NCBI RefSeq assembly: GCF_018143015.1
Contig: NC_054741.1
Coordinates: 66,719,754 to 66,783,753, forward strand
Source: Lytechinus variegatus
Taxonomy: Eukaryota > Echinodermata > Echinoidea > Temnopleuroida > Toxopneustidae
Reading direction: 5' to 3'
Length of the DNA: 64,000 nt
Part shown: positions 1-64,000 of the stretch, in pieces
Numbering within the stretch: position 1 is the first letter of the stretch
Layout: each line of letters opens with the position of its first letter
Made by a program: the position numbers and the translations under genes
The notes under the pieces: model-generated
What the model was told of the DNA's origin: nothing
What the model saw: the letters and a program-made list of their open reading frames with translations, nothing else
Database searches by the model: none

Positions 1-437
1 AAAGACCTTCAATGAAAAAGGTCTTCAATCATAAATAAAGGATTTCGTACCAGGAAAAAAAACAAAAAAGACCTTCAATGAAAAAGGTCTTCAATAATAA
101 ATAAAGGATTTCGTACCAGGAATAAAAAAACAAAAAAGACCTTCAATGAAAAAGGTCTTCAATCATAAATAAAGGATTTCGTACCAGGAATAAAAAACAA
201 AAAAGACCTTCAATGAAAAAGGTCTTCAATCATAAATAAAGGATTTCGTACCAGGAAAAAAAAACAAAAAAGACCTTCAATGAAAAAGGTCTTCAATCAT
301 AAATAAAGGATTTCGTACCAGGAATAAAAAACAAAAAAGACCTTCAATGAAAAAGGTCTTCAATCATAAATAAAGGATTTCGTACCAGGAATAAAAAACA
401 AAAAAGACCTTCAATGAAAAAGGTCTTCAATCGTACC
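1..437. repeat. 66-68 bp tandem repeat, about 6.5 copies
   Basis: Units begin near 4, 70, 138, 205, 272, 339 and 406. Each carries a short palindrome (AAGACCTT ... AAGGTCTT) followed by CATAAATAAAGGATTTCGTA and an A-rich tail. Units are nearly identical. The array looks like expansion of a segment seen once in the related element at 42030-42070. Confidence 0.9.
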
Positions 438-473
438 AGAAATAAATTTGACAAGCAAGCAAAAAAAAAAAAA

Positions 474-590
474 ATTCAAGCTCGTCAGGGGGGGGAATAG
501 GTATTCAAGCTCGTCAGGGGGGTGCAAAATAGGTATTCAAGCTCGTCAGGGGGGGGCAAATAAAAGGTTTTCAAGCTCGTCAGCGGGGGC
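474..590. repeat. About 32 bp minisatellite, 4 copies
   Basis: Units start TTCAAGCTCGTCAGGGGGG and are separated by AATAGGTA-like spacers. The same unit occurs twice in the element at 41969-42250. Confidence 0.85.
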
Positions 591-666
591 AGGGATACGT
601 CCTTTGCATGGGTTGTGACTCGTCAGGGGCAGACTGCCCCCCCCCCCACCCGTAGGTACGCTAGTG

Positions 667-2682
667 ATGGAGGCCTACATGCTATTAGTCCTGAATCGGA
701 TATTTTAGGACCACGTGATTTCTCTTTATTTGATTTTGTCGAATCTATAGGCTGAATGAGAACATACTGAACACAATAATTTCATGAACTAAAAAAAAAC
801 ATGCTAATAACTGAAATATCTGCAAGTATTCAGTGAGTACTACTACGACATGGGTACCGATACAGATTTTATCAGAGTAGTCATCAAAATATATTACAAT
901 CAATTGGCTGACATTACGCCTGGTATTCAAAAGATCATTACCAAATCAAATTAAATGAACATTAAATTTTCGAAAAATTACACTTTCTTCCGATAACCTA
1001 TACAAGACAAACCCTTTCAAAACATTAGTTTACTCAAATGCATTTTTACGTCCTAGTTAATACCAACCAAGCTAATTACAGCATTCACGATAACTAGATA
1101 GTTAGAAGCAAAGTTTTCGAATTTAAAATGATGTACTAACAAAAATGAGTACATTGAAGCAAAATAAAAACAAACACACACACCCACACAATCACGCACA
1201 AACTTCTTTTTGTCATTTGATAATAGGAAAATCACTTATCAGTAATTGTGAACGTGAGGATTTTGTGTTTGCAGTCTCGTATATTGATTATACCGGGCTC
1301 ATTTTTGACATGCATTGGTGGGTTTGTGTGTGTGTGTATTTTTTTAAATACAAACCATGAGTTTACAAGGCTTATATGAAACGTTTTGAAATGAGATGGG
1401 GACTTAATTGGCGTGATGGGAACGTCCCGGGTTGTAGACCCGGAAGGTCAGGAAGGTCATGTACAAACTCACATATCAACATATCCCACCCTACTCCATA
1501 CCCACAAAGTTACTAAAGTTAGCTCGGTAAAAAGAAATGTAACTTGGAAATCACACCATCACTCCTCGAAACCTTTTCTTTACGATGGGTGATCATCAAC
1601 TATGACTCAAAAAATACTTCAAATTTCCGCTGCTGTTGATCTGATTACATTCTTATGCGTCCATGATAAAAAAAAATATCAGGGATTCTTGCCTGTTGCG
1701 ACAAAACTATTTGAATGAAATAAGTCTATACATATCTTTGTGTTGTGAGAGTGAGCAAGTATCATCAGCAAAAAGTGGAGGAATTATTTTTAAATAACTT
1801 TGATGAATTTCAAAAACATTAGTCATACATTGTGATATAACTCCGTTAAACACTGCATATTTTATATATTATGTACATATTTCAAAAACAAGTTCAATAC
1901 TATCCCTCGAACGTATTGATTTATCAAATGGTATCATAGTCGAGTATCGAATATAAACGCACAAAGACAAAACTCTTCATAATAGTATTTACTGAGTTGA
2001 AAGCGCCCACAATTGTAGAGCAAAACTATCCTATCGAAATCCAAATTGCTAAGCATGCGGAGTAACATGAAATCATCCTATCTCTATTACGTTATTTTCT
2101 CAAGAATCTTTGAAAATCTTATGAATATGGGTTACCATATGACCCTTACCTTCATAGCTTAAACATTTACAATCGGCAATGTATGATTTTAGGCAAAAAA
2201 ATATATAAAAAAAAAACTGTTCCTAGAATTCACCATCACTTAATAATCTTGGGCAAGTTTTCGTTTGATTTAAAAAAAAATTATCAGGGACTAATGATAA
2301 TGGCCCTCAAGTTTCCCATTATATCTTTTATAGGCCCTATCACCTGATTAGAAAGAAAGGGACTTTGTTCTTAAATTATAAATCATTCTTCTCACCAGTT
2401 TCTATCAGTAAAAAATACAATATAACAAGTCATGATAACGTTTGACTGATTTTCTAAAGACTTTATGATATTTTATCAGTTTATTAATTACTGAAATAAT
2501 AAATCAATGAACAAATCAATGCATTAATTAATGACTTTTTGATAATTAAAGGTAGGTAATGGTAATAGATTTAACCGTATTTAAGTTGCATTTCAAAATT
2601 ATAATCAACTATTACCGGAAATGAGAATGATGTAAAAGTAGCGATTTTCACTATAAGATAAGACTAAAATGTGACCCTTTAA
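667..2682. other. 3' flank of gene 1, no gene seen
   Basis: AT-rich. From about 840 it is alignable with the 3' flank of gene 2 from about 37245 (TTTATCAGAGTA, TTCCGATAACCT, TTAGTTTACTCAAAT are shared), so the older duplication extends at least this far. A short CA/TG-rich tract lies near 1170-1200 and 1325-1340. No supported gene. Confidence 0.6.
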
Positions 2683-2887
2683 AGGTTAAGTCCACCCCAG
2701 GAAAACATTTATTTGAATAAAACGAGAAAAAACAAACAAGCATAACGCTGAAACTTTCATCAAAATCGGATGTAAAATAATAAAGTTGTGACTTTTTTCC
2801 AAGTTAGCTTATTTTTCAAAGATCAGTGATATGCACAACTCAGTGACATGCAAAAGATCAACATTTTGTTGGGGGTGGACTTGTCCT
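2683..2887. mobile_element. TTAA-flanked MITE in the gene 1 3' UTR
   Basis: 205 bases bounded by TTAA (2679-2682 and 2888-2891). Terminal inverted repeats are AGGTTAAGTCCACCCC and, on the other strand, AGGACAAGTCCACCCC. TTAA target duplication points to the piggyBac superfamily. Gene 2 has the unfilled site GACCCTTAAAGCG. On the minus strand the element offers AATAAA at 2713-2708, about 195 bases past the stop. Confidence 0.88.
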
Positions 2888-2905
2888 TTAAGCGTTCCCT
2901 CTCTT

Positions 2906-3049
2906 CTAATCTTGTATACCAAGGACTTCATATCTAAAGCCACAGTCTTGGTTCCATGTGAGTGGGTGAATTCTGACATATCGAGCTGTTATTGGTTGGT
3001 TGAACACAATAGTCACTGGAGTGTTAGTTTCGTAGTTTGCAGAAAAGAC
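2906..3049 (-). CDS. Gene 1 exon 9: discoidin domain 2, C-terminal end and stop
   Basis: It encodes VFSANYETNTPVTIVFNQPI, then TARYVRIHPLTWNQDCGFRY, EVLGIQD and TAG. Three codons shorter than in gene 2 (TWNQD against SWHRWNGD). A TTAA-flanked MITE begins 14 bases after the stop, so it forms the proximal 3' UTR. Confidence 0.92.
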   Translation of the reverse strand, partial: VFSANYETNTPVTIVFNQPITARYVRIHPLTWNQDCGFRYEVLGIQD

Positions 3050-6000
3050 CTGGTGATAAACAAAAATAGATTAAGATATTCGTATAATGATACGCATATT
3101 TTGACCCTCCCCACCTGTAAAGATAAATTACAATTTGCGAGTACCCCCAAGCGCAATCCCCCCCCCCCCCACACACACACACACATACACATTGTCTGTG
3201 GATACGAATTAAAATGCAATCCCTTTTGAAATAATAATACAAAAAACATTAATTGTTATTGCACTAACAAACCTTATTTTGTTTTCGGACAAAGAAACCT
3301 TCAGAATAACGAACATCACCGTTGTATCGTTTGAAAGTCAATATACCAGTACGGCCTTTTTCTGGTCTCGCTTTGAACTTTCACTTTGTAAACTTGTTTA
3401 GTGACATTATTATCATTCATACATGTATTACAATATCTAAGGATTATGGTTTCATTTAAGATTAAGGAAAGTGGGGACATGACGACGTACATAACTTTTG
3501 TTCACAGAATATTGCTGAAGTTTAAAATTCAATAGCTTGAAATAAAGATTTCCACATTTTGCTCTGTGAATTCTATTCCTTTTATTTAGATGTAATTTAT
3601 GTCAGCCCGTTGTAACACCCCCCCCCCCCCGTTGCTCCACAAATATTGTCATCCAGTACAAATTTTCACCAGCGACAATTTGTGCAAAAATCTGACGTCA
3701 CAAATTGTCACCCCTGCACAAAATGTGGCCTTGCGACAATAAGCCAGTATACGTAGTTCCATTCTACGCATAATCAGAAGATTCTGCCCTTGATCAGAGG
3801 AAGGTTATTGGTTTGCAAAGTGACATGGTGTTTTAAAATTTAACGAGATAAGCACCAACTTTGGTGTCTTGATTATTCATAAACTCTTTTGAATTGTGTT
3901 TTTCATTTACATCCAAAAAAAACAAAAATGTGTCCACAAACGACTTGTATTTCACAGTTTGCCAAGTACATTGTACAACATGCTATAATATGCATTCAAA
4001 GGAGAAATGCAACAAACACCTTCATGGAGTCTTCGTTGGTGTGCTATTCTAGTCACCTATTATAATTCAATGTCTTCATGTAAGGTATACATATGTTATA
4101 TCTTGCTTTGAAATCTGCCTATCATAATGAATGAAATGAAAGGTCATTTGACCAAATTTGTCCATGATGTAACTACGAACTGGTCTATTTGTGCTGCTCG
4201 TGCCGGTCTCAATTTTTGTGTCGGCATAGAGAAACACCGATCCACATATTGTCGCCCATTACAGAAATCAGACGGAATGGTTAATCGGCAATATCCATAT
4301 TAGTGGCGGATCCAGAGGGGGGCGCCCCGGGCGCGCGCCCCCCCCCCCCCTATTTTCGCCGGATTTTTTTTTTTTTTTTTGGATGGTTATATTTACTGGA
4401 TTGGTACAATGTAGTCAATTTCAAGGGCTAGATCTAGTCAAAACTATATTTTAACTTACGCTCATGGCCTTTGTGTTCGCACAAATGCACCTCTGTCATA
4501 CTGTATTGCAATTATGTAAATTCCGGAATTCCAGGGCGCGCAAGTCGATTGGTTGGAAAGTTGCACCACTTGTAATCGGGAGTTGCAGTGCAGTGACCAG
4601 TGTGAAGATGTTGGATTGGATATCATTTTTTCCCGAAATTTTGTGTTTTTTGTATCATGCGTTTGTCCGTCTTTATGGCAAATACATGTAAATTGTAAGT
4701 AACAGATCGCGAGAGAAAGTGTCAACGATGCGAATGATAATGTCTATCCCCGAGATTATTCTTCACTCAAAGATGAAGCCCTATATCGGGCGCCACGTGC
4801 GCAGCATTATCATTCTGCCTTGGTCATGTACGTTTTCACTGAAATGTATAGGTCAGACATATTTGTATTTAATGTAAACTAACTTTTACACTTTCTGGTA
4901 GATTCAGAGGCATATTATCCAGGGCGCCCCAACTAAGTTTCGCCGAAGCAATCATTCCAACGAATTATCAACGAGAATTGTTTAGTCGGACTAAACAATT
5001 CTCGTTTGAAACACACAATGTAAATACACAAATGACAATAAACAGAATGGATTATTCGGAACTTATCGATTACAAGTCTCAGTTTCGTATCATTTAAATT
5101 TGACGTTTCAATTATCACACGATGCAAGCAAGTGAAGAGCCTTTGCCAAATGTATGTTTTGAATGACCGCTTATACGGTGTGTGACTGCATGGAAACCAG
5201 CTCCTAAATGAGTCAGTATGTGTCTTTTATTCATGAAGTTACAGTGATTTAAGTGTGCATTTTTCTTCTAAAGGTGCTCTCAAAATACGACTTTTGGACA
5301 TGATTTTTTGAAAAAGTCCTTGCCGTGGGAGGGGGGTATCCCCCCTCCCACACCCTCCCCCGCTCGGTCGCTTCGCTCCCTCGCCGCTGGCGCCCCCCCT
5401 ATTTCCAAATTCTGGATCCGCCCCTGCATATTACGTCTCTGCGACGGAAAAAAGTATCGAATTCCCGATGAAAAAAAAATAAATACAATTTTGGGACTAT
5501 TTTGAGACGTATCTGCGACAAGTTTCCAAAATCGTCTCAAAACCGTCTCAAAGAAGTCCCAAACCGTCTCAAAGACGTTTTCGCGACGGGAAAAGTATTG
5601 GAAACGTCTCTGCGACGGAAACGAAAAGGATCGTATTCTTGACGGGAAAAAAAGTATTGGAGACGTCTCTGAGACAGATTTGGGACTATTTTGAGACGGT
5701 TTTTTGAGATTCACGAGACAAATGAAAATGACGTGGGGCCCCGGGAGGGGGTGGGCAATGGACCCAAAATGTAGTGTAGGTATGTGCCGCTGGCAAAACA
5801 AAAAACGGGGGCCTTGGAGCGGGCTTATTGTAAAAAGGAGAGTCCTCGGAACGGGCTTCGGAACTACAAATGTTTGTGAAAACAGGGGTCCTTGGAACGG
5901 GTCGCCTGTGTGTTAGTGGGTATGCATCCCTATGTAACGTGCATGCAGCTAGCCAGGCGGCACGGGCGCCGGGTGCGCTATAGCACAGAGGCGATGGTCG

Positions 6001-9000
6001 GACAGCGCTCTGTGGGCGCTTTTCACCATTGCAGCAGATCAGTACGGCCGGAGCGGCGTAACGGAAATTATGCCAAGCTTTGGAGCGGATTTCTTCTTTT
6101 TTCTCGATAAGACGAAAATGCTATGCTTTGGAGCGGCTTTCTTTGTTCTTTTTCTCAATCAGACAAAAATGATATGCATTGGAACGGAAATTTGAGTGTC
6201 ATTACGTCAAACCCCCGTTTGGAGAAAGACCACAGTTCAGATTGCAAACTGCGGTTCCAGACCCAAATTTTCATTTGGAATCTCACAAACATTTCCAAGC
6301 CCCGATAAACCCTTCTTTGCCAGGTAATCCCCGTTCACCTCCACAGGCCAGTAAATAAGCGTTGAGCCAAGGACGAAATAATAAACAAGAGCTGCTATTA
6401 CGTAAGACTTCTCTGCCTGTAGTAGGACCTTCGGAATGAAATTATTGTATTCAATATTTCATCACGTTTTCAAAGGCATGTTGTATTCAGAAATCCAATG
6501 TTAGTCCATTTTCCATTTCGAACGAAGAAAATCGACCTCGACATAAGGTAAGTAAGTAAATAACATGACAGCATGCTTTGCAGGGACCGCGATCGGGCTG
6601 TGTGTTATCTTCGGATTGAGGTCAAGAAACAGCTAGGTGTTTTGATACTTAAATATTATTGCTTGCTTGGGGCATGGATAGGTCCATGCTTGGGGCAGTG
6701 GGTTTGTCGTACTTGGAGAAGAGAATTGATTGAGGGATATTGGGGTATAGTGTTCTCAAATGGAGGTTTTTTGTCATGTAAAAATGGGGGTCCCCTCCGC
6801 GGCATATAACCACTACTATGCATTATCATACCGAGTGCCCCCCCCGTGGGGCCTCAGAAGACGTCTCTGCGACAAATTTCAAAATTGTCTTAAAACCGTT
6901 TAAAAGTAGTCCAAAATCCATCTCGGGCGTGAGATACCAACATCAGTTTCTCTCAAAGTGTTGTTTATTAACACATAGAAAGATACACAGTTTCTTGCGA
7001 ACTCTACATGACCTATATATTTTGTTTGTTTGTCAGTTTGTTTTGTGTCTGTGTTCATATAGAGAAGTAAGTTGAGTGTTAAGTAAAAAGGAGACGTTAT
7101 TTGTGGAGTCTTCTCCTCCACGAATTGTCTCCTAAATTAGAGAACAATTTGTGCAGGGGTGACAGGTCATTTTTTGCACAAATTGTCGCGGGGTGGCAAT
7201 TTTTGCTGGGTTGGTTATTTGTGGTGCAACATTCCCTTTAATGCGTATCATTTATATGTAACTCACATTTTGTTTGCATTGTGGTTCCAAAACGAATGTC
7301 CATATATAATCATCCAGGGAATAGGACACTTTCAAAGACGTTACCCATTGATGTTCCATGTGTCGCCCTTGTACAATAATACCGGTTATGAGAGAGGTTT
7401 GACCAACATCTATCTGAACAGTCAAAACATTCGCAGAAAAAATGAAATGAATTAACAAGTTTAAAAAACATATCTCAATATATACAGTGCGGATCAAAAA
7501 AAATTACACTTTCAAATAATTCTGTAAATTTTATTTTTGTAATATCCTGAAGTTTGTTTTATCACATTTAAACATGGGTACAGATCTCTTTAAGCAAAAA
7601 CGATTGTTGAAAAATATTTGCGCTTGAGTGACCACCACTTACTTTAGAAAAGTTCGTGAGAAATTGTTTTGCGCTGAACATGGAAACAGTTATGTTAATA
7701 AAATTAGGCATGAAGAACACATGGACTTTAGCAAGGAAGTTTAAATTGAAGTTATGTACACTTCATTGAGCGCCAGTGCACCCCCCCCCCCCCCGGCACA
7801 CACACAAAGACCATCGTGATGGTATCTGATTTACACTGAACTGTGATTCATATGAAATGCCTTCTGCTTGATTTTAAGTTTGCTAATCATTGTCAAGCTT
7901 GGAAAAAATGTGGAGAAACAAATATGAAATGAAATATGAAATGTGGTCCAACTTTAAATGAGGAAAATAGTGAAAGAATGAAGAAGGAAATGTTTGAAAT
8001 AAACTTTTGTTTACATTCGGTTTAATATGTCCTCAACTCCAGCTTGTATAAAAAGGTAAAGATTGTGCTTACCTCGGGAAAAATGTTAATATGGGTGGCA
8101 AAGTTGTTACAAAATATTTATGAATCTGTTTTATTTCAATTCGCTAAAAATGCAAAAGATATATATTAAAAATATACCACAGCCGGGTCAATTTGTTTTT
8201 GCTTTTTTTCTCGACATGGCGTAAAAATTAGTATTTCTGCGGAGTAAAACCCCCAAAATGGACAATACTCACTCAAGTGTAACATTCTGTCAAAAAATAC
8301 TTTCATTTGATAGATGAGACCCAAAACCAAAGAATATATGCGAAAAAATTGCCCCCACGTTGTATATTTTTAAAATTCCTAGGACATTTTCAAAATGTAA
8401 ACTTTTTTGTAAATACGCACTGTATTATCAGTAAACATGCAAATCAGTACTTGCTTGAAATAACAGGAAAGGAATTATAGTTGAACGATTAGCTTCATTC
8501 AAGTTACACATCACTATTTATGTTCAGGACAGCTCTCTTTTTTGTAAAATCCTGAAATCCCAGCAATGTTTAGAATCCCAAAATAAAAAACCATTGTTTA
8601 AAATCTCTTTCACCTCTCCAAGAGCAAATATAAGTCCATTTAGTAAACCAAATTGTGTTAAACATGTTGTCATGAAAAGTATCCCCAACAAAGTCGTTCA
8701 AATTTTACAGATCAAACCATGCACCTATTAGGTCAATGATCAAACGCACATCAAAAGGCGAAGAGAGAAGCAATGTCACATTGAAAATACATTTTATTTT
8801 ATTTATTTATTTGTCCTTTTTTTAGCAAAACCATTTAACCTTATCTTGTACTCTAGCAAGGTTGCATAGAGACAGGAATTTGATTTTATTCTTCACTGAG
8901 CAGAGCTTCTTTAATTTAGGTTGCCATCGATGACCATAGCTAATTGAAATAGTTACTTTTGTCCAGGGCAGTGGATTTTTCCATGCCGTGCTTGGATAGG

Positions 9001-12000
9001 TCCCTTTTGTCCCAGGCAGGGATCCATTCCTTTTGACCAGCTGCTTGGGATAGTTTAGGGCAAGGGTGTGTGTGCAGTAGTTTTCCATTAGGTTTTGGCA
9101 GACACCATTTTAACTTCGGTGAGCACACAGCTTATGTGCAGTTTTGAAGCCAGTAGAGAAATTACTATTTTTCCTTACCATTCTGAAGGCATATCTCTAG
9201 GCTTATTTTCTTTTGGAGCAGCCTTATTTTCCAGTTTGTGAGCTGCTAATCTTTATTACCTGCATGAGGTCAGAAAGCAGTATTTAAATCATTTTTTGAG
9301 CCTGTTTTGCTGAAAGTCATCGGTGAGTGTAAATGACTTTTCCATCCTTAAATTTTTGTTATACAAAAAGAAAAAGGAAGAAGAAAAATAACATGTATAA
9401 TATAATGTGATTTATTGTGATAGTTTTGTAGAAATCAATATACATTTTCTTGGGTTTATAGAGACTTTAATGTTGTTGAAAAGTTACATTTGAAGTTGAA
9501 GCTTATACTAGTTAGTAATCAAATGTTTTGAAAAACTGAGATAAATGTATGAAAATCAGACAAGTTTGAATTGGATTTAAATGTTATTTACAAATAAGAG
9601 AAGAAATATTTGTTTTAGGATATATTGTAGAAAAGGTTTTGGTTTATTTAAATTTTAGATGGTGCCAAGGTGGGACATAATTCCCTGACGACTTCTAGTC
9701 ATTGAAGCCGAGCATTTCCGAAAGTCGCGAAGGACCACGAGATTCCCCGAGATTCACCGAGAGTAAACGAACAAGAGATACCATTGATTTTGGTGACGTA
9801 TACACGTGATTGTTTGTCGAACTGAAGCAGGAATGATTAATAGAACTATGAACACTGATGAGAATGATAGTCCGATGGACATTAATTGTTAAGTTATTTT
9901 AGAAACTTGATTTTATAGAGGAACTTTCAACATAGGTTGCTTTTTATTTTTATCTCAGTCCTTGACTGATGTTGAATATAAATACTTGTGTTCGTGGATG
10001 GATCAATACAGGATCCTCACAGTTGATGTTAGTGTTGAGATGAGGCAAATGATGTTTAAGAGGAAAAGAAGACAGTTTTAGAAAGAAAACTCTGATGATA
10101 ACAGCGAAGTTGATTATATTTGAATTTATGATGTTTTTGGTGAAATGGTAAACTGCATGGAGTTCGCAGTGTTTTGAAAATGAAATGTTTAATATTGATA
10201 GGTGATTAGAACAAAGGGTCGAGAAGTTGGAGTTAAGTGTTATATTGATTATATTATATTTGAATGTGATTCAGGTTATGAGTGGATCAGTACAGGATCC
10301 TTCATAGAGTGAGTTGTGATATTGCAAAACAAACCAATTATTTTGAAGGTATGTTGAAGATAGACAAATGAAACTTTGAAACAGGTCGATCAAAGGTATA
10401 TTCAGTTGTAGAGATATTTATCAGTTTTGGGTGTCTCGAGACAAGGTAAATTTGAAGTGGAAATAAGTGATTTTTTTTTTTTTTTTTGGAGAATCTACAT
10501 TGTTTGTTTTTTTGTCCTGAATTTTATCAGTGAGAAACCATTTTTATTTCTAATTGGAAATCAAACAAAATTAACTGAAATAAATTGTAAATAATATCAT
10601 ACTGAATGGCACAAGTTTGACGTGAGTTTTATTTGAGTATATCCATGTGACAAAGCAATGTAAGGGAAACATAATTATGTCGAAAGTGGAAAATAGTATG
10701 ATGAAAATCTATTGTCTTTTTTAGCAAATCAGCAATAGCTCAGACTAGAGGTGGCAATTAACTTTTTTGATATATACAACATTTTTATGCTTTTTTGTTA
10801 ATTCGAGGGTGCTGATTTTAAGTCTGAATGATGTGACGTGCGAAAATTTGAGCCTTCTCCGTAAATTCTCCCTAAAATCCAATATGGCCACCAAATGAAT
10901 GGGAATCACATACTACATGCACTTTGACGATAAAATGCCTGTAATTCAGACGAAGTGAAATATTTTCTCAGAGAAAAAAAACATTGCCATAAAACAGTGC
11001 TCTTAACAATATGTGTAATTTTGTATGCCATATACGTGATGCTGAATTTTGACATTCAAAATGGCTGCCATAGGCCTCTTACTTTATTGTGTTTAATATC
11101 AATGAGGTCAAATGATTTTTAATTGCCTTGGCTATGAAATTATAACTGCTGTATCACTGAAAGATTTCTGAAAATCAGATTTACTATGAAATATATCCTT
11201 TTTCACTGTTCATGTGTTTCTTGCCATGTAGGTGAAAATTATGTATTTTGAAATTCCAAATGGCCGCAAAAGGCCCTATCTGTATTGCACAATGCAAATT
11301 GGTAAACAAATTATTTAAAAAAACACCTTTAAATACATGAAATTGTGATCTACGATTAAAATATAGAATGAAAACATGATTTCTGTCGAAATATTTTTTT
11401 CTACCATAAAGGTGATTAATGCAGTATTATGCCACTCAAATTGCCCGTCATCGGCCATATATTATGTACGATGTGAAAGGGGGCATATAATTTTTATAGA
11501 ATATATGACTTTGTCTGACTATATGAATGAATATAATAGTGCTCGATGAATGAATATTGTAGAGAGGCATACTTAATACATTTTCTCTTTCTTGCAGGTG
11601 ATGAATGAAATATTTTTTTATCATAGTTAGCACTGTTTATCCGTAAGATCCATGCATTTTGATGTATGAGTTAAATTCTGTCTGAAAACATTATTTCTAT
11701 ATAATATTTTGTCATAAGTTGTAAGTAGATGATAAAGGCTGTATTTTGACATTCAAAGTGGCCGACCTTAGACTCATACCCCTTCCATAAACCCAATTAT
11801 GCGGCTAATAGCAGCATAAAATGGTCGTAAAATCGGAGGAGGACCAGAGTTATCCGCATTATTTTGATGCTGCTATTATCCGCATAATAGCAGCATCGGG
11901 ACAAGATTTTGACTTTATGAACGCATTTCGAAAGTAATGCCGATAATTGCCATGGAGCGGTCACAAGGTCACCCTTTTCCAACGCAACCGCATCGGAGGG

Positions 12001-13782
12001 GGGTGTGTGCGGTTGCCATGACGATTATCCTCCTTTTTCAGGACGCGCGCTCGTAAAAATAGTGCGGATTATTTTCGGAGTTTATGAACGCAATTTTATT
12101 GAATTATCAGCATTACTCTTAGGCGGCTACTTGGAGGACAGGTTTATGAAAGGGGTATCAGTCTGAACTCAGAGCGTCGACCGACCGATGCTCGGGCGCC
12201 GCTGGAATTTAGGCATCGCCCAACGATTTTGCAAAGACTTATCGGTGACCGAGCAGTGGTCTGTCGATTACCCATTACTCAGCCAAATCTCGGTCATCGG
12301 CTGACGGTCCACCAATTTCCGGGCGGTCTCCCACCGGCCACTGTCCTTTTTTTAAGTAATCTCCCGGCCGATTTCGAATTTGCCGCGAGATCATCGACCG
12401 ATCTCTGAGCGGTCGGTGTAGTGGCGGATTAGGTTGCATCGGTGGATACCGATATTGTTTTTAAGCGGAATCATATTAGTCCAGGATAGGCCCCATAAAA
12501 AATCACAATTATACGTGCACTTCGTGTTCTCTTTGAAATTTAGTTTTCCCCATTCATATTGTACATAATATAGAATACATGGGTCTATGGCGGCCATTTT
12601 GAATATCTAGAAACTGATTTTTTTGTAATTTTTTTTTGTTTCACTCCTGTAACGCACATAAGTACATTTCATAACCAATGTGCGGGCAATTTTATGATTT
12701 TCATGGGTAATTTGCATATTTTGGCGGCCATATTCGATTTTGCCAATTTGCGGAAAATGCACAAGGTTACACGAGTGGCATATCATTCAGATTCGTAATT
12801 AGCACCCTCGAATTGACAAGAAACCATCAAAAATAGTGTATATATGAAAAACAAGGTTATGCCAAGTTATAACAACTACTACTGTCTAAGCCTGTGCAAC
12901 AAATACTCTACGTAGCGGAGGCAGGTGTGTGACATTAAAGCAGCTACTGGTCTCAACACAATCAGGACAGCACCCCTGAGGTCTAAGACAGGTGAGGTTA
13001 ATATTGCCAACTTGTAGGTACTCCAACACTACATACAGCTGTACGCACCCCAGAACATGGGTGACAATCGCTGCCTTGGACTCCCAAGTCTTCCGGTCAT
13101 GATATGATGGAGGAGCCTGGTGATCTATCAATTACGACTGAGCTCAGTAAAGCAATTGACTGTCTCTCCTGCGGAGCTATGGAGAAACCTGCATCTCACA
13201 TTCCCACTACAGGCCCTGAGATACGGCAAGACAGATCTTCTGGAGCACCTTCATGAGCTCCCGTGCTTACGCTGGGAAAAGGGCCATGTCCCAAAGCCAG
13301 CATACACGATCCCATTATTGACGCAATGTACAAAAGCAAAGGAGACCGCGGTGAATAAACTACCTAGGCATATTGGTACAATAGGGCCAGCTTTTGAGAC
13401 AGAATGGAAACTTACAAACAGACTCACCTTCACCCATTTGTCTTGGTCGTCATCAGCGGCTAGCCAGCAAGCGTTCCTATTAGAATCTATTCCGCCGTTC
13501 AATCTTCCATTTTGTGCTGAAAGGGGGAATCCGTCGATAATCCGATACGATGAAGAAGTAAGACTAGAATCTGGGATTCGTCCATCTTCCACTCCCATTT
13601 TACTTCCTCTCAGGGGATGTGGACATCCAGATTCCTCTTGGTTCATATCAGCTAAATGAAAAATGATTAAGAATAAACAAATGGAATATCTTTGAGAGAT
13701 CGATAGCAAGACAAGTGTAAGCCTATACCTGTTGGGGCACTTACATCGACGAGTGGATACCATGCGCGACCCCCCCCCCCCC

Positions 13783-13813
<31 letters not shown>

Positions 13814-16800
13814 GTAAAAAGTATTTTTTTCAAAATAGCGCACGTTACGTACGTAACAGTAATAAGGGTTTTAACAATATTAAATGAAAAAAGGTATCTA
13901 TTTCGATAGGAGAGCTCCATGTTTAGGGCCAAATTTGCGAGGGTATAAAAAAATTAAGACTAAAATGCTTTATAAAGGATGTAATTTATTCCATCCTTTT
14001 CTTCCCCAATAGTCAACAGTACGTGTTTAGAGTACGATTTGCGCGAGTTATGGGAGGTGGGCCGTACTAGACCATTGATGAAGGTAAATGTAAAAACCGA
14101 CGTCCGTGACATAACAATTAAAATATCGCTGTACTTCATTTCAGGTAATACTTACCAAGATCGTTTTGTTTCCAATACTTAGTAATGGTAGGGTTTCACA
14201 CGCCAATACTTGTTAAGGGGTGCATTTTCAGAATATGGAGAAAACATGTCTAGGGTGCTTTTCGAGACCCCATAATCGCGCATGGTATCCACTCGTCAAT
14301 GGAATATGGAATCCCCCATAGGCGGCGGAAGCGGGGGGACGTGTCCCCCCCCCCCCTAAATTTTAGTTGGGGGGACGGTCCCCCCCTCAATTTTGTTTTG
14401 ATAACCTTTTTTTTTTTTGCTTGTCAATTTTTTTTCCTGCGTCCCCCCCTAAATTCACGTGGACCCCCCCCCCTGAAACGTGTGTTGCCCCCCCCCTTCA
14501 AATTGAGGTTGATGACTTTTTTTTTTTTTTTTTTTTTGCTTGTCAAAAAATTTTTGGTTACGAACTCATAAAAATTTATGATGATGACCTTTTTTTTTTT
14601 TGGCTTGTCTAAAATTTTTGGTTAACAACTCATACAATTTAGGTTCAAAACCTTTTTTGGGGCCACTTGTCAATTTTTTTACCTGTGTCCATCTAAAAAT
14701 TTCAGGTGGACACCCCCTAAATTTTCTGGCTTCCGCCGCCAATGGAATCCCCCCGCGGGAAACCTACAGGCCTGATGCTAAATTTATTCTGTCCATATTT
14801 TTATTAATCATCCCCAGGCTGCAAGGATAGTATAGATTAAGACAAAGCAATAAAATCATATTAATTTTGTTGTTTTGAGGCTAGCGTCAACAAGACAGCA
14901 GCCGTTGGAAGAAATGCTGAAAATATGATTTTGTCTTCTGTCTGAGCCAGAGGACAAATATTCCTCAGTAATTCCTTAATAAATCCTACTTAATAAATCC
15001 TAAAAAAGCTGTGAGCATCTACCGAAATCGGTAGACTGTTACACCAGATTTCCTACCCGAAACCAGATTCGGGTTGCCCCGCGAGACTGGTTTCCAAAAA
15101 GTTGACCTCAATTTTTTGACTAACTATTACACCGGAATCTTAATTTACCGAGTCTAGGGGCACCCCGAGACAGCTTTCTGTGTATTTACATCGAATTACC
15201 AAAGCTGTCAAAGAAAGGTTTGGCAAGCGCGCTGTGTTTGTTGTTTGGATAATCGTTCCACATGTAGCGAATCCAGCGAACCCGTCTCGGACCAGTCTCT
15301 GATGAATCCGCGTAACAAGTCTCGGGGCGCCCCGAGACTACTTAGGAAATCCGGTGTAACAGAGGTCCATATGCTGAGCCGGTGTACTATAAGAGCGCCT
15401 TTACCACCTAACAAGGTGGATACGTGCCCTATACAGATTCTACATGATAGAAATAGTGAGTGGATGACGTCATAGTCTCCTCATGTGCATATCAGCCAGG
15501 ATGTGCATATAACTGTTTTGTGAAATAAAGTGAAACTTTTTAAAATGTCTTATATAACTTTTTTATTTTACATCCGATTTCGATGAAATTTTCAGTGTTA
15601 TGCTTGTTGGATTTTTCTCTTTTTATTCAAATCAACTTTTTGTTCGGGTGGACTTTCCGTTGATGTTAACATAACATAATCATATTCCCTATTTGATGTT
15701 AACGTAGCTAAATTGATCATTACAATTCCCGCTGGTTGTAAAATTACAATCAAATTTAATACTAAAAAATTTACAGTAATTTCCGAATTCGGCCGAAAAC
15801 ATTGACATAACTGCTCATTATTGTGCTCACCTAATAATTCATTGATAGGGCCGTATCCATAGAGTTCTAACCTGATGGTCATAAAAGCCAAGGTCTTCTT
15901 CGGATGGATACGAAAGAATCTACATACGATGGGTGTAAAGAAGCTGTATTCTACATGACTACGGCTGTCGTAATTTCCTGGAAATGCCTGAGGAAAACCA
16001 AAGCACATTGTTTTATGATGACATGATAATTCACTTTTTGTATGTCGCTGTAAACTAAGCAAAGAAATGTAAAGGTTAATAATGACACTAATAAGTCAGA
16101 GAACGCATGGATATATTGAATTAAAATACAAGAAAACCAACCGTCACTGGCAATTAGAGGAGCCTAGAAGTCAAGGTTGCTCGCTTGTCTTAGTTGGACT
16201 CCTAGCTGACCCTTTGGGGATGACAACCCTAGCTTGCATCCGTATGCGAGCTGTGAAGGGGAAACCCTGTTTCAGTCTCAGGAGCAAGAGGCTTCGGCCC
16301 CTGGCTATATGGTTTGGATTGACTGCCCATTCCATCTAATTACTTTTGTCACATTGTTTGCAGTTTATTTTGGGGGGAATTAATCATTTAATGTGACATT
16401 ACTCCATTACGGATTGGAAGCACCTAGATGGACTTTAGCAAATCTTTTGAAATGCCCCATTAAATATGATCTCCGCCCAGCCCAAGCATGACAGTACTGC
16501 TTCGGCAGCCAGGGAGATGGGATCAACATACAGCTAGAAATGTAAAAACAATTCACAAAGGTGGTTTTTAAAACCCATGGTTGAGCCCATGGTGTATGCA
16601 GATTTACTGTATAAATCACCCTTAATTGAGCGCGTATCAATGCTGATGCGCGCTTTTGTCACAGTGCGCCAAATTGACGCCTGTTGCCATGGTTATCCAC
16701 GCTATTTTATTCATGAGTCCACTGTTTTCAATAATGAGTCCACTCAAACAGTGGACTCATAAATAAAATAGAGAATCAAACCATGGTAACAGGCGTCAAT

Positions 16801-19800
16801 TGGAGCACTGTGACAGAAGCGCGCATCAGCATTGGACATTGTTTACACGCGCTCAATATTATTGAGCGTAATTTATAAGGAAATCTGCATAAACAATGGA
16901 TTCAATCGTGGGTTTTTGAAACCACCTTTGTGAATTCGGGCCATTAAGTTCATCGGTTCCATGGATGCAAAGTTTGCGTATTCGCTTAATACGATGGAGG
17001 GCGCGTGTGGTATTGAGCAAGCCAGGGGGACAAATACTAGAAAGTCGTGAAGCGGAACGAAATGGGCATTTATCAAATGATAACGGAGTTTACAGAGCAA
17101 CAGGGTTAAATTCATGAGAACTGGGCTCCGTAACACAAATATGAAAGAAGCGCACTGATTGGTCCGTGGTCAGTATTTTAAACCAAATACGCATGTAACA
17201 TTGATATTGATTGGTCAGTTCATTTAGCGATTGATCGCTAATCTTTGTGTTACGGAGCCCAGATCTGAAAATAAAGATAATATACCAGGGGCGGTATTCT
17301 GAACATTGTCTTTTCTCCATATCTTATCTTATCTCAGAGATATGACAAATTCGGTTTTCTGGTGGATGTCATAACTTTTGTTACAAAAATTGTCATAGAT
17401 TTTGTCTCTTCTCTTTAGTGCGCACCAAAAATACGCGGATTTAAATGCGCGTAATCCTTTTATACAAGCAAAAGATATGACAAAAATTATGACAGGGGGT
17501 AGCAGTCATAAGTTTTGTCATATCTTTTTATTACCAAATATCCCGATACCCTGCCGACTGAATGTCAAGCATAAAATGATATTATTTAGTTTTTAGTTTC
17601 ACTCATCATCTATGACAATTATCATAATCATTTTTTCATGCTGCAATTAGTTAGGCCCTACATAATAATTCCTTCTTTTTCTTATATGTTTTCCTTCTTT
17701 TTCTACTTCTCTAAGATCCTTCACAGCTCAATGTCTCTATTTGTAATTAAGCGCATCAATATTCGCGTAGTTGCGCGATGCCAGCAACTGTTTTGGGGAT
17801 ACGTCCTACCTGTCACGGGGCCTTCCTATATTGGCTAGGAGGGCTCCCACTGGGAACAAACGATGATTTTGATTAGATTGCTTCCGAAAAGATGGGCGGG
17901 AACTTTGAGAGATATGACAGGGAAAAGACAATGTTAAGAATACCGATTTGTGACAATCATAGCGGTGTCACATCTCGGAGAGAAATGACAAAATTTATGA
18001 CAAAAGTTATGACAGTGTTTCAGAATACCACCCCAGGCTTCCAGTAAGTATAGCGGGAATAATTCCTCCGAGGTTGGACTGGCATTACTATTTTTCCCGA
18101 GGGGCGAAGCCCCGAGGGGAAAATAGTAATTTGGCCAATACAACCGAGGATAGACAATTCCCTTTATATCCTACATAAATTAAATCCTGTATGCTGATTG
18201 GTTTAAATAGCATCATGTGACGAAACATATTCTCACTATTTTGTGATGATGTCGAACATGAAACGCCTACCGAAGAAAATGTGCTATTCCGTGACGTAAA
18301 TGATGGAATAGTCGACTATTCCATCATTGACGTCACGGATCATTGACAAAGATAATGCTATTTCTCGGGCGCACCGGTCAGCGAGTTGACTCTACCGGGC
18401 AAGTCCCGTAAAGGGACGGCGCAGGCACAAATCCGCGTTCCGCTAAGCGCATGGTTTCGGAAAAAGTAGATCAGCCTGCGCAGCGCGTTATCTATATTAG
18501 ATTAGGAAAAGATGAAGTACGTGTAGAAAAGTAGATAAAGTATTGTTCTACCTTATTCAGTTATTAAATGTAGAATATAAAACAAATATACCAGGCCTTT
18601 ATTTCAAAAGTATAGAGGGAATTATTTATCATCGGTTGTACAGGCCAAAATTACTATTTTCCCCTCGGGGCTTCGCCTCTCGGGAAAAATAGCAATGCCA
18701 GTCCAACCTCGGATGAATAATTCCCGCTATACTTACTCAAAGCCTGGTATATTTGTATACTATACTTACGAAATAAAGGCCTGGTATATTTGTTTTATAT
18801 CCTACATTTAATAACTGAATAAGATATAACAATAGTTTATCTACTCTTCTACACGTAGTTCATCTTTTCCTAATCTAATATAGATAAAGCGCTGCGCAGG
18901 CTGATCTACCTCTTTCGAAACAATGCGCTCAGCGGAACGCGGATTTGTGCCTGCGCCGTCCCTTCACGGGACTTGCCCGGTAGAGTCAACTCGCTGACCG
19001 GTGCGCCCGAGAAATAGCATTGTCTTTGTCAATGATCCGTGACGTCAATGATGGAATAGTCGACTATTCCATCATTGACGTCACGGAATAGCACTTTTTT
19101 CTTCTGTGGGCGTTTCATTTTCGATATCATCGTAAAATAGTGAGAATATGTTTGGTCACATGATGCTATTTAAACCAATCAGCATACGGGGTCTAATTTA
19201 TGTAGGATATAAAGTTTGCATGCTCCATCCATTATTGTTATTTAATTTGCTAATATTCCCTGAGCTTGTTTGGATCACATTATCAACCACGCTAACTTTT
19301 GTTCACACTGGTATTTGACCGTTGACAGTTATCAAAACTTCTCTAATGTCAATGAGTATACGATTTTTTTTATATGATAGGACCATCGAATTTTTTGCAC
19401 AGAATTAAAGGAGTATATTATCAAGTTCGTTTTCCGATTCTTTAGGACAAGCAATAGAGGCGTTTACCTTGTCTGTATTAGCATAGGTATCTTGGTAGAA
19501 GGCCCATGACGTTCCGTCCATACTGTAAGACAATTTATATAACGTCGTCCACCGTTTCTCATATGGTGGTATGCCTTGTGTTATAATGGTTGTGATGATA
19601 AAAGCTGAATCAAAGGCAACCTGTAGCCAGGGGTCAGCGTCGTCGTTGTCAGGGCGCCACGCAGACTGACCGTTAAGACGAGCTTTATTTTTGTTATTAT
19701 GTTCACTAAACTCACTTGAAACTGAAATAGCATCATCGTGGATTTTACCGCTTTCTAGACCCAGAGGACTACCACGGGGGGCGTTGCACATGTACGCTGT

Positions 19801-20059
19801 TCAAAAGAAATCACATGCACAATTGTTAGTGGTCATTTAAACTTCACAAAATAACTGCTATTACTGAATCTCAGTATATATATTTGGAAGATTAGTGGCT
19901 TATAATTTATATGAAGAAATATGAAACTGAAAACTCGTACAGTTATTATACAGTTATTAAAACTCACTGTAGACCTTTGAAGATAATGATTGTATCTAGA
20001 TAAAAATCAAACCAATATTCCTACTTTCATTTAACCCCTCCCCTCCCGCCCCCACCCCC

Positions 20060-20101
<42 letters not shown>

Positions 20102-23100
20102 CTAATTATATTGAGCAAGACTACTGAATAAAATGTTTGTACTTTTATGACAAATTAATTCAAACCTAACACTTAGTTGGGTCAATATACGACCAAAAAT
20201 AGCCTTACCCCAAACAAATTGCAATTGTTTTCAGAGTTTTATGTACTATTTGACCTAAGGAAGAACATAATAAAGATCTACCAAAATCCACAGTCCAGAA
20301 AATGGTTAATTTCAAGATGGCGTCAAATATGGAAGCCATTAACTGAAAATGGACATAATTCACTTATTATCCAACCTAGACATCTTATATTGCATGGTCT
20401 AGGGGGTATAACCAAAAATTTCATACAGGTCAGAGTGAACAGAAGCACTCCACGTTACTTGGAAAATCTAAGATAACGTCCAAATTGGTTGTAGCACAAC
20501 GAAAAAATCCGCAATTCATCTATTTCTTACTTTAAAGTGGCTTTAATTTGGTTTCTAGTGAAAGGCTTTACAGGATCAAGTAATGCATTGGGACAAGTTA
20601 AAAAGACAATCGGTGTTCTGGTATGTTCAAAAAATCCAAGATGGCTTCCAAAATTGATTCTAAAATAACTGTGGTTACTCAAAGCGGAAAAAACTCATTT
20701 AATTTCTGCCAGGAAGATGTAATTTTGGTTTGTTAACTATGGTTTCAAGGGTCAAATAGAACATTAGGACAAGTTACATGGACAGCCAGTGGTCTAGTAT
20801 GTCCAAATATCCAAGATGGCTTCCAAAAATGGAGTCTAAAATGTCGGAAGTTACTTAGAAATTGACATAAATTTGGTTCAATATCCGTCTGGGGAATATG
20901 ATTTTGATGTCTAAACAATGGTTTAAAGGGTCAAGTAATACATTAAGACAAGCTATAAGGACAGTCAGTGGTGTGGTATGTTCCAAAATCCAAGATGGCT
21001 TCCGAGAAACGGGGTCTAAATTGTCTGCCGTCACTTAAAAGTGGACATAGAACATTTTACTTTGGTGTCTACACTAGGACTTCAGGGATCAAATAAAACT
21101 TTAGCACCGGTAACAATTATTAATGTGCAGTTGTCTATTTTGCCTGAAAATCCAAGAAGGCTTCCGAAATTGGGTTCTAAAATGACTGCTGTTACTCAAA
21201 ACTGGACATAGTTCACACAATATCCACCCGTGAGAAAATTTTGGTTCCTACACTTAAATACATCGGGATAAGTAATCCTATTGTTTCATGAGTTGGTAAC
21301 AGAACCTATACCTTGATTTTTTGGACAAAATGGAAAACTGACTATCCTTCTTACTTGTCCCAATGTATCATTTGACCATTCAGACCACAGTGTAGACATC
21401 AAAATGATTTCTTACAGATATGAGCTCTTACCATTATTGAGTGATCGGATAAATGTAGGAGTCGTTTTAGATGCCATTTTGAAAACCCTCGAGGATTTTT
21501 AGGCAAAATGGACAAACGCATATTATTGTAACCAGTCCAAAAGGTATTAGTTTAACCTTGAAATCATAGTGTGGACATCAAACTGGGCGTTGTGGCGTGT
21601 GCCTGTAATCCAAGCTGTGGGGAAGTTAAAAATTGATGCAGAGGTTCGAGCCCTGGTCACGTCTTTCGGATGGTGACGTTAAAGGTCGGTCCAAGTCCTA
21701 AATAATCATATCTGATTGATACACGTCTAACAAAACTCAAAGACACACACACATACACACAAACTCATATCTCCGTGGTGTATTTCTAATGAGCTATGTC
21801 CATTTCTTTAGTAACAGCAGTTATTTTAGACTCTATTTTCGGAAGCCATCTTGGATTTTGGATTTATACTTGACCACTGACTGTACTTTTATATTTAAAC
21901 CACAGTTTCTCTGCTTTTCTCTTCTTTCTTTAAAGATCCATTAGTGTATTTTGAACCATGGTACACTGTTAGAAAATTTATCCTTAAAATAAAAGAAGTT
22001 CCTGCAGCAGAGTCTCGAGAACACCTGTAATCTTAACAGATTGCGTAATCTTACAGGAAATTGGTATTTGGTGTATGGCATCTTACAAATTTCCTTGAAT
22101 AAAACAGTCTTTTCACCTTTTTAAACAGACCTGTTCTGTTAAATTGCAGGAAAAAATCATGTTTTATGAATTTACAGAATGATTCTGTAATTGCTTTCTG
22201 CAAAATCTTCTTTTATTTCTCTGTAAAATCACGGGTTTTTTAACAGTGTAGGTTATGCCGCAAGACAACATTTTTCGTTACAACAGGTACATGCCCGGGG
22301 GGGGGGCAATCGTGGTGGGTATGTGCCGCGGAGGGAAACCCAATTTCCGTTCCAAGGCATAGAATTTTTATCTTATTGCGAAAAAGAACAAAGGAAGCCG
22401 CTCAAAGCATAGCATTTTCTTCTTTTGAGAAAAAGAAAGAAATCCGTTCCAATGCTTCGCCGTTCCGGCCGCATTGATCCGCTACAAGAGCTGCAATTTT
22501 GGTGAAAAGCGGCCGCAGTGTCCGACCCACTGGCGTAAATCCGTGTTGATGGGTGGGGGATGATTGATTTTTGGCATTTTTTTGCAATCAAGTTTTTAGA
22601 TATGCAAGGAATTATCATTGATATGTCCATATGGCAAATACCCCTCCAATATTATTATCTTTTTTACCCCTATGATGGTTTCATTGTTTTATTGTCTCGC
22701 CTGCATAGCAGAGCGAGACTATATAGGCGCCGCTTTTCCGACGGCGGTGGCGTCGTCAACATTGAAATCTTATCCAAGGTTTAGTTTTTTAAATGTCGTC
22801 ATAAGTTAGAAAGTAAATCGACCTAGTTCATGAAACTTGGACATATGGGTGATCAAGTATTACTAAAAATCTTGCATGAGTTTCAGGTCACATGACTAAG
22901 GTGGAAGGTCATTTAGGGTTAACAAACTTTGGTAATGTTGGGGGAATTTGTGGAACTGTCATCATTTTATGCATTTTATGGATCTAGTTCATGAAACTTG
23001 GACATAAAGAGCAGCAATGTATCCCTGAATACCCTGTGCACATTTCAGGAAAATGGCCAAGATCAAAGGTCATTTAAAAATCAATGAACTCTGGCCGTGT

Positions 23101-26100
23101 TGGGAGTATGTTTTGAATTGGCATCATAACTTAGAAGGTTTATGGATTTGGCTCATGAAACATCGACATACGGGTAATCAAGTATGAATGATTGTTTTGC
23201 ACATGTCAAAGGTCACATGGTCAAAGGTCATTTGGGGTCAATGGACATATTTTTTAATTATAATATTGGTGTCTTCTTCTGTGATTAATTATTCATTAGC
23301 TTTCTTCAAAGGCAGCACTGCTACTATATCTAATTGCGTAATGCAGACGAGACTGGTCCCGTAACACCCTCTCCCTCCTCAAAGCCGACCCAGCCTGATG
23401 CTGAAGCTCCTCATCAAAGGCAGCCATGATGATCCTGCATGTAACCATTTACACTCCTCTACGCATGACTTAGAATACGAACGACACTAGACCATGCGTA
23501 TCTTTCACCATGATTTTGCCCAGTTTACGCATGTCTTAACCTTTGTGAAACCAAAACCATGGTAACTTTACGCATGACCTAGGTTTACGCACGATTGGGC
23601 ACTTATGCAAGATTTTAAGTCATGCGTAACTCTTTGTGAAACACCCCCCCCCCCTGGTCATCCATTTATTCAAAATGTCTTTGCTACAGAAATTCACAAT
23701 CTGTTTTAGGGCTTGCCGGACATCATGCACATCAGATTTAAAAGCGGGCTCCAAACTCTCAACTATGCTTTGACAGGAAGAAATGAGTTTGTCAATTGTT
23801 TTAATGGGCTTAAAAGCTTTGGTCTGATAAACTTGTATTGAACTCATGTTTAGACATTTTTTTATTGTTTCAATTTGAAAACAAAGAAATTCACATCATT
23901 CTGAATACTCACATGTACAACAAACAATAGCAATACTCTTGTCCAAAGGGATCTTCTGTTCCATACGCTTATACCAGCAGCGAGTAATGTTATCCATATT
24001 AGCTGGACATCGTAGAGACACAGCATCATAAGAATTATTTGGCGAGGATGGTATCTCAAAGAGATCTCCTCCTACTGTAGCATATGCACCTGTTAAGAGA
24101 CAAATACAAAATACAAGATGAATGGTGACTTCTGTTGATTAACGTAGTGATATGCAATGGATTTATATCCACTTATCCATTTATCATTTGTGATGGATAT
24201 TCATGAGTGACTTCACCCACTGATTAAATTATATGTACATGTAGTTCACCTAAAGCCCCAGTCACATATAGACGCTGGATCCTCACGGATCAACACGGCA
24301 ATGTCGGCATGACCCTGGGAGGTCTGGGATCGTTTTACCCTGGATTAAGCGTCGACGAGCTTTGATGACTGTATACACGGCATCTTCACACCGATCTACA
24401 TGGACCATACCGGCAGAGCACGTCGTCTACACGGGCCAACACGTTAGCTACACGGATCAACACGCCAGCTTCACGGATCAACAGGTCAGCTACACGGACC
24501 AACACTACAGTTTTATGGACCAGAACGGCAGAGGAAAATCTGCCATAAGATTATTTACTTCATTCTTTTTCTTATCCTCGTCGCGTCAACATCTTGCTCC
24601 CTGAGTGAACTACAAGAATATCCAAACTCCAAACTTCTTGAAACAGTAAAAACGCTGTTTCATTTATTTAAACATCGTATTTACTATTTCAAAATAGTTG
24701 TTAAGTGCTAGAAAATTTTAACAACAAATTTGAATTTTCAATATTTAATCATAAATAAAATAAAGCATGTAAAATGTTTAACAACTACTGATAAGGTGCT
24801 AAAGTAAACAGCGTTGTATAAAATTGATGTGAAAAAACACGGACTGTCAAGGATACTCCAGGCAACCAAACGGACCTACAAGGACATACACGGCAGCTAA
24901 ACGGACCATCCCGGATTGCTTTGCTAACATGGCAGTCCACGAGTGACGCCGGGTGTGACGCCGGGTGTTCTTGACTGCCAAAAAACTGCCATGTTGGCCT
25001 CCTGGACGTTCAACGACCAACACAGAGTCTATAAGTGAATGGGGTTTTAGATTATCTTCTGTTTCTTTTCATCAGATAATTTACGTACGATGTCATTCAA
25101 AAACTACCCCAACGTTCAGAAAAATTATATCTGCCATCTCTACGAAATTGGTGGTAAGACTCCCTCATTAATAAACGTATTTTGGACACCATCCGATATT
25201 GAACTACTCTTTCAATTTAATAATAGAAGCCACCGCTTTATTAGATATTTGATTAACAGACAAGGTGATATTTTTAATCCTCTTCAGATTACCAAAGTTG
25301 GTAGGGAACGAATGACAGACATAGGTTAGACTGTTTCTATATCTTCTGTAGATATAGGTCCAGATTACGTATGTTTGCATTCGCTACAACTGCAAAGTTG
25401 TACATTACAGCCATGGAGCTATTATCGATTATATGGCTCCATGGTACAGGAAAGCATGGGAGAGCTACATAGCGACCGAGCGATTGTCGAGTATCATATG
25501 TATGTAGCTGGTGCACAGTATTGAAATTGTCAGTAGTTAAACTGAAGGAGAAGGATATTTTCGTTGTGCATTAGATTAGGCCGGACCCTTCAACTCGCAT
25601 GAAATGTCCAAACCTCCATTATTGTTTCTTCTGTCATAACCCTTATGCGTCTTAACGTTTGATATAAAATATCGTACAGAATAGATTCCATTTTCCAGTT
25701 GGATTTGCCAAACGTGCTTGTAATTTGAAGGGAAAATAAGCATACCATGAAGCCAACTGTCATTTTTGACAATTTATCTGATTCTTTTGGTATGTACGCT
25801 CGCAAACAGAAAGTGCATACCTATATTTAGCTGAGTGTGATGTCACAAAAACCCTTACTAACATCCGAGTATATCCCGTGTTTAAAGTTGAAACACGAAC
25901 TTTCTCTTTTGGTCCATCGCTGCGTTCCCTCGCATTAAATCAATTGACAAACTGAATGAACTGAGACGTCAAAGGGGGAAGTCCCAGCCGACCCCCCTCC
26001 CAAAAAATTAAAGATCCCCACAATCGTGAAATAAGTGACATATTGAGGGTAATTAAAGAGTATTTACTATTACCCAACATTTAAATTATCATGATTGACG

Positions 26101-29100
26101 TGACATAACATGATATAAAGGAACAATCGATTATTGTCATTGGTGCCGTGGCCGAGTGGTCTAAGGCGCCTGGCTATACATGGAAAGTCCGGGGTTCGAT
26201 CCTCGGCCGCGCACCTATGCCCGTGAGCAAAGCATCTAATCTACAATTCTCATTTATCCTGCTTTCAAATAAATGGAAATGCTTTATGCATTATTGGTAA
26301 CTAGGTGTGCACTTGTTTTTTTAATAATAATAATAATATTTCAAGTAACCTCATTTGAAAGTTTATGGAATCATACAATGCAGAAATGACTCATTGGCCC
26401 GTATTCTGAATTCAGATTTTATTTAACCCCTGATCTAGTGTTGTGATTAAACTATGGATAGCCAGTTGTGATAAAATTTTCTCACACTACGAAATCAATT
26501 TATCTGCTTATTTGACTTTCCAATCGTTTATAAATGTCAGGGAAAAATTACTGAATTATTTTCATATCCTTTAAAGAGTGGGGAAGTAGCAAAAATCGTA
26601 ATTTAGAAAACAATGTAAACAAACTTTTGATATTTTCTACTTCCTTTTAGAGTAAGTTTAGCACTGACCTGGACCATAGGCTAAGTTTAAACAGGCTGTG
26701 ATACAGTGGATACACTGTAATGAGGCCATGCGATAGATTTCTTCAAGGACAAAATATGTACAAAATTATTCATAGAAGTTTAAGCGAGAGAGCTAAGCGA
26801 CATGCAGACTTTGCGACTTTTATTACAAAATTGGTAAATTCAGTATAGTCATTCAATAGTTTAGTCATTGCCACCCTCTCCCCCCTCCCCCTCTCCCAAA
26901 AATGGGATATATCCCCAACCTCTAGAAAATTATCTCTAGTAATCACTTACCTTCATATCCAAGATACTTGCAGATGAACCGCGATGCATTCTTTGGCCAA
27001 TCTCGCTGATGAACGAGCATATCGGTTGATGGGTCAGCTTGAGATGTGACAACCAATCTTCCTTCTGTTTCAGTACCGCCGACAAGTCTTAAAGACTGTA
27101 AGAATGGCTCTTAAATTAATGCAAATAAATTAAAATTATATATATAATAAAATATGTGGGATGTTGCAGCGAGATCGATGTTCTTAAAGGGGAAAGATTA
27201 TATTCAAACAATTCAATAGAATTCGCCGAGTAAACGCTAAACTATTCATTGAAATCTTATAATTATAAGAAAATAATTGAATTGTGAATTTAACCATTAT
27301 TTTCATTTTGTGAACACAGTTATGAGCGTCAATATGGATATACAATAAGTGGGCTGATGATGTCATGTTCCCACATTGCCTTTTATGTTATATATTTCCA
27401 TACGTGTGATGTATCTCCTTTGTTTGAAAATGAGTTGCAGCATTGATTATCAAACACATTAAATCATGGGTCAATCCATTCTGTTTGTTCTTTGAGAAAG
27501 AGTTTGAATAAACATGCATAATTCCATATGAAATACAAAAGAATAAGTGAGGAATTGACAGCGTCAGCTCTTAATTGCAAATACACGACATGCATAGGCC
27601 TAGTCAATAATTCACCGAAAAATACAAAACATTAAAATTTCAAATGTCAAAACAGTGTAATTCTTTTTCCGATTTTGATGAAATATTCAGTGCTTTGTTT
27701 GTCTGAATTACTTTAATTTCTTCAAATAATATTGTTTTCAGTATGAAGTACCCCTTTTTGGATACATTATGTTCATGGATAGGGATTTCAATACAAGATC
27801 AAATTGATAGTTCAAATTGACACAGGTCATTTTTCTCGCAATACCATACCGTACCTTGGCAGTCTTGAAATCACATTACAACAAATATTGATAGTTTGTC
27901 CCGGTGACACAACATTTTCTCCTGCGACATTTGTTCCGGTCTTATCATGCTTATATTCTTCGAGGGAACCGGGTTAGAATTAGGATTGTAATATAGTTTT
28001 TAGTTCAGAATAATGTAAAGATAAAGACTATGGTTTGGAAGTTTGGAGGCGTGCAGATTTTCCATAGGAGCAGTCTGTCCCGCACGATTCACCAAGGGTA
28101 TATTAGAAATTATTAATTTTGTCACGTTCTTACCTACACAGAAGAGTCTTTTTGATATAGGAGGTGAAACATTTAACCAACTTGGTATGGCTGAGGTGTT
28201 GAATTCTACTAGTTCTAATTGTACAACGTCTCCACTTTCCAACATCTTTGATGGACACTGAATGAATCCGGGGCAGTTTTGATCAGCAGCAAGAGCTGTA
28301 ATGGGGTTAAAGTGGTTAATAAAAAAGTTTGCTGTTTGAACACCCGGGTTTGAACGTTCAGAACTACAGGAATGCGTTGTGTTCGCATTTACTACTGGGG
28401 AAACTCTCTACAACGCATCGTTTCCTATGAAAATACAATTAAAATCACAATGGAGAGCTGAGAGGCTTTTGTCGAAAGCGATGTACTGGGACTAGACAGC
28501 AGATCATCCCGAAGATTTACACCGTACGAACTATTGCAAATAATGTAGTTGTCCAAAGTCAGGAGATTCCGATGCTGTCCCGGTCCATCGACTTTCGACA
28601 AAAGCCTCTCAGCTCTCCATTGTGATTTCGCTTGCATTTGCACAGAGTTGTTGCGTAGTAGAGAGTTTTCCCGGAGTAAATGCGGAAAGCCTGAAACGAC
28701 GTCAGTCAGGGGCCGGGAAATTATGATGGTCGAAAGAATTCTAAAATAATTGTACTTAGTGGAAGCGTTATGATGTAGCGGTTCTGATTCTATATAGCCT
28801 TGGAATCAGTGAGTCGCGTTTCCGAATCCTACCGTCCATCTACACTTTCCTACTTTCCACCAAGGTGTTAAATGATGGGGACCCGGTATATGTCAAAGCC
28901 TATGTAGTATGCCTATAGCTGATTCTTGGAAATCTTGCTGGAAAGCTCCCCAGGGAGTGGAGAAATTACAAACATTATGTGTGGGCATGTCAGGATTCAA
29001 TGACCGGGTAATGATATTTGCAATTTAAAACGCATAGAAAAATAATGTATTAAGTGCTGTATAAACATTATAAACATTACTATATATTTTTTTACTTTTT

Positions 29101-31122
29101 ATTTTTTGTTCATTATTATGATCATCATCATCATTATATTTCGCCGATATAACTCCCCTGCTAGCGCGAAGCGCGAGCTGATTTTTTTTTCTTAAAAAGT
29201 TGGACATTTTAAGCACTTTTAGTAATCATAAACAAGATTGGTTTCTTACTATGAACTTGAAATTTTTTTATATTTCGTCCCAAAATTTGTGATTCTAAGC
29301 ACTTTTTGTGACCCTGAACAGTTAGGATGGTTATCTATCTAAGCAGTTCATGCAAGCTTGAGCTGAAAAGCTTTAATATCATGACCTTGGACATTCTAAG
29401 CACTTTGGGTAATCTTTTTTTTTTTGCTGTAATTCATGAAGAGAATACGTATCTTTTATGTTCAGTAATTTTTGGAAGAACAGAATACAATGAAAACTCG
29501 ATTTGGCAACAAAATTATTTGTGCATATTGACTTTAAAATGGTATATTCAAAACTCCATGTTATCCCCGTGAGCAGATTATATTCTTGCACAGGGAATAC
29601 GAGGGCGGAGCGCGAACAATTTTTTTTTTTATGGACCCGATTTTTTTATTTCCTTTTATTCCAATCCCCTTTTTTCAATTTTTTTCTCTTTTTTATCTTG
29701 CTCTCATATCCCTCTTCTTTTTTCCATTTTTATTCTTCGCGTTTTGTTAGATCTATCCTTTCTTTTCATGTATTTTTCTATATTCTGTGAAATCTGTATG
29801 CAATAAACCGAATTGAATTTGAATGTGGGAAATGGGGGGTTGTATTAAGGAAAAGTGAAGAAATGCGAGCCTAGCCTAGCGCAGAGAGTGAGCTTGGAAA
29901 GTTGCGCACATTTTCAGGTGGAAGTCTATTTCTTTCAATATTTTTGTGTTTCCAGTCTTTTCACTATTATTCCTTGTATTTCTTATAACATCGCATTATG
30001 AAGGGTAATTAACAAATTCATGAATTATATAATGGAGGGATTTGATCTAAACCTCCTTCATTTTGGTGCGAAATTTTTGTTTGCTTTTCGATTTTTTTGC
30101 TAAACAAAATCGTATAAGAAGCGAGTTTAAACTTTGTACTATTTTGCATAGTAAAAATTGCAATATTTCGTTATTCTATATTATTTTGGTTTCGTTTTAT
30201 CTTGTTTCAGCTGTTCAGTAGGCCTACACTTGTTATCGTTAACCTTTTTCCTTTATTCTTTTTTTTCTCTCTTTCTTCTTTCTTTACACCTTTCTTTCTA
30301 GCTCCTTTATTTCTTTCTTTCTTTCTTTTTTTTCTTCCTCTCTTTCTGTTTTTAGGGGGCTGTCCACCACCTGAAATTTAGGGGGACGCGTCCCTCCCCC
30401 CCCCCTCCCGCTATCGCAGCCTATACATGCTATTGTAGAAGAGCAAAGGAAATGATAAAAGAGAATAAAAAAATCTTGATAAACCATCAACAAAATCAAC
30501 AACTACTTTGACAAGTAGTATAGTGATCTGTAAAATCACTGCTCGCTACCCAGGTTGCCCATCAGTTTCTGCTGAATGGCCAAACTCAGCATAATCTTCA
30601 GCAAACATGGCAAAAGGAATATCTTTCAACCGTGGATCTACCTCTGAAACTAACCCGATGAACACTCTACTAAGATTTTTAATTTTAAATAATTTCAGGC
30701 TTCAATCAGCAGATTTTTAAGGAACTTGGACTACCTTGACCACACGAGGATGAATTAAGACCTCTACAAAGAACTCTGAATGGAATGACTCATCCATATT
30801 TTTTAAGTGTTACGTAAATTGTTAGAATTATCATGACTGTGCAATTTGCCATTTTCAAAACTGTTTCTCGTTATGATTTTTATGCGGTAACTGAAACTAA
30901 GCCAACCAAAACTATAGTCAACCATTTCGACGGGTTGAATTTGAAACAAATTGGTCTTATGAGATGCTATCACAGGAACACGGAGCTGCATCGGTTTTAT
31001 GACATAATACCGGTCGATCAAAGGATAATGAATGAAATAAATAGTCTTGAACAATTACCTGTTTCTTGAAGTAAGACCAAGGATAACAAGAGAAGTAGCC
31101 CAAACATGATGTAATTGGTCAT
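2906..31122 (-). CDS. Gene 1: secreted SRCR-like plus double discoidin (F5/8 type C) protein, 9 coding exons
   Basis: Coding exons in transcript order: 31122-31059, 28295-28138, 27095-26951, 24089-23913, 19796-19468, 15987-15831, 13651-13428, 7413-7267, 3049-2906. They sum to 1545 bases, 514 codons plus TAG. Every intron has GT..AG ends and the phases agree. Order in the protein: signal peptide (about 1-22, hydrophobic run GLLLLLSLVLL), a 52-residue module with Cys pairs, an SRCR-like domain (about 76-181), discoidin domain 1 (about 185-340) and discoidin domain 2 (about 353-514). N-glycosylation sequons occur in exons 2-4 (NTS, NVS, NAS, NNS, NIT). Discoidin domains usually bind glycans or phospholipids at the cell surface; SRCR domains bind protein or microbial ligands. 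An extracellular recognition or adhesion role is inferred, and no ligand can be named. The least certain splice is the exon 2 donor. I know no family with exactly this architecture. Confidence 0.87.
3745..4295. repeat. Dispersed repeat shared with gene 2 intron 3
   Basis: Similar to 46295-46665: GTTCCATTCT.CGCAT, GCCAAGTACA.TGTA, TGTGCTATTCTAGTCACC and ATCTTGCTTTGAAAT occur in the same order. The sites are not equivalent in the two genes, so it is a mobile or dispersed family. Confidence 0.6.
4303..5426. mobile_element. hAT-like non-autonomous element, nested
   Basis: Ends are GTGGCGGATCCAG and CTGGATCCGCCCCTG, flanked by CATATTA on both sides (4296-4302 and 5427-5433); the eighth base differs. 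Subterminal G/C runs are typical of this MITE type. It lies inside the 3.6 kb element, so it is younger than it. Confidence 0.75.
5434..5720. repeat. Dense GTCTC/GAGAC motif field
   Basis: About eleven GTCTC or GAGAC pentamers within 290 bases, many as GTCTCTGCGACGG or TTTGAGACGG, with TTGGGACTATTTT repeated. A second patch of the same sequence lies at 6855-6925. Function unknown; it belongs to the inserted 3.6 kb block. Confidence 0.7.
5890..6310. repeat. Dispersed repeat, inverted partner at 22290-22560
   Basis: Segments such as TATGCTTTGGAGCGG, TTTCTTTGTTCTTTTTCTC and GCATTGGAACGGAAATT recur inverted at 22330-22460. Family not identified. Confidence 0.5.
7267..7413 (-). CDS. Gene 1 exon 8: discoidin domain 2, middle
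   Basis: 49 codons, phase 0 on both sides: IDVGQTSLITGIIVQGRHME, then HQWVTSLKVSYSLDDYIWTF and a Cys-containing end. This is the second and third beta-sheet segment of an F5/8C domain. I count 27 differences in 147 bases from gene 2 exon 8 (about 82% identity). Confidence 0.92.
7485..8422. mobile_element. Tc1/mariner-like non-autonomous element
   Basis: 938 bases in gene 1 intron 7, flanked by TA. Ends are CAGTGCGGATCAAAAAAAAT and, inverted, CAGTGCGTATTTACAAAAAA. No transposase frame is visible. TA flanks and the CAGTGCG end support the Tc1/mariner assignment. Confidence 0.72.
8423..10749. other. Gene 1 intron 7 sequence without recognised content
   Basis: AT-rich and absent from gene 2, so inserted or greatly diverged. 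Two loosely similar blocks (GGATCAATACAGGATCC at 9990 and GGATCAGTACAGGATCC at 10280) suggest a duplicated segment. A TGGTGCCAAGGTGGGAC at about 9660 resembles a tRNA primer site, but no terminal repeats were found. No gene supported. Confidence 0.4.
11776..12158. mobile_element. MITE nested in the fold-back element
   Basis: Ends ATACCCCTTCCATAAACC and, inverted, ATACCCCTTTCATAAACC. It contains two copies of TTATGCGG/CCGCATAA around AGCAGCAT. Confidence 0.65.
12160..12430. other. GC-rich CGG/TCGG block of unknown nature
   Basis: Sharply richer in G+C than its surroundings, with repeated CGGTC, ACCGA and CCGGCC words. No reading frame, hairpin or family recognised. Confidence 0.4.
12869..13427. 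other. Unidentified higher-GC segment upstream of gene 1 exon 7 donor
   Basis: About 550 bases with a more coding-like base mix than the intron around it. Short open stretches exist on both strands but resemble no family I know. No counterpart in gene 2. It could be a transposon or processed-transcript fragment. Confidence 0.35.
13428..13651 (-). CDS. Gene 1 exon 7: discoidin domain 2, N-terminal part
   Basis: It encodes ADMNQEESGCPHPLRGSKMG, then DGRIPDSSLTSSSYR, NGRLNGGIDSNRNACWLA and DKWVK. Phase 1 in, phase 0 out with donor GTGAGT. Its DNA is 95% identical to gene 2 exon 7 (11 differences in 224), far more than neighbouring exons. Confidence 0.92.
13748..14297. mobile_element. MITE with 22-base terminal inverted repeats
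   Basis: Both ends carry GACGAGTGGATACCATGCGC, followed by GA, in opposite orientation. Next to the left end are a C run and a long A run. I found no convincing target duplication. It lies in gene 1 intron 6. Confidence 0.75.
14317..14744. mobile_element. hAT-like MITE with perfect 8-bp target duplication
   Basis: Ends CATAGGCGGCGGAAGC and GCTTCCGCCGCCAATG, flanked by GAATCCCC on both sides (14309-14316 and 14745-14752). Internal T-rich and C-rich tracts with CTTGTCAA repeats. The 8-base duplication fits hAT. Confidence 0.85.
15036..15362. mobile_element. MITE with CTGTTACACC ends
   Basis: Ends CTGTTACACCAGATTTCCTA and, inverted, CTGTTACACCGGATTTCCTA. Inside are palindromes such as GTCTCGGGGCGCCCCGAGAC (15319-15338) and a variant near 15150. 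Confidence 0.8.
15395..15656. mobile_element. Partial MITE of the family in the gene 1 3' UTR
   Basis: TTACATCCGATTTCGATGAA, TTTTCAGTGTTATGCTTG and the end GGGTGGACTTTCC match the inverted sequence of 2683-2887. The left boundary is unclear. Confidence 0.6.
15831..15987 (-). CDS. Gene 1 exon 6: discoidin domain 1, C-terminal third
   Basis: It encodes AFPGNYDSRSHVEYSFFTPI, then VCRFFRIHPKKTL and IRLELYGYGPINELL. F.GN and R(F)FRIHP are typical of the family. The closing Cys normally found in LELYGC is Tyr here, although the opening Cys of exon 5 is present. Phase 0 in, phase 1 out. Confidence 0.9.
16000..16549. other. Gene 1 intron 5, mostly unassigned
   Basis: 16150-16300 looks like a dispersed repeat (GAGGAGCCTAGAAGTCAAGG, GTCTCAGGAGCAAGAGGC) absent from gene 2. 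From about 16420 (CACCTAGATGGACT) the intron aligns with gene 2 from about 42280. Confidence 0.4.
16550..16936. mobile_element. Fold-back MITE, about 190-base arms
   Basis: AATTCACAAAGGTGGTTT at the left recurs inverted at the right, and the two halves pair almost throughout, meeting at AGTCCACTGTTTT / AAACAGTGGACT. Gene 2 lacks it: GTAAAAACTTTGGATGCAAA is continuous there. Confidence 0.85.
17122..17261. mobile_element. 140-base MITE with TGGGCTCCGTAACAC ends
   Basis: TGGGCTCCGTAACACAAA at both ends in inverted orientation. Gene 2 has the uninterrupted site TTCATGACAACAGGTCTGAA, where gene 1 is split after AGAAC. Confidence 0.87.
17286..18036. mobile_element. MITE with GGGGYGGTATTCTGAA ends
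   Basis: Left end CCAGGGGCGGTATTCTGAAC and right end inverted CCTGGGGTGGTATTCTGAAA. Both arms carry repeated TATGACAAAA and GTCATAACTTTTGT words, giving a long imperfect hairpin. Confidence 0.7.
18030..19214. mobile_element. Compound fold-back element (nested palindromes)
   Basis: Arms 18162-18605 and 18770-19214 are inverted copies over about 440 bases with high identity. The 164-base spacer is itself an inverted copy of 18030-18155. Each arm contains a palindrome around GGAATAGTCGACTATTCC, and the spacer one around GGGGCTTCG. No coding frame. Not present in gene 2. Confidence 0.85.
19215..19467. other. Gene 1 intron 5, proximal part
   Basis: Short intron remnant that resumes similarity to gene 2 (GTTTGCATGCTCC, GAGCTTGTTTGGATCA against 42590-42650). 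Nothing else seen. Confidence 0.5.
19468..19796 (-). CDS. Gene 1 exon 5: discoidin domain 1, N-terminal two thirds
   Basis: It opens SYMCNAPRGSPLGLESGKI and runs through ARLNGQSAWRP, DADPWLQVAFD and YKLSYSMDGTSWAFY to NTDK, all hallmark F5/8 type C segments (opening Cys, G.I.D..I.AS, ARL....W.., WLQVDL, V..S.DG..W). Phase 1 in, phase 0 out. Unlike domain 2, no intron splits the PWLQ|VAFD position. Confidence 0.92.
20040..20100. repeat. (CT)n microsatellite with C-rich lead
   Basis: A run of C followed by about 17 CT units in gene 1 intron 4. Gene 2 has a much shorter CT tract at 43455. Confidence 0.9.
20280..21900. repeat. Degenerate tandem/inverted repeat block, about 165-180 base period
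   Basis: CCAAGATGGCTTCC recurs at 20636, 20811, 20992 and, changed, 21153, with AAGGGTCAA.TA..ACATTA.GAC between. After about 21400 the repeats run in the opposite sense (GGAAGCCATCTTGG at 21840). It may be one fold-back element, split by a SINE. Confidence 0.65.
21584..21764 (+). mobile_element. SINE with 7SL-like head and tRNA-type B box
   Basis: It begins GGGCGTTGTGGCGTGTGCCT then GTAATCC, close to the 5' domain of 7SL RNA. It continues with GGTTCGAGCCC, a pol III B box, then TCTTTCGGATGGTGACGTTA and a CA-rich tail. CAAACT flanks both sides. Too short and changed to be a 7SL gene. Confidence 0.68.
21963..22249. mobile_element. MITE with ACACTGTTA ends
   Basis: ACACTGTTAGAAAATT at the left and TTTTTTAACAGTGT at the right. 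Internal short inverted repeats of TTACAG/CTGTAA. Confidence 0.7.
22250..22693. other. Repeat-derived intron DNA, gene 1 intron 4
   Basis: 22290-22560 is the inverted partner of 5890-6310. The remainder is AT-rich with nothing recognised. Confidence 0.5.
22694..23353 (+). mobile_element. GTCTC-family element, copy 1
   Basis: It starts GTCTCGCCTGCATAGCAGAG and CGAGAC, passes GGCGCCGCTTTTCCGACGGC and ends GCAGACGAGAC. Internal repeats of about 150 bases carry CATGAAACTTGGACATA, TTTCAGGTCACATGAC and AAAGGTCATTT.GGGTCAA. Confidence 0.8.
23354..23912. other. Gene 1 intron 4, segment next to exon 4
   Basis: 23440-23640 contains repeated TTACGCATGA / TCATGCGTAA words in both orientations, probably a degenerate inverted-repeat element. 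From about 23650 it aligns with gene 2 from about 44620. Confidence 0.5.
23913..24089 (-). CDS. Gene 1 exon 4: second half of SRCR-like domain
   Basis: It encodes GAYATVGGDLFEIPSSPNNS, then YDAVSLRCPANMDNITRCWY and ends DKSIAIVCCT. This parallels the SRCR tail (I.L..V.C.G.E..L..C ... AGVVC). Phase 1 on both sides, so exon 4 alone is a symmetric module. Donor GTGAGT. Confidence 0.85.
24250..25050. mobile_element. 800-base MITE with internal minisatellite
   Basis: Ends CTAAAGCCCCAGTCACATAT and, inverted, CTAAAACCCCATTCACTTAT. Gene 2 has an empty site (GTAGTTCATGTTGAATTATT near 45180). Inside, 24415-24535 holds about five copies of a 24-base unit like CTACACGGATCAACACG. Confidence 0.82.
25051..26141. 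other. Gene 1 intron 3, aligned with gene 2 intron 3
   Basis: Recognisably similar to 45195-46250 (CCAACGTTCAGA, GTAGATATAGGTCCAGATTA, TGCGTTCCCTCGCATTAAAT). No gene or insertion recognised. Confidence 0.6.
26142..26338 (+). mobile_element. tRNA-like SINE in gene 1 intron 3
   Basis: 26142-26215 is tRNA-like with A box TGGCCGAGTGG and B box GGTTCGATCC, but the acceptor stem has mismatches and the anticodon region is irregular. A body (TTTCAAATAAATGGAAATGC, GGTGTGCACTTG) follows and ends in (TAA)n. Gene 2 lacks it at this site but has another copy at 49513-49671. Confidence 0.75.
26396..26700. mobile_element. GGCCCGTATTCTGA-family MITE, gene 1 intron 3
   Basis: Left end GGCCCGTATTCTGAATTCAG. 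The body aligns with 46969-47247 in gene 2 (CTATGGATAGCCAGTTGTGA), so the insertion predates the gene 1/gene 2 split. The right end is worn. Confidence 0.68.
26951..27095 (-). CDS. Gene 1 exon 3: first half of SRCR-like domain
   Basis: It encodes SLRLVGGTETEGRLVVTSQA, a linker, then RDWPKNASRFICKYLGYE. The LRLVGG..EGR start and the W..A..ICKYLGY end match the SRCR consensus (VRLVGG..EGRVEV, ANVVCRQLGY). The usual Cys of the VCDDGW segment is absent (MLVHQRDW). Donor GTAAGT, phase 1 out. Confidence 0.85.
28138..28295 (-). CDS. Gene 1 exon 2: N-terminal Cys-containing module
   Basis: The acceptor CATTACAG is followed by LAADQNCPGF and ends in KRLFC. It contains NTS and NVS sequons and three Cys. 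Phase 1 in, phase 0 out: the frame of exon 3 requires the donor GTAGGT at 28137. The stronger-looking GTAAGA four bases downstream would leave phase 1 and break the frame, unless an exon has been missed. No domain family recognised. Confidence 0.78.
28385..28683. mobile_element. Fold-back MITE in gene 1 intron 1
   Basis: GCATTTACTACTGGGGAAAC recurs inverted at 28664-28683 (GTTTTCCCGGAGTAAATGC), and AATGGAGAGCTGAGAGGCTT is inverted at 28600. Arms about 105 bases. Duplicate at 50912-51209. Confidence 0.8.
28759..29030 (+). mobile_element. tRNA-derived SINE, second family
   Basis: tRNA-like head (GATGTAGCGGTTCTGATTC, then GAGTCGCGTTTCCGAATCC as B box) followed by AAAGCCTATGTAGTATGCCT and CTTGCTGGAAAGCTCCCCAG, a body I associate with common echinoderm SINEs. 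The 3' end is uncertain. Duplicate at about 51286-51555. Confidence 0.7.
29130..30430. other. Gene 1 intron 1 repeat-rich block
   Basis: Contains GCGCGAAGCGCGAGC, long pyrimidine tracts (30240-30350), a LINE-like tail GCAATAAACCGAATTGAATT near 29802, and a G/C-run end (GGGGGACGCGTCCC at 30380) that looks like a MITE terminus. I could not pair its ends. The same block is at 52610-53935. Confidence 0.5.
31059..31122 (-). CDS. Gene 1 exon 1: signal peptide
   Basis: The ATG at 31122-31120 opens MTNYIMFGLLLLLSLVLLQE, followed by T and a phase-1 GTAATT donor. A strong hydrophobic core and the ALAA at the exon 1/2 join fit a cleaved signal peptide. The second Met (codon 6) is an alternative start. 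A TATA box lies 117 bases upstream. Confidence 0.85.
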
Positions 31123-31238
31123 CACACGACGCTGCAGATATCATCAGCAACAAGAAATTACTGGGTGCCTGTAATAGTGTCAGTAGTGACAAGAGTATTC
31201 TCAAACTTAAGAACTAATAATCTTCAAAAGAGTTGTAC

Positions 31239-31246
31239 TATTTATA
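31239..31246 (-). promoter_or_regulatory. TATA box of gene 1
   Basis: TATAAATA on the minus strand, 117 bases upstream of the ATG. This predicts a start site about 30 bases downstream and a 5' UTR of roughly 90 bases, assuming no upstream non-coding exon. The same box at the same distance serves gene 2. Confidence 0.6.
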
Positions 31247-33611
31247 AAGCTATAAGAAAAATGACAAAAATTTAACAAAAAATCATCCTCTCTGGAGAAA
31301 ACTGGAAAGGAATCAGCAAACTTGATGAAAATAAGATCCGAGGATGATATTTCTCAACGAGATGACGATATACTTTGTCGTTATTCTAATCAACGCCTTG
31401 ATATCTAATTAAACAGTGCGATTATTTGTCATATTAAGCCGATGTCATGAAGGGGATCTGACAAGACAAACGAAACCAATTCCAAAGCAAACCGATATAT
31501 ATCTCTCAATGGCAATGAAGTAATAGTTTTTTGTTGAACTGAGACGGTTTCGATGGACAGCCAAAAGAATAGGATAACAAGACCCAGAGAAACAATTCGA
31601 TTATTAAGTGCAGAAATGTCAGGTCGTCAGTAGATTCCGTTCAATTACTCTCCACACCTTGACATGGGAGAACACACTCATTTTGTCTTATCAAGCTACG
31701 TGCGTGAAGCAATGATTATGATAGGACAGATCGATCGATACATCACCCTACGAGGACAAAATACTTTTATCAATATGATACAATGATGATGTATAGGAAT
31801 AAACTTTCTCATTACTGCAGAGCAACTCTGAGTTTCAAGGAAAGTGCAAATTGAAATTTGTTCAGCTTGATTGCACAAAATAGCAACCACTGGTGCAAGG
31901 AGAGTGTTAACAATATGCGTTAATTAATATGATTGCATTTTTTTCACTTCACTATTACGCTTCATTGCTGATTACATCACATACTCAAAATCAAACAATG
32001 CACGCAGTTTTGCTTCTGCACTTTTAATTTGTTTTACTTGTCTTTATGTATAATTAATTTCATGAACGGGTCAATGAAATTCGAAGCTTCGAAGGTTTCG
32101 GGACAAGCTCAGTTCATCACACTTTACACTATGTTATCCCTATACTGTGTCTGTGCAAATCAAGAACAAGCCTTCCTGGTTGGATTTGTAACAACTTGTC
32201 ATAAATTAGAAATATCTAAGGTTCATGATGGTAATGAAATAATCAAGTTTGCATTATTTAACAACAGTAGAAGCAAAATAATTCATGTTACATTGGAAAC
32301 ACATTTAAAGATAACCATGATAACGATGATAAAAATGACTATATTAGGAATAAAGAAACAAGCATCATGTTGATAACAATAATGATAGTAATGATAATGA
32401 TTTGAAATAATGATGATGGGATTAATAATAATTATGATATTGATGTTAACAATAGTTGTGACAATGATGATGATAATAATAAAATAATCAGTTTGGCGCA
32501 TAATGATAATGATAATAATGATGATATTAATAATATGATTTGGAAGAAGAGGAAGAAGAAGAAAGGGTGAAAGAAGGGTAGCTGCCATGGACCAAGCATT
32601 AGTAGTGATTACTCCCATCCAATATTTCGTTGTGTCACCCTTCTACATTTGAATTGTACAAATGAATCTAAATTTAGATTTCCATATTTGACATGTTTTA
32701 TTTCTTCATTTATTTATTCATTCATTTTATTCAATTATTTATTTATTTATTTATTGGTTTTCTTTATTGCATACTGCAGGGTAGGCTGCAAAACTGCTTT
32801 CCTAAGGCGCCCTGCAGTTTAACAAATAACTCAACATCATAGCAATTATTATGTTTGTAACAATATAGTATTAAACATAATAAATTATATACATATAGAG
32901 TGAATCAGCAATTATCATGGAATCATTACATCTACATCAATTTTGTCTAATTTGATCTACACCTTGATCATCCTTTTCCATTGATTTCTCATTTCCAAAC
33001 GATTTAAATAAATTTTTGAAATGTCAAATATAGATTAGATCTTCCCATCTTTTCTTAGTTTCTTTTTTTAGTTCTGACAAAAAACATTTGAATAAACCTA
33101 ATTTCATATTATAAAATACAAAAGAACAAGTGGGGATAAGACATCTTCAGCCCACCTAATGAATATTCATAAAGACATGCCTAGAACTTTTCATCAGAAT
33201 AACGCAAATATTTAAAATTCAATAACTTTGTTACTTGTTATCCGATTTTGATCAACTTTTCAGTATTTTGCTTTGTGAATTTTACTCTATTTATTGAGAT
33301 ATAAATATTTCCAGCCCGGAGCATCCCTTTAAGACCTGTCACATTAAATGCCTTTGTTACACCAAATAAAGCGAAATAAACTCACAAAGGTACGTGCAAA
33401 AAAGAGAACATAATCAAATGAAATCACCAATCAATTTTTTTTTTATTCAGGAAAAGTGCTAACCGCTTAAATCTATAATCGTTATTTATCACATTCAATT
33501 CAATAATTTATTTCAATATGAAAGCTCACTGCATATTGGAGCCTTGCGGCTGAATTATGATTGATACAATAGGACGAAACGACATGCAATAATACTTAGG
33601 GTCATCGAAAT
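31247..33611. other. Intergenic DNA upstream of gene 1
   Basis: AT-rich. Holds a (GATAAT)-rich simple repeat at 32355-32560, a (TTTA)n tract at 32700-32755 next to GCAGGGTAGGCTGC and GGCGCCCTGCAG (possible LINE or SINE 3' end on the minus strand), and a worn MITE at 33110-33335 ending CAGCCCGGAGCATCCCTTTA. No gene supported. Duplicate at 54749-57099. Confidence 0.55.
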
Positions 33612-35222
33612 CAGTGGCGGCACAAGAATTTTTTTTAACTAGGGTGGCAATAGGTTGATAGGGGGCCAAACGAAAGTTTTTTGGGGGGGTTGGGAGCAAA
33701 GGCAGACACAATTTTTTTACCAATTCGAGCGTGAAGTGGGAGCTATTTTTTTTAAATAAGCTATATATAGCGACTTGAAAAGGGACCTGTTAAGGACTTT
33801 TGCAGTGACTCGTAAAGACGATATCTCACCAAATGAATATCGCGAGCGCGAAGCGCAAGCGGAAAATTTTCAACATCCTGATATCTGGACGTTACAAGCC
33901 CTGTCTGTAACCATGAACAGGATGGTTGCCTAGCTAAAAAAAAAAAAAAGGAGCGCGTAGCGTGAAATGAAAAGTTGTGATATTCAGCATTTTTTGTAAA
34001 TTGTAAACATGCAGGATGCCTATCTCGCTAAAACGAATAATAAAAACTTGGATAAAATTAAGAATTAGTTTTGAATATTGATTTGAACACTTTTTTGCTC
34101 CATATTATCCTATTATACAGATCATTTATTTTATTTATCTATAAAAAAAAGTAGCCACTGCGAGTGCGAAACACGAGGGAAATTATGAATTTTATATAAT
34201 GAATGACCTAACAGATTTATGCCAGTGAATAACAGTTAATATTGCTGGACGCCAACAGTGACTGTGTGGAACATTTTCAAAATCTGAAGTGACAAATGCT
34301 GTTTTGGAACACTTTACAGCTTGGGTAGGACCCCCCCCCCCCCCCATTATGAAAAATACGAGACATTTGGCTTCCTCCTGCTCGTACGCACGGGCGTCCG
34401 TCGATATAACACATGATATTTTTATGAAAATATGCACCCTTTTTCTTAAAAGTTGATGGAGAGGGGGGAAAATTAATCGTATCAAGTCGGGGTATTCAGT
34501 AATGAGTACAGGAGAAACTATATTTCACTGATTTTCATGATTCATTCCATTTGATTAACTCATCTATTCGTGTTTTGGGGCTAATCTTTCCCTTACGCAT
34601 TGCTTTTTGGCAGAAGTTCTATGGAAAATGCACCTTTTTTCACACAAACTTTGAGACACTCTGTATTCATTCCCCCATTGCTCGAGAATGAATGGGCAGT
34701 TAACGACGGGGTTAAAGATTTATTGAGGAACGAAATGTATATTTCATGAAAATGCCATTTCCCCATTGGATGTTATCTTCAATACGTGTTTTTTAGATGA
34801 AGTTAGTTGTCGAATAGGCTCTCCTGGCATTTGAGGTCTCTATCGGTGACGTCACTCAGGATCGTCATGCCTGAACCATCGGCCGGGCAGGGGTCGCAAT
34901 GGTAGTATGATTTATGCATAATGCACTCGATATATACAATAATCTTGTCCTTCCGTTCAAATGAATGTGAAACTCATATAATTTTCATCAGAGCATTCAA
35001 CAGGAGTACTGTAGTACACATTTCTTTGTTATAAGTGAATTAAATTCCCTCCAGTGAGTTTGATCACCCCTATTGTGAAAATGTATCACCCCTACGTTGT
35101 AACACAGTCAGCTGTTTGCACTCAGGGTCACTCCGTGACCTGTGTGTGCGTTCAAGAGTTGTACACGATTTTCTGTCTCATTTAGGCAGAAATCTTTCAT
35201 AATGCCCCCTTGGCTGCCACTG
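33612..35222. mobile_element. 1.6 kb hAT-like non-autonomous element
   Basis: Ends CAGTGGCGGCACAAG and, inverted, CAGTGGCAGCCAAGG. Flanks ATCGAAAT (33604-33611) and ATTGAAAT (35223-35230) match at 7 of 8 bases. GCGAGCGCGAAGCGC-type words are inside. No transposase frame. Confidence 0.8.
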
Positions 35223-35348
35223 ATTGAAATAGTACATAGATTTAATAAATATTGTTAATAGAAAAAAAAATGAAAATCAAAATTGTATGATATAATTTAA
35301 TCAGATTGTCTTTGATGTATATCTTAAACAAGTGGAATGCCTCTGGCC

Positions 35349-36073
35349 GTCTCACCTGCATCACGCGATTCAACATAGCAGCAGTGCTGACTTTGAAAAC
35401 TACTATAACTCGCACAAGATGTTCAGTGATACTTGGTTACTCTTATTTCCACGTTTTATGAACTAGACCAATACACTTTAAAGAGATAGGATGGTAATTC
35501 AACAAATACCCCCAATGTGGCCAAAGTTCATTGACCTCACATGACCTTTGACCTTGATCACGTGACCTGAAACTTGCACAGGATATTCTGTGATACTTGA
35601 TTAATCTTATGAACTAGACCAACATACTTTTAAAGTTATGATGGTAATTCAACAAATACCCCAAATTCGGCCAAAGTTCATTGACCCTAAATGACCTTTG
35701 ACCTTGATCATATGACTTGAAACTTGCACAGGATGTTCAGTGATACTTGATTACTATCATGTCTAAGTTTCATGAATCAGATCCAAAAACTTTTAAAGTT
35801 TTTGTAATTCAACAGATACCCCCAAATCGGCCAAAGTTCATTGACCCTAAATGACCTTTGACCTTGGTCATGTGACATGAAACTCTAATAGGATGTTCAG
35901 TAATACTTGAATAACCTTATGGCCAAGTTTCATGAACTAGGTCCATATACTTTCTAAGTTATGATGTCATTTCAAAAACTTAACCTTAGGTTAAGATTTG
36001 ATGTTGACGCCGCCGCCGCCGTCGCCGTCGGAAAAGCGGCGCCTATAGTCTCACTCTGCTATGCAGGTGAGAC
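35349..36073 (-). mobile_element. GTCTC-family element, copy 2 (duplication copy A)
   Basis: Minus orientation: the hairpin head GTCTCACCTGCATAGCAGAG with GTGAGAC is at 36073, and the tail GATGCAGGTGAGAC is at 35349. Four internal repeats centred on GACCTTTGACCTTG (plus strand). Confidence 0.85.
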
Positions 36074-36705
36074 AAAAATGGTGGCATATACTTCATTCAA
36101 ACCAATTGATCACCTCTGCTGCAATATCATATAGGCCTACTATTCACAGCCGAGGCGACTATCTGGCCTGCATGAATCATGTGGAATTAACATGATTAAG
36201 CAATTGTTCGGTGTAGGTATATGAAGGAAACATTAATTTGTGACATAGAATTCGTGCAATATGAGTGAAAAACAAAATAAAGGTGTTATGCTTTCTAGTA
36301 TTGACAAAACATGATAAATTGCACTGACAAGCAAAATGTAATAAGTTCTTAATTGTTTTCCACATTCGTACATAAAAGATGTCCAAGACATCGCTACAGA
36401 AGAAAATCACAAAACATCAAAATACAAAGCATAGTACAAAATATACAAAAATACAATACAGAAAGAAATAATATATCTAGAATGTGGGGGAGCGAGCAAC
36501 AAAGGTCAAAGACCTATCGAGGTTCCTCCCAGAGCCATATGGTAAAAAAAAAGGATAGATAAAAAAACACACCAAAACTATAGAAATATGTACATTTTCC
36601 TAAAAGAAAAGAAAATGATTAACGGAATATCCAACTTAAAAAAAGGATATTAGTGTAACAGAACGTGTTCATGTTTGTGCCAAAGTACAATTATATTTTT
36701 TGCCT

Positions 36706-36899
36706 ACACTCTTAAAATGATGTAAAATATACTGACCACGCAACACTTGGTTAAAAAATTATCTAACTCTGGGTAGTTTTCAACCAGTTCTGTGTAGTTT
36801 TCACCCAAAGCACACATTATTGGTTTAAAACTAGCCAGAATTAGATAAAGTTTTAGCCAATTGTGTGGACAGTATGTTACCCAACATTTTTAAGAGTGT
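36706..36899. mobile_element. MITE with ACACTCTTAAAA ends
   Basis: ACACTCTTAAAATG at the left and CATTTTTAAGAGTGT at the right. GGTAGTTTTCAACCAG is repeated internally. 194 bases, intergenic. Confidence 0.78.
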
Positions 36900-38461
36900 T
36901 ATAGAGAGGCTTGGCAGGCTCTCCCCCCCATGTTTTTCACGACCAAGTAAAAAAGAGAAAAAAGAAAGGGAGAATGGTGAAATATGGCATTTTCTGAATA
37001 TTACATCAAAAGCTATCACAAAATTGGATTTCCGTTTATTTTTTTTTGAAGATGATTTTGCTTGCTTCGCTCGCAAATTCTCATAAATTTTACGTGGTAC
37101 ACTATATCTAGCCCCCTCAATTATTTTTGACCCATTACGCCATTTTTTTTAAAGAAAAGCCCTTTTCGAAAGAAAAGGCGCCCTTTTTCCCTGTCCTCCC
37201 CCCCCCCCCCCCGACTTTCAACTTCGTTCGCCGCCCCTCGATACAAGTTTTTATCAGAGTAATAATCAAAATATATTAAAATTAATGTCCGACTTGGTTG
37301 ACATAACGAATGGTATCCCACTGATCATTACCTCATTAAATGAACATTGCATTTTCGAACAATTACACATTCTTCCGATAACCTGTATACAAAATAAACC
37401 CTTCTAAACCATTAGTTTACTCAAATCATTGTTTACGTCCTAGTTTATTCAAACCAAACTAATTACAGCGTTCGCAATAACTAAACCCCTCAAAATAATG
37501 TGAAAATCTGTGTTTGGCTATTCTCCGAACTCCTAATTTTACACAATGCATATTTTACATCATTTAAAAGATCATTTAATTATCTTTAAGATGATACCAT
37601 GCTTGTATATGATCATGCCATCACGAAAAGAGAAGGATTCAAAAGTGTTGGATGAGGTCTGAATTGAAAAGCTGCAAAACGAGCAGAAAACTAGTCATAG
37701 TCATAGTCACACAGAACATGATTCCTTTGTCTGTGTCAATGGAGATGAAAATCCATTTAAAGCAAGCCCCTGCTTCTGTAGTGATGGGTCTGTGAGATAA
37801 CATGGTTTGAGTCGTGGTTTGAAATACCCATGCATGTTTGTTTGTTATGTGTTTGCACGTGCCGAGGTGTGTTTGACTCCATTTTAATGTTGATGTTAAG
37901 GTGCATGAAAATAATTAAAAGAAACCGCTGAGAAACCCACTCATCACCACTAAAAAAAGATCAGTGACTTTCAATATTGTGTCATTTTGCAACTTTTGAA
38001 TTTTGACCTTGCCCCACATTTCAAGGCACTGCACCTCCATGTAAACGATAATCACATCATGTAGGGTATCATTTAAAAAAAATAATAAATGATCTATTCA
38101 TTGGTAAATTACACATTGATATTCACTAAAAACCGATGAGGAATTATCGATCAAAGTCAAAAGAAACCGCTGAGAAACTTACTCATCACCACGGAAAAAG
38201 AACAGTGACTTTCAATATTGTGTCATTTTGCAAATTTTGAATTTTGACCTTGCCCCACATTTCGAATTGAGAAGTTTATTTATTTATTATTTGTTTATTT
38301 ATTTATTCATTTATTTATAGTTCAAAATGTTAACATTATATTACAAAACATACTCAAATACTACTGGAAAAGTGAATGGAAAATAATGGTTTTGCAGTAA
38401 TATAAGACTTGAATTTTAAAAGAGTGACCCTTAAAGCGTTTCAGCTATCAACTTAATTCTT
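36900..38461. other. 3' flank of gene 2, no gene seen
   Basis: A C run at 37198-37212. From 37245 it aligns with the gene 1 3' flank. 37915-37980 and 38155-38225 are near-identical direct repeats (AAGAAACCGCTGAGAAAC, GACTTTCAATATTGTGTCAT) about 240 bases apart. (TTTA)n at 38275-38320 provides AATAAA on the minus strand. Duplicate at 60384-61940. Confidence 0.6.
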
Positions 38462-38614
38462 CTAATCTAGTATACCAAGGACTTCATATCTCAAGCCGCA
38501 GTCTCCATTCCATCTATGCCATGAGAGTGGGTGAATTCTGACATAGCGAGCAGTGAGTGGCTGGTTGAACACAATAGTCACAGGAGTGTCATAATCGTAG
38601 TTTGCAGGAAAGAC
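38462..38614 (-). CDS. Gene 2 exon 9: discoidin domain 2, C-terminal end and stop
   Basis: It encodes VFPANYDYDTPVTIVFNQPL, TARYVRIHPLSWHRWNGDCG, LRYEVLGILD and TAG. No MITE follows the stop. The site corresponding to the gene 1 insertion is intact (GACCCTTAAAGCG). Confidence 0.92.
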   Translation of the reverse strand, partial: VFPANYDYDTPVTIVFNQPLTARYVRIHPLSWHRWNGDCGLRYEVLGILD

Positions 38615-41600
38615 CTGGTAATAAAGAGCAATAAATTGAGATTTTCATGTGATGATAGGCAAAAGTGGATCCAGAGGCTGTAGCCACCACCCCATCCCCC
38701 AACCCCGCTATTACGGCAAACGTAAAAAGGACAGGATTTATCCCCAAAATTAAATAAAATAAAGATAAGAATAGTAAGAAAAATGAAGATACATAAAAAA
38801 ATTGTATTGGAAAATTGAAAAATTTTCGGGTTATTTTACACTAATTCCTCTGGCGCTTATTAAAGAGAACTTGCGCTTAAAATGTCCGATTTGAAGCCAA
38901 TATTCAAAAAGATATTTCTGGTCACGCTTCGAACTTTCATCATTTTGTATACTGATAAACCATATACATGATATATGAAAATAAAAATTATGTAATAAAT
39001 TGTGATCTCACGTAATATCATCTGACAAAGGAAAGTAGGGCATGACGATGTGCATAACTATTTTCAGAGCATATTGCTAAAGTTTAAAATCCAATAATTT
39101 TGTTTTTTGTCAGCAGATTTCGATGAAATTTTGAATTTCATTCCCTTCATGTAGAAGTAATTATTTTCAGCCCGGAATACACCCTTTAATACGTATTATT
39201 TCTACGTCCAATTAACTCACTTTTTGTTCGCATTGTGGTTCCAAAGCAAAAGTCCACGTATTATTATCCAATGAATGGGACACCTTCAGAGATGTCACCC
39301 AACGATGCATCATATATCGCCCTTGTACAATGATACCGGTGATGAGAGAGGTTTTTCCAACATCTATCTGATCAGTCCAAATATTCATAGAAAAAAATAA
39401 AAAGTTTGATAAACACATTGGCCCGTATTCTGATAACAGGTTTAACTTAAACTCAGGTTTAAAGTTGTGGTTTAAGTATGGGAAGCCAAAAGTATCAATT
39501 TTTCATTAAGTTGTGTGTTTCTTATGTTTACTTCGCTCTTTCCTGATTCATCGATGGTGAAGACATTCATCTATTTATACTTCCTAGACAATTATGAATG
39601 ATTTGAGAGCCAAATGAGCTGAAGTATGATATCTCTACTGTTAGTGATTTATGTAACAATTGGCTGTCCATACTTGAACCACGACTTTAAACCTGGGTTA
39701 AGTTGTTCATTTCTGTTTTAATGTTTACAATCGCCACTATCTTAACATTTTGTCAAGAAAAAAAGAACGCTCTAATATTTCAAATATAAAAAACACATTG
39801 GCTGGCATTGTACATCCGTAACGTAATATGTTACGGATGTACGCACGCACCACGAACCGTCCTCTCTGCGCACTTCGATGCGAAAGTTAGTTTGGCAGAA
39901 AACGCTTTAGGGAAAGGCTTTTCTAAAACCAGCAACAAGTGCACCTACAAGGAGAGCAAATTATTTACTGGCGTCTTCGTTCGATAGTTCAGGTTCCAAA
40001 GAATCGTCCCGTATCTTATTTTCTTGAAGTGAATTATTTACGCTACAGTGGACGCGGACGCGGGTTCTGTCGCGAGGCGCGATAGCGCACTGTATCTATT
40101 CCACGAACCGTCCTCTCTGTTACGATGTCCACTGTGGCGTAAATAATTAACTTCAAGAAAATATAAAGATACGGGATGAAACTTTGGAACCAGAACTTTT
40201 GAACGAAAACACGGGTAAATAATTTGCTCTCCTTGTAGGTGCACTTATTGCTGGTTTAAAAAAAAAATTCTTTAAATGCGTTTTCTGCCAATCTAACTTT
40301 CGCATCGAAGTGCGCAGAGAGGACGGTTCGTAATACGTGCGACGGTATAATCAAACAAATTACAACCTACTTTTATCAGCCGATTCCAAATTTGCAGTAA
40401 AATGCGTAGATACATAAATCTTTTCGTTCATGAAGCACAGACTTTTCTGTGTGTAGACAAATGCAAATATAACGAACTCACTTTCACCCATTTGTCTGGG
40501 TCGTCCACAACGGCTAGCCAGCAAGCGTTTCTATTAGAATCTATTCCGCCGTTCAATCTTCCATTTTGTGCTGAAAGGGGGAATCCGTCTATAATTCGAT
40601 ACGATGAAGAAGTAAGACTAGAGTCTGGGATTCGTCCATCTTCCACTCCCATTTTACTTCCTCTCAGGGGATGTGGACATCCAGATTCCTCTTGGTTTAT
40701 AGCAGCTAAATTAAAAATGATTAAGAATAAACAAAAATCTTTGAGAGATCGATAGAAAAACAAGCTTAAACAGTCCTAGGCTACTCGTTCCGTAATGATT
40801 TCTGTATTTTTATCTATCATCCCCAGGAAAGTATAGATCAAGAAAATGCAATATAACGGTAATGTTAATGTTTTGAGGCTGACGTCCACGGGAATGCAGA
40901 AACTATGCATGCTTTTATCTTCGAGAAATAGATTTTACATCTTAACTTCGTTTTCCCTGTCGACATTTTCATAGCCTTTAGGAAATACTCTAAATTCCTT
41001 ATATCTTTCTTTAACTTGTAGCAGGGAACTCATACAAAATGAAGTTGCAGAAAATATTGATATCGAAGTCATATCTATTAGTACAAATAAACTAAACAAT
41101 TGTCTGTAGGCTCTCATTTTGTTGGGGCTACGTTTACAATGTATTTGTACATTTGTGAAGGTTTCCCTTTAGCATACTCTTTCCATGTCTCTTTCATTTA
41201 TATGTCAATTTCATATTTCACTTGTTGTTTGTCTTTTTCGGCACAGGCCTACTTCATCCTACTTATACCCCCGTATAAACTATAATAATATTGATAGCTG
41301 ATTGCAGCCAAATGTGAATTCCCATCATAGATCGTATTGATTAGAATCGCCATGTTTTAAAATCTTTACAAATTATAAAATTTTCTATATTTTGTATGAT
41401 TGTTAAACTTCTTTAAAGTAACTTTGCGATCACTTTAAAATTCCATCTGAAAGTTGGTTCGAGGGTTTAAACCCCGCCATTAAACTAAGACCTTCGCAGT
41501 TTTTTTTTGATAGCATAATCTTATTCCTTATTGGCGTTAATAGAGCTGATTAAAACCTTCATTATATTTCCCGCTGATTGTACATTGTTATAATCAAAAT

Positions 41601-44600
41601 GAATACAAAAAATACATAGAAGCTTATAACTCCGAATTCGGTCAAAAGCATTAACATTATTATTGTGCTCACCTAATAATTCATTGATAGGACCGTATAT
41701 CCATAGAGATAACCTGATGGTTCTTTTACCCAAGGTCTTCTTCGGATGGATACGAAAGAATCTACATACGATGGGTATAAAGAAACTGTGTTCTACTAGA
41801 TTTCTTCTGGCGTAATTTCCTGAGAATACCTGAGGAAAACACAAGCAAATGATTTTATGATGAGATGATAATAAATAAAATAATTAATGAATTTTTACAA
41901 CGCCGGTTAAAATATCAGGGTTGCTCATCATGATAACAATAATCAGAGAATGCACTGATTGTTTCCAACAGTGGCGTACCTGGGATTTTCCACAGGGGGA
42001 GCAAAACCGGTCGAAAAATTTGATAAGCAAAAAAAAAATGTCTTCAATCAAAAAGCTCTTCAATCGAACCCGGAAAAAATTTGACAAGCAAAAAAAAAAA
42101 AAAAAAAAGGTCTTCAAGCTCGTCTGGGGGGGGGGGCAAAATTCGGATTCAAGCTCGTCAGGGGGGCAGGGATATGTCTTTTGTATGGGTTGTGACTCGT
42201 CAGGGGGGCAGACTGCCCCTCTGCCCCCCCCTCCCGTAGGTACGCTAGTGGTTTCAAAAGACATCAAACGTAGAAACACCTAGATGGACTGGAACAAATC
42301 TTTTTTAAAAAGGTCCCGTACAATCTTTGTATGATCTCAACCCAGCTCAGGCAGTGTCTTATAAAGAATTTGGATCAAATTAAAGCTGGATATGTAAAAA
42401 CTTTGGATGCAAAGTTTGCATATTCACGGAAGGGCCTGTCTGGTATGTTTTATCAGTTGGAGTAAGTAGAGGGGCAAAGTCGGAAAGAGGTATGAATCTG
42501 GAAAATACAAAAACGGACTTTACAGCTGAGCCGCATGAGCAACAACTTCATGACAACAGGTCTGAAAATAAGGATAATCAAATCAAGTTTGCATGCTCCC
42601 GGCATTAATGCTCGCAAAATGCCAATAATCCATAAACTCGTTTGGATCAAAATCACCAGCCACGCAAAAGATTCATACTGGCACTTGGCCGTGGACATAC
42701 TTATAAAAACTTCTCTGATAATATTACATTTTTATTTTCTTTAAATGGGGTGATAGGGTCCTAGAATGTTTGCACGGGATTGACGGAGGATTGCATTACG
42801 TTCGTTATTTTCCCCTCTCTATTCTCGGATCCGTTGCCAAGAGATTTCTGCTTTCTTTTGTATTTGTATAAAGAGGACAAGATGCAATCTAGGTCCTTAC
42901 CCCCGGTCTTTACCTTGTCTGTATTAGTATATTTATCTTGGTAGAAGATCCATGACGTTCCGTCCATACTGCAGGACACTTTATATGCGGTCGTCCACTC
43001 GAAATTATAAGCTGGCCTGCCTTGTGTTTTAAAAGCTGTGATGATAAAAGCGGAATCAAAGGCAACCTGCACCCAAGGGTCAGCGTCATCTTCGAGAGGT
43101 TGCCATGCGGAGCGACCATTAAGACGAACTTCTCGTTTCTCAACATATTGATTACGCTCACTTGAAACTGAAATAGCATCATCGTTGATTTTACCGCTCT
43201 CTAGACCTAGAGGACTACCACGGGGGGCGCACATGTACGCTGTTCAAAAGAAAGCACATGCAGAATTTTAAGTGGTCGTTTAAACCTCACAAAATAACTT
43301 TTATTATTGAATCTGATTATAATTATGTTTGAAAGATTAGATTATAAATGCCAAGCAAATATGAAACTGAAAACTCGTACAGTTGTTTGGATCAAAATTC
43401 ACTGTACGTCATTTTATATAATAAAACTAAAACTAAAATACGTACTTTTATACCCCTCCCCCCTCTCTCTTCCCTCATACTGACCATGCTGACCAAGAAT
43501 ACTGAGTTAAGTGTTTGTAATCTATGAACAAATTATTTCAAACCTAACAATTCTTATGAAAGGTCTTCACTTTAATACATATATAGAGAGAGAGGGGGGG
43601 TGGGGAGAGAGAGCTAATGTTTATATTCACTGGAGTATTGGGAATGTGCCAAATACCATGCTGGGATAGAGCGAGTAGAACATTCAACCATGAAGTTAGT
43701 TCTATACCTCCACGATTAAACGCACCTTGGAAGCAGCTTTGCAACCATGGGTTTCTCGCGAAGAGGCGGTCTAATGGTCAAGTGACTTTCTTCTCCATGT
43801 TCTCGTGTGGCGTTCAATGGTCCGTTTTCCATGGTCAGTGGTCCTGAGTGTCTGCATTTTGTAATTAGTTCTGATCTTTTGTTGAGAGTCTGTTTCATTA
43901 AAATAAGGCATTTCTCCTAAATGCAACGGTTCGACCGTGGAAAACGGATCAAAGTCATTGGACATCAGACCACGATTGTGAAATCCAGGATAGCAAAGCC
44001 TCCAAATAATTAAGGAAAGTGACAATGTAAACTCCTTACAACAAAACACTTGAACAGAAAGATAAATCATGCTATTGTATAGAGGCGGCAAGTTTAAAAT
44101 AACTGAGCGTAGATGGGAATTCGCTCTCTCAAAGAAAAAAAGAAAAAATGAGTGGAGCGTCTTAATACACTGTAAAAACTGCGGTGTTAAAACTGACACC
44201 AAATGGTGTTAATAGAGGACCACACCCTGAGGTGTTAAAATTACAATCTAGAGATTAAACATAACATTAAAGAGTGTAAATGTAACAACAAAAGGTGTTG
44301 TAACTCCTATAGGTGTAAGACTAACATCATCAATTTAACACTGGTGTAAAATAACTGGTGTGGTCCTCTATGTACACCGGTTAACACCAGTTTTTTGTGG
44401 GGAATTGCTTCAATAAATTTATTGAATATGATTCTTTTTGCAAGGTAAACCAAACAGGAATACCGTATGCCAAAATTGGACGGTAATGTGAACAAAATAA
44501 GATCTTAATAACTACCGGATTTTGTTTCGTTATGCCGGAAGCTGTATAAGCAACACGTGGAAGTTAACCTTTCCTTCAGATATATTTTTGACACCCTATA

Positions 44601-47600
44601 TATTGCCATTTCTTCATCATTTCTTTGCTACAGAAAAAAGCGATCTGTTTTAATAAGTCTGCAGGTCGTGTTATGATTTAGGTCATTTTAAGAACTCTCA
44701 TGTCCTTTTCCAGTAAAATAAGTTTGCTAATTGTTTTAATGGACTTACAAACTTTGGTCTGATATTCACGTATTGAACTCACTATAATTTTTTTTGTGCT
44801 TCAATTTCAAAACAAAGAAAGTCATATCATTCTGAAGACTCACATGTACAACAAACAATAGCAATACTCTTGTCCAAAGGGATCCTCTGTTCCATATGCT
44901 TATACCAGCAACGAGTAACGTTATTCATATTAGCTGGACATCCTAGAGACACAGCATCATAAGAATTGTTTGGTGAGGATGGTATCTCAAAGAGATCTCC
45001 TCCTACTGTCGCATATGCACCTATTATGAGACAGGAAAAAATATAAGATGGGTGATGACTAATGTTGGTTAATGAAGTGATACGCATTATACTTAAAAAC
45101 TATTTGTCATTTTGTAAATGATATTCATTAGTGACATTCATGCTCAGTGATGTTAAATCTTCTTGTTTAATGATATGTAGTTCATGTTGAATTATTTTCT
45201 GTTTCTTTTCATAAAATAACTTACGTACAATAGTTATTCAAAACTACTCCCAACGTTCAGACAAATTACATCTGCGAACTGTACAAAATTGATGGTAAGA
45301 CTCCCTCGTTAATATGCGGATTTCGACACCACCCGATATTGAATTATTCTGTCAATGTGTAATAGGCCTAATAGAAGCTAACTTTTTGTCAGATATTGAT
45401 TTCAATCCTCTTGCGAACTACCCAAGTGGATGGTTTAATGAATGACAGATATATGTTACACTGTTTCAATATCTTCTGTAGATATAGGTCCAGATTACGT
45501 ATGTCTGCATCCCTTTCAACTGCAAAGTTGCACAGCGTGGAAGAGATAAAGGGACCGAGCGACTGTCGATATGTAGATGGTCAGCAGTTAACCTGAAGGC
45601 CAGGAGAAGGGTATTCACGATGTGCTGAAGATTGGACAGGATAACTCGATTCCTAAAGGTTTCCTTTTTTTTCAATAAACTAAATAAACCCTTCAACTCC
45701 CTTGAAATGTTTAATAATGCTCAAACCTCGATTATTATTTCTTCTGGCATAACCCTTAAGGGTTTTAACGTTTTATTTGAAATATCGTATACAGATAAGA
45801 TTCCTTTCTCCAGTTGGATTTGCAAAACGTTTTGAAATGTGAGGGGGGGGGTAGAAGTGTACCGTGAAGCCAACTATCATTTTTTGAAAAAAAAAATCTG
45901 ATTTTATACGCTTGCAAACAGAAGTACCTATTAATAAGCTGAGAGAGATGTCACAAATACCCTAACATATCCGACTGTATCCCGTGTTTAATGTTAAAAC
46001 ACGAACATTCTCTTTTGTTCCATTGCTGCGTTCCCTCGCATTAAATCAATGAGCAAATGAATGAACAAAGACGTCAAATAGGGAATACTTAGCCGACCCC
46101 CCGACCCTCCCCAAAAAAATTCAAGATTCCCACAAATAGTAATTAGAGAGTATTCTTGTATACGACGCAACATTATAACCCAATATGATTGACGTGATAT
46201 AACGTAATATAAAGAAACATGTATTGATTATTGTTATGATTAAGATTTAAACTAACCATATTTGAAAGTTTGTTGAATTAGCCCATTCGGAGTTCCATTC
46301 TGCGCATGATTAGAAGAAGGTCATTTGAACTCTAATGGAATGGTAATTTAATATTCAATTAAATAACCATCAACTCTGATGACTTGATTATTCATATCCT
46401 TTTAAATGTGTTTTAATACGATCCACTGGAAAGCAACAATATGCTCAGTTACAACTGGTATTTAACGGTCAGCCAAGTACACTGTAATGGCAACATGATT
46501 GTGAATGCATTCAAACTTGAAATGCAACAAATATAATGTACCTTCATAAGCGCTCATTGATGTGCTATTCTAGTCACCAGTCTTTGAAATTTGTGCATCC
46601 TGCTATGTCAGGCTAGCTTACGCGATATCTTGCTTTGAAATTTACCTATCTCCTGAGGTAACTCCGAACTAGTCTTTAATAGAGTACCGAAGTGTGACGT
46701 CAGTTGCCATGGTGTCATGGCGGGCTGGTTCTTAACAGAGTCGCAGCTGACGATCGTCTGTTCACATTTGTATTGCAAATGGCTTTCGCTCGTCTGAAAA
46801 AATAGGTTGCAAGCGAATAAATGCCGATAGCAGCCATTTTCTCCTATATGAGAAACACACGCTCTCATTCGGCGGGATCATCTGTTTAGAATCACGCTGC
46901 CATGACACAATGGCAACTGACGTCATCGCTTCGGTACTCTATACAGTACAGAAATAATGTAATTCATTGGCCCGTATTCTGAACCCAGATTTAATTCAAA
47001 CTCTGGTTTAAAGTTGTGGTTAAACTATGGATAGCCAGTTGTGATCAAATTCTCTCAAAGTACAAATCAATTTGAAATGCTCATTTGACCCTAAAATCAT
47101 TTGTAATTGCCAGGAAATTATAACTAAATTGATTTTTCTCCTTTGAAGAATGAGGAAAAACAAATAATGTAAACAAACTTTTGACATTTTGTGCTTCCCA
47201 TAAGTTTAACATTGACCTAGACCATACTAGACTTCAGAATACGGCCCATTGAGTTTTAATATTTTATGATGCTTTGGATACACTGCAACGAGGCCATTCG
47301 TGAGATTTTGTCAAGGGCAAAATACGTTCAAATTATTAAGAGAAGTTTAAGCGAGATCGAGAGCCGAGCGATAGAATTTTTTTTTTTTTTTTTTTTTTAC
47401 AAGTGGAACATCTCTGACAGTCTCGCCTGCATGACGCGATTCGATACAGCAGCAGTGCTGACTTTCAAGCTGAAAACAGCTACTGAATAATTATTCACAA
47501 AAGAAAACATTCATAGGATAATAATACTATAAAAATACTATGTCTATTGACCCAAAATGACCTTTGACCATGATCATGTGATCTAAGATGTGTGCAAAAC

Positions 47601-50600
47601 TATCATTCATACTTGATTACCCTTATATCTGTTTCATGAACTAGATCCACAAATTTTCTAAGTTATGATATCAATTCAACTAATGCCCCCTATGACCAAA
47701 GTTCATTGACCCTAAAGACGGCTTTGACCTTGGTCATGTGACCTGAAACTCGCACAGGATATTCAGTGATACCTGATTGCTCTTATGTCTAAGTTTTATG
47801 AACTAGATCCACAAACCTTCGAAGTTACGATGGTAATTCAACAAATACCGCCAACATGGCCAAAGTTCATTGACCCTAAATGTCCTTTGTTTGACCTTGT
47901 TCATGTGACCTGAAACTCGCACAGGAGTGCAGTGATACTTGATTACTCTTATGTCCAAGTTTTATGAATTAGCTCCATAAAAATTTGAAATTACGATGGA
48001 AATTCAACAAATACCACTAATATGCCCAAAGTTCATTGACCCCAAATGATCTTTCACATTGGTCCTGTGTCTAAACTTCATGAACTAGCCTATACTTTCT
48101 AAGTAATGATGACATTTCAAAAACTTAACCTTACGTTAAGAGTTCGATATTTATTCCCCCAACATGGTCTAAATTTATTGACCCCAAATGACCTTTGACC
48201 TTGGTCATGTGACCTGAAACTAAGGCAGAATATTCAGTAATACTTGATTACCCTTGATTCCCAGTTTCGTGTACTAGGTCCATGTACTCTTTAAGTTATG
48301 ATGATATTTCACAAAATTAACCTTAGGTTAAGATTTGATGTTGACGCCGCCGCCGTCAGAAAAGCGGCGCCTATACCGCTCTGCTATGCAGGCCAGACAA
48401 AAATTGGGCCAATTCAGTTTAGGCAATTTAAAGAATTTCAACGATGAAATTACATGCCTAAACAACAAACTTTATGATTTTCTGAAAATGAAAAAAAAAC
48501 TCTTTCTAAAGAGTTTTGGGTTTGTACTGGGCACCAGCTCTTCCAAAAGTGGGATGTATCCACCAACCTCCAGGGGTTAATTCTGGTGATCATTTACCTT
48601 CATATCCTAGATACTTGCAGATGAACCGCGATGCATCCTTTGGCCAATCTCGCTGATTAACGAGCAAATCGGTTGTTGGGTTAGCATGAGATGTGACAAC
48701 TAATCTTCCTTCAGTTTCATTACCACCGACAAGTCTTAAAGACTGTAAGAATGGCTCTTAAATTAATGTAAATGAATTGAAACAGTTAGTATTGGGTCTT
48801 TGCAGGAATAAATAATAAGCTATCTTTTTCTATCATTTTCATACACAATGTAGGCGTATGATTTCGGTAATCTGATTCCCCCCATCTCTCTCTCTCTCTC
48901 TCTTTGTCTTTCTGTCTTCCTCAGTCTGCACTTCGTCTTCTGAAGTGTAGGACGTACATGTTCCTTCCCATTTTTATTACCAATATTGAAAAAATAAAAA
49001 CACGAAAATATCAACCATTTTTTGTAGAGTGAAGGAAAATGTGTTCCGTTAAGATTTTCTAATTACACTTCAAGTATGTGTTAAGGGGTCTTTAAGATAA
49101 TTATTGGACTAAAAGGAACCTTTTTACGCTTTTCAAGAATATATTTCATATTATTTCATTATTTCCATACTATATGAATAAATCAGGCTTTTAGAAAGTA
49201 AAGTGGATATTTTTTATCCGAGGTTAGCAAGTACTATGAAATAGTTATATTGCCAGACCAACCGAGGATAATGAATCCCCACTATGCTTTCTCATAGCCT
49301 GACATATTTGAATAATATACGACATACAGTTACAAGGATATCATACACAGTATTATTGCTAACAGAATATACATAATCTTCATATAGAAAAATGTAAATA
49401 AATGTTGAAAATGCTGAGAAACAAGGCTTGTAGATTGAATTCCTCTTACAAGATGAGACAATAATTATTATTTTAAAAATGTTATATGTGGGATGTTGCA
49501 GCGAGATGGTGTACCTTTTTTAAACAAGTGCACATCTAGTTACAGATAATGCGTAAAGCATTTCCATTTATTTGAATGCAGGATAAAAGAGCATAGGTGT
49601 CGTGGCCGGGGATCGAACCCTTTCAATATACATGTATAGCGAGGCGCCTTAGACCATTCGGCCACGGCACTTCCAAAATATGGGTAGGCCTATACTTGAA
49701 AGAATACTCCGGTTTTAAAAATACATTCAAACAAAATGAGTAGAATTCGCCGAGTAAACGCTGAACAATTCTTTAAAACCTTATTATATAAGAAAGTAAT
49801 TGAATTTTAAGTTTGAGTGGTATTTTCAATTTGTGAACACAGTTATGAGCGTCAATATGGATATGCAATAAGTGGGCTGATGATGTCATGTTCCCACATT
49901 GCCTTTTATGTTATATATTTCCATACGTGTGATGTATCTCCTTTGTTTGAAAATGAGTTGCAGCATTGATTATCAAACACATTAAATCATGGGTCAATCC
50001 ATTCTGTTTGTTCTTTGAGAAAGAGTTTGAATAAACATGCATAATTCCATATGAAATACAAAAGAATAAGTGAGGATATGACAGCGTCAGCTCTTAATTG
50101 CAAATACACGAAGACATGCATAGGCCTAGTCAATAATTCACCGAAAAATACAAAACATTAAAATTTCAAATGTCAAAACAGTGTAATTCTTTTTCCGATT
50201 TTGATGAAATATTCAGTGCTTTGTTTGTCTGAATTACTTTAATTTTTTCAAATAATATTGTTTTCAGTATGGAGTACCCCTTTTTGGATACATTATGTTC
50301 ATGGATAGGGATGTCAATACAAGATCAAATTGATAGTTCAAATTGACACAGGTCATTTTTCTCGCAATACCATACCGTACCTTGGCAGTCTTGAAATCAC
50401 ATTACAACAAATATTGATAGTTTGTCCCGGTGACACAACATTTTCTCCTGCGACATTTGTTCCGGTCTTATATTCTTCGAGGGAACCGGGTTAGAATTAG
50501 GATTGTAATATAGTTTTTAGTTCAGAATAATGTAAAGATAAAGATTATGGTTTGGAAGTTTGGAGGCGTGCAAATTTTCCGTGGGCAGATAGGAGCAGTC

Positions 50601-53600
50601 TGTCCCGCACGATTCACCAAGGGTATATTAGAAATTATTAATTTTGTCACGTTCTTACCTACACAGAAGAGTCTTTTTGATATAGGAGGTGAAACATTTA
50701 ACCAACTTGGTATGGCTGAGGTGTTGAATTCTACTAGTTCTAATTGTACAACGTCTCCACTTTCCAACATCTTTGATGGACACTGAATGAATCCGGGGCA
50801 ATTTTGATCAGCAGCAAGAGCTGTAATGGGGTTAAAGTGGTTAATAAAAAAATAATTGCTGTTTAAACGCCCGGGTTTGAACGTTCAGAACGACAGGAAT
50901 GTGTTGTTTTCGCATTTACTACTGGGGAAACTCTCTACAACGCATCGTTTCCTATGAAAATACAATTAAAATCACAATGGAGAGCTGAGAGGCTTTTGTC
51001 GAAAGCGATGTACTGGGACTAGACAGCAGATCATCCGAAGATTTACACCGTACGAACTATTGCAAATAATGTAGTTGTCCAAAGTCAGGAGATTCCGATG
51101 CTGTCCCGGTCCATCGACTTTCGACAAAAGCCTCACAGCTCTCCATTGTGATTTCGCTTGCATTTGCACAGAATTGTTGCGTTGTAGAGAGTTTTCCCGG
51201 AGTAAATGCGGAAAGCCTGAAACGACGTCAGTCAGGGGCCGGGAAATTATGATGGTCGAAAGAATACTAAAATAATTGTACTTAGTGGAAGCGTTATGAT
51301 GTAGCGGTTCTGATTCTATATAGCCTTGGAATCAGTGGGTCGCGTTTCCGAATCGTACCGTCAATCTACACTTTCCTACTTTCCACCAAGGTGTTAAATG
51401 ATGGGTACCCGATATATGTCAAAGCCTATGTAGTATGCCTATAGCTGATTCTTGGAAATCTTGCTGGAAAGCTCCCCAGGGAGTGGAGAAATTACAAACA
51501 TTATGTGTGGGCATGTCAGGATCCGATGACCGGATAATATTTGTAATTTAAAACGCTTAGAAAAATAATGTTGTTATATGTAAGAATAACTGTAGAAGAA
51601 TTGTAAAAAGCAGTTACATTAATCTATCAGTTATTTCCTCTTTAAGAATAGCCTAGAATGATCAAGTACATTCCACAGCATGTTTGTAAGAACGTTCCAG
51701 AATGTCTTTTTATTATGCAGGCCTTGCCTATTTAAAGGCCAAGGAGTTTTATTGTTGAATATGGAAAAGCCAAACAATAGAATTGTATTGGTCGTGGAAA
51801 TGAATAGGCTTAGGTATTTTGTTTACACATGTTGATTTCAATGAGGTCATTCAAGAATGTTTTAGAAATAAAGAAGCTTCCAGAAGAGTGAATACTAGAA
51901 GCTTGTAGATTAGTTGAGATTTTAGAATGATCTAGACAGTTGAAATTTAATATATAAAGCTGCAGTTTCTACAAGGACATCATCACATCATCATATTAGC
52001 TCACTTGATCATCACATCATATGAGAGCAGGAGATCACATCATATGAGATCACTTCACCAGATCAGAGCAGTTTATTTCCACCTGGAATATCTATATTGT
52101 GTGGAATTATTTGCCCACCATCAATGAACTGTTTGATTTTGAGAGAGAAATTATCAGTTCTCATCGAGATCTTCAACATCATCAACCTGTTCAATGAACA
52201 CGCTTCAACCCATGGATTGCTGAAATTGACTGTTAATCATCATCAACATCGTCTTCACGGACATTTCGACTCGTTACAGTGACTCTTATTATTCATCGGA
52301 CTTCATCATCAGTTTCATCATCGCCATCATTGTGAATTTTCGCCAGTCAACTGGGATTTTATCATTTGGATTATTACTTGGATATAGTATCATCACTTCG
52401 GGATTTTACATCGGACACTTCAAGAGATTTATGTAAGATCATTATTTGTTTTATTTATATATAATTATTTCCTGTAATAAAAAAAGAGGAAATTAAACTT
52501 TATATCTCAATTTCTGATTATTTGTTGCAGTATCGTAACAATGTATTAAGTGCGATATAAACATTACTATATATTTTTTTTACTCTTTATTTTTTGTTCA
52601 TTATTATGATCATCATCATCATTATATTTCGCCGATATAACGCCCCTGCTAGCGCGAAGCGCGAGCTGATTTTTTTTTTAAGTTGGACATTTTAAGCACT
52701 TTTAGTAATCATGAACAAGATTGGTTTCTTACTATATGAACTTGAAATTTTTTTATATTTCGACCCAAAATTTGTGATTCTAAGCACTTTTTGTGACCCT
52801 GAACGGTTAGGATGGTTATCTATCTAAGCAGTTCATGCAAGCTTGAGCTGAAAAGCTTTAATATCATGACCTTGGACATTCTATGCACTTTGGGTAATCT
52901 TTTTTTTTTTTGCTGTAATTCATGAAGAGAATACGTATCTTTTATGTTCAGTAATTTTTAGAAGAACAGAATACAATGAAAACTCGATTTGGCAACAAAA
53001 TTATTTGTGCATATTGACTTAAAAATGGTATATTCAAAACTCCATGTTATCCCCGTGAGCAGATTATATTCTTGCACAGGGAATACGAGGGCGGAGCGCG
53101 AGCAATTTTGTTTTTATTTTTATGGACCCGATTTTTTCATTTCCTTTTATTCCAATCCCCTTTTTTAAATTTTTTCCTCTTTTTTATCTTGCTCTCATAT
53201 CCCCCTTCTTTTTTCCATTTTTATTCTTCGCGTTTTATTAGACCTATCCTTTCTTTTCATGTATTTTTCTATATTCTGTGAAATCTGTATGCAATAAACC
53301 GAATTGAATTTGGATGTGGGAAATGGGGGGTTTTATTTAGGAAAAGTGAAGAAATGCGAGCCTAGCCTAGCGCAGAGAGTGAGCTTGGAAAGTTGCGCAC
53401 ATTTTCAGGTGGAAGTCTATTTCTTTCAATATTTTTGTGTTTCCAGTCTTTTCACTATTATTCGTTATATTTCTTATAACATTGCATTATGAAGGGTAAT
53501 TAACAAATTCATGAATTATATAATGGAGGGATTTGATCTGATAAACCTCCTTCATTTTGGTGCGAAATTTTTTTTGCTTGTCGATTTTTTTGCTAAACAA

Positions 53601-54624
53601 AATCGTATAAGAAGCGAGTTTAAACTTTGTACTATTTTGCATAGTAAAAATTGCAATATTTCGTTATTCTATGTTATTTTGGTTTCGTTTTATCTTGTTT
53701 CAGTTGTTCAGTAGGCCTACACTTGTTATCGTTAACCTTTTTCCTTTCTTTTTTTTTCTTCCTTTCTTCTTTCTTTAGACCTTTCTTTCTAGCTCCTTTA
53801 TTTCTTTCTTTCTTTCTTCCTTTCTTTCTTTTTTTTCTTCCTCTCTTTCTGTTTTTAGGGGGCTGTCCACCACATGAAATTTAGGGGGGCGCGTCCCTCC
53901 CGCCCCCATCCCGCTATCGCAGCCTATACATGCTATTGCAGAAGGGCAAAGGAAATGATAAAAGAGAATTAAAAAATCTTGATAAACCATCAACAAAATC
54001 AACAACTACTTTGACAAGCAGTATAGTGATCTGTAAAATCACTGCTCGCTACCCAGGTTGCCCATCAGTTTCTGCTGAATGGCCAAACTCAGCATAATCT
54101 TCAGCAAACATGGCAAAAGGAATATCCTTCAACCGTGGATCTACCTCTGAAACTAACCCGATGAACACTCTACTAAGATTTTTACTTTTGAATAATTTCA
54201 GGCTTCAATCAGCAGATTTTAAGGAACTTGGACTACCTTGACCAAACGCGGATGAATTAAGACCTCTACAAAGAACTCTGAATGGAATGACTCATCCATA
54301 TTTTTTAAGTGTTACGTAAATTGTTAGAATTATCATGACTGTGCAATTTGCCATTTTCAAAACTGTTTCTCGTTATGATTTTTATGCGGTAACTGAAACT
54401 AAGCCAACCAAAACTATAGTCAACCATTTCGACGGGTTGAATTTGAAACAAATTGGTCTTATGAGATGCTATCACAGGAACACGGAGCTGCATCGGTTTT
54501 ATGACATAATACCGGTCGATCAAAGGATAATGAATGAAATAAATAGTCTTGAACAATTACCTGTTTCTTGAAGTAAGACCAAGGATAACAAGAGAAGTAG
54601 CCCAAACATGATGTAATTGGTCAT
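38462..54624 (-). CDS. Gene 2: chimeric paralogue, secreted SRCR-like plus double discoidin protein, 9 coding exons
   Basis: Coding exons in transcript order: 54624-54561, 50820-50663, 48742-48598, 45020-44844, 43239-42914, 41829-41673, 40705-40482, 39367-39221, 38614-38462. They sum to 1551 bases, 516 codons plus TAG, with the same phases as gene 1. Domain order is identical. Exons 1-2 and the promoter are almost identical to gene 1 (exon 2 shows one silent difference), whereas exons 3-9 are older, diverged paralogues. The change of age falls in intron 2 at about 49834, the duplication breakpoint. AATAAA-type signals lie in the T-rich tract near 38275-38320, about 150-190 bases beyond the stop. 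The gene is open throughout and looks functional. Shared promoter sequence suggests expression like that of gene 1; this is inference. Confidence 0.87.
39221..39367 (-). CDS. Gene 2 exon 8: discoidin domain 2, middle
   Basis: 49 codons: IDVGKTSLITGIIVQGRYMM, HRWVTSLKVSHSLDNNTWTF, ALEPQCEQK. Phase 0 on both sides. Eleven of 49 residues differ from gene 1. Confidence 0.92.
39420..39712. mobile_element. GGCCCGTATTCTGA-family MITE, gene 2 intron 7
   Basis: Left end GGCCCGTATTCTGATAACAG. CAGGTTTAAAGTTGTGGTT pairs with AACCACGACTTTAAACCTG at 39680. The far right end is missing. A duplicate lies at about 62901-63192. Confidence 0.7.
39809..39841. other. Perfect 13-base-arm hairpin
   Basis: GTACATCCGTAAC, a 7-base loop, then GTTACGGATGTAC in gene 2 intron 7, directly before a fold-back MITE. 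Repeated in copy B near 63294. Confidence 0.75.
39851..40331. mobile_element. Fold-back MITE with CACGAACCGTCC ends
   Basis: CACGAACCGTCCTCTCTG at the left end, inverted at the right end, and repeated once in the middle (40101). Arms of about 200 bases pair, including TTATTTACGC.ACAGTGGAC with GTCCACTGTGGCGTAAAT. Confidence 0.85.
40482..40705 (-). CDS. Gene 2 exon 7: discoidin domain 2, N-terminal part
   Basis: It encodes AAINQEESGCPHPLRGSKMG through DPDKWVK. Only about five residues differ from gene 1. The unusual similarity continues into intron 6 but stops at the exon's 3' splice edge. Confidence 0.92.
40706..41672. other. Gene 2 intron 6
   Basis: The first 60 bases next to exon 7 are unusually similar to gene 1 intron 6. 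The remainder is AT-rich with no element recognised. Gene 1 intron 6 holds at least four MITEs that are absent here. Confidence 0.6.
41673..41829 (-). CDS. Gene 2 exon 6: discoidin domain 1, C-terminal third
   Basis: It encodes VFSGNYARRNLVEHSFFIPI, VCRFFRIHPKKTL and IRLSLWIYGPINELL. The closing Cys is again absent (WIYG). Fourteen of 52 residues differ from gene 1. Confidence 0.9.
41969..42250. mobile_element. hAT-like MITE, gene 2 intron 5
   Basis: Ends CAGTGGCGTACCTGGG and CCCGTAGGTACGCTAGTG, flanked by GTTTCCAA (41961-41968) and GTTTCAAA (42251-42258), 7 of 8 matching. Same family as 1-666. Confidence 0.83.
42914..43239 (-). CDS. Gene 2 exon 5: discoidin domain 1, N-terminal two thirds
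   Basis: It opens SYMCAPRGSPLGLESGKIND and is one codon shorter than gene 1. Framework segments (LGLESGKI, DADPW.QVAFDSAFIIT, SMDGTSW.FYQD) are conserved. The stretch SERNQYVEKREVRLNGRSAW and the segment after TQG differ strongly from gene 1. Confidence 0.92.
43240..44167. other. Gene 2 intron 4, proximal part
   Basis: Aligns with gene 1 intron 4 next to exon 5, then diverges. A short GA-rich tract at 43585-43612. 43760-43960 has weak inverted words (GGTCCGTTTTCCATGGTC / GACCGTGGAAAACGGATC). No gene supported. Confidence 0.45.
44168..44400. mobile_element. MITE with CACTGTAAAAACT ends
   Basis: Left CACTGTAAAAACTGCGGTGT and right inverted CCACAAAAAACTGGTGTTAA. AGAGGACCACACC is repeated inverted as GGTGTGGTCCTCT. 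Rich in GGTGTTAA words. Confidence 0.78.
44844..45020 (-). CDS. Gene 2 exon 4: second half of SRCR-like domain
   Basis: It encodes GAYATVGGDLFEIPSSPNNS, then YDAVSLGCPANMNNVTRCWY and DKSIAIVCCT. Phase 1 on both sides, as in gene 1. Confidence 0.85.
45021..46294. other. Gene 2 intron 3, ancestral part
   Basis: Diverged counterpart of 24090-26141 in gene 1 without the 800-base MITE and the SINE. No gene seen. Confidence 0.6.
46681..46940. mobile_element. MITE with long AGAGTACCGAAG ends
   Basis: About 42-base inverted ends: AGAGTACCGAAGTGTGACGT and, inverted, AGAGTACCGAAGCGATGACG, each continuing through TTGCCAT.GTGTCATGGC. Adjacent TA bases suggest a TA target. Confidence 0.82.
46969..47247. 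mobile_element. GGCCCGTATTCTGA-family MITE, gene 2 intron 3
   Basis: Both ends preserved: GGCCCGTATTCTGAA and, inverted, GGGCCGTATTCTGAAG. Equivalent of 26396-26700. Confidence 0.8.
47420..48398 (-). mobile_element. GTCTC-family element, copy 3, in gene 2 intron 3
   Basis: Same ends (GTCTCGCCTGCATGACGCG tail; head with GCGGCGCC and TATGCAGGCCAGAC). Longer and more diverged, with about six internal repeats. Not at an equivalent place in gene 1. Confidence 0.8.
48598..48742 (-). CDS. Gene 2 exon 3: first half of SRCR-like domain
   Basis: It encodes SLRLVGGNETEGRLVVTSHA and RDWPKDASRFICKYLGYE. Relative to gene 1 it gains an NET sequon and loses the NAS one. First exon left of the duplication breakpoint, hence diverged from gene 1. 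Confidence 0.85.
48743..49512. other. Gene 2 intron 2, left part
   Basis: (CT)n at 48887-48903. 49200-49290 resembles one arm of the compound element at 18030-18150 (AACCGAGGATAATGAATCCC). Otherwise AT-rich. Confidence 0.45.
49513..49671 (-). mobile_element. tRNA-like SINE in gene 2 intron 2
   Basis: Same family as 26142-26338, opposite strand: head at 49671 (GTGCCGTGGCCGAATGG), B box GGTTCGATCC, body with ATAAATGGAAATGCTTTACG. Head and body are shared by two unrelated sites, so this is a SINE and not a lone tRNA pseudogene. Confidence 0.75.
50663..50820 (-). CDS. Gene 2 exon 2: N-terminal Cys-containing module
   Basis: Same protein as gene 1 exon 2; the one difference I see is silent (AAT for AAC in the QNC segment). 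The same GTAGGT donor is needed to keep frame with exon 3. Confidence 0.78.
50912..51209. mobile_element. Fold-back MITE in gene 2 intron 1
   Basis: Copy B counterpart of 28385-28683 with a few base changes. Confidence 0.8.
51286..51555 (+). mobile_element. tRNA-derived SINE, second family, copy B
   Basis: Counterpart of 28759-29030. It ends just before the solo LTR insertion site. Confidence 0.7.
51572..52540 (+). mobile_element. Solo LTR of an LTR retrotransposon (fossil)
   Basis: A 969-base insertion in gene 2 intron 1, absent from the same site in copy A (29045-29048). It starts TG, ends CA and is flanked by ATGT on both sides (51568-51571 and 52541-52544). It has a TATA-like ATATATAAAGC near 51950 and an AATAAA-type signal near 52475. 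No internal coding region remains, so it is a lone terminal repeat. A Gypsy-type origin is plausible from the 4-base duplication. It is younger than the segmental duplication. Confidence 0.85.
52545..54560. other. Gene 2 intron 1, copy B of 29049-31058
   Basis: Same repeat-rich block as gene 1 intron 1, with small length changes in T and TTTC tracts (53745-53840). Confidence 0.6.
54561..54624 (-). CDS. Gene 2 exon 1: signal peptide
   Basis: Identical in protein to gene 1 exon 1, with the same phase-1 GTAATT donor. It lies in copy B of the recent duplication. Confidence 0.85.
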
Positions 54625-54740
54625 CACACGACGCTGCAGATATCATCAGCAACAAGAAATTACTGGGTGCCTGTAATAGTGTCAGTAGTGACAAGAGTAT
54701 TCTCAAACTTAAGAACTAATAATCTTCAAAAGAGTTGTAC

Positions 54741-54748
54741 TATTTATA
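54741..54748 (-). promoter_or_regulatory. TATA box of gene 2
   Basis: TATAAATA on the minus strand, again 117 bases upstream of the ATG. It lies in promoter sequence duplicated almost without change from gene 1. Confidence 0.6.
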
Positions 54749-57099
54749 AAGCTATAAGAAAAATGACAAAAATTTAACAAAAAATCATCCTCTCTGGAGA
54801 AAACTGGAAAGGAATCAGCAAACTTGATGAAAATAAGATCCGAGGATGATATTTCTCAACGAGATGACGATATACTTTGTCGTTATTCTAATCAACGCCT
54901 TGATATCTAATAATATTAAACAGTGCGATTATTTGTCATATTAAGCCGATGTCATGAAGGGGATCTGACAAGACAAACGAAACCAATTCCAAAGCAAACC
55001 GATATATATCTCTCAATGGCAATGAAGTAATAGTTTTTTGTTGAACTGAGACGGTTTCGATGGACAGCCAAAAGAATAGGATAACAAGACCCAGAGAAAC
55101 AATTCGATTATTAAGTGCAGAAATGTCAGGTCGTCAGTAGATTCCGTTCAATTACTCTCCACACCTTGACATGGGAGAACACACTCATTTTGTCTTATCA
55201 AGCTACGTGCGTGAAGCAATGATTATGATAGGACAGATCGATCGATACATCACCCTACGAGGACAAAATACTTTTATCAATATGATACAATGATGATGTA
55301 TAGGAATAAACTTTCTCATTACTGCAGAGCAACTCTGAGTTTCAAGGAAAGTGCAAATTGAAATTTGTTCAGCTTGATTGCACAAAATAGCAACCACTGG
55401 TGCAAGGAGAGTGTTAACAATATGCGTTAATTAATATGATTGCATTTTTTTCACTTCACTATTACGCTTCATTGCTGATTACATCACATACTCAAAATCA
55501 AACAATGCACGCAGTTTTGCTTCTGCACTTTTAATTTGTTTTACTTGTCTTTATGTATAATTAATTTCATGAACGGGTCAATGAAATTCGAAGCTTCGAA
55601 GGTTTCGGGACAAGCTCAGTTCATCACACTTTACACTATGTTATCCCTATACTGTGTCTGTGCAAATCAAGAACAAGCCTTCCTGGTTGGATTTGTAACA
55701 ACTTGTCATAAATTAGAAATATCTAAGGTTCATGATGGTAATGAAATAATCAAGTTTGCATTATTTAACAACAGTAGAAGCAAAATAATTCATGTTACAT
55801 TGGAAACACATTTAAAGATAACCATGATAACGATGATAAAAATGACTATATTAGGAATAAAGAAACAAGCATCATGTTGATAACAATAATGATAGTAATG
55901 ATAATGATTTGAAATAATGATGATGGGATTAATAATAATTATGATATTGATGTTAACAATAGTTGTGACAATGATGATGATAATAATAAAACTATAATGA
56001 TAATGATAATAATGATGATATTAATAATATGATTAAGAAGAAGAGGAAGAAGAAGATAAACGTGAAAGAAGGGTAGCTGCCATGGACCAAGCATTAGTAG
56101 TGATTACTCCCATCCAATATTTCGTTGTGTCACCCTTCTACATTTGAATTGAAATCTAAATTTAGATTTCCATCTTTGACATCTTTTATTTATTCATTTA
56201 TTTATTCATTCATTTTATTCAATTATTTATTTATTTATTTATTGGTTTTCTTTATTGCATACTGCAGGGTAGGCTGCAAAACTGCTTTCCTAAGGCGCCC
56301 TGCAGTTTAACAAATAACTCAACATCATAGCAATTATTATGTTTGTAACAATATAGTATTAAACATAATAAATTATATACATATAGAGTGAATCAGCAAT
56401 TATCATGGAATCATTACATCTACATCAATTTTGTCTAATTTGATCTACACCTTGATCATCCTTTTCCATTGATTTCTCATTTCCAAACGATTTAAATAAA
56501 TTTTTGAAATGTCAAATATAGATTAGATCTTCCCATCTTTTCTTAGTTTCTTTTTTTAGTTCTGACAAAAAACATTTGAATAAACCTAATTTCATATTAT
56601 AAAATACAAAAGAACAAGTGGGGATAAGACATCTTCAGCCCACCTAATGAATATTCATAAAGACATGCCTAGAACTTTTCATCAGAATAACGCAAATATT
56701 TAAAATTCAATAACTTTGTTACTTGTTATCCGATTTTGATCAACTTTTCAGTATTTTGCTTTGTGAATTTTACTCTATTTATTGAGATATAAATATTTCC
56801 AGCCCGGAGCATCCCTTTAAGACCTGTCACATTAAATGCCTTTGTTACACCAAATAAAGCGAAATAAACTCACAAAGGTACGTGCAAAAAAGAGAACATA
56901 ATCAAATGAAATCACCAATCAATTTTTTTTTTATTCAGGAAAAGTGCTAACCGCTTAAATCTATAATCGTTATTTATCACATTCAATTCAATAATTTATT
57001 TCAATATGAAAGCTCACTGCATATTGGAGCCTTGCGGCTGAATTATGATTGATACAATAGGACGAAACGACATGCAATAATACTTAGGGTCATCGAAAT
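54749..57099. other. Intergenic DNA upstream of gene 2, copy B of 31247-33611
   Basis: Almost identical to copy A; the GAT/AAT simple repeat (55870-56035) and the (TTTA)n tract (56185-56242) differ in length. Confidence 0.6.
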
Positions 57100-58708
57100 C
57101 AGTGGCGGCACAAGAATTTTTTTTAACTAGGGTGGCAATAGGTTGATAGGGGGCCAAACGAAAGTTTTTTTGGGGGGTTGGGAGCAAAGGCAGACACAAT
57201 TTTTTTACCAATTCGAGCGTGAAGTGGGAGCTATTTTTTTTAAATAAGCTATATATAGCGACTTGAAAAGGGACCTGTTAAGGACTTTTGCAGTGACTCG
57301 TAAAGACGATATCTCACCAAATGAATATCGCGAGCGCGAAGCGCAAGCGGAAAATTTTCAACATCCTGATATCTGGACGTTACAAGCCCTGTCTGTAACC
57401 ATGAACAGGATGGTTGCCTAGCTAAAAAAAAAAAAGAGCGCGTAGCGTGAAATGAAAAGTTGTGATATTCAGCATTTTTTGTAAATTGTAAACATGCAGG
57501 ATGCCTATTTCGCTAAAACGAATAATAAAAACTTGGATAAAATTAAGAATTAGTTTTGAATATTGATTTGAACACTTTTTTGCTCCATATTATCCTATTA
57601 TACAGATCATTTATTTCATTTATCTATAAAAAAAAAGTAGCCACTGCGAGTGCGAAACACGAGGGAAATTATGAATTTTATATAATGAATGACCTAACAG
57701 ATTTATGCCAGTGAATAACAGTTAATATTGCTGGACGCCAACAGTGACTGTGTGGAACATTTTCAAAATCTGAAGTGACAAATGCTGTTTTGGAACACTT
57801 TACAGCTTGGGTAGGACCCCCCCCCCCCCCCATTATGAAAAATACGAGACATTTGGCTTCCTCCTGCTCGTACGCACGGGCGTCCGTCGATATAACACAT
57901 GATATTTTTATGAAAATATGCACCCTTTTTCTTAAAAGTTGATGGAGAGGGGGGAAAATTAATCGTATCAAGTCGGGGTATTCAGTAATGAGTACAGGAG
58001 AAACTATATTTCACTGATTTTCATGATTCATTCCATTTGATTAACTCATCTATTCGTGTTTTGGGGCTAATCTTTCCCTTACGCATTGCTTTTTGGCAGA
58101 AGTTCTATGGAAAATGCACCTTTTTTCACACAAACTTTGAGACACTCTGTATTCATTCCCCCATTGCTCGAGAATGAATGGGCAGTTAACGACGGGGTTA
58201 AAGATTTATTGAGGAACGGAATGTATATTTCATGAAAATGCCATTTCCCCATTGGATGTTATCTTCAATACGTGTTTTTTAGATGAAGTTAGTTGTCGAA
58301 TAGGCTCTCCTGGCATTTGAGGTCTCTATCGGTGACGTCACTCAGGATCGTCATGCCTGAACCATCGGCCGGGCAGGGGTCGCAATGGTAGTATGATTTA
58401 TGCATAATGCACTCGATATATACAATAATCTTGTCCTCCCGTTCAAATGAATGTGAAACTCATATAATTTTCATCAGAGCATTCAACAGGAGTACTGTAG
58501 TACACATTTCTTTGTTATAAGTGAATTAAATTCCCTCCAGTGAGTTTGATCACCCCTATTGTGAAAATGTATCACCCCTACGTTGTAACACAGTCAGCTG
58601 TTTGCACTCAGGGTCACTCCGTGACCTGTGTGTGCGTTCAAGAGTTGTACACGATTTTCTGTCTCATTTAGGCAGAAATCTTTCATAATGCCCCCTTGGC
58701 TGCCACTG
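57100..58708. mobile_element. 1.6 kb hAT-like element, copy B
   Basis: Counterpart of 33612-35222, two bases shorter through homopolymer changes. Confidence 0.8.
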
Positions 58709-58834
58709 ATTGAAATAGTACATAGATTTAATAAATATTGTTAATAGAAAAAAAAATGAAAATCAAAATTGTATGATATAATTTAATCAGATTGTCTTTG
58801 ATGTATATCTTAAACAAGTGGAATGCCTCTGGCC

Positions 58835-59559
58835 GTCTCACCTGCATCACGCGATTCAACATAGCAGCAGTGCTGACTTTGAAAACTACTATAACTCGCA
58901 CAAGATGTTCAGTGATACTTGGTTACTCTTATTTCCACGTTTTATGAACTAGACCAATACACTTTAAAGAGATAGGATGGTAATTCAACAAATACCCCCA
59001 ATGTGGCCAAAGTTCATTGACCTCACATGACCTTTGACCTTGATCACGTGACCTGAAACTTGCACAGGATATTCAGTGATACTTGATTAATCTTATGAAC
59101 TAGACCAACATACTTTTAAAGTTATGATGGTAATTCAACAAATACCCCAAATTCGGCCAAAGTTCATTGACCCTAAATGACCTTTGACCTTGATCATATG
59201 ACTTGAAACTTGCACAGGATGTTCAGTGATACTTGATTACTATCATGTCCAAGTTTCATGAATCAGATCCAAAAACTTTTAAAGTTTTTGTAATTCAACA
59301 GATACCCCCAAATCGGCCAAAGTTCATTGACCCTAAATGACCTTTGACCTTGGTCATGTGACATGAAACTCTAATAGGATGTTCAGTAATACTTGAATAA
59401 CCTTATGGCCAAGTTTCATGAACTAGGTCCATATACTTTCTAAGTTATGATGTCATTTCAAAAACTTAACCTTAGGTTAAGATTTGATGTTGACGCCGCC
59501 GCCGCCGTCGCCGTCGGAAAAGCGGCGCCTATAGTCTCACTCTGCTATGCAGGTGAGAC
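58835..59559 (-). mobile_element. GTCTC-family element, duplication copy B counterpart
   Basis: Nearly identical to 35349-36073, carried by the segmental duplication. Confidence 0.85.
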
Positions 59560-60189
59560 AAAAATGGTGGCATATACTTCATTCAAACCAATTGATCACC
59601 TCTGCTGCAATATCATATAGGCCTACTATTCACAGCCGAGGCGACTATCTGGCCTGCATGAATCATGTGGAATTAACATGATTAAGCAATTGTTCGGTGT
59701 AGGTATATGAAGGAAACATTAATTTGTGACATAGAATTCGTGCAATATGAGTGAAAAACAAAATAAAGGTGTTATGCTTTCTAGTATTGACAAAACATGA
59801 TAAATTGCACTGACAAGCAAAATGTAATAAGTTCTTAATTGTTTTCCACATTCGTACATAAAAGATGTCCAAGACATCGCTACAGAAGAAAATCACAAAA
59901 CATCAAAATACAAAGCATAGTACAAAATATACAAAAATACAATACAGAAAAAAATAATATATCTAGAATGTGGGGGAGCGAGCAACAAAGGTCAAAGACC
60001 TATCGAGGTTCCTCCCAGAGCCATATGGTAAAAAAAGGATAGATAAAAAAAAACACCAAAACTATAGAAATATGTACATTTTCCTAAAAGAAAAGAAAAT
60101 GATTAACGGAATATCCAACTTAAAAAAAGGATATTAGTGTAACAGAACGTGTTCATGTTTGTGCCAAAGTACAATTATATTTTTTGCCT

Positions 60190-60383
60190 ACACTCTTAAA
60201 ATGATGTAAAATATACTGACCACGCAACACTTGGTTAAAAAATTATCTAACTCTGGGTAGTTTTCAACCAGTTCTGTGTAGTTTTCACCCAAAGCACACA
60301 TTATTGGTTTAAAACTAGCCAGAATTAGATAAAGTTTTGGACAATTGTGTGGACAGTATGTTACCCAACATTTTTAAGAGTGT
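60190..60383. mobile_element. MITE with ACACTCTTAAAA ends, copy B
   Basis: Counterpart of 36706-36899. Confidence 0.78.
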
Positions 60384-61940
60384 TATAGAGAGGCTTGGCA
60401 GGCTCTCCCCCCCCCCATGTTTTTCACGACCAAGTAAAAAAGAGAAAAAAGAAAGGGAGAATGGTGAAATATGGCATTTTCTGAATATTACATCAAAAGC
60501 TATCACAAAATTGGATTTCCGTTTATGTTTTTTTTTGAAGATGATTTTGCTTGCTTCGCTCGCAAATTCTCATAAATTTTACGTGGTACACTATATCTAG
60601 CCCCCTCAATTATTTTTGACCCATTACGCCATTTTTTTTAAAGAAAAGCCCTTTTCGAAAGAAAAGGCGCCCTTTTTCCCTGTCCTCCCCCCCCCCCCGA
60701 CTTTCAACTTCGTTCGCCGCCCCTCGATACAAGTTTTTATCAGAGTAATCAAAATATATTAAAATTAATGTCCGACTTGGTTGACATAACGAATGGTATC
60801 CCACTGATCATTACCTCATTAAATGAACATTGCATTTTCGAACAATTACACATTCTTCCGATAACCTGTATACTAAATAAACCCTTCTAAACCATTAGTT
60901 TACTCAAATCATTGTTTACGTCCTAGTTTATTCAAACCAAACTAATTACAGCGTTCGCAATAACTAAACCCCTCAAAATAATGTGAAAATCTGTGTTTGG
61001 CTTTTCTCCGAACTCCTAATTTTACACAATGCATATTTTACATCATTTAAAAGATCATTTAATTATCTTTAAGATGATACCATGCTTGTATATGATCATG
61101 CCATCACGAAAAGAGAAGGATTCAAAAGTGTTGGATGAGGTCTGAATTGAAAAGCTGCAAAACGAGCAGAAAACTAGTCATAGTCATAGTCACACAGAAC
61201 ATGATTCCTTTGTCTGTGTCAATGGAGATGAAAATCCATTTAAAGCAAGCCCCTGCTTCTGTAGTGATGGGTCTGTGAGATAACATGGTTTGAGTCGTGG
61301 TTTGAAATACCCATGCATGTTTGTTTGTTATGTGTTTGCACGTGCCGAGGTGTGTTTGACTCCATTTTAATGTTGATGTTAAGGTGCATGAAAATAATTA
61401 AAAGAAACCGCTGAGAAACCCACTCATCACCACTAAAAAAAGATCAGTGACTTTCAATATTGTGTCATTTTGCAACTTTTGAATTTTGACCTTGCCCCAC
61501 ATTTCAAGGCACTGCACCTCCATGTAAACGATAATCACATCATGTAGGGTATCATTTAAAAAAAATAATAAATGATCTATTCATTGGTAAATTACACATT
61601 GATATTCACTAAAAACCGATGAGGAATTATCGATCAAAGTCAAAAGAAACCGCTGAGAAACTTACTCATCACCACGGAAAAAGAACAGTGACTTTCAATA
61701 TTGTGTCATTTTGCAAATTTTGAATTTTGACCTTGCCCCACATTTCGAATTGAGAAGTTTATTTATTATTTGTTTATTTATTTATTCATTTATTTATAGT
61801 TCAAAATGTTAACATTATATTACAAAACATACTCAAATACTACTGGAAAAGTGAATGTAAAATAATGGTTTTGCAGTAATATAAGACTTGAATTTTAAAA
61901 GAGTGACCCTTAAAGCGTTTCAGCTATCAACTTAATTCTT

Positions 61941-62093
61941 CTAATCTAGTATACCAAGGACTTCATATCTCAAGCCGCAGTCTCCATTCCATCTATGCCA
62001 TGAGAGTGGGTGAATTCTGACATAGCGAGCAGTGAGTGGCTGGTTGAACACAATAGTCACAGGAGTGTCATAATCGTAGTTTGCAGGAAAGAC
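61941..62093 (-). CDS. Gene 3 exon 9 with stop
   Basis: Same 50 codons and TAG as gene 2 exon 9. The 3' flank also lacks the MITE found behind gene 1. Confidence 0.88.
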   Translation of the reverse strand, partial: VFPANYDYDTPVTIVFNQPLTARYVRIHPLSWHRWNGDCGLRYEVLGILD

Positions 62094-64000
62094 CTGGTAA
62101 TAAAGAGCAATAAATTAAGATTTTCATGTGATGATAGGCAAAAGTGGATCCAGGGGCTGTAGCCACCACCCCATCCCCCAACCCCACTATTACGGCAAAC
62201 GTAAAAAGGACAGGATTTATCCCCAAAATTAAATAAAATAAAGATAAGAATAGTAAGAAAAATGAAGATACATAAAAAAAAATTGTATTGGAAAATTGAA
62301 AAATTTTCGGGTCATTTTACACTAATTCCTCTGGCGCTTATTAAAGAGAACTTGCGCTTAAAATGTCCGATTTGAAGCCAATATTCAAAAAGATATTTCT
62401 GGTCACGCTTCGAACTTTCATCATTTTGTATACTGATAAACCATATACATGATATATGAAAATAAAAATTATGTAATAAATTGTGATCTCACGTAATATC
62501 ATCTGACAAAGGAAAGTAGGGCATGACGATGTGCATAACTATTTTCAGAGCATATTGCTAAAGTTTAAAATCCAATAATTTTGTTTTTTGTCAGCAGATT
62601 TCGATGAAATTTTGAATTTCATTCCCTTCATGTAGAAGTAATTATTTTCAGCCCGGAATACACCCTTTAATACGTATTATTTCTACGTCCAATTAACTCA
62701 CTTTTTGTTCGCATTGTGGTTCCAAAGCAAAAGTCCACGTATTATTATCCAATGAATGGGACACCTTCAGAGATGTCACCCAACGATGCATCATATATCG
62801 CCCTTGTACAATGATACCGGTGATGAGAGAGGTTTTTCCAACATCTATCTGATCAGTCCAAATATTCATAGAAAAAAATAAAAAGTTTGATAAACACATT
62901 GGCCCGTATTCTGATAACAGGTTTAACTTAAACTCAGGTTTAAAGTTGTGGTTTAAGTATGGGAAGCCAAAAGTATCAATTTTTCATTAAGTTGTGTGTT
63001 TCTTATGTTTACTTCGCTCTTTCCTGATTCATCGATGGTGAAGACATTCATCTATTTATACTTCCTAGACAATTATGAATGATTTGAGAGCCAAATGAGC
63101 TGAAGTATGATATCTCTACTGTTAGTGATTTATGTAACAATTGGCTGTCCATACTTGAACCACGACTTTAAACCTGGGTTAAGTTGTTCATTTCTGTTTT
63201 AATGTGTACAATCGCCACTATCTTAACATTTTGCCAAGAAAAAAAAGAACGCTCCCATATTTCAAATATAAAAAAAAACACATTGGCTGGCATTGTACAT
63301 CCGTAACGTAATATGTTACGGATGTACGCACGCACCACGAACCGTCCTCTCTGCGCACTTCGATGCGAAAGTTAGTTTGGCAGAAAACGCTTTAGAGAAA
63401 GGCTTTTCTAAAACCAGCAACAAGTGCACCTACAAGGAGAGCAAATTATTTACCGGCGTCTTCGTTCGATAGTTCAGGTTCCAAAGAATCATCCCGTATC
63501 TTATTTTCTTGAAGTGAATTATTTACGCTACAGTGGACGCGGACGCGGGTTCTGTCGCGAGGCGCGATAGCGCACTGTATCTATTCCACGAACCGTCCTC
63601 TCTGTTACGATGTCCACTGTGGCGTAAATAATTAACTTCAAGAAAATATAAAGATACGGGATGAAACTTTGGAACCAGAACTTTTGAACGAAAACACGGG
63701 TAAATAATTTGCTCTCCTTGTAGGTGCACTTATTGCTGGTTTAAAAAAAACTTTTCTTTAAATGCGTTTTCTGCCAATCTAACTTTCGCATCGAAGTGCG
63801 CAGAGAGGACGGTTCGTGGTACGTGCGACGGTATAATCAAACAAATTACAACCTACTTTTATCAGCCGATTCCAAATTTGCAGTAAAATGCGTAGATACA
63901 TAAATCTTTTCGTTCATGAAGCACAGACTTTTCTGTGTGTAGACAAATGCAAATATAACGAACTCACTTTCACCCATTTGTCTGGGTCGTCCACAACGGC
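61941..64000 (-). CDS. Gene 3 (partial): last three exons of a third paralogue
   Basis: Exons visible: 64000-63968 (3' 33 bases of exon 7), 62848-62702 (exon 8) and 62093-61941 (exon 9, ending TAG). The coding parts match gene 2 exons 7-9 at every base I compared. The gene continues past the right edge of the window. Under the crossing-over model its exons 3-6 should resemble gene 2, and its exons 1-2 should be the original, diverged ones. Confidence 0.85.
62702..62848 (-). CDS. Gene 3 exon 8
   Basis: Encodes the same 49 residues as gene 2 exon 8, with the same splice sites. It is the copy B counterpart, offset 23481 bases. Confidence 0.88.
63336..63818. mobile_element. Fold-back MITE with CACGAACCGTCC ends, copy B
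   Basis: Counterpart of 39851-40331 in gene 3 intron 7; its right end keeps the full TTCGTG. Confidence 0.85.
63968..64000 (-). CDS. Gene 3 exon 7 (cut by the window edge)
   Basis: Only the 3' 33 bases are present, encoding the end of the exon (..DDPDKWVK) before a GTGAGT donor, as in gene 2. Confidence 0.8.

What the first reader, a model, noticed from the sequence alone, without database searches (positions are those of the whole stretch)
27311..64000. Recent 22.5-kb tandem duplication with its breakpoint inside intron 2 of the gene family
27311-49833 and 49834 onward match nearly base for base. To the left of the breakpoint the two introns are still homologous (GAATTCGCCGAGTAAACGCT is in both) but only about 80% alike. 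A duplication whose two edges fall at equivalent points of two paralogous introns is the expected product of unequal crossing-over, and it keeps every gene whole.
Basis: seen in the sequence. Interest (0 to 1): 0.82.

Follow-up and report, generated by a model that had tools for sequence, protein, structure and literature searches.

The report
Tandem duplication creating a chimeric gene
In what looks like a sea urchin genome, two neighbouring copies of a gene family mispaired and exchanged DNA inside an intron, which duplicated about 22.5 kb and made one new gene with the front end of one parent and the body of the other; it is a clear example of a well-known way in which gene families grow.

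Summary
A 22.5-kb unit (about 27343-49865) is repeated in tandem from 49866 and runs past the window to about 73.1 kb. The copies differ at 236 of 22,123 aligned bases. The junction intron is a hybrid. Left of the switch it matches the intron at 73 kb (0 of 95 differences, against 20 of 97 with the intron at 27 kb). Right of it, it matches the intron at 27 kb (18 of 875, against 124 of 861). The switch lies in 90-144 bases of near-identity inside a dispersed repeat. Unequal crossing-over between paralogous introns explains this well. I modelled the gene: ten exons, 541 aa, signal peptide, SRCR-like domain, two F5/8 type C domains, one of seven places in a cluster. "Keeps every gene whole" needs changing: the middle gene is a chimera, with the left neighbour's front end and the right neighbour's type of body, and the right neighbour is broken by separate lesions. 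By my count the exchange is in intron 3. A 13.9-kb core is about five times less diverged than the flanks, so later exchange probably followed. No reads were available; an assembly artefact is unlikely but not excluded. Ordinary mechanism, clean example.

The parts
27343..49865 (.). Copy 1 of the tandem duplication
   Evidence: Self-BLAST and alignment; edges from diagnostic sites
49866..64000 (.). Copy 2 of the tandem duplication, cut by the window end; continues to about 73092
49866..50009 (.). Exchange interval. Its first 90 bases (49866-49955) show no base difference in any of the ten pairs of the five introns (the inverted copy has an 11-base insertion there); inside a dispersed repeat
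   Evidence: Diagnostic sites; pair counts; dispersed copies genome-wide
27343..27486 (.). Corresponding interval in the parental 27-kb intron
2906..31107 (-). Gene g0 (left parent), exons 31107-31059, 28295-28134, 27957-27855, 27087-26951, 24089-23913, 19796-19468, 15987-15831, 13651-13428, 7413-7267, 3049-2906; open frame of 542 aa
   Evidence: Exon mapping with splice sites and phase; model only
38462..54609 (-). Gene g1 (chimera), exons 54609-54561, 50820-50659, 50474-50381 (g0-type), 48734-48598, 45020-44844, 43239-42914, 41829-41673, 40705-40482, 39367-39221, 38614-38462 (g2/g5-type); open frame of 541 aa
   Evidence: Pfam domains; model only
61941..64000 (-). 3' exons of gene g2 (62093-61941, 62848-62702, and one cut by the window end at 64000); the gene continues to 85.8 kb and is broken upstream
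51572..52541 (.). Probable solo LTR, in copy 2 and not in copy 1; the genome-wide matches include seven pairs 5.9-6.2 kb apart
30748..44680 (.). Low-divergence core of copy 1 (0.40% substitutions to copy 2, against 2.27% and 2.16% in the flanks)

Best explanation
A non-allelic (unequal) crossover took place between intron 3 of gene g0 (at 27.3 kb) and intron 3 of the next gene in the same orientation (the intron now at 73.1 kb, or a near sister of it). The exchange fell in 90-144 bases where the introns are nearly identical. It added one 22.5-kb unit and a new middle gene, g1, which takes its upstream region, signal-peptide exon and two N-terminal exons from g0 and its SRCR-like and two F5/8 type C exons from the neighbour. 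Shown: the tandem repeat in this assembly, the hybrid intron, the chimeric make-up of the modelled exons, the open reading frame. Inferred: that meiotic unequal exchange (rather than replication-based repair using the same homology) did it; that the 13.9-kb core was later homogenised by a second exchange or long conversion; that the protein is a secreted recognition molecule.
For: Junction intron i50 against i72: 0 of 95 differences left of the switch, 124 of 861 right of it. Against i27: 20 of 97 left, 18 of 875 right (profile; site list). Trees: the right-hand intron block groups i27 with i50 (support 100/100), exons 2+3 group g0 with g1 (100/100), while exons 5-10 group g1 with g2 and g5 (96/97) and put g0 at the far end. 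Protein: in the N-terminal part all 101 compared residues of g0 and g1 are identical (g0 has three extra residues, not compared), in the rest 357 of 437. Splice sites and phases of all ten modelled exons fit in g0, g1 and g4. Homology runs through the junction position in three other copies, as expected if the junction is an ordinary intron position.
Against: Copy divergence is not uniform: two change points at 30747 and 44681, gain in log-likelihood 73.9 against a maximum of 10.7 in 200 uniform placements (the null was scanned on a grid twice as coarse), so one simple event does not explain everything. In the 1-kb bins starting at 46 and 49 kb copy 2 is closer to the distant copy g5 than to copy 1, so the right flank has been exchanged since, or the true donor was a sister of the present 73-kb intron. 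The stretch of identity is short (90-144 bases), and the homology around it is only about 79% over 1.5 kb (27199-28657 with 72951-74452). The reciprocal deletion product cannot be seen in one genome.
Confidence: 0.82

Rival explanations
1. Assembly artefact: the two haplotypes of a heterozygous animal were laid end to end, or contigs were joined at the shared intron repeat.
For: The 0.4%/2.2% mosaic would also suit two alleles. The same assembly holds two bindin loci on C13, 6.3 Mb apart, 97.99% identical over 3.3 kb, and one of two 1-kb probes about 20 kb away has a 99% partner in the same arrangement, which may be a false duplication. The other probe, on the other side, found no partner near the second bindin locus among 35 listed matches, and is itself a dispersed repeat.
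Against: No N in 260 kb. The join falls at the same point of two paralogous introns, with a clean switch of type; an arbitrary contig join would hardly do so. The core is only 0.40% diverged, and copy 2 alone of the pair carries the inserted LTR.
Confidence: 0.1
2. Replication-based template switching (such as break-induced replication) rather than meiotic crossover joined the two introns. This overlaps with the best explanation: same parents, same product, other machinery.
For: The identity at the joint is short (90-144 bases), and such repair gives the same junction.
Against: No inserted bases and no further rearrangement at the joint; the joint is in register within longer homology, as homologous exchange predicts.
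Confidence: 0.15
3. An older tandem duplication made the two copies, and the hybrid intron arose later by gene conversion of the 5' part of g1 from g0.
For: Later exchange in the array is likely.
Against: The g0-like tract runs from 50.0 kb through the whole upstream part and on into the repeated unit, so the simple duplication with its edge at the intron needs fewer events.
Confidence: 0.1

Closest known systems
Stickleback spiggin tandem array with chimeric spiggin genes (PMC4989455, passages seen)
   Different: Other gene family and animal; there chimeric transcripts and partial genomic clones, here one junction with parental introns on both sides
Sea urchin SRCR superfamily in tandem clusters (PMC10855680, passages seen)
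   Same: Sea urchin SRCR-domain genes, 70.47% reported in tandem arrays, F5/8 type C among the partner domains listed
   Different: A survey of numbers and architectures; the passages seen describe no junction of a single event. The SRCR domain here is below Pfam's cut-off
SpTransformer (185/333) clusters of Strongylocentrotus purpuratus (PMC8634487, passages seen)
   Same: Echinoid immune gene cluster with tandem segmental duplications and members in opposite orientations; unequal crossing-over and conversion listed among the processes
   Different: Unrelated genes; segmental duplications of 2.7-2.8 kb in the passages seen, with edges placed at GA repeats, not inside an intron

Membership tests
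Tandem duplication by unequal crossing-over (NAHR) | Direct repeat with hybrid junction between two homologous parental sites | tested here: met
Tandem duplication by unequal crossing-over (NAHR) | Parental sites present on both outer sides of the pair | tested here: met
   i27 at 27.3 kb and i72 at 73.1 kb
Tandem duplication by unequal crossing-over (NAHR) | Reciprocal deletion allele in the population | not testable with these tools
   One genome held
Assembly (haplotig) duplication | No single molecule carries both copies; half read depth per copy | not testable with these tools
   No reads
F5/8 type C domain proteins | PF00754 above its cut-off | tested here: met
   158.4 bits in g1, cut-off 28.2, two stretches
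SRCR superfamily | PF00530 above its cut-off | tested here: not met
   19.8 bits in g1 and 23.2 in g0, cut-off 26.1; positions 3-99 of 100 covered, so SRCR-like only

The most novel reading that the evidence does not exclude
Intron 3 of this family carries a 180-base block (90 of its bases without a base difference among five copies) that serves as a repeated exchange point, so that the cluster swaps its front ends (upstream region, signal peptide, N-terminal exons) between bodies. Here the swap gave a body whose two closest relatives have damaged front ends (g2, g5) an intact one from g0.
Probability: 0.22. Interest if true: 0.5.

Novelty: new member of a known kind. Interest (0 to 1): 0.32.

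Why it matters
It shows, to within about 100 bases, how a probable recognition-type gene family gains a chimeric member: the upstream region and N-terminus of one gene are put on the domains of another in one step. It also warns that paralogue trees of such clusters must be made exon block by exon block.

Tried and rejected
Haplotype artefact: considered throughout; kept as a rival at 0.1. Species: Bindin (PF02084) matches at 4e-66, with no match in 14 control genomes; that bindin marks sea urchins and their kin is recalled, not from a call. The size of 869.6 Mb alone does not name a species (passages of one paper give 870 Mb for a Mespilia globulus individual), so none is claimed. Conserved block as an exon: rejected; stops in the minus-strand frames and dispersed copies genome-wide. 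ORFs at 28000-28805 as a gene of their own: rejected; 28295-28134, inside one of them, and 27957-27855 behave as exons. "The crossover rescued a broken gene": not shown, because the exon 3 acceptor loss shared by g2 and g5 may be later than the duplication. Rfam on the window: 0 matches at gathering score. Papers on this SRCR-plus-F5/8 cluster: searches (5 papers listed; 10 listed) gave no title on it; of those I read passages of three. Searches (species and mechanism; bindin copies; 8 of 165 listed) added only PMC4989455.

Full report
Where it is. The window is C2:66719754-66783753 of an 869.6-Mb genome in 33 contigs. Bindin (PF02084) matches at 4e-66, which points to a sea urchin (that bindin marks this group is recalled); the species was not established. 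I read 260 kb around the window, which hold no N. Coordinates above 64000 are in window numbering beyond its end.

The observation. Self-comparison confirms a direct repeat: 27199-29048 with 49722-51571, 29069-45680 with 52556-69148, and 45674-48627 with 69182-72121. Aligning 27343-49865 with 49866-73092 gives 236 substitutions in 22,123 aligned bases and 70 indel events. Copy 2, not copy 1, has an extra piece of about 970 bases (about 51572-52541). It matches many places genome-wide (40 scored of 1594 candidates), among them seven pairs 5.9-6.2 kb apart, as the LTRs of a retrotransposon would, so it is a solo LTR by inference.

The junction. Homologous introns exist at about 27.3, 49.9, 73.1, 116.8 (inverted) and 199.0 kb. 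In a five-way alignment the junction intron (i50) switches type. Left of the switch (49733-49829) it differs from the 73-kb intron at 0 of 95 sites and from the 27-kb intron at 20 of 97. Right of it (50010-50900) the counts are 124 of 861 and 18 of 875. The last site of the 73-kb type in the run is 49865. The first of the 27-kb type is 49956, a weak site because the inverted copy shares the base, and then 50010. A few later sites (50077, 50078, 50110-50112) side with the 73-kb type again, as private changes of i27 would. So the exchange lies in 90 to 144 bases.

The block at the switch. Across 49830-50009 the 27- and 73-kb introns differ at 2 of 180 sites, against 19 of 95 to the left and 117 of 848 to the right; at the right-hand rate this has probability 1.1e-9. 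All ten pairs of the five introns differ at 1 to 4 of 180 sites, and at 0 of 90 in 49866-49955; indels are not in these counts, and the inverted copy has an 11-base insertion at 49914 and the 199-kb copy one extra base. The block belongs to a dispersed repeat: of 40 places scored (173 candidates), 5 are the cluster's own at 94-100%, the other 35 are 68-88% alike. Whether it is so alike because it is constrained or because it is an exchange hot spot is open.

The gene. Conserved segments, splice sites and phases give ten exons on the minus strand: a signal-peptide exon, two N-terminal exons without a Pfam match, two exons of an SRCR-like domain and five exons of two F5/8 type C domains, then a stop. 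The spliced g1 model has 541 aa. PF00754 scores 158.4 bits (cut-off 28.2); PF00530 (SRCR) only 19.8 (cut-off 26.1). The best solved chains by sequence are a factor-V-like subunit of a snake venom prothrombin activator (4bxs, 3.5e-34), then coagulation factors VIII and V and the neuropilins, over the two F5/8 domains or one of them (66 sequences matched, 60 shown). A protein search of the genome with one F5/8 exon lists 38 matches, 7 of them in C2:66.64-66.92 Mb; five of these seven were modelled as full genes. Cautions: no transcript supports these exons, and the acceptors of exons 3 and 4 were chosen to keep the phase.

The chimera. In g0 and g1 the 101 compared residues of the N-terminal part are all identical (three extra residues in g0 are not counted), but only 357 of 437 further on. 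Against g4, g1 shares 85 of 101 and 407 of 440. Exon DNA says the same: exons 2+3, g0 to g1 1 of 256 differ, g1 to g2 18 of 254; exons 5-10, g0 to g1 152 of 1175, g1 to g2 12 of 1184 (exon 4 left out because it is partly deleted in g2). Trees agree: right-hand intron block (i27, i50) 100/100, exons 2+3 (g0, g1) 100/100, exons 5-10 (g1, g2, g5) 96/97, with g1, g2 and g5 unresolved among themselves. So g1 carries the front of g0 and the body of the g2/g5 type. dN/dS over the intact pairs is 0.50 (g0-g1), 0.56 (g0-g4) and 0.73 (g1-g4), which suggests weak constraint at most.

Not every gene is whole. g0, g1 and g4 have open frames with all modelled splice sites. g2 has lost the exon 1 donor, carries CG instead of AG before exon 3, and lacks most of its first SRCR exon through a deletion of about 257 bases ending at a CT repeat. 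g5 shares the exon 3 change and has a stop in that exon. I see no sign that the exchange made these lesions: they lie in g2 and g5, not at the junction. In g1, exon 7 has a local change of reading frame that restores itself within about 20 bases and is not seen in the other four genes.

History. Copy 1 and copy 2 differ by 2.27% in 27343-30750, 0.40% in 30751-44750 and 2.16% in 44751-49865. Two change points (30747, 44681) gain 73.9 log-likelihood units; 200 uniform placements, scanned on a grid twice as coarse, gave at most 10.7. The flanks probably date the duplication, or reflect two different parental haplotypes, and the core was homogenised later. In two of the five 1-kb bins from 45 to 49 kb (46 and 49 kb) sites where copy 2 equals g5 but not copy 1 (14 and 13) far exceed those where the two copies agree against g5 (3 and 4); in the other three (45, 47, 48 kb) they do not (11 against 68, 11 against 10, 11 against 19). 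So some exchange with a more distant member seems to have gone on too.

Artefact. The strongest reason for caution is elsewhere in this assembly: two bindin loci on C13, 97.99% identical over 3.3 kb. Of two 1-kb probes about 20 kb to either side, one has a 99% partner at the matching side of the second locus; the other is a dispersed repeat with 35 listed matches, none near the second locus. So this duplicate is longer than the gene on one side and has not been shown to go on at the other. Against an artefact in the window stand the gap-free sequence, the in-register hybrid intron and the low divergence of the core. Reads would decide.

Known or new. Unequal crossing-over between paralogues giving a chimeric gene is a known process; chimeric spiggin genes (PMC4989455, passages) and sea urchin immune clusters (PMC8634487 and PMC10855680, passages) are the nearest cases that I read of. 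This is a new, unusually clear member of a known kind.

Noticed in passing
G000:C13:24947663 and C13:18601949 (L029, L030): Two bindin loci 6.3 Mb apart, 97.99% identical over 3.3 kb; one of two flanking probes about 20 kb away is duplicated too. A real bindin duplication or a false one in the assembly.
   Followed up: partly
41673-41829 (exon 7 of g1): Small indels within about 20 bases shift and restore the frame, changing a stretch of the first F5/8 domain; the other four modelled genes keep the usual form.
   Followed up: partly
1-432, array reaching to about -3417 left of the window: Minisatellite of a 67-base unit, about 3.9 kb long, copies about 98% alike.
   Followed up: no
149149-151681 (window numbering, outside the window): Minisatellite of a roughly 56-base unit filling most of the last intron of g4.
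   Followed up: no
35407-36079, 47546-48404, 58893-59565, 22688-23355: Tandem repeats of a roughly 160-base unit in several introns and intergenic stretches, in both orientations.
   Followed up: no
18162-18615 with 18760-19214; 39842-40341; 63327-63827; 28384-28684: Inverted repeats and self-complementary stretches of 300-500 bases, possibly foldback or mobile elements.
   Followed up: no
159247-165877 (window numbering, outside the window): Tandem array with a unit of about 1.77 kb, some copies 99% and others 93% alike, within the gene cluster.
   Followed up: no
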